From an uncultured Rhodocyclaceae bacterium (lineage in GTDB: Bacteria > Pseudomonadota > Gammaproteobacteria > Burkholderiales > Rhodocyclaceae), in NCBI GenBank assembly GCA_903930805.1, contig CAIYZZ010000530.1, positions 1 to 20,837 of the forward strand: a DNA stretch of 20,837 nucleotides. The letters run 5' to 3'. Shown here one piece after another: positions 1 to 20,837 of the stretch. Position numbers and translations under genes: made by a program. Every line of letters starts with the position of its first letter. The stretch's first letter is position 1. A model generated the notes under the pieces. That model made no database searches, was not told the DNA's origin, and saw only the letters and a list, made by a program, of their open reading frames with translations.

Positions 1-405
1 CTGGCCGATCAATGGCCGGACTTCGGGGATCAATCCGGCCCTTTTGGCACCAATCAGTACGCCGAGCGAGCCGATGACGTTAATACGGTTTATTTTCGCC
101 ACCTTGCGACCTCTCTTGTCGTCAATCAACAACCTATCCGCCCCAAGCTGCTTGTACAGCAACATGGCATCCGTCTCACCGGCATCAGCAAACGCATCAA
201 GGTAAACGAAAGTACTGGTATCCACATTTCTGACCTTGCCTTGCAGATAGCCCGCAAGCTCGACGGCTTCGGGCTTTTCACTTTCTGTGGCCTCGCGATA
301 GACAGTTTCTGGCACTAAAACCGTGCCGAAAAGAGCATCAAGCAGATGCAGACTTTCGCATGCGGACAGGGCGATCAGTGCCGAGCAATCGGCAATCAAT
401 ATCAT
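1..405 (-). CDS. DUF3368 PIN-like toxin, partial at left edge
   Basis: The reading frame starts at ATG 403-405 and stays open to position 1, so the C-terminus lies outside the window; 135 residues are visible. It begins MILIADCSALIAL, the first acidic strand of a PIN-like nuclease, and later shows DAGETDAMLLY, LLIDDKRGRKVA and IGSLGVLIGAKRAGLI, which are typical of DUF3368 proteins (usually about 150-160 aa). Such proteins are predicted Mg-dependent RNases encoded beside a UPF0175 partner. Here the start codon overlaps the stop of the UPF0175 gene by one base (TAATG), so the two are translationally coupled. The family assignment is fairly sure; toxicity is inferred from the family and the pairing. 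Confidence 0.8.
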   Translation of the reverse strand, partial: MILIADCSALIALSACESLHLLDALFGTVLVPETVYREATESEKPEAVELAGYLQGKVRNVDTSTFVYLDAFADAGETDAMLLYKQLGADRLLIDDKRGRKVAKINRINVIGSLGVLIGAKRAGLIPEVRPLIGQ

Positions 406-653
406 TACCTTGCGATACCCTGCAATTCCTCGATCAACTCTTGCTTGTCCATGTCGACCACGGGGATTTGGTTGTCCTTGCAGGCGCTCATGAAGTCGTA
501 GATGTCGAGACCGGCGAGTTCAGCCGCCTTGCCTATGGTGACCTTGGCGCTTTTGAACAGCCACAAGGCATACGAAAGGCGAATGTCTCGCTTGATTTCA
601 TTAGCCTGCTGAAAAGCCACAAAGTCGTTGGGTAGTTCAACGGTAATTTGCAT
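405..653 (-). CDS. UPF0175 family antitoxin
   Basis: This 82-residue protein begins MQITVELPNDFV and contains a helix-turn-helix-like stretch (KVTIGKAAELAGLDIYDFM, about residues 37-55). It ends in a short acidic segment (VVDMDKQELIEEL) that resembles the toxin-binding tail of antitoxins. UPF0175 proteins are small predicted DNA-binding antitoxins partnered with PIN or DUF3368 toxins. An AGGAGC Shine-Dalgarno lies about 7 bases upstream of the ATG. It is the first gene of a two-gene unit with the DUF3368 gene. Autoregulation is expected from the family but I see no convincing operator, only a short GCGCC/GGCGC dyad further upstream. Confidence 0.75.
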   Translation of the reverse strand: MQITVELPNDFVAFQQANEIKRDIRLSYALWLFKSAKVTIGKAAELAGLDIYDFMSACKDNQIPVVDMDKQELIEELQGIAR

Positions 654-722
654 ACTGATGCTCCTGAATTAACAGCGGACAGACCAAGACTGTTCGCGCG
701 GCAATACCGTCACGTACTTGAT

Positions 723-734
723 GCGCCAAGGCGC
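723..734. repeat. Short 12-bp palindrome upstream of the UPF0175 gene
   Basis: GCGCCAAGGCGC-type dyad (5-bp arms) in the 174-bp gap between the two toxin-antitoxin modules. On the minus strand a weak TTGGCG / TATTGC pair with 17-bp spacing begins inside it, so it could be a promoter-overlapping operator of the UPF0175/DUF3368 pair. No T-run follows, so a terminator for vapC is not supported. The rest of the gap shows nothing recognisable. Confidence 0.3.
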
Positions 735-827
735 GTTAGCAACGGGCGGAGGGACTATTCCAGCGGTGCCAAAGCTGCTGCTGATCGTTAGCATGGCGGA
801 ATCATAATCCATTCAGCGTCTGGCCGC

Positions 828-1226
828 CTACCCCCGCGCATCCAACCGTTCAAGCGTCCCCTGCCAATCAAGAATCTTTTGATCGGCAGTCATAATGGGA
901 GCCTTCCGGTCTATGGCGGTTGCCACAATGAAGCGGTCGGCGGGATCGCGATGAAAATTTTCCAGTTGGCAAGACAGCAGGGCAATCCGCCCGTCCAGCG
1001 GAATTTCAACCAGGCCAGCCTGTAGCCAGTCGGCCCGCCATCGATCTACCGGCACGGGCAAGACAACACGCCCCCGCTCGGCCAGCATGGCAACTTCCCA
1101 GAAACTGATCGCACTTACCGCAACCGCGCCGGCACGCCAGGCGATCTCGATCTGACGACGCGCCTGCGCCCCCAGAACCGGGTCGTCGCGATCCATCCAT
1201 AGCAGAGTGTGGGTATCCAGAATCAC
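828..1226 (-). CDS. vapC: Type II toxin VapC, PIN-domain RNase
   Basis: A 132-residue PIN domain, full length for the family. The expected acidic residues are visible: D4 in MILDTHTLLW, E44 in SFWEVAMLA, D97 in DPADRFIVATA and D115 in MTADQKI. Together these would coordinate Mg2+/Mn2+ for RNA cleavage. The start is GTG at 1224-1226, overlapping the stop codon of the upstream antitoxin gene as GTGA, which implies coupled translation and a toxin level below that of the antitoxin. Its partner is the Phd-like protein immediately upstream. The RNA target (often initiator tRNA or rRNA in this family) cannot be told from sequence. Confidence 0.88.
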   Translation of the reverse strand: MILDTHTLLWMDRDDPVLGAQARRQIEIAWRAGAVAVSAISFWEVAMLAERGRVVLPVPVDRWRADWLQAGLVEIPLDGRIALLSCQLENFHRDPADRFIVATAIDRKAPIMTADQKILDWQGTLERLDARG

Positions 1227-1453
1227 GCAGACACCTTCCAGAGATCGTCCTCAAGTGGCGCAATCACATCGCCATGAATTTCCAGCTTGGGGTGAAAGCC
1301 AAACGGCGATTCGATGCGCCCCCCGGAATACGGACGCAGTTCGGCAACCGGCTTGCCGTTCTTGGTAACGACCCATGTTTCACCCGTGGTAGCAACGGTA
1401 TCCATGAGGGCGAGACATTTGGACTTGAACTCGGAGGCTTGAATGGTTTGCAT
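1223..1453 (-). CDS. Phd/YefM-type antitoxin
   Basis: A 76-residue antitoxin. The N-terminal part has the Phd fold signature (ASEFKSKCLALMDTVATTGE, then VVTKNGKPVAELRPY, residues 6-42), which dimerises and binds DNA. The C-terminal part (GDVIAPLEDDLWKVSA) matches the toxin-wrapping tail common in Phd proteins paired with VapC. An AAGGGAAAG ribosome-binding region lies upstream of the ATG at 1451-1453. It is the first gene of the unit. A strong promoter and a large dyad lie just upstream, consistent with the autorepression known for Phd/VapC systems. Confidence 0.85.
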   Translation of the reverse strand: MQTIQASEFKSKCLALMDTVATTGETWVVTKNGKPVAELRPYSGGRIESPFGFHPKLEIHGDVIAPLEDDLWKVSA

Positions 1454-1468
1454 AGATCTTTCCCTTAA

Positions 1469-1504
1469 TGACCACTCTGACGACTATAGTCACCAGAATG
1501 GTCA
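1469..1504. promoter_or_regulatory. Probable Phd/VapC autoregulatory operator
   Basis: A 36-bp near-palindrome. Its outer arms are 11 bp each (1469-1479 and 1494-1504) with one mismatch. They flank a perfect 10-bp palindrome, GACTATAGTC, at 1482-1491. The inner palindrome covers the -10 hexamer of the toxin-antitoxin promoter, and the outer arm reaches through the -10/-35 spacer. This geometry would let two antitoxin dimers occlude RNA polymerase. The dyad is directly visible; its role is inferred. Confidence 0.7.
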
Positions 1505-1511
1505 TCGTCAA
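1483..1511 (-). promoter_or_regulatory. Sigma70 promoter for the phd-vapC unit
   Basis: On the minus strand, TTGACG (1506-1511, 5/6 to consensus) is separated by exactly 17 bp from TATAGT (1483-1488, 5/6). Transcription would start near 1476, giving a leader of about 22 nt before the ATG at 1453. Confidence 0.7.
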
Positions 1512-1552
1512 GCACGCATGTGGAGCTAACGCCGTACCCGCTACGGGGCATT

Positions 1553-1578
1553 GCCGTCCCGCCAGCGCCGACTTTTCA
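1553..1578 (+). repeat. Dispersed 24-26-bp repeat, copy A (intergenic)
   Basis: A 26-bp sequence with core CCGCCAGCGCCGAC, identical over all 26 bases to the copy at 19289-19314. It lies in the 190-bp gap between the divergent phd-vapC and folD units. Four further copies with 0-2 mismatches in the 24-bp core lie inside genes at 5838, 8685, 10487 and 17577. Confidence 0.85.
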
Positions 1579-1587
1579 CATCCGTTA

Positions 1588-1616
1588 TGGACGCAACCGA
1601 AGCGAATCGGGATAAT
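1588..1616 (+). promoter_or_regulatory. folD: Candidate promoter of the folD operon
   Basis: TGGACG (1588-1593, 4/6) and GATAAT (1611-1616, 5/6) are spaced by 17 bp, with transcription expected near 1623. The -10 sits within a small GGGAT-A-ATCCC dyad (1609-1619). Confidence 0.45.
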
Positions 1617-1643
1617 CCCACTTTTTAAGAAAAGAGCTTCCGC

Positions 1644-2498
1644 ATGACTGCACAAATCATCGACGGCAAGGCGCTGGCCGACACCGTCCGCGCCGAACTG
1701 GCCGAAAAAGCCGCCGCACTCAAGGCCACACAGGGCATCACGCCCTGTCTCGCCGTGATCCTCGTTGGTGAAGATCCGGCCTCCAGCGTCTATGTACGCA
1801 ACAAGGTATCTGCTTGCGAAAAGGCCGGTTTCCGCTCGATCAGGGAAGTTTACCCTGCCAATGTCGAACCGATGGTGGTGTTGGGGAAGATTGCCGAGTT
1901 GAACGCCGACACGGATGTGCATGGCATTCTCGTGCAACTGCCGCTGCCCAAACAATTCGACACCGAAGCCGTGCTCGAAGCCATCGTGCCGGAAAAGGAT
2001 GTCGATGGCTTCCATGCCGAGAACGTCGGTGCGCTGATGCAGGGCAATCCGCGCTTCATTCCCTGCACGCCCTACGGTGTGATGAAGATGCTGGAGTCGG
2101 CGAACATACCCCTGAAGGGCGCTGAGGCTGTTATCGTCGGCCGCAGCAATATCGTCGGCAAGCCGATGGCCATGCTGCTGCTGGCCAAGAGTTGCACCGT
2201 GACGGTCTGCCACTCGCAGTCGAAGGATCTGGCTTTTCACACTAGGCGAGCTGACATTTTGGTCGCTGCTGTGGGTCGTGCCAAGATGATCACCGGCGAC
2301 ATGATCAAACCCGGCGCAACGGTAATCGACGTCGGCATCAACCGTACCGCTGACGGCAAACTCTGCGGCGACGTGGATTTCGAGTCGGCCAAGGAAGTCG
2401 CCGGTGCCATCACCCCGGTACCGGGCGGTGTCGGCCCGATGACAATCACCATGCTGCTCGCCAATACCCTTGAAGCGGCGGAAAGGACGTTGAAATGA
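1644..2498 (+). CDS. folD: Bifunctional methylenetetrahydrofolate dehydrogenase/cyclohydrolase
   Basis: FolD interconverts 5,10-methylene-THF, 5,10-methenyl-THF and 10-formyl-THF in the cytoplasm using NADP, supplying one-carbon units for purine and formyl-Met synthesis. The 284-aa length is normal. Residues 50-54 (YVRNK) carry the catalytic Tyr and Lys, ILVQLPLP and DVDGFH form the folate site, [12 protein letters not shown] (about 163-174) is the nucleotide-binding motif, and [10 protein letters not shown] closes the protein. The ATG has a weak AAGAG ribosome-binding site. The last four bases overlap the start of purE (ATGA), so it heads a coupled operon whose second gene is also in purine synthesis. 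Confidence 0.97.
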
Positions 2499-2992
2499 GC
2501 AAATTGCATCCCATCGTCGGCATTGTCATGGGTTCGGATTCGGATTGGCCGGTCATGAAGGTCTGTGCCGAAACGCTGAAACAATTTGGCATTCCTCATG
2601 AGTCCAAAGTGCTGTCGGCCCATCGCACGCCCGATGCGGCACTCGACTACGCCGCCACGGCGCAGAGCCGTGGCATGAAAGTATTGATCGGTGCGGCCGG
2701 CGGCGCGGCGCATCTGGCGGGTGTTCTGGCCGCCAAATCCGAGCTGCCCGTGCTGGCAGTACCGATGCCCTCCAAGCATCTCCAAGGCCTCGATTCACTG
2801 CTGGCCATGGTGCAGATGCCTGGCGGTATCCCGGTTGCCACCTTCGCGATTGGCGAGGCGGGCGCGATCAACGCCGCACTGTTCGCTGTCGCCATGCTGG
2901 CCCTCAACGATGCAACTCTGGCGAAGAAGCTGACAGATTTCCGCGTAGGTCAGACAGAAAAAGTGCTGTCCAAAACTCTGCCCGAGGTTTGA
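2495..2992 (+). CDS. purE: N5-carboxyaminoimidazole ribonucleotide mutase
   Basis: Class I PurE moves the carboxyl group of N5-CAIR to give CAIR in de novo purine synthesis and normally works after PurK, which is not in this window. The 165-aa protein has the family motifs GSDSD (13-17), SAHRTP (41-46, with the catalytic His43) and GAAGGAAHL (66-74), plus [13 protein letters not shown] and [13 protein letters not shown]. It forms an octamer in known examples. It overlaps folD by four bases and shares one base with the next start (TGATG), so the three genes are probably co-translated. Confidence 0.97.
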
Positions 2993-3957
2993 TGGCAGAG
3001 CAGATCGAGCGTGCAGCCGGCCTGCTGCGCGAGGGCGAACTGGTCGCCTTTCCGACTGAGACGGTTTACGGCCTCGGTGCAGATGCGCGCAATCCGGCCG
3101 CCGTAGCGAAAATCTTCGCCGCCAAGGGGCGTCCGGCCGACCATCCGCTTATCGTCCATCTACCCGCTGCCGGGCATCTGGACCGCTGGGCGCGCGACAT
3201 TCCCGAATCTGCGCATGCGCTGGCCAAAGCGTTCTGGCCCGGCCCGCTGACGCTGATTCTCAAGCGCCAGCCGGACGTAACCGATGCCATCACCGGCGGC
3301 CAAGACACCGTTGGCCTGCGCGTGCCGAACCACCCGTTGGCACTCGAGCTACTCCACAGCTTCGATAGCGGCATCGCCGCCCCTTCGGCCAATCGCTTCG
3401 GCCGCATCAGCCCGACCACCGCAGCGCATGTGCGCGACGACTTGGGCGATGCGGTTTCACTCATTCTCGACGGCGGTCCCTGTACGGTAGGTATCGAATC
3501 CACCATTGTCGACCTCAGCCGGCCACGCACTACCATCCTGCGTCCCGGCATGCTCTCGGCTATCGATATCGGCCGCGTGCTGGGGCGGGTTCCCGACGTG
3601 GCGGGCGATCTCCAATCCCCCCGCGTCTCGGGATCGCTGGCAGCCCACTACGCGCCGCGTACCCCGCTGGTGCTGATGCCGGACGATAGCCTGTCCATCG
3701 AACTGCGCAACGCTATTGTTGCCCAGGAGCGCGTGGCCGTGCTGGCGACCTTCCCGGCACCCTTCGAGATGCCGCAGGTGTTCTGGCACATCGCCCCCGC
3801 CGATCCGGCCGGTTTTGCCCACGATCTCTACGCCAACCTGCGCCGGCTCGATGCGCTCGGCTGTGACCGTATCGTCGTGCAGAAACCCACAGGACAAGCC
3901 TGGCTGGCCGTACTCGACCGCCTCAAGCGTGCGGCAGCTGGATCGGGGTCAAGATAG
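2992..3957 (+). CDS. tsaC: L-threonylcarbamoyladenylate synthase, Sua5 long form
   Basis: It makes threonylcarbamoyl-AMP from threonine, bicarbonate and ATP, the first step of the t6A37 modification of ANN-decoding tRNAs. The N-terminal YrdC-like domain (about residues 1-200) shows FPTETVYGLG (20-29), KGRPADHPL (45-53), SANRFGRISPTTAAHV and GIESTIVDLS. A C-terminal Sua5 domain (about 215-315) follows a linker containing SGSLAAHYAPRTPL, the flexible segment that gates the active site in Sua5 proteins. The 321-aa length fits Sua5 and not the roughly 190-aa short TsaC. I chose ATG 2992, preceded by a GAGG motif, over a TTG one codon earlier. It is translationally coupled to purE. Confidence 0.93.
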   Translation: MAEQIERAAGLLREGELVAFPTETVYGLGADARNPAAVAKIFAAKGRPADHPLIVHLPAAGHLDRWARDIPESAHALAKAFWPGPLTLILKRQPDVTDAITGGQDTVGLRVPNHPLALELLHSFDSGIAAPSANRFGRISPTTAAHVRDDLGDAVSLILDGGPCTVGIESTIVDLSRPRTTILRPGMLSAIDIGRVLGRVPDVAGDLQSPRVSGSLAAHYAPRTPLVLMPDDSLSIELRNAIVAQERVAVLATFPAPFEMPQVFWHIAPADPAGFAHDLYANLRRLDALGCDRIVVQKPTGQAWLAVLDRLKRAAAGSGSR

Positions 3958-4001
3958 GCTAAGATTCGTCTCGACAAACCCGACACGGAGGAAATATCAC
4001 G

Positions 4002-4619
4002 ATGGCAACGATTCACAAGGAAGTCGCCGCACAGCAACCGCTCGCCACCCGCAAGGCACCGCAGGGCACCGGTTTCAGCCAGCCCAGCACCTTCACGCTG
4101 GTGCGCGCCGAATCTCCCGCGCTCTGTGTAATGACCGACCTCAAGCAGGTTTCGGCCGCCACCATCGGCCCCGATGCCACGCTGGCACAGGCCAACCAGA
4201 CGATGATTTCGCGCGGTGTGCGCCTCCTGCTGGTGGTCAATCGCGACGACGAAGTGCTGGGGCTCATCACTTCGCGCGACACCCAGGGTGAAAAGCCGAT
4301 TCAGTTGATTCAGGAGCGTGGCGGCAAGTTCACCGACCTGCTGGTCAGCGACCTGATGTGCCCGCGCGAACGAATCGATCTGATGGATACCACCGACGTG
4401 CTGCGCGCTACAGTCGGCGACATCGTCGCCACGCTCAAGCACCTGAAGCGCCAGCATGCGATGGTCGGCGAACACGACCCGGTCACCGGCCAGACGCGCA
4501 TTCGCGGCATCTTCTCGGCCACCCAGATCGGGCGCCAGTTGGGCGCTGCCGTGCAGACCTTCGAAGTCAGCACGACCTTTTCCGAGATCGAAGGCCTGCT
4601 CGCTCAGGACAACGCCTGA
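4002..4619 (+). CDS. CBS-domain protein, function unknown
   Basis: A 205-residue soluble protein with a good GGAGG ribosome-binding site. After a variable N-terminus (1-40) there are two CBS-like modules. The first is at about 45-100 (TIGPDATLAQANQTMISRGVRLLLVVNRDDEVLGLITSRD) and the second at about 115-190 (VSDLMCPRERIDLM to IRGIFSATQIGRQLG). Such pairs usually bind adenine nucleotides or S-adenosylmethionine and regulate a partner; no catalytic domain is attached. It lies 44 bp after the Sua5 gene and may be the operon's last gene. Its stop codon abuts the stop codon of convergent cbbO with no bases between. What it regulates is not evident. Confidence 0.75.
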   Translation: MATIHKEVAAQQPLATRKAPQGTGFSQPSTFTLVRAESPALCVMTDLKQVSAATIGPDATLAQANQTMISRGVRLLLVVNRDDEVLGLITSRDTQGEKPIQLIQERGGKFTDLLVSDLMCPRERIDLMDTTDVLRATVGDIVATLKHLKRQHAMVGEHDPVTGQTRIRGIFSATQIGRQLGAAVQTFEVSTTFSEIEGLLAQDNA

Positions 4620-6680
4620 TCAGCCGGTCAGCCTGCGATAGATGTCCGCTACCTTGAGCGGCAGTTTTTTCACGTCATCCAATACCGTGTAGCTTGCCGG
4701 TCCGACCATGTGGCGCAGGTAATCCGCGCCATGGCGGTCGATGGTGATGCAGTAGCTTTTGATACCCTGCTCGCGCGCTTCCTGCAGCGCACGGCGTGTG
4801 TCCTCGATGCCATACTGGCCGCGATATTCGTCGCCGAAGTCGTCGGGGCGTCCGTCCGAGAGCGTTACCAGCAGCTTGTGGCGCGCCGGCTGTTTGGCGA
4901 GCAGATGGGTGAGGTGACGGATCGCCACGCCCATGCGCGTGTAGTCTTTGGCCTCAATGGCACCGATGCGCTCACGCACGGCATCGTCGTAGCGGTCGGC
5001 GAATGACTTGATGCGGTAAATGTCGCAACGCGTACGCGTCCAGCCGGAAAAACCATAGATGGCATAACTGTCGCCGAGCTTCTCGAGCGCCTCGCAGAGC
5101 ATCACCAGCGTTTCGCGTTCGGCATCGTTGATCCAGCCCTTGGTCGAGCCGCTCATGTCGACCATGAACATGGCGGCCAGGCCGCGCTCGTTGCGCATGC
5201 GGCGGCAGAACAGGCGCGGGGAAGGCTCGGCACCGCTCTTGCGATCATTTACCGCCTCGACCAGCGCATCGAGGTCGATTTCCTCACCCTCCGGCTGCCG
5301 GCCAAGGATGCGATCCTCGCCGCGCACCGCCTCGAAACGCCGCTTCAGTTGCTGGATGAGCGGTGCGTAACGGCGCTTGACGTCGGCGACAAACTGGCCA
5401 TCGCCCGCCGGCACGTCACTCACATAGACATGGCACCATTGGCGCCGGTAGGCGTTGCGGTGGTAGTCCCATTCGTCGTAACGGAAGTCGGCGTCACGCT
5501 CGCTCACCGCTTCGGGCAGGCCAAGATCCTTGCCGGTTGGCTGCCACGAGCCATCACCGGCCGCCGTCAGCGCTTCGGGCGGCAACTCGCCCAGGTCTTG
5601 CACCAGCGATTGTGCGGCAGCACGGGCATCCGGCGGCAAAGTGACGACATCGCCGTCGAGACGAATTTCCATCTCGCCACTATCTATTTTCAGCTCGGTG
5701 GTAATCGCGCCGGGGGCCGCCAGTTTCTTGCCTACCACACCTTTCAGCGCCCCCAGCGCCTTGCGCAGGATCTCGGTTTCGCGCGTGATGCGCTCGGCGC
5801 GCACGCGGCCAGCCACCGCCGGATCAAGCTGGCCGATAAAAGTCGGCGCTGGCGGGACGGCTCCCTGTGCCATGTAATGCACCAGCCAGTCGAGCGTGAC
5901 GCGAATGTCAGCTTCTGGTGCCTGCAAAGCGGGCAAGGCCGCCGCCAGTTCGGCGGGCCAGGCACCACAGAAGGAGGTGAGCATTGCCCCGAGGCCCGGC
6001 AGGTCGCGGGCAATGCAGGCTGATAGCCGCACCGCTTCCAGCGCCGCCAACCAGTGCAAGGCCGCATCGCGATCAGACCAGGCGGTGAGCGCGCCTTCGA
6101 GGTCGACAGTGAAAGTGCCATAGCGCGTCTGCGCCCAAAGCTGCACGGCCAGCACCCTGTAGAGCGCACGGTTGTCATCGACGGCGGCAAAATGCGCAAT
6201 GCGCTCGGGCAGAAAAATCGTCTCCGTATCCGTCCAGGGGTAAGTACCTGCTTTCAGCGCCAGGGGCCGCTCGGACAGCCCCTGCACAAAGCGACTCAGC
6301 CGCTGCTCGACTTCGCTAAAACGTGCAAACAGGCGTCCCTCGCGCAGGGCAACAAAGCCATCGATGTCGCGCAGACGTTCCACCGCCGGGCGCATACCTT
6401 CCTTGTCGAAGGTGTCGAGGCTGGCGAGCGCCCAGGCTTCGAAGTCAGGCATACCAATGCGCGCCAGTGCCTCGGGCGCCATCAAGGCAATCATGTGGCC
6501 AACGCCGGCATTCGTCTGCGCCGCCACCGCCACCCAGTGCAGCACCACATCCTGCTGGCTGCGCGGCAGCGCCTCGAGCGCAGCCGCGATGCGACCGGTC
6601 GAGCGGTGTGAAATCGAGGCGAACAGCAGCGTATCGAGCCTAGCCTCGATCTCGTGCTCGAAGAGGCGGCGCTCGGTCAC
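4620..6680 (-). CDS. cbbO: CbbO-type RuBisCO activase subunit, VWA domain
   Basis: The 686-residue protein has a C-terminal von Willebrand A domain with the MIDAS motif DMSGS (D508), followed by NDAERETLVMLCEALEKLGD and the later MIDAS-type segment VTLSDGRPDDFGDEY. The N-terminal two thirds are helical and poorly conserved, as in CbbO/NorD proteins. CbbO is the adaptor that links the CbbQ AAA+ hexamer to inhibited RuBisCO so that tight-binding sugar phosphates are released. It starts at GTG 6678-6680, three bases after the cbbQ stop, with a weak ribosome-binding site, so translation is probably coupled. NorD, acting on nitric oxide reductase, is the main alternative; no nor genes are seen here. 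A dispersed repeat copy encodes residues 274-281. Confidence 0.8.
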   Translation of the reverse strand: MTERRLFEHEIEARLDTLLFASISHRSTGRIAAALEALPRSQQDVVLHWVAVAAQTNAGVGHMIALMAPEALARIGMPDFEAWALASLDTFDKEGMRPAVERLRDIDGFVALREGRLFARFSEVEQRLSRFVQGLSERPLALKAGTYPWTDTETIFLPERIAHFAAVDDNRALYRVLAVQLWAQTRYGTFTVDLEGALTAWSDRDAALHWLAALEAVRLSACIARDLPGLGAMLTSFCGAWPAELAAALPALQAPEADIRVTLDWLVHYMAQGAVPPAPTFIGQLDPAVAGRVRAERITRETEILRKALGALKGVVGKKLAAPGAITTELKIDSGEMEIRLDGDVVTLPPDARAAAQSLVQDLGELPPEALTAAGDGSWQPTGKDLGLPEAVSERDADFRYDEWDYHRNAYRRQWCHVYVSDVPAGDGQFVADVKRRYAPLIQQLKRRFEAVRGEDRILGRQPEGEEIDLDALVEAVNDRKSGAEPSPRLFCRRMRNERGLAAMFMVDMSGSTKGWINDAERETLVMLCEALEKLGDSYAIYGFSGWTRTRCDIYRIKSFADRYDDAVRERIGAIEAKDYTRMGVAIRHLTHLLAKQPARHKLLVTLSDGRPDDFGDEYRGQYGIEDTRRALQEAREQGIKSYCITIDRHGADYLRHMVGPASYTVLDDVKKLPLKVADIYRRLTG
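5838..5861 (-). repeat. Dispersed 24-bp repeat, copy E (inside cbbO)
   Basis: On the minus strand this matches the 24-bp core of the intergenic copies exactly. It is read in frame by cbbO as residues 274-281 (AVPPAPTF), the same octapeptide that copy C gives in the ThDP enzyme at 7653-9278. Confidence 0.85.
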
Positions 6681-6683
6681 TGC

Positions 6684-7505
6684 CTAGAACACAGCTCGCA
6701 CTAAATCGTCAAGCGTCTGCGTCATCTCCGGGTCGTCAGTCAGCGCCCGCGCCACTGCCGCTGTGCTGGCTTCCACCGCTGTCATGCCGGCACCGATCAG
6801 TTGTGCGGCATGCACCAGCAGGCGTGTGCTGGCACCCTCGTCGAGGCCAGCCCCCTTGAGATTGCGCGTCAACTCGCCCAGCTTCACAAGTTGCTTAGCC
6901 CGCTCGAGGTCGATGCCGCCTTCGGTGGCGACAATCTGCGCCTCGACTGCGGCGTGCGGATAGTCGAATTCCAGTGCGATAAAACGTTGTCGCGTGCTCG
7001 GCTTGATCTCTTTCAGAACGCTCTGGTAACCCGGGTTGTAGGAGATCACCAGCATGAAGTCGGGCGGCGCGGGAATCAGCTCGCCGCGCTTGTCGACCGC
7101 CAGGGCGCGGCGCGTGTCAGCGAGTGGATGGATGACAACGGTGGTGTCCTTGCGTGCCTCGACAATTTCGTCGAGGTAACAGATCGCGCCGGCGCGCACG
7201 GCAGCCGTCAACGGGCCATCGAGCCAGACCGTGTCGTCGCCGACGATGAGATAGCGGCCGACCAGATCGGCAGTGGTCAGATCGTCATGGCAGGCGACCG
7301 TGACGAGCGGGCGCTTGAGCTTCCACGCCATGTATTCGACAAAGCGCGTCTTGCCACAACCGGTCGGGCCTTTCAGCAATACAGGCAGGCGCCGGCTGGC
7401 GGCAGCGGCGAAGATCGCCAGTTCGTTTCCCACCGGCTGATAGTAGGGTTCGGTCGTGAGCGTTTCGAGCTCAGGGGTAATGCTGCGGAAAGCGTTCAGG
7501 GTCAT
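6684..7505 (-). CDS. cbbQ: CbbQ-type MoxR AAA+ ATPase, RuBisCO activase motor
   Basis: A 273-aa MoxR-family AAA+ protein with Walker A GPTGCGKT (46-53), Walker B ICYLDE (108-113), a sensor-1 region ([12 protein letters not shown]) and an arginine-finger region ([11 protein letters not shown]). The length and the C-terminal helical part fit the CbbQ/NirQ/NorQ group. Known members form hexamers that use ATP, with CbbO, to remodel RuBisCO. It lies directly before cbbO in the same unit. The ribosome-binding site is poor. NorQ cannot be excluded from sequence alone, but the autotrophic sulfur-oxidiser context favours CbbQ. No RuBisCO gene lies within the window. Confidence 0.85.
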
Positions 7506-7538
7506 CGGTCGGACAATCGGTTTTCAAGGGAGGAGCGA

Positions 7539-7567
7539 AGTCTGAAACAGGCCATCAGAAGTGTCAA
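7539..7567 (-). promoter_or_regulatory. cbbQ: Candidate cbbQO promoter
   Basis: In the 147-bp gap between divergent cbbQ and the ThDP gene, the minus strand has a consensus TTGACA (7562-7567), 17 bp before a weak CAGACT (7539-7544, 3/6). The leader would be about 30 nt. On the plus strand a TATCCT (7583-7588) could serve the ThDP gene but has no matching -35. Confidence 0.3.
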
Positions 7568-7652
7568 TTGAGCAGATTGGGGTATCCTGCCGCCCCACCG
7601 CGCAACCCCGTCGGAGTGTGCTCAAATCCGGCCTTTCATCGAATCCAGTCTC

Positions 7653-9278
7653 ATGCAAATAACCGTCGCCGCACTGATCGTCCGCTTCATGGAGCGCCTC
7701 GGCATCCGCCACATCTATGGCATGCCGGGTTCGCACATCCTGCCGGTCTATGATCGTCTCTACGATTCGACGATTAAAACCGTGCTGGTCAAGCATGAGC
7801 AGGGTGCGGCCTTCATGGCAGGGGGCGAGGCGCGCGCAGCGGGCGGCATCGGTGCCTGCATTGCCACGGCCGGCCCAGGTGCAACCAACCTGATCACCGG
7901 CATCGCCAACGCCTACGCTGACAAGCTACCCATCCTGATCATCACCGGCGAGACATCGACCTGCATCTTCGGCAAAGGCGGCCTGCAGGAAAGCTCGGGG
8001 GAAGGTGGCACGATCGATCAGGGCAGCTTGTTCAAGGGCATCACGCGTTATCACAAGATGGTCGAGCGCACCGACTACCTGCTTCAGCTGCTGCGGCAGA
8101 CGGCGAAGATTCTGTTGTCCCCCAATCCGGGGCCGGTACTGCTCAGCTTTCCCTACAACATCCAGAAAGAACTCGTCGCGGAAAACCTGCTCGACGACAT
8201 TCGTTTCGCACCCGAACCACAACCAATTTGCAATCGCTTCGCCGCGACGGCCGACATGGCACGCATGATCACGCTGGCCAAACATCCGGTCATCGTGGCA
8301 GGGTATGGCTGCTTCCTTGCCGGCGCGCAGGCGGCCCTGCAAGCCTTGAGCGCAGAGCGCCACATCCCCGTCACCACCACGCTCAAGGGCAAGGGACTAG
8401 TCGAGGAGGGCAACCCGCGCTCGCTCGGCTGCCTCGGCGTCACCTCCAACGGCGACGCCTACCGCTACATCGTCGAACATGCCGATCTGGTAATTTTTCT
8501 CGGCGCCGGCTTCAATGAACGCACCAGCTATCTCTGGGACGCCCGACTGCTGGCCGGCAAGCAGATCATCCAGGTCGACCATGACATCGAGCAACTCGAA
8601 AAAGTGTTCAAGGCGGATCTGGCGATTCACGGCGACATCCGCGCGGTGCTGGAGGATTTGCTGGTGAATATCGACACCAATGCCGCCGTCCCGCCAGCAC
8701 CGACTTTCTCGCCCGCTGCGGTGCAACCGCATTTCGCCGTCATCGCACATTTATTCGACCGCCTCATCGCATGCCTGCCGCAGGGCGCGCAGATTTTCGA
8801 CGACAACATCATTCTCGCGCAAAGCTACTTCACGGCCTCGCCGCGCCACCGCTATTACCCGAACTCGGGCATCTCCGCGCTCGGCCATGCCATCCCGGCT
8901 GCCATCGGCGCCCGCTGTGCCAGCGCCATGCCAACCTTCGCCCTCCTTGGCGACGGTGGTTTCCAGATGTGCGGCATGGAACTGATGACTGCCGTGAATT
9001 ACCGGATTCCGCTCAATGTGGTGATGATCAACAACGGCACGCTGGGACTGATCCGCAAGAACCAGTTTCAGCTTTACCACGAGCGTTACATCGACTGCGA
9101 TTTCGTCAATCCGGACTACGCCCTGCTCGCGCAATCCTTCGGTATCGCCCACTGGCGCGTCGAAACAACAGCAGACGTTGACACCGTCTGCGCGCGTGCC
9201 GACCTGTCCGGCGGCATCAATCTCATCGAAATTCTCTGGGACAAGCATGTCTTCCCTGCCTACCAAGCCAACCGCTGA
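7653..9278 (+). CDS. ThDP-dependent enzyme, acetolactate-synthase-like
   Basis: A 541-aa member of the decarboxylase superfamily, with PYR, central and PP domains in the normal order. GMPGSHILPVYDRL and VKHEQGAAFMA carry the catalytic Glu49 that activates the ThDP aminopyrimidine. CIATAGPGATNLITG is typical of the acetolactate synthase branch. The Mg-ThDP motif runs from GDGGF (433-437) to NN (460-461), and TLGLIRKNQFQLYHERY resembles the C-terminal substrate region of IlvB. The reaction is therefore likely a decarboxylating C-C ligation or lyase step on a 2-oxo acid. It lacks an adjacent ilvN or ilvC and heads a cassette with a glycosyltransferase-like and an adenylating enzyme, so I do not call it ilvB. 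Residues 345-352, at the expected central/PP linker, come from a dispersed repeat copy. Confidence 0.88.
   Translation: MQITVAALIVRFMERLGIRHIYGMPGSHILPVYDRLYDSTIKTVLVKHEQGAAFMAGGEARAAGGIGACIATAGPGATNLITGIANAYADKLPILIITGETSTCIFGKGGLQESSGEGGTIDQGSLFKGITRYHKMVERTDYLLQLLRQTAKILLSPNPGPVLLSFPYNIQKELVAENLLDDIRFAPEPQPICNRFAATADMARMITLAKHPVIVAGYGCFLAGAQAALQALSAERHIPVTTTLKGKGLVEEGNPRSLGCLGVTSNGDAYRYIVEHADLVIFLGAGFNERTSYLWDARLLAGKQIIQVDHDIEQLEKVFKADLAIHGDIRAVLEDLLVNIDTNAAVPPAPTFSPAAVQPHFAVIAHLFDRLIACLPQGAQIFDDNIILAQSYFTASPRHRYYPNSGISALGHAIPAAIGARCASAMPTFALLGDGGFQMCGMELMTAVNYRIPLNVVMINNGTLGLIRKNQFQLYHERYIDCDFVNPDYALLAQSFGIAHWRVETTADVDTVCARADLSGGINLIEILWDKHVFPAYQANR
8685..8708 (+). repeat. Dispersed 24-bp repeat, copy C (inside the ThDP gene)
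   Basis: 22 of 24 bases match the intergenic core; both differences are transitions (G to A and T to C). Read in frame as AVPPAPTF, residues 345-352 of the ThDP enzyme. Confidence 0.8.
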
Positions 9279-10836
9279 GACGCCTGCGGGCGCAAACCAT
9301 CGCTTCATCATCGTCATTCCGGTCGCCGACCGGCCACGCCATATCCAGGCCTGTCTCGATAGCCTGCGCAAGCTGCTACTGCGCTATCCCTACGCCGGCG
9401 AGATTGCTGTCCTCATCGCCGACGACAGCGCCGACGCCGCCCACATTGCGACGAATCGGGCCATCGCCGCCCGATATAGCGCCGCCAACCTTAACGTCAT
9501 CCACTTCGGTCCGGACGAACAGTTTGCCCTGATCCAACCACTGTGGGAAACGCTGTCCAACGTCGTCGGCAATACGCCGCGCAAAAATTCGGCAAATTTT
9601 GGACATAAGGGCCAGGGCGCAATGCGCAACATTGCCTATCTGAAAGTCGCCGCGTTACTGAAAGATATGCCCGGCGAGAATGTACTGATCTGGTCGCTCG
9701 ACAGCGACCAGGAATTTTGCGTCAAGGTCACCACCCCCGAGGGCGACAAGGATGTTTATGGCGTTGATTTCTTCAATTCTCTCGACGCCATTTTTTCCCG
9801 CACCGATGCACTGGTGCTGACTGGCAAGGTGGTCGGCGACCCGCCGGTTTCGCCCGCCGTCATGACCGGCAACTTTCTCGCGGATGTGATCGGCTTTCTG
9901 CAACAGATGACCGCCACCGCGCCTGCGAGCGCCTGCAGCCACCATCGGGCAGACACTCGGCACACCGGTGACGCGGCCTATCACGACATGGCCGACCTGT
10001 TCGGCTTCCAGACCGCCGCAGAGGCCTATCGCTTTCGCTGTCCACTGACCGGCCAGCACACCGCGTCAGACTGCTTCGCGCATTTCGCTGCCCGCCTCAA
10101 TAGTTTCTTCTACGGCGAGCATCCGACGCGGGTCTCCTATTACGAAAACGCGGAGCTTTTCAGCACAGTTCAGGCGGCACGCACGGTGTATGCGGGCAAT
10201 TACGTCTTCCGTCCTGAAGCACTCAAGTACTTCATCCCGTTTGCCAATCTGCGGCTGCGCATGTCCGGGCCGACACTCGGCCGCATGATGCGTACCGAAC
10301 TCGGGACGCGCTTCGTTTCGGCCAACCTGCCGATGCTGCACAAGCGCACGCTGGCAAGCGGCGGACAAGCAGAATTCCGTCCCGGCATCGAGACGCAAAC
10401 AGAATGCATCGACATGAGTGGCGAATTCGAGCGCCAGTTCTACGGCGATGTGATGCTGTTTTCCATCGAACGACTCAATGAATCACGCCGTCCCGCCAGC
10501 ACCGATTTTTCTGAAATATTGGACAACGTGCGTAGCGCGATGCTTGAAAAATACAACACTCGGCAACAGCTCATTCTCGACAGGCTGAGTGAATTGGAAA
10601 CACTGTTACACGCGCCAGCTGCATGGTGGGACCATGCAGCTGTCCATGCCGACGCATTCGAAAACTTCGCTAGCTTCGTCGCCAATATCAGGCACAACTT
10701 CGGCGAGAACACAGCGGGGCATACCCGTATCAACGCCGCCGGAAACTGGCAAAAGTGGCGCGCCGATTTGCTGGCGGCCATCGAGTGTTACCCTGCAGAT
10801 CGCGCTGCGTGGGAGGCAGTTCTTTGCGCGCACTAA
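9247..10836 (+). CDS. GT-A fold glycosyltransferase-like protein
   Basis: A 529-residue protein. The N-terminal segment FIIVIPVADRPRHIQACLDSL (about 20-40) is the first Rossmann-like unit of a GT-A (GT2-like) fold. LIWSLDSDQEF places a DxD metal motif at D152/D154. The region between carries GHKGQGAMRNIAYLK, and the C-terminal third (about 370-529) is mostly helical without a recognised domain. No membrane segments are seen. The ATG at 9247 lies 32 bases inside the end of the ThDP gene and has a partial GGGA ribosome-binding site; upstream in-frame starts would lengthen the overlap and look non-homologous. Its stop overlaps the next start. The donor, acceptor and product are unknown; glycosyl transfer is inferred from fold motifs. 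Confidence 0.72.
   Translation: MSSLPTKPTAETPAGANHRFIIVIPVADRPRHIQACLDSLRKLLLRYPYAGEIAVLIADDSADAAHIATNRAIAARYSAANLNVIHFGPDEQFALIQPLWETLSNVVGNTPRKNSANFGHKGQGAMRNIAYLKVAALLKDMPGENVLIWSLDSDQEFCVKVTTPEGDKDVYGVDFFNSLDAIFSRTDALVLTGKVVGDPPVSPAVMTGNFLADVIGFLQQMTATAPASACSHHRADTRHTGDAAYHDMADLFGFQTAAEAYRFRCPLTGQHTASDCFAHFAARLNSFFYGEHPTRVSYYENAELFSTVQAARTVYAGNYVFRPEALKYFIPFANLRLRMSGPTLGRMMRTELGTRFVSANLPMLHKRTLASGGQAEFRPGIETQTECIDMSGEFERQFYGDVMLFSIERLNESRRPASTDFSEILDNVRSAMLEKYNTRQQLILDRLSELETLLHAPAAWWDHAAVHADAFENFASFVANIRHNFGENTAGHTRINAAGNWQKWRADLLAAIECYPADRAAWEAVLCAH
10487..10510 (+). repeat. Dispersed 24-bp repeat, copy D (inside the glycosyltransferase-like gene)
   Basis: 22 of 24 bases match the intergenic core, with two transition differences. 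It is read in a different frame from copies C and E, giving RPASTDF in the C-terminal helical region of the protein. Confidence 0.75.
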
Positions 10837-12098
10837 GAGCCTGGCTACATCGTCGCCAGCGCCCTGCGCGCTACGCCCTGCTCGATGTCCTGCTCGCCAC
10901 CCAAGGCATGAGCCGCGCGCAAGTGCTGGCAAAGCAGCAGGGCGACCTGCAAGCCATCGTCCATTTCGCAGCCGCGCATACGGCGTATTACCACGACAAG
11001 TTCGGCGCTTTGCCCGCTGACTTCACGCCGAGCGACCTACCCATCCTGCACAAGGAAGATGTGGTCACGCACTTGATGGCCATGGTGGCCACTACCGCAG
11101 ATTTACAGCAGGTCATGATCGGCCACACCGGCGGCTCCACGGGCAAACCGCTGGCCTTTTACTACGACGATGCCAAGCACGAACTCATGCGCGCCGGCAT
11201 GATGCGCAGTTACTTGATGTCCGGCTGGCGGCCTGGAAAGAAGATTCTCAATTTCTGGGGCGCGCGTCAGGACACCCTCTCCGGCGGCGTATTCGGCAGC
11301 GCGGCAATGGACGACTTTATCGCCGCCGAGAAAACCATTCCCGCCCACGCTTACACCCCAAGCCAGTTGCAGCAGTGGGCCAGCTTCATCCGCAACTACC
11401 GTCCTGTCCTGCTGCAAGGCTACGCGTCGATCCTGACCGCATTGGCCCGGTACGTCATCAACAACAAGCTGACACTGCCAGACAGCCTGCTGGGCGTCTA
11501 CTCGACCGCCGAGGTACTCGACGACGGGCAACGCGAGCTTATGGCGCATGCCTTCGGCTGCAAGGTATTCAACCAGTACGGCAGCCGCGAGATTCCCAAC
11601 ATCGCCTGCGAATGCCGCCACGGCAACATGCATGTCTTTACCGACATGGTTCATCTCGAGTCACTGGAAGGGCGGCTCATCGTCACATCGCTGACCAACC
11701 GCCTGATGCCGATGATCCGCTACGACATTGGCGACTCAGGCCAACTGAAGGAAGGCGACTGCGCTTGCGGCTCCCCATTTCCACTCATGGACATGGGCAT
11801 GTGCCGGCAGAACGATCTGATCCGCACGCCCGGCGGAAAGCACGTCCATCCGGCCTACTTCAACGGCCTGCTATATGGTCTGACGCAGATCGAGAATTAC
11901 CAGTTCATCCAGAACGAACCCGAAAAAATCACGCTGAACGTCGTGTCACGCACACCACTCGACCCAGCCGTGCTGGCAAGCCTAGAGAAAAATATTCGCC
12001 GCAATGTCGATGCACGTATGGCGCTCGAGCTCAGCTATGTACCAGAGATCGAGCGCACTGTTTCCGGCAAGCACCGCTTCGTGATCAGTACCGTTTAG
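10824..12098 (+). CDS. PaaK/CapK-family adenylate-forming enzyme
   Basis: The protein is 424 aa from the chosen start. The ATP phosphate-binding motif GHTGGSTGKP is at 100-109. NQYGSREIPNIACEC and MIRYDIGDSG are the later adenylation motifs. The pairs CEC...H and CACG fit the cysteine-bearing pattern of phenylacetate-CoA ligase and coenzyme F390 synthetase relatives. These enzymes activate a carboxylate as acyl-AMP and often transfer it to CoA or an amine. I chose TTG 10824 because a GGGAGG ribosome-binding site precedes it by 7 bases; it overlaps the previous gene by 13 bp. In-frame codons further upstream give unlikely sequence. CapK-type members occur in polysaccharide clusters, which fits the glycosyltransferase neighbour. 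The substrate is unknown. Confidence 0.8.
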   Translation: MRALRAWLHRRQRPARYALLDVLLATQGMSRAQVLAKQQGDLQAIVHFAAAHTAYYHDKFGALPADFTPSDLPILHKEDVVTHLMAMVATTADLQQVMIGHTGGSTGKPLAFYYDDAKHELMRAGMMRSYLMSGWRPGKKILNFWGARQDTLSGGVFGSAAMDDFIAAEKTIPAHAYTPSQLQQWASFIRNYRPVLLQGYASILTALARYVINNKLTLPDSLLGVYSTAEVLDDGQRELMAHAFGCKVFNQYGSREIPNIACECRHGNMHVFTDMVHLESLEGRLIVTSLTNRLMPMIRYDIGDSGQLKEGDCACGSPFPLMDMGMCRQNDLIRTPGGKHVHPAYFNGLLYGLTQIENYQFIQNEPEKITLNVVSRTPLDPAVLASLEKNIRRNVDARMALELSYVPEIERTVSGKHRFVISTV

Positions 12099-13042
12099 TT
12101 ATTTGAACAACTGCCGCCTTCAGGTTCAAAACCGAGGCCGGAATCTTCCTCGTTGAAGCCTTCCCACGCCATCTCCTCATCAAGCTTGGCGCGCTTCTCG
12201 GCCGCCTCCTTCTCGATCTCAACCTGGCGGGTACGCCAATGGTCTAGGCGCTCCTTGGCGGCTTCTTCGTTCAAGGCGATACTCTGTTCGCCGAACAGCA
12301 CCTGCCTAAGGAAACGGAAAGAAAACTGCATCAACTCGACATCGTCACCTAGCACCAGCGTGCGCTCGTCATCGGTCATGGCGAAGAGTTTGGCGAAGGC
12401 CTCGCTCTCGACGAAGTTGCGGAAGGTATCGATGTCGTAACAGGCCATGAAGAACAACTGGCGACTCTTCAGCGAAGGCGCACCGATGGCGGGGCCGGTG
12501 GATTTCTTTTTCAGCACCAGTTGGCGCCAGCCACGTGCCAGTTCGTCGTACTCTTCTACACCCTGCTCCTTGCGATAGTCGGCGATGGTAAGACTGCGTG
12601 CCACTTCGTGGCCCTTGCAGTGCTCTTCCTTGACGATAGCGTAGGACTGGGTATCAGTGTATTCGTCCTGCCGGCGAATCGACAACAGGGCGACCGGGTA
12701 ATAACGGCAAGCCGTCGGGCGATCCTCGTAAACACCGCAGCCTTCGGGCTTCATAAAGCGGCAGGCCGTGCCGCCTTCCACTGGACGGAGTTTGACGCCG
12801 GCCATGCCGTCCTTTTCCATTTCATAGGGAACAGTGTTTTCGCGCAGAAACTCGGTGGAACTGATTTCCAGCCGCTTCTTGAGGCGGACGATATCGTAAG
12901 GCGTCAGCGAGATGTCGATGTTGGCACAGCAGGCATTCCAGCAGCCGATGCCTTTGTGGCAGGAAAACTGGATGACATGGTCTTCACTCACCATGTTGGG
13001 AATAACCGGACTTTCGGCAAAGGGAATTTCTGGCTTGGACAT
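12095..13042 (-). CDS. YkgJ-type cysteine-cluster protein near aprBA
   Basis: A 315-residue protein whose first half is the YkgJ (zinc/iron-chelating) domain: C28, C34, C38 and C39 in the segment SCHKGIGCWNACC, then CRFMKPEGCGVYEDRPTACRYYP (about 95-117). The second half is helical, ending in a charged region with coiled-coil character (about 265-300) and a GGSCSNN tail. No signal peptide is seen, so it is cytoplasmic. Family members are thought to bind a metal or Fe-S cluster; the exact activity is not known. It lies 107 bp downstream of aprA, beyond a hairpin terminator, and its stop overlaps the convergent adenylating gene by 4 bp. A role in assembling or serving AprBA is a guess from position only. 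Confidence 0.72.
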   Translation of the reverse strand: MSKPEIPFAESPVIPNMVSEDHVIQFSCHKGIGCWNACCANIDISLTPYDIVRLKKRLEISSTEFLRENTVPYEMEKDGMAGVKLRPVEGGTACRFMKPEGCGVYEDRPTACRYYPVALLSIRRQDEYTDTQSYAIVKEEHCKGHEVARSLTIADYRKEQGVEEYDELARGWRQLVLKKKSTGPAIGAPSLKSRQLFFMACYDIDTFRNFVESEAFAKLFAMTDDERTLVLGDDVELMQFSFRFLRQVLFGEQSIALNEEAAKERLDHWRTRQVEIEKEAAEKRAKLDEEMAWEGFNEEDSGLGFEPEGGSCSNN

Positions 13043-13092
13043 GCGTGAGTAACCTCGTAACGACTATGGTTTGACCATTTGAAAATAGAACA

Positions 13093-13118
13093 GGCCGGAA
13101 GCCCTAGGGCTTCCGGCC
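13093..13118 (-). terminator. Rho-independent terminator of aprBA
   Basis: A perfect 26-bp palindrome (arms GGCCGGAAGCCCT and its complement, with CTAG at the centre) lies 32 bp after the aprA stop. On the minus strand it is followed by the T-rich TGTTCTATTTTC. Whether read-through supplies the YkgJ-type gene cannot be told. Confidence 0.85.
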
Positions 13119-13149
13119 AGCATGTTACAGCTTAAGCAAACAGGCGTGC

Positions 13150-15177
13150 TTAGTGCGGCGCAGCAGCCTTGAACAGCTTCGACTTGTCGATCAGGTCGAT
13201 GTGGGCGCGCTTGAAGCAGGTCCACTTCTTGGACTTCTTGTCGTAGATCGAGTTAACGAAGCACTTCCAGTTTTCCTCATCGACGAAGTTCTTGTCGGTG
13301 CGATAGTAGAAGCCGGGGTAACGGCTCTCTTCGCGGAACTGAATGTGTTTCATGTGGGCTTCGGCCGTCAGGATGCGATGGTAGTTTTCCCAGGCGCGCA
13401 GCAGTTCGTGCAGATCCTTCGCACGCATCTTCTGGGCATCTTCCTTCAGCATTTCGAGCTTCTCTTCCGCAACCGCCAACATCTTGTCGTTAGTGGTGTA
13501 GTAGGTGGCCACACCGGCAACGTACTCGTCCATGATCTTCTGCAAACGCATCTGCAGCATCTTGGGCGTGATGTAGTTGGGGTTAACGTCGATAGCGGTC
13601 GAGTAGTCCTTGAACTCGAGGAAGGTACGTACCGGCTTCCAGATCGCATCGGCGATCTGTTCGACGGTTTCGTCAAGCTCGGGCTTCAGGTCGGCATTGT
13701 CCATGCAGTACTTGACCATGGCCTTGGCAGCCAGACGACCTTCGGCATGCGAACCGGATGAGAACTTGTGACCAGAAGCACCCACGCCGTCGCCGGCAGT
13801 GAACAGACCCTTGACGGTGGTCATGGAACGATAACCCCAGTTCCAGCCGGAAGGCAGGTGGGCAGGCACGCCAGCCTCTGTCTCGGTGGTCGGAGCGCCG
13901 ACGTCGGTCGGGCCAGAAACCCAGATACCGCAGCAACCTGAGTGCGAACCGAGCAGGTAGGGCTCGGTCGGCATCAGCTCGGACATCTTTTTCTCGGGCT
14001 CGATGTTCTCGCCAACCCAGACGCCGCACTGACCGATACACATGTCAAGGAAATCTTCCCAGGCTTCGGCTTCGAGGTGCTTCACTTCCTTCGGCGACAG
14101 GGTCTCGCGCAGTTTGGCCAGCGCGGTGACGGTATCCATCCAGATCGGGCCGCGACCTTCCTTCATCTCTTTGAGCATCAGGTGGTTACGCAGGCAAGAA
14201 GCGGGAACGGCAGCCTGACCATAGGGCGGGTAGTCGTTCAGCATGTCCTTGTTCTTGGTCATGTAGTCTTCGCCGTAGGCATTCGCTGCACGGGCCTTGA
14301 ACAGCAGGAACCAGGCGCCCACCGGGCCGTAACCGTCCTTGAAGCGGGCTGGCACGAAACGGTTTTCCATGAGCGTCAGCTCGGCGCCGGCTTCCGCCGC
14401 CATCGAGTAGGTGGAACCGGCGTTCCACACCGGGTACCAGGCGCGGCCCTGACCTTCGCCGACGGAGCGGGGACGGAACAGGTTGACGCAACCACCGGCA
14501 GCCAGCATGATGGCCTTGGCCTTGTAGATGTAGATCTTGTTCTCGCGCACCGAGAAACCGGCAGCGCCGGCGATGCGGGTCGGGTCGTTCTTGTCGTTGA
14601 TCAGATGGACAACGAAAACCCGCTCCTGGATGCGATCCAGGCCCAGCGCCTTCTTGGCGGCTTCGGCAACAATCCACTTGTAGGATTCGCCGTTGATCAT
14701 GATCTGCCACTTGCCCGAACGCACCGGCTGACCGCCGTCCTTCAGGGAGGGGATGCCTTCCTTGATAGCGTCAGCACCGTCGTGACGCACACCAGAGGCG
14801 TCGGTTTTCCAAATGGGCAGGCCCCACTCTTCAAACAGATGCACGGAGTCGTCGACGTTACGGCCGCAGTCGTAGGTCAGGTCGTCGCGGGTGATACCCA
14901 TCAGGTCATTGGAGACCATTCGGGCGTAGTCGGCAGGATCCTGTTTGTCGCCGATGTAGGTGTTGATCGCGGACAGACCCATCGCCACGGCGCCTGAGCG
15001 ATCCAGCGCAGCCTTGTCAACCAACTTGATCTTGAGTTCCTTGCCGGTCTCGGCCTTGAGTGCCTCGGCCCAGCGCATGATCTCGTATGCTGTACCGCAG
15101 CAGGCCATGCCGCCGCCGATCAGCAGAACGTCCAGTTCTTCCTGGACTACTTCCGGTTTGTCAAATGTACCAGCCAT
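13150..15177 (-). CDS. aprA: Adenylylsulfate (APS) reductase alpha subunit
   Basis: AprA is the FAD subunit that interconverts APS with sulfite plus AMP. In a sulfur oxidiser it runs toward APS, in the cytoplasm, passing electrons to AprB. The 675-aa sequence begins with the FAD dinucleotide fold (LLIGGGMACCGTAYE, about 18-32) and has RSGAVAMGLSAINTYIGD (about 60-77), NRFVPARFKDGYGPVGAW and GSHSGCCGIWVSGP. The His of the last motif is near residue 411 and is probably the conserved active-site His. The GAGGA ribosome-binding site is 7 bases upstream of the ATG, 23 bp after aprB. Neither aprM nor qmoABC, the usual membrane electron partners, is in the window. Confidence 0.97.
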   Translation of the reverse strand: MAGTFDKPEVVQEELDVLLIGGGMACCGTAYEIMRWAEALKAETGKELKIKLVDKAALDRSGAVAMGLSAINTYIGDKQDPADYARMVSNDLMGITRDDLTYDCGRNVDDSVHLFEEWGLPIWKTDASGVRHDGADAIKEGIPSLKDGGQPVRSGKWQIMINGESYKWIVAEAAKKALGLDRIQERVFVVHLINDKNDPTRIAGAAGFSVRENKIYIYKAKAIMLAAGGCVNLFRPRSVGEGQGRAWYPVWNAGSTYSMAAEAGAELTLMENRFVPARFKDGYGPVGAWFLLFKARAANAYGEDYMTKNKDMLNDYPPYGQAAVPASCLRNHLMLKEMKEGRGPIWMDTVTALAKLRETLSPKEVKHLEAEAWEDFLDMCIGQCGVWVGENIEPEKKMSELMPTEPYLLGSHSGCCGIWVSGPTDVGAPTTETEAGVPAHLPSGWNWGYRSMTTVKGLFTAGDGVGASGHKFSSGSHAEGRLAAKAMVKYCMDNADLKPELDETVEQIADAIWKPVRTFLEFKDYSTAIDVNPNYITPKMLQMRLQKIMDEYVAGVATYYTTNDKMLAVAEEKLEMLKEDAQKMRAKDLHELLRAWENYHRILTAEAHMKHIQFREESRYPGFYYRTDKNFVDEENWKCFVNSIYDKKSKKWTCFKRAHIDLIDKSKLFKAAAPH

Positions 15178-15200
15178 TTTTTATTCCTCGATTCGTTGAA

Positions 15201-15674
15201 TTACTTGCGGATCAGTTCGGCGGGATTGCCAGCACGGAAACCACCCATGACTTCCTTGGTGAAGACGCCGTCGAGGGCTAGGTCAGCAATCTTTGGCATC
15301 GGCTTGCCACCAAACGGGTCGATGGAACCCTCTGCAGTGGTGCGGATCGGGAACTTGAAACGCTTGATGTTGCCGTTGCGGAACTTGATGGTCCACATGA
15401 TGGAATCGGAACCGCGCAGGGGCTGCACGGAACCACCCAGCGGTACGACGTCGGCGTAGTGCCGGCACTCGATGGCGCCCTGCGGGCAAATCTTGACGCA
15501 GGAATAGCACTCCCAGCACTGCTCGGGCTCCTGGTTGAACGCCTTCATGGCGTGGCCGGTATCGGAAGCGTCCTTATCCAGTTTCATCAGGTCATGCGGG
15601 CAGATGTACATGCAGGCGGTCTTGTCTTGACCCTTGCAGCCATCGCATTTCTCGGTACGAACAAAGGTAGGCAT
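15201..15674 (-). CDS. aprB: APS reductase beta subunit, 2x[4Fe-4S]
   Basis: A 157-aa iron-sulfur subunit. Eight cysteines bind two [4Fe-4S] clusters: C10, C13, C21 and C25, and C53, C56, C59 and C63 in CWECYSCVKIC. Trp54 sits in the second cluster loop, where a Trp is known to tune cluster potential in characterised AprB. The C-terminal part (about 90-157) is the tail that wraps AprA in known structures. It is the first gene of aprBA, with an AAGGAGAG ribosome-binding site. It lies opposite sat across a 379-bp regulatory region. Confidence 0.97.
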   Translation of the reverse strand: MPTFVRTEKCDGCKGQDKTACMYICPHDLMKLDKDASDTGHAMKAFNQEPEQCWECYSCVKICPQGAIECRHYADVVPLGGSVQPLRGSDSIMWTIKFRNGNIKRFKFPIRTTAEGSIDPFGGKPMPKIADLALDGVFTKEVMGGFRAGNPAELIRK

Positions 15675-15811
15675 TACTTACTCTCCTTGCTAGCTGACAA
15701 TCCGCTGTTATTTTGATCAGCGGTCCATTTGATTTCCATGCCCTACCTTGGCCGGTGGCGTATCGCGATTTTGCTTCCGGCGGAGCACGGGTGTTTCAAA
15801 TTCCTTATGAA

Positions 15812-15838
15812 GCGCCGTGAGGCTATCACCTCACGCGC
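15812..15838. repeat. Hairpin in the aprB leader region
   Basis: A 10-bp stem with one bulged base (GCG plus CGTGAGG pairing with CCTCACGCGC) and the loop CTATCA. It lies about 140 bp upstream of aprB and has no T-run, so it is more likely a leader structure or protein site than a terminator. Confidence 0.45.
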
Positions 15839-15860
15839 AGCAGGATAATCCCGATTTTTG

Positions 15861-15898
15861 ATTGGCGAATAAGCCGCGCCAATTGATTTCGCGAATCA
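15861..15898. promoter_or_regulatory. Two adjoining dyads, possible operators
   Basis: ATTGGCG-N9-CGCCAAT (15861-15883, perfect 7-bp arms) directly abuts TGATT-N5-AATCA (15884-15898, perfect 5-bp arms), and the Fnr-type box begins one base later. Such spacing suits dimeric regulators binding side by side. The regulators are not identified. Confidence 0.45.
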
Positions 15899-15914
15899 TT
15901 TGATCTAGATCAAA
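15899..15914. promoter_or_regulatory. Fnr/Anr/Dnr-type binding site
   Basis: The 16-bp perfect palindrome TTTGATCTAGATCAAA contains an exact match to the Fnr-family consensus TTGAT-N4-ATCAA. It sits between divergent aprB and sat, 140 bp before the sat start and 225 bp before the aprB start. It implies control of sulfur oxidation by oxygen or NO through a Crp/Fnr-family protein. Which promoter it serves is unclear because neither predicted -10 lies at the standard -41.5 offset. Confidence 0.75.
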
Positions 15915-15982
15915 CAGCCCGTTTTTCTGCACGCTGTCGTCGTCGTAACCAATTAGTCATTGACACATTCCAACAAATATAT

Positions 15983-16010
15983 TTGATAGGGACGCCAATG
16001 GGCATATTGT
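15983..16010 (+). promoter_or_regulatory. sat: Candidate sat promoter
   Basis: TTGATA (15983-15988, 5/6) and TATTGT (16005-16010, 4/6) are spaced by 16 bp, giving a leader of about 37 nt. A perfect TTGACA at 15960-15965 is an alternative -35, but its -10 at 17 bp (TTGATA) is weak. Confidence 0.35.
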
Positions 16011-16053
16011 ATTTTGCTGGCTCCAAAATCAGACATTTACGGGAGGATCATCA

Positions 16054-17232
16054 GTGATAAAGCCACACGGTTCCGATCAACTCAACCCGCTGTTCGTGTA
16101 TGACGATGCTCAACATCGCGCACTGGCACACGAAGCAGAGTCGCTGCCTTCGATGATGCTCTCCTCGGCCGCCGCTGCCAACGCGGTGATGATGGGCTCG
16201 GGTTACTTCAACCCGCTGACCGGCTATATGAATCTGGCCGACGCCCTCAGCGTGGCAGAACACATGAAGACCACCAGCGGCCTCTTCTGGCCAGTACCCG
16301 TCATGAATCTCACCAGCGACATCAGCGCCATCAAGGGCCATAAACGCATTGCGCTGCGCGACCCCAATGTCGAGGGGAACCCGGTCCTGGCCGTCATGGA
16401 CGTGCAAGCGATCGAGGAAGTCAGCGAGGACCAGATGCGTCTCATGACCGAGAAGGTCTATCGAACGACGGATCCTGTACATCCCGGCGTGGCAGCATTC
16501 AATTCCGCCGGTCGCTACGCTGTTTCCGGCTCGATCAAGGTGTTGAGCTTCAGCTATTTCCAGAGCGAATTTCCGGATACCTTTCGCACCGCCGTCGAGA
16601 TCCGCAACGAAATCGCCGAGCGCGGATGGAAAAAGGTGGTCGCGTTCCAAACCCGTAACCCGATGCACCGCGCGCACGAAGAACTCTGTCACATGGCCAT
16701 GGATCGTTTGGGTGCCGATGGTCTCGTCATTCACATGTTGCTCGGCAAATTGAAGGAAGGGGATATCCCGGCGCCGGTGCGCGATGCGTGCATCCGCAAG
16801 ATGGTTGAGCTGTACTTCAAACCCAACAGCGCGATGGTGACCGGTTATGGCTTCGACATGCTCTATGCCGGACCGCGCGAGGCAGTTCTGCATGCCGTCT
16901 TCCGCCAGAACATGGGTGCCACGCACTTCATCATTGGCCGCGACCACGCGGGCGTGGGTGACTATTACGGCCCCTTCGACGCTCAGGCCATTTTCGACGA
17001 TGTACCCAAGGGCGCGCTACTGATCGAAATGTTCATGGCAGACAATACCGCCTGGTCAAAGAAACTCGGTAAGGTGGTGATGATGCGCGAGGCGCCCAAT
17101 CACACCAAGGAAGACTTCATCACGCTGTCCGGCACCAAGGTACGCGAAATGCTCGGTCGTGGCGAAGCGCCTCCACCGGAGTTTTCTCGTCCTGAGGTAG
17201 CAAAAATTCTCTCGGCGTACTACCAGAGCTAA
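16054..17232 (+). CDS. sat: Dissimilatory sulfate adenylyltransferase (ATP sulfurylase)
   Basis: Sat would here run in reverse, turning APS and pyrophosphate into ATP and sulfate, the substrate-level phosphorylation step after AprBA. The 392-aa homo-oligomeric type has an N-terminal PUA-like region (1-160), then QTRNPMHRAHE (199-209, the ATP-binding motif), GRDHAGVG (295-302) and LSGTKVREML near the end. It has no fused APS kinase domain. The start is GTG 16054, preceded 7 bases earlier by a strong GGGAGG; the next in-frame ATG would delete conserved sequence. It is divergent from aprBA and probably co-regulated through the shared intergenic region. Confidence 0.96.
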   Translation: MIKPHGSDQLNPLFVYDDAQHRALAHEAESLPSMMLSSAAAANAVMMGSGYFNPLTGYMNLADALSVAEHMKTTSGLFWPVPVMNLTSDISAIKGHKRIALRDPNVEGNPVLAVMDVQAIEEVSEDQMRLMTEKVYRTTDPVHPGVAAFNSAGRYAVSGSIKVLSFSYFQSEFPDTFRTAVEIRNEIAERGWKKVVAFQTRNPMHRAHEELCHMAMDRLGADGLVIHMLLGKLKEGDIPAPVRDACIRKMVELYFKPNSAMVTGYGFDMLYAGPREAVLHAVFRQNMGATHFIIGRDHAGVGDYYGPFDAQAIFDDVPKGALLIEMFMADNTAWSKKLGKVVMMREAPNHTKEDFITLSGTKVREMLGRGEAPPPEFSRPEVAKILSAYYQS

Positions 17233-17251
17233 AACAAGGCATGATGGGCAA

Positions 17252-17281
17252 GCTGACTGCGGTGTTCCCACCGCGGTCAGC
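17252..17281. terminator. Hairpin between convergent sat and bepA
   Basis: A 13-bp stem (GCTGACTGCGGTG pairing with CACCGCGGTCAGC, one G-U pair) and a TTCC loop lie 19 bp after the sat stop and 9 bp after the bepA stop. The stem is strong but no adjacent T-run is present on either strand, so it may end transcripts only partly, or act in both directions. Confidence 0.55.
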
Positions 17282-17290
17282 CGCGCCAGC

Positions 17291-18727
17291 CTAGCGCCGC
17301 TCTCGCTTCATCTCTTCCATCTTGCGCTGCTTCAATTCGTGCAGGCGCGCATCCACCTGCGACAACTCGTAAAAATCACCATCGCCGGCCTTGCGCGCCA
17401 GTTCGAGTTGCTCAATGGCGCCGTCAAGCTGTCCATCAGCCAGGTAAGACTCGGCCTGGGCACGGTGCTGCTGCATATTTTTTCCCATCATGGCGTAGGT
17501 TTTCGCCTGCAGGGCATACATTCGTGCATCGCCGGGCGTGAGCTGCAATTCCTTCTGCGTCAGCACCAACGCATCTGCCGTCTCGCCAGCGCCGACTTTT
17601 GCCTCGATCAATGCGTAGGTGATTGACCGCACATGCGGATAGCGTTGCGCCGCCGCACGCAAAAGCTGCAAGGCACCCACCACATCTTTCCGCTTCAGCC
17701 GCAATTGCGCCGCCAGCGTTTCAAGCAGTGGTGACTCGAGTTTCAAACGGCGCAGGGTCGCGAGCTCTGTCTCGGCTGCAGTAAGCTTGTTGTCGCGCAA
17801 CAGTGCATGAGCATAGCCAAAACGCACATCGGTTTCGCGCGCATATTTCCCAGACGTCAACTGTGCTGAGAAATCTGCCACCGCATCACCCGGTGTGCCA
17901 TCGTAAGCCTTCAGCTTGGCGCGCACCAAGCCAAATTCCACAGTGTCTGGCACTTGGCGATAAGCCCGCAGGGCGATGCGGTTTTCCATGTCGGTGATAC
18001 GCTCGGTCGTCAGGGGGTGGGTGCGCAAATAACCTGGCGCATTGTTTTCATACAGTCGGCCAAATTGCAGCATGCGCTCGAAGAAGCTCGCCATGCCGCG
18101 GGTGTCGTAACCGGACTCATCCATCAGGTCGAGCCCCAGACGGTCGGCCTCGCGCTCAAAATCACGCGAATAGTTCAACTGATTCTGGATGACCGCCGCC
18201 TGGCCGGCCATCGCCGCACCGATGGCCACGTCCGGGTTACTGCGCGCCGCCAGCACCGCCACGGCCAGCGACAGCAGCGATGCCATCTGCGCTTGGCTCT
18301 GTTTCCCGAACAGGCGCACCAGATGGCTCTGCGTGACGTGAGAGATTTCATGCGCCAGCACGCCGGCAAGTTCCGATTCAGAACGCGCCGACAGAATCAG
18401 TCCGGAATGCACACCAATGTAACCGCCGGGCAAGGCGAAGGCATTCAGCATGGAATCCCGCACAACAAAAAACTCGAAGGGCTGGCGCGCGCCCTCGGCA
18501 TGACCAGCCAAGCGCAGCCCCAACTGGTTGATGTAGCCCGCCACCTCGGGATCGTCGAGATATGCCGGATCACGGCGGATCTCCAGCATGATCCGCTCGC
18601 CCAGACGCCGCTCAGCGTGCTGCGAGAGCCCGCTACGCTCCAATTCACCCAGATCGGGCAAACCCTCGGCACGCGCCAGCGTACCCGGCAACAGCAGCAT
18701 CACGATCAGCCACAGATATGCTCTCAT
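17291..18727 (-). CDS. bepA: BepA/YfgC-like periplasmic M48 metalloprotease with TPR domain
   Basis: The 478-aa length is close to BepA (about 487). A signal peptide is visible ([20 protein letters not shown], 1-20), then an M48 Zn-protease domain with HEISH at 126-130 and the third ligand region FEREADRLG near 190-197. TPR-like helices follow from about 300 to 465 (for example [35 protein letters not shown] as positions). BepA helps assemble or degrade outer-membrane proteins such as LptD with BamA. The start Met gives the signal peptide directly but has only a weak ribosome-binding site. It is divergent from moaC (54 bp). Residues 377-384 (KVGAGETA) are encoded by a dispersed repeat copy. 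Confidence 0.88.
17577..17600 (+). repeat. Dispersed 24-bp repeat, copy F (inside bepA, antisense to the gene)
   Basis: 23 of 24 bases match the intergenic core (one C to T). The gene runs on the other strand, so it reads the complement as KVGAGETA in a loop between TPR helices. Confidence 0.8.
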
Positions 18728-18781
18728 GGCGATATGATACCGGCTCTGACTACCGCCCCCGCACGCGACAAGTGCAAGAAA

Positions 18782-19285
18782 ATGTCACAAGACAAATCCG
18801 CCACTTCAGCGCTCACCCATTTCGATGCCGCCGGCCAAGCCCACATGGTCGATGTTGGCGCCAAGTCCGAAACAGCACGGTTGGCGCGCGCCACTGGTCG
18901 CATTCGCATGCAGCCTGCCACCTTTGAACTGATCCATTCCGGTTCGGCAAAGAAAGGCGATGTACTCGGCATCGCCCGCATCGCCGCCATTCAGTCCGCC
19001 AAACGCACCAGCGACCTGATCCCGCTCTGCCATCCGATCGCACTCACGCGCGTCGCCGTCGAGTTCGATCTCGACGCGGCGGCATCCACAATCACCTGCA
19101 CCACCACTACCGAAACTTTCGGTCGCACCGGCGTCGAAATGGAAGCGCTGACCGCCTGCACCATCGGTTTGCTGACCATCTACGATATGGTTAAAGCAGT
19201 CGATCGCGGCATGGTCATCGAGGCGCTGCAACTGTTGGAAAAAGCCGGGGGGAAGTCTGGACACTGGGTGGCCAAACGCTGCTAG
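18782..19285 (+). CDS. moaC: Cyclic pyranopterin monophosphate synthase
   Basis: MoaC converts the MoaA product 3',8-cyclo-GTP into cyclic pyranopterin monophosphate in molybdenum cofactor synthesis. The 167-aa protein has [20 protein letters not shown] (57-76), LIPLCHPI (79-86), [13 protein letters not shown] (112-124) and the active-site pair D134/K137 in YDMVK, as in characterised MoaC. The frame is open far upstream, but ATG 18782 gives the family-length protein; the upstream part is antisense to bepA. A TATGAT (18733-18738) in the 54-bp divergent gap may be its -10, though the -35 is poor. No other moa genes are adjacent. Confidence 0.95.
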
Positions 19286-19288
19286 CAC

Positions 19289-19314
19289 GCCGTCCCGCCA
19301 GCGCCGACTTTTCA
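19289..19314 (+). repeat. Dispersed 24-26-bp repeat, copy B (intergenic)
   Basis: Identical over 26 bases to the copy at 1553-1578. It fills almost the whole 29-bp gap between the convergent moaC and the dehydratase gene, ending right at the latter's stop codon (19315-19317). Confidence 0.85.
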
Positions 19315-20837
19315 TCAAGCCGCCTCATCACCCTGCGCAAGGTGTACCCAGTCAACGATCTCGCTATCAGAGCGATAGCCAGACACTAACTCTTCCAGCA
19401 TGTTCCGGATCGCTGGCACATCGTTCGCGTCCAGAGCGACACGCAAGGAATTCAGCTTGCCCTCCAATGCCAGCCAAGGCAGAAAGTCCTCGCGCGCCTT
19501 CATGATTCGCGGATGCGAGGTCGGCTCCGGGTTATCGCCGATCAGCAATTCCTCATAGAGCTTCTCGCCGGGGCGCAGGCCAGTGACTTGAATCTCGATG
19601 TCACCTTCCGGATTTTCCTCATCCCGCACCGTCAGGCCAGAAAGCTCCACCATGCGGCGTGCGAGATCGATAATCCTAACCGGCTCACCCATATCGAGCA
19701 CGAAGACTTCCCCACCCTCATTTGCCAAACCGGCCATCGCCCCGGCCTGAATCACAAGTTGAGCTGCTTCGGGGATCGTCATGAAGAATCGTGTCACCTC
19801 CGGGTGGGTCAGCGTGACGGGACCACCATCCCTGATCTGCTGGCGGAACTTTGGCACGACCGAGCCGGAGGAACCGAGGACATTGCCAAACCGCACCATC
19901 GTAAATCTCGTATCAGGAGAGACCGTTGCAAGGGCCTGCAAGACCATCTCGGCCAAGCGCTTGCTCGCTCCCATGACGTTGGTCGGCCGTACCGCCTTAT
20001 CGGTGCTGATCAAGACGAAATCGGCCACGCCCAGCGCTTGCGCAACCTTGGCGGTGGTGAGCGTGCCGAACACGTTGTTGCGGATGCCCTCGGCGGGATT
20101 GTGCTCGACCAAAGGCACATGCTTGTAAGCGGCTGCGTGATACACCGTCTGGGGCCGCCAGGTCACCATGATCTCGCGCATGCGCGCGGCATCACGCACC
20201 GATCCAAGCAAGGGAACCAGGCACGATCCATCCGCCATGTGGGCTAGCAGTTCCTGATGCAGGGCATATAGGGCGAACTCACTCTGTTCAACGAGCAACA
20301 GGCGTGCTGGATCGAGCTGCATGATCTGCCGGCACAGTTCGCTGCCAATCGAACCGCCCGCTCCGGTCACAAGTACCACCTTGTCACGAATATTTTTGCC
20401 AAGCAGAATGTGATTCGGCGGTACAGGTGTGCGCCCGAGCAGGTCCTCGATGTCTGGTTCGCGCAAATCAGAAATGCTCACCTTGCCCTGCGCCAGTTCT
20501 GCCACACCAGGCAAAGTTCGGACGGCGACACGCGCCTCACTCACCTTTTTCAGAATTTCACTGCGTCGCTGCCTGCTTGCTGAAGGGATAGCCAGCAACA
20601 CATCACGGATCGCCAGCGACTCCACCAAGGCCGGCAAATCTTCCGGGGCATGAACTGGCAGGCCATTGATCAGATGCCCTTGCAGACGCACGTCGTCGTC
20701 GAGATAGCCAACTACGCGGAGTTCATGGCTGTTGGTCAGCGCCCCCGCCAGTTGCATGCCAGCGTGGCCTGCACCGTAGACCAAGGCCTTGGGCATTTCA
20801 CTGCGATTGAGTATGTTGCGGTACAGTCCGCCGAGCC
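19315..20837 (-). CDS. WbpM/FlaA1-type nucleotide-sugar 4,6-dehydratase, 5' part missing
   Basis: The frame is open past an internal Met (20794-20796) to the right edge, so the N-terminus, expected to carry four or so membrane helices in full-length members of over 600 aa, lies outside the window. Counting from that Met, the first Rossmann unit is LVYGAGHAG (5-13) and the second, catalytic SDR unit has TGAGGSIGSE (144-153). The STDKAV...MGASKR segment has S264, M275 and K279: Met replaces the usual catalytic Tyr, as known for WbpM and relatives. Such enzymes convert UDP-GlcNAc to a 4-keto-6-deoxy sugar for O-antigen or capsule. This is probably the edge of a surface-polysaccharide locus. Confidence 0.92.
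   Translation of the reverse strand, partial: LGGLYRNILNRSEMPKALVYGAGHAGMQLAGALTNSHELRVVGYLDDDVRLQGHLINGLPVHAPEDLPALVESLAIRDVLLAIPSASRQRRSEILKKVSEARVAVRTLPGVAELAQGKVSISDLREPDIEDLLGRTPVPPNHILLGKNIRDKVVLVTGAGGSIGSELCRQIMQLDPARLLLVEQSEFALYALHQELLAHMADGSCLVPLLGSVRDAARMREIMVTWRPQTVYHAAAYKHVPLVEHNPAEGIRNNVFGTLTTAKVAQALGVADFVLISTDKAVRPTNVMGASKRLAEMVLQALATVSPDTRFTMVRFGNVLGSSGSVVPKFRQQIRDGGPVTLTHPEVTRFFMTIPEAAQLVIQAGAMAGLANEGGEVFVLDMGEPVRIIDLARRMVELSGLTVRDEENPEGDIEIQVTGLRPGEKLYEELLIGDNPEPTSHPRIMKAREDFLPWLALEGKLNSLRVALDANDVPAIRNMLEELVSGYRSDSEIVDWVHLAQGDEAA

Follow-up and report, generated by a model that had tools for sequence, protein, structure and literature searches.

A dispersed 24-25-bp repeat of Rhodocyclaceae genomes as a probable DNA uptake sequence

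A short repeat occurs six times in the window, i.e. the whole stretch of 20,837 nucleotides from an uncultured Rhodocyclaceae bacterium that was analyzed here. It is genuine, and the copies in the window are only a small part of a genome-wide set. Judged from sequence, it is probably (at roughly 80%) a genomic uptake sequence for natural transformation that evolved independently and is unusually long (24-25 bp). It is also likely, if a shade less so, that the repeat represents a third independent self-recognition code for transformation, used by environmental bacteria and consisting of a contiguous word of 24-25 bp whose dialect shifts between genera.

Results

Two of the six copies are intergenic. 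One (1553..1576, minus strand, no mismatch) is located upstream of a folD-type gene starting at 1644, the other (19289..19312, minus strand, no mismatch) follows a nucleotide-sugar dehydratase-type gene (19315-20796, minus strand), 2 bp past its 3′ end. The remaining copies reside in four unrelated genes, as reported in the first-pass annotation of this DNA. The copy at 5838..5861 (plus strand, no mismatch) lies within a VWA-domain gene (4620-6680, minus strand), which was labelled norD-like because a gene for a CbbQ/NorQ-type ATPase adjoins it. The copy at 8685..8708 (minus strand, two mismatches) lies between two domains encoded by an acetolactate-synthase-like TPP enzyme gene (7653-9278, plus strand). 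An open reading frame of uncertain start (9178-10836, plus strand), for which no family scored above the cut-off, harbors the copy at 10487..10510 (minus strand, two mismatches), and a BepA-like M48 peptidase gene (17291-18727, minus strand) the copy at 17577..17600 (minus strand, one mismatch). The positions given in the first-pass annotation were thus right, and the mismatches (0, 0, 2, 2, 1 and 0 in coordinate order) are indeed all transitions. That chance recurrence is negligible was borne out by 100 dinucleotide shuffles of the window, in which no copy arose. The two intergenic copies agree over 26 bp, as had been noticed, but a profile built from 83 sites supports a motif of 24 bp and a 3′ purine, with only a weak preference at the two extra bases of the 26.

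In the genome of the window, a fragmented assembly of 3.25 Mb, 588 copies with up to three mismatches were counted (284 forward and 304 reverse), corresponding to one copy per about 5.5 kb, while the reversed motif gave no match on either strand at this threshold. The genome-wide count proposed earlier is therefore far above chance. At least about 100 copies among the matches listed are exact. The motif reads AAAAGTCGGCGCTGGCGGGACGGC followed by a purine; it is contiguous, GC-rich and 24-25 bp long, and two blocks, AAAGTCGGCG and ACGGC, are especially conserved. It is sharply bounded, contains 28-36 bits of information in the nine genomes that have 15 or more sites, and its mismatch numbers are bimodally distributed. 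The same genome encodes genes of the sulfur and nitrogen cycles.

Searching related genomes for the same motif, another suggestion of the first-pass annotation, revealed high copy numbers (176-730 each) in 15 of 150 sampled genomes of the family. These carriers belong to six genera, of which all sampled genomes are carriers. The reversed motif produced single matches in five of the 150 genomes, and no sampled genome outside the Rhodocyclaceae possessed more than five copies. Within the samples, only some members of a single family reach high copy numbers. Copies in low-copy genomes are clustered, with 48 of 129 lying within 15 kb of another copy, compared to a random mean of 4.4. Among the 72,556 records of a plasmid collection, just partial, marginal matches were detected, in four records. 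On viral contigs, the exact 24-mer occurred in 23 stretches, with one to six copies each at up to four mismatches.

The motif exhibits dialects that differ between genera, with g45, g9 and g38 being represented by one genome each. A separate dialect of genome G019 had been suspected from GGCGGCT variants, but only a loosened center was supported. No obvious dialect was seen in 100 kb of the non-carrier G112. In another non-carrier, G023, the conspicuous feature is a palindrome around TTCTATAGAA and not a motif dialect.

Candidate genes for transformation were found in carriers and non-carriers alike. ComEC is encoded in all 24 genomes tested, matches to the ComP_DUS family were obtained in 138 of the 150 family genomes (with no match in the carriers G045 and G138), and prepilin-type genes are present in five of five genomes (four carriers, one non-carrier; 30 loci inspected among 53 matches). 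A minor-pilin set first seen in carriers, presumably MSHA-like, was discarded as a carrier-specific receptor candidate, since it is encoded in the non-carrier G112 too. Comparison of carriers with non-carriers by means of the ComP_DUS family, ComEC and the minor pilins thus disclosed no motif-specific receptor.

The copies are spaced more evenly than expected. In three long stretches of relatives, the coefficients of variation were 0.73, 0.56 and 0.64, compared to about 0.96 for random positions (p 0.0035, 0 of 2000 and 0.0125), and no two copies were closer than 150 bp. Even spacing would also fit a site of an abundant chromosome-organizing or recombination protein (a nucleoid ruler, a Chi-like site or a repair signal) that is selected roughly every 4-5 kb. 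For such a site, point mutation would create new copies and a change of the protein new dialects, so that dialects and the substitution origin described below are compatible with it as well; moreover, by inspection the motif resembles three GNYGGC-like sub-sites. This explanation is nevertheless unlikely. No strand polarity was seen in three contiguous sequences of 200-241 kb, two of them being the initial 200 kb of a chromosome and the third a 241-kb contig. The plus strand bore 31 copies out of 64, 22 out of 45 and 21 out of 35, and the earlier remark that five of six copies share one strand does not hold beyond the window. Two secondary contigs of G019 contained no copy at up to six mismatches in the 30 kb sampled. 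The consensus is far stronger than that of usual protein sites, an argument that PMC1626085 makes for the USS, and many copies lie in coding sequence. Among 176 copies from 14 stretches, in which genes were called with a simple ORF/codon-usage script, 120 are genic, 47 intergenic and nine extend across gene borders. Intergenic DNA is favored, as non-coding sequence makes up only about 12% of the bases; gaps between convergent genes hold 21 of 54 classifiable non-genic copies, compared to 16% of the intergenic bases as measured in three stretches.

The copies form in place by substitution and not by insertion. Ortholog alignments spanning a copy were gapless across the motif in 159 of 173 cases (reciprocal pairs counted twice), the other 14 having indels inside the copy. 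Half-formed copies are common in orthologs. When 27 copies of genome G080 were aligned in G019 of the same genus, 16 had up to four mismatches and ten had five to eight; in the reverse direction (n = 20) the numbers were 16 and two. The mean identity between orthologs inside the motif (0.738) exceeds that of the 12 bp on either side (0.66 and 0.63), but is no more than equal to that of the wider flanks (0.74 and 0.72). The possibility that all genic copies are ancestral and conserved in every ortholog, named in the first-pass annotation, conflicts with the site at 17577, whose orthologs span 0 to 12 mismatches; by contrast, the site at 5838 is kept, with aligned copies at 0-2 mismatches in seven relatives.

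These alignments contradict a short replicating or targeted element that inserts into genes and gaps. Near-identical copies of a word of fixed length, many of them exact, would suit such an element, yet clean insertions relative to empty orthologs were not seen: none of 102 flank-anchored pairs lacked exactly the 24 bp (two lacked 29, the word and five more bases), though exactly 24 bp were kept in only three of 15 anchored pairs without the motif. Furthermore, the fold of the motif is no stronger than that of shuffled sequence (z 0.29 and 0.26) and no Rfam family reached its gathering score in the window. Altogether, this element is very improbable. An RNA element or terminator hairpin was rejected likewise, there being no close inverted pairs either. 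Partial inverted partners within 60 bp numbered 68, direct ones 78 and those of the reversed control 43 (289 copies, eight genomes). Frequent closely spaced inverted pairs, a secondary trait of known uptake-sequence systems and not a functional requirement, were accordingly not found. Finally, an artefact of composition or codon usage (a favored peptide, AVPPAPTF or KVGAGGT) or of assembly contamination might account for 75 of the 120 genic copies falling into two of six phase/strand classes, but has a negligible probability in view of the intergenic copies, the occurrence of all six classes, the empty reversed control and the presence of the motif in genomes that consist of one contig (G080, G069 and G148, from three genera).

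Discussion

Of the interpretations listed in the first-pass annotation, the uptake signal is favored, the replicating element is contradicted by substitution in place, and a nucleoid- or recombination-protein site keeps the small probability given above. As an uptake sequence, the motif would be recognized in natural transformation by a DNA receptor on the cell surface, most probably a minor pilin of type IV pili, and cells would import and recombine DNA of kin, which bears the word every few kb, more readily than foreign DNA. We infer the existence of the receptor, its pilin nature and the biased uptake. Near-matches in permissive places such as linkers, intergenic gaps and convergent gene ends would slowly be converted to matches by recombination, because better-matching fragments would be taken up more often; the motif would therefore owe its spread to point mutations and the replacement of alleles and not to transposition. 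A shift in receptor preference could then cause a whole genome to drift to a new dialect. The roughly 36 bits of the motif count against an uptake sequence, being more than a receptor should need. The same puzzle was noted for the USS in PMC1626085.

If this is true, transformation has been a pervasive, and is probably an ongoing, form of sex in these lineages, and its receptor need not be ComP. The motif would single out transformation as a force acting on these bacteria, and the clustered copies in low-copy genomes suggest that it could serve as a tracer for DNA exported from carriers. A third origin would show how uptake-sequence systems begin, spread and change dialect, and several genera with differing dialects would lend themselves to studies on the co-evolution of receptor and motif.

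According to a 2025 paper, uptake sequences (DUS and USS) are known only from Neisseriaceae and Pasteurellaceae. PMC1626085 and PMC3630211 give as their hallmarks a spacing more regular than random, an intergenic preference along with many coding copies and a very strong consensus, and report dialects and an origin by substitution, the latter from a gap test. Among open-licence PMC papers, a scope that leaves out preprints and most subscription journals, none was found with any of four pieces of the motif or with the term DNA uptake sequence together with Rhodocyclaceae.

Palindromic or REP-like interspersed elements (Rickettsia palindromic element, REP) insert. Like the motif they are short, dispersed and also found within genes, but copies of the motif form in place. 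In the older classification, Neisseriaceae and Rhodocyclaceae both count among the beta-proteobacteria. The DUS of Neisseriaceae share with the motif hundreds to thousands of copies, clade dialects differing by one or a few bases and many intragenic copies. On the other hand, DUS are up to about 13 nt long (2025 paper), about half the 24-25 bp of the motif, and unrelated in sequence; according to PMC3630211, they often form terminator-linked inverted pairs, which were not seen for the motif, and a stop codon occurs in one frame of every DUS dialect except one, whereas by inspection the motif consensus has none in any of the six. The DUS receptor is known (the minor pilin ComP), while that of the motif is predicted.

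The USS is known from host-associated species of Pasteurellaceae. In sequence, AAGTGCGGT only vaguely recalls AAAGTCGGCG, and the motif occurs in a different bacterial family. The 2025 paper describes the USS as a 9-nt core with weak AT-rich regions, unlike the contiguous GC-rich word, but its conserved bases span about two helical turns or more, in which it resembles the motif. Going by PMC1626085, the USS of Pasteurellaceae and the motif also have in common the origin by substitution, the regular spacing, the preference for non-coding DNA and an anomalously strong consensus.

Results

The first-pass annotation placed six copies of a 24-bp word in the window (at 1553, 5838, 8685, 10487, 17577 and 19289); all positions proved exact, and 100 dinucleotide shuffles of the window yielded no copy. 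The genome-wide count of the 24-mer that it called for gave 588 copies at up to three mismatches in the same genome, split 284 to 304 between the strands, and none for the reversed control, i.e. the motif read backward. The number of sites dropped to three at six mismatches and climbed again at seven to eight, where the reversed control first matched, except for one control match at four in G126, a genome of genus g1. A profile of 83 own-genome sites (up to five mismatches) from 21 stretches, the window and 20 contigs picked for holding exact copies, revealed a sharp 24-bp block followed by a purine, with little outside.

Genes in the window code for FolD-, PurE-, Sua5- and CbbQ/NorQ-type proteins, for a VWA protein next to the last of these, and for AprA, an APS-reductase beta subunit and a TPP enzyme whose best five named matches were all from Rhodocyclaceae MAGs (63-74% identity), from which the family of the genome was inferred. 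Near the first motif copy, at 828-1460 on the minus strand, a PIN-domain protein gene with an apparent small gene upstream looks like a toxin-antitoxin arrangement.

Placement was analyzed for 176 copies (up to four mismatches) in 14 stretches, nine of them from the own genome and eight of those picked for exact copies, using a purpose-written simple codon-usage gene caller. Coding DNA made up 83-95% of each stretch; 120 copies were genic, 47 intergenic and nine lay across borders. Convergent gaps held 21 of the 54 classified non-genic copies, compared to 16% of the intergenic bases as tallied in three stretches, and 75 of the 120 genic copies fell into two of the six phase/strand classes. The three long stretches, containing 62, 37 and 28 copies, all showed more regular spacing than expected at random (CV 0.73, 0.56 and 0.64, respectively, vs about 0.96 for the null), and no two copies lay within 150 bp of each other there. 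The sole tight inverted pair among the places listed was found in G016, a genome of the same family (G016:C162:5056-5090), where 21 bp separate two dialect cores in facing orientation. Two secondary contigs of the g1 genome G019, 149 and 103 kb long and with lower G+C, gave no copy even at six mismatches in a 30-kb sample, for which the rate on the main contig (33 copies at up to four mismatches in 239 kb) predicts about four.

Among 150 genomes of the family, the own genome included, 15 contained 176-730 copies, namely all sampled genomes of the genera g1 (4), g2 (3), g46 (3), g64 (3), g9 (1) and g38 (1). G045, G023 and G056 had 28, 24 and 16 copies and the remainder 0-8, other dialects being undercounted since the counts are based on the g1 consensus. 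The reversed control matched once in each of five genomes. In a second sample of 20 genomes, reached via 20 of the 80 match loci of the TPP enzyme, 412, 478 and 460 copies were present in three MAGs, two from Rhodocyclaceae and one from an unclassified proteobacterium, and 0-4 in the other 17, three Rhodocyclaceae MAGs among these. In an order-wide sample of 399 genomes, none outside the family exceeded five copies and 25 had 1-5 (control: a single match in eight genomes). Phylum-wide (398 genomes), besides the own genus and one order member, a single match with three mismatches occurred in each of four genomes, which is not above the control (a single match in six).

Per-genome profiles, with 0-1 sites for reversed controls, revealed dialects. 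The consensus of G000 and G126 (g1) was AAAAGTCGGCGCTGGCGGGACGGC; in G019 and G080, also of g1, the first base was relaxed and AC was added past the motif end. The motif ended with ACGGCGa in G069 (g2), and in G008 (g9) the position after TCGG was T in 57%. G045 (g45) used AAAAGTCGACGCTgg with a loose centre plus ACG, and G148 (g64) CTGGtgagAcGgc, the latter from only 15 sites. In unbiased 10-mer counts, a motif piece ranked first in G045, G148, G069, G008 and G038. In the sample of 150 family genomes, the core AAAGTCGACGCTGG occurred 139 times in G045, 18 in G117, eight in G016 and 0-3 in the others, and AAAGTCGGTGCTGG 348 times in G008, 43 in G000 and 23 in G038, with no more than 20 in any other. 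Single-base changes have thus spread, or are still spreading, through entire genomes. In 123 kb fetched from G023 (e.g. loci L294-L298), a different palindromic word, around GCTTCTATAGAAG, was over-represented; TTCTATAGAA was counted eight times vs 0.03 expected (palindrome, both strands).

The ortholog comparison likewise proposed in the first-pass annotation drew on up to nine relatives. For the genic copies, orthologous segments ranged from perfect matches to unrecognisable ones, for instance at 8685 and at 17577, where gapless alignments had between 0 and 12 mismatches. The stretch around the copy at 10487 varies in length, with small indels among orthologs. At 1553 and 19289, both intergenic, the surrounding DNA was too divergent for a decision, although a copy is present at the place of 19289 in two relatives. 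Of the 12 genomes fetched, 10 contributed 247 copies (up to four mismatches); with the motif masked, the copy was spanned by 173 ortholog pairs, reciprocal pairs being counted twice. No indel lay inside the copy in 159 of them, of which 84 had 0-2 ortholog mismatches, 39 had 3-8 and 36 at least nine. Because the spanning requirement works against finding insertions, both flanks were also anchored separately, which was possible within 12 bp for 102 of 426 pairs. Exactly 24 bp separated the anchors in 78; no anchored pair had zero bp, i.e. a clean empty site. In the fifteen pairs without the motif, the length ranged from -5 (two pairs) to 36 and was 24 in three. Of G080 copies aligned in G019 (n=27), 16 had up to four mismatches and 10 had 5-8; in the opposite direction (n=20) the numbers were 16 and two, which shows motif turnover in place.

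Discussion

A short replicating or targeted element, one of the options named in the first-pass annotation, is contradicted by the gapless orthologs, the absence of anchored pairs with zero bp and the graded, half-matching segments in place. Since all hallmarks of uptake motifs that can be tested on the motif itself were found, except frequent inverted pairs, biased DNA uptake by a putative motif-reading receptor is the best reading. If such a reader changed its preference, a single-base dialect change would be expected to sweep the genome.

Possible traces of transfer were seen in low-copy genomes, taken from those listed with at least two copies in the family and order samples, excluding G045 and the high-copy carriers. 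Of 129 copies in 33 genomes, 48 lay within 15 kb of another copy on the same contig, vs 4.4 on average and never more than 15 when copies were placed at random 2000 times. The one island examined, a 10-kb stretch with three copies in a genome of another family (L308; G203:C3:24000-34000), contains stretches of 300-730 bp with 79-85% identity to six carriers at part coverage, plus short matches at the motif; it had no match in three members of that genome's own family. DNA donated by carriers, by any route, would look like this. An 8.6-kb stretch of an IMG/VR contig (L309) has six copies at up to four mismatches; it may be host DNA or the edge of a provirus.

Regarding the receptor, ComEC was present in 24 of 24 genomes, carriers and non-carriers alike, and pilins of the ComP_DUS family in 138 of the 150 family genomes. 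The carrier G045, which has a dialect of its own and is listed as 98% complete, gave no match to ComP_DUS and, among the matches listed, only two of the prepilin type. This scarcity either narrows the search for the receptor or reflects a recent loss of the system or an assembly gap.

The motif would work like an uptake sequence and is a candidate, rather than a proven, member of this class. For USS (Pasteurellaceae) and DUS (Neisseriaceae), PMC1626085 describes a distribution somewhat more regular than chance, a preference for non-coding DNA and an anomalously strong consensus, and for USS an origin by substitution demonstrated by a gap test; PMC3630211 reports clade-specific DUS dialects. 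The motif resembles both in its regular spacing and its non-coding preference with many coding copies, USS in that copies arise by substitution, and DUS in its clade dialects. On the other hand, inverted pairs are not frequent, and it differs from DUS and USS in its length, its home in the Rhodocyclaceae and, by inspection, in being free of stop codons in all six frames.
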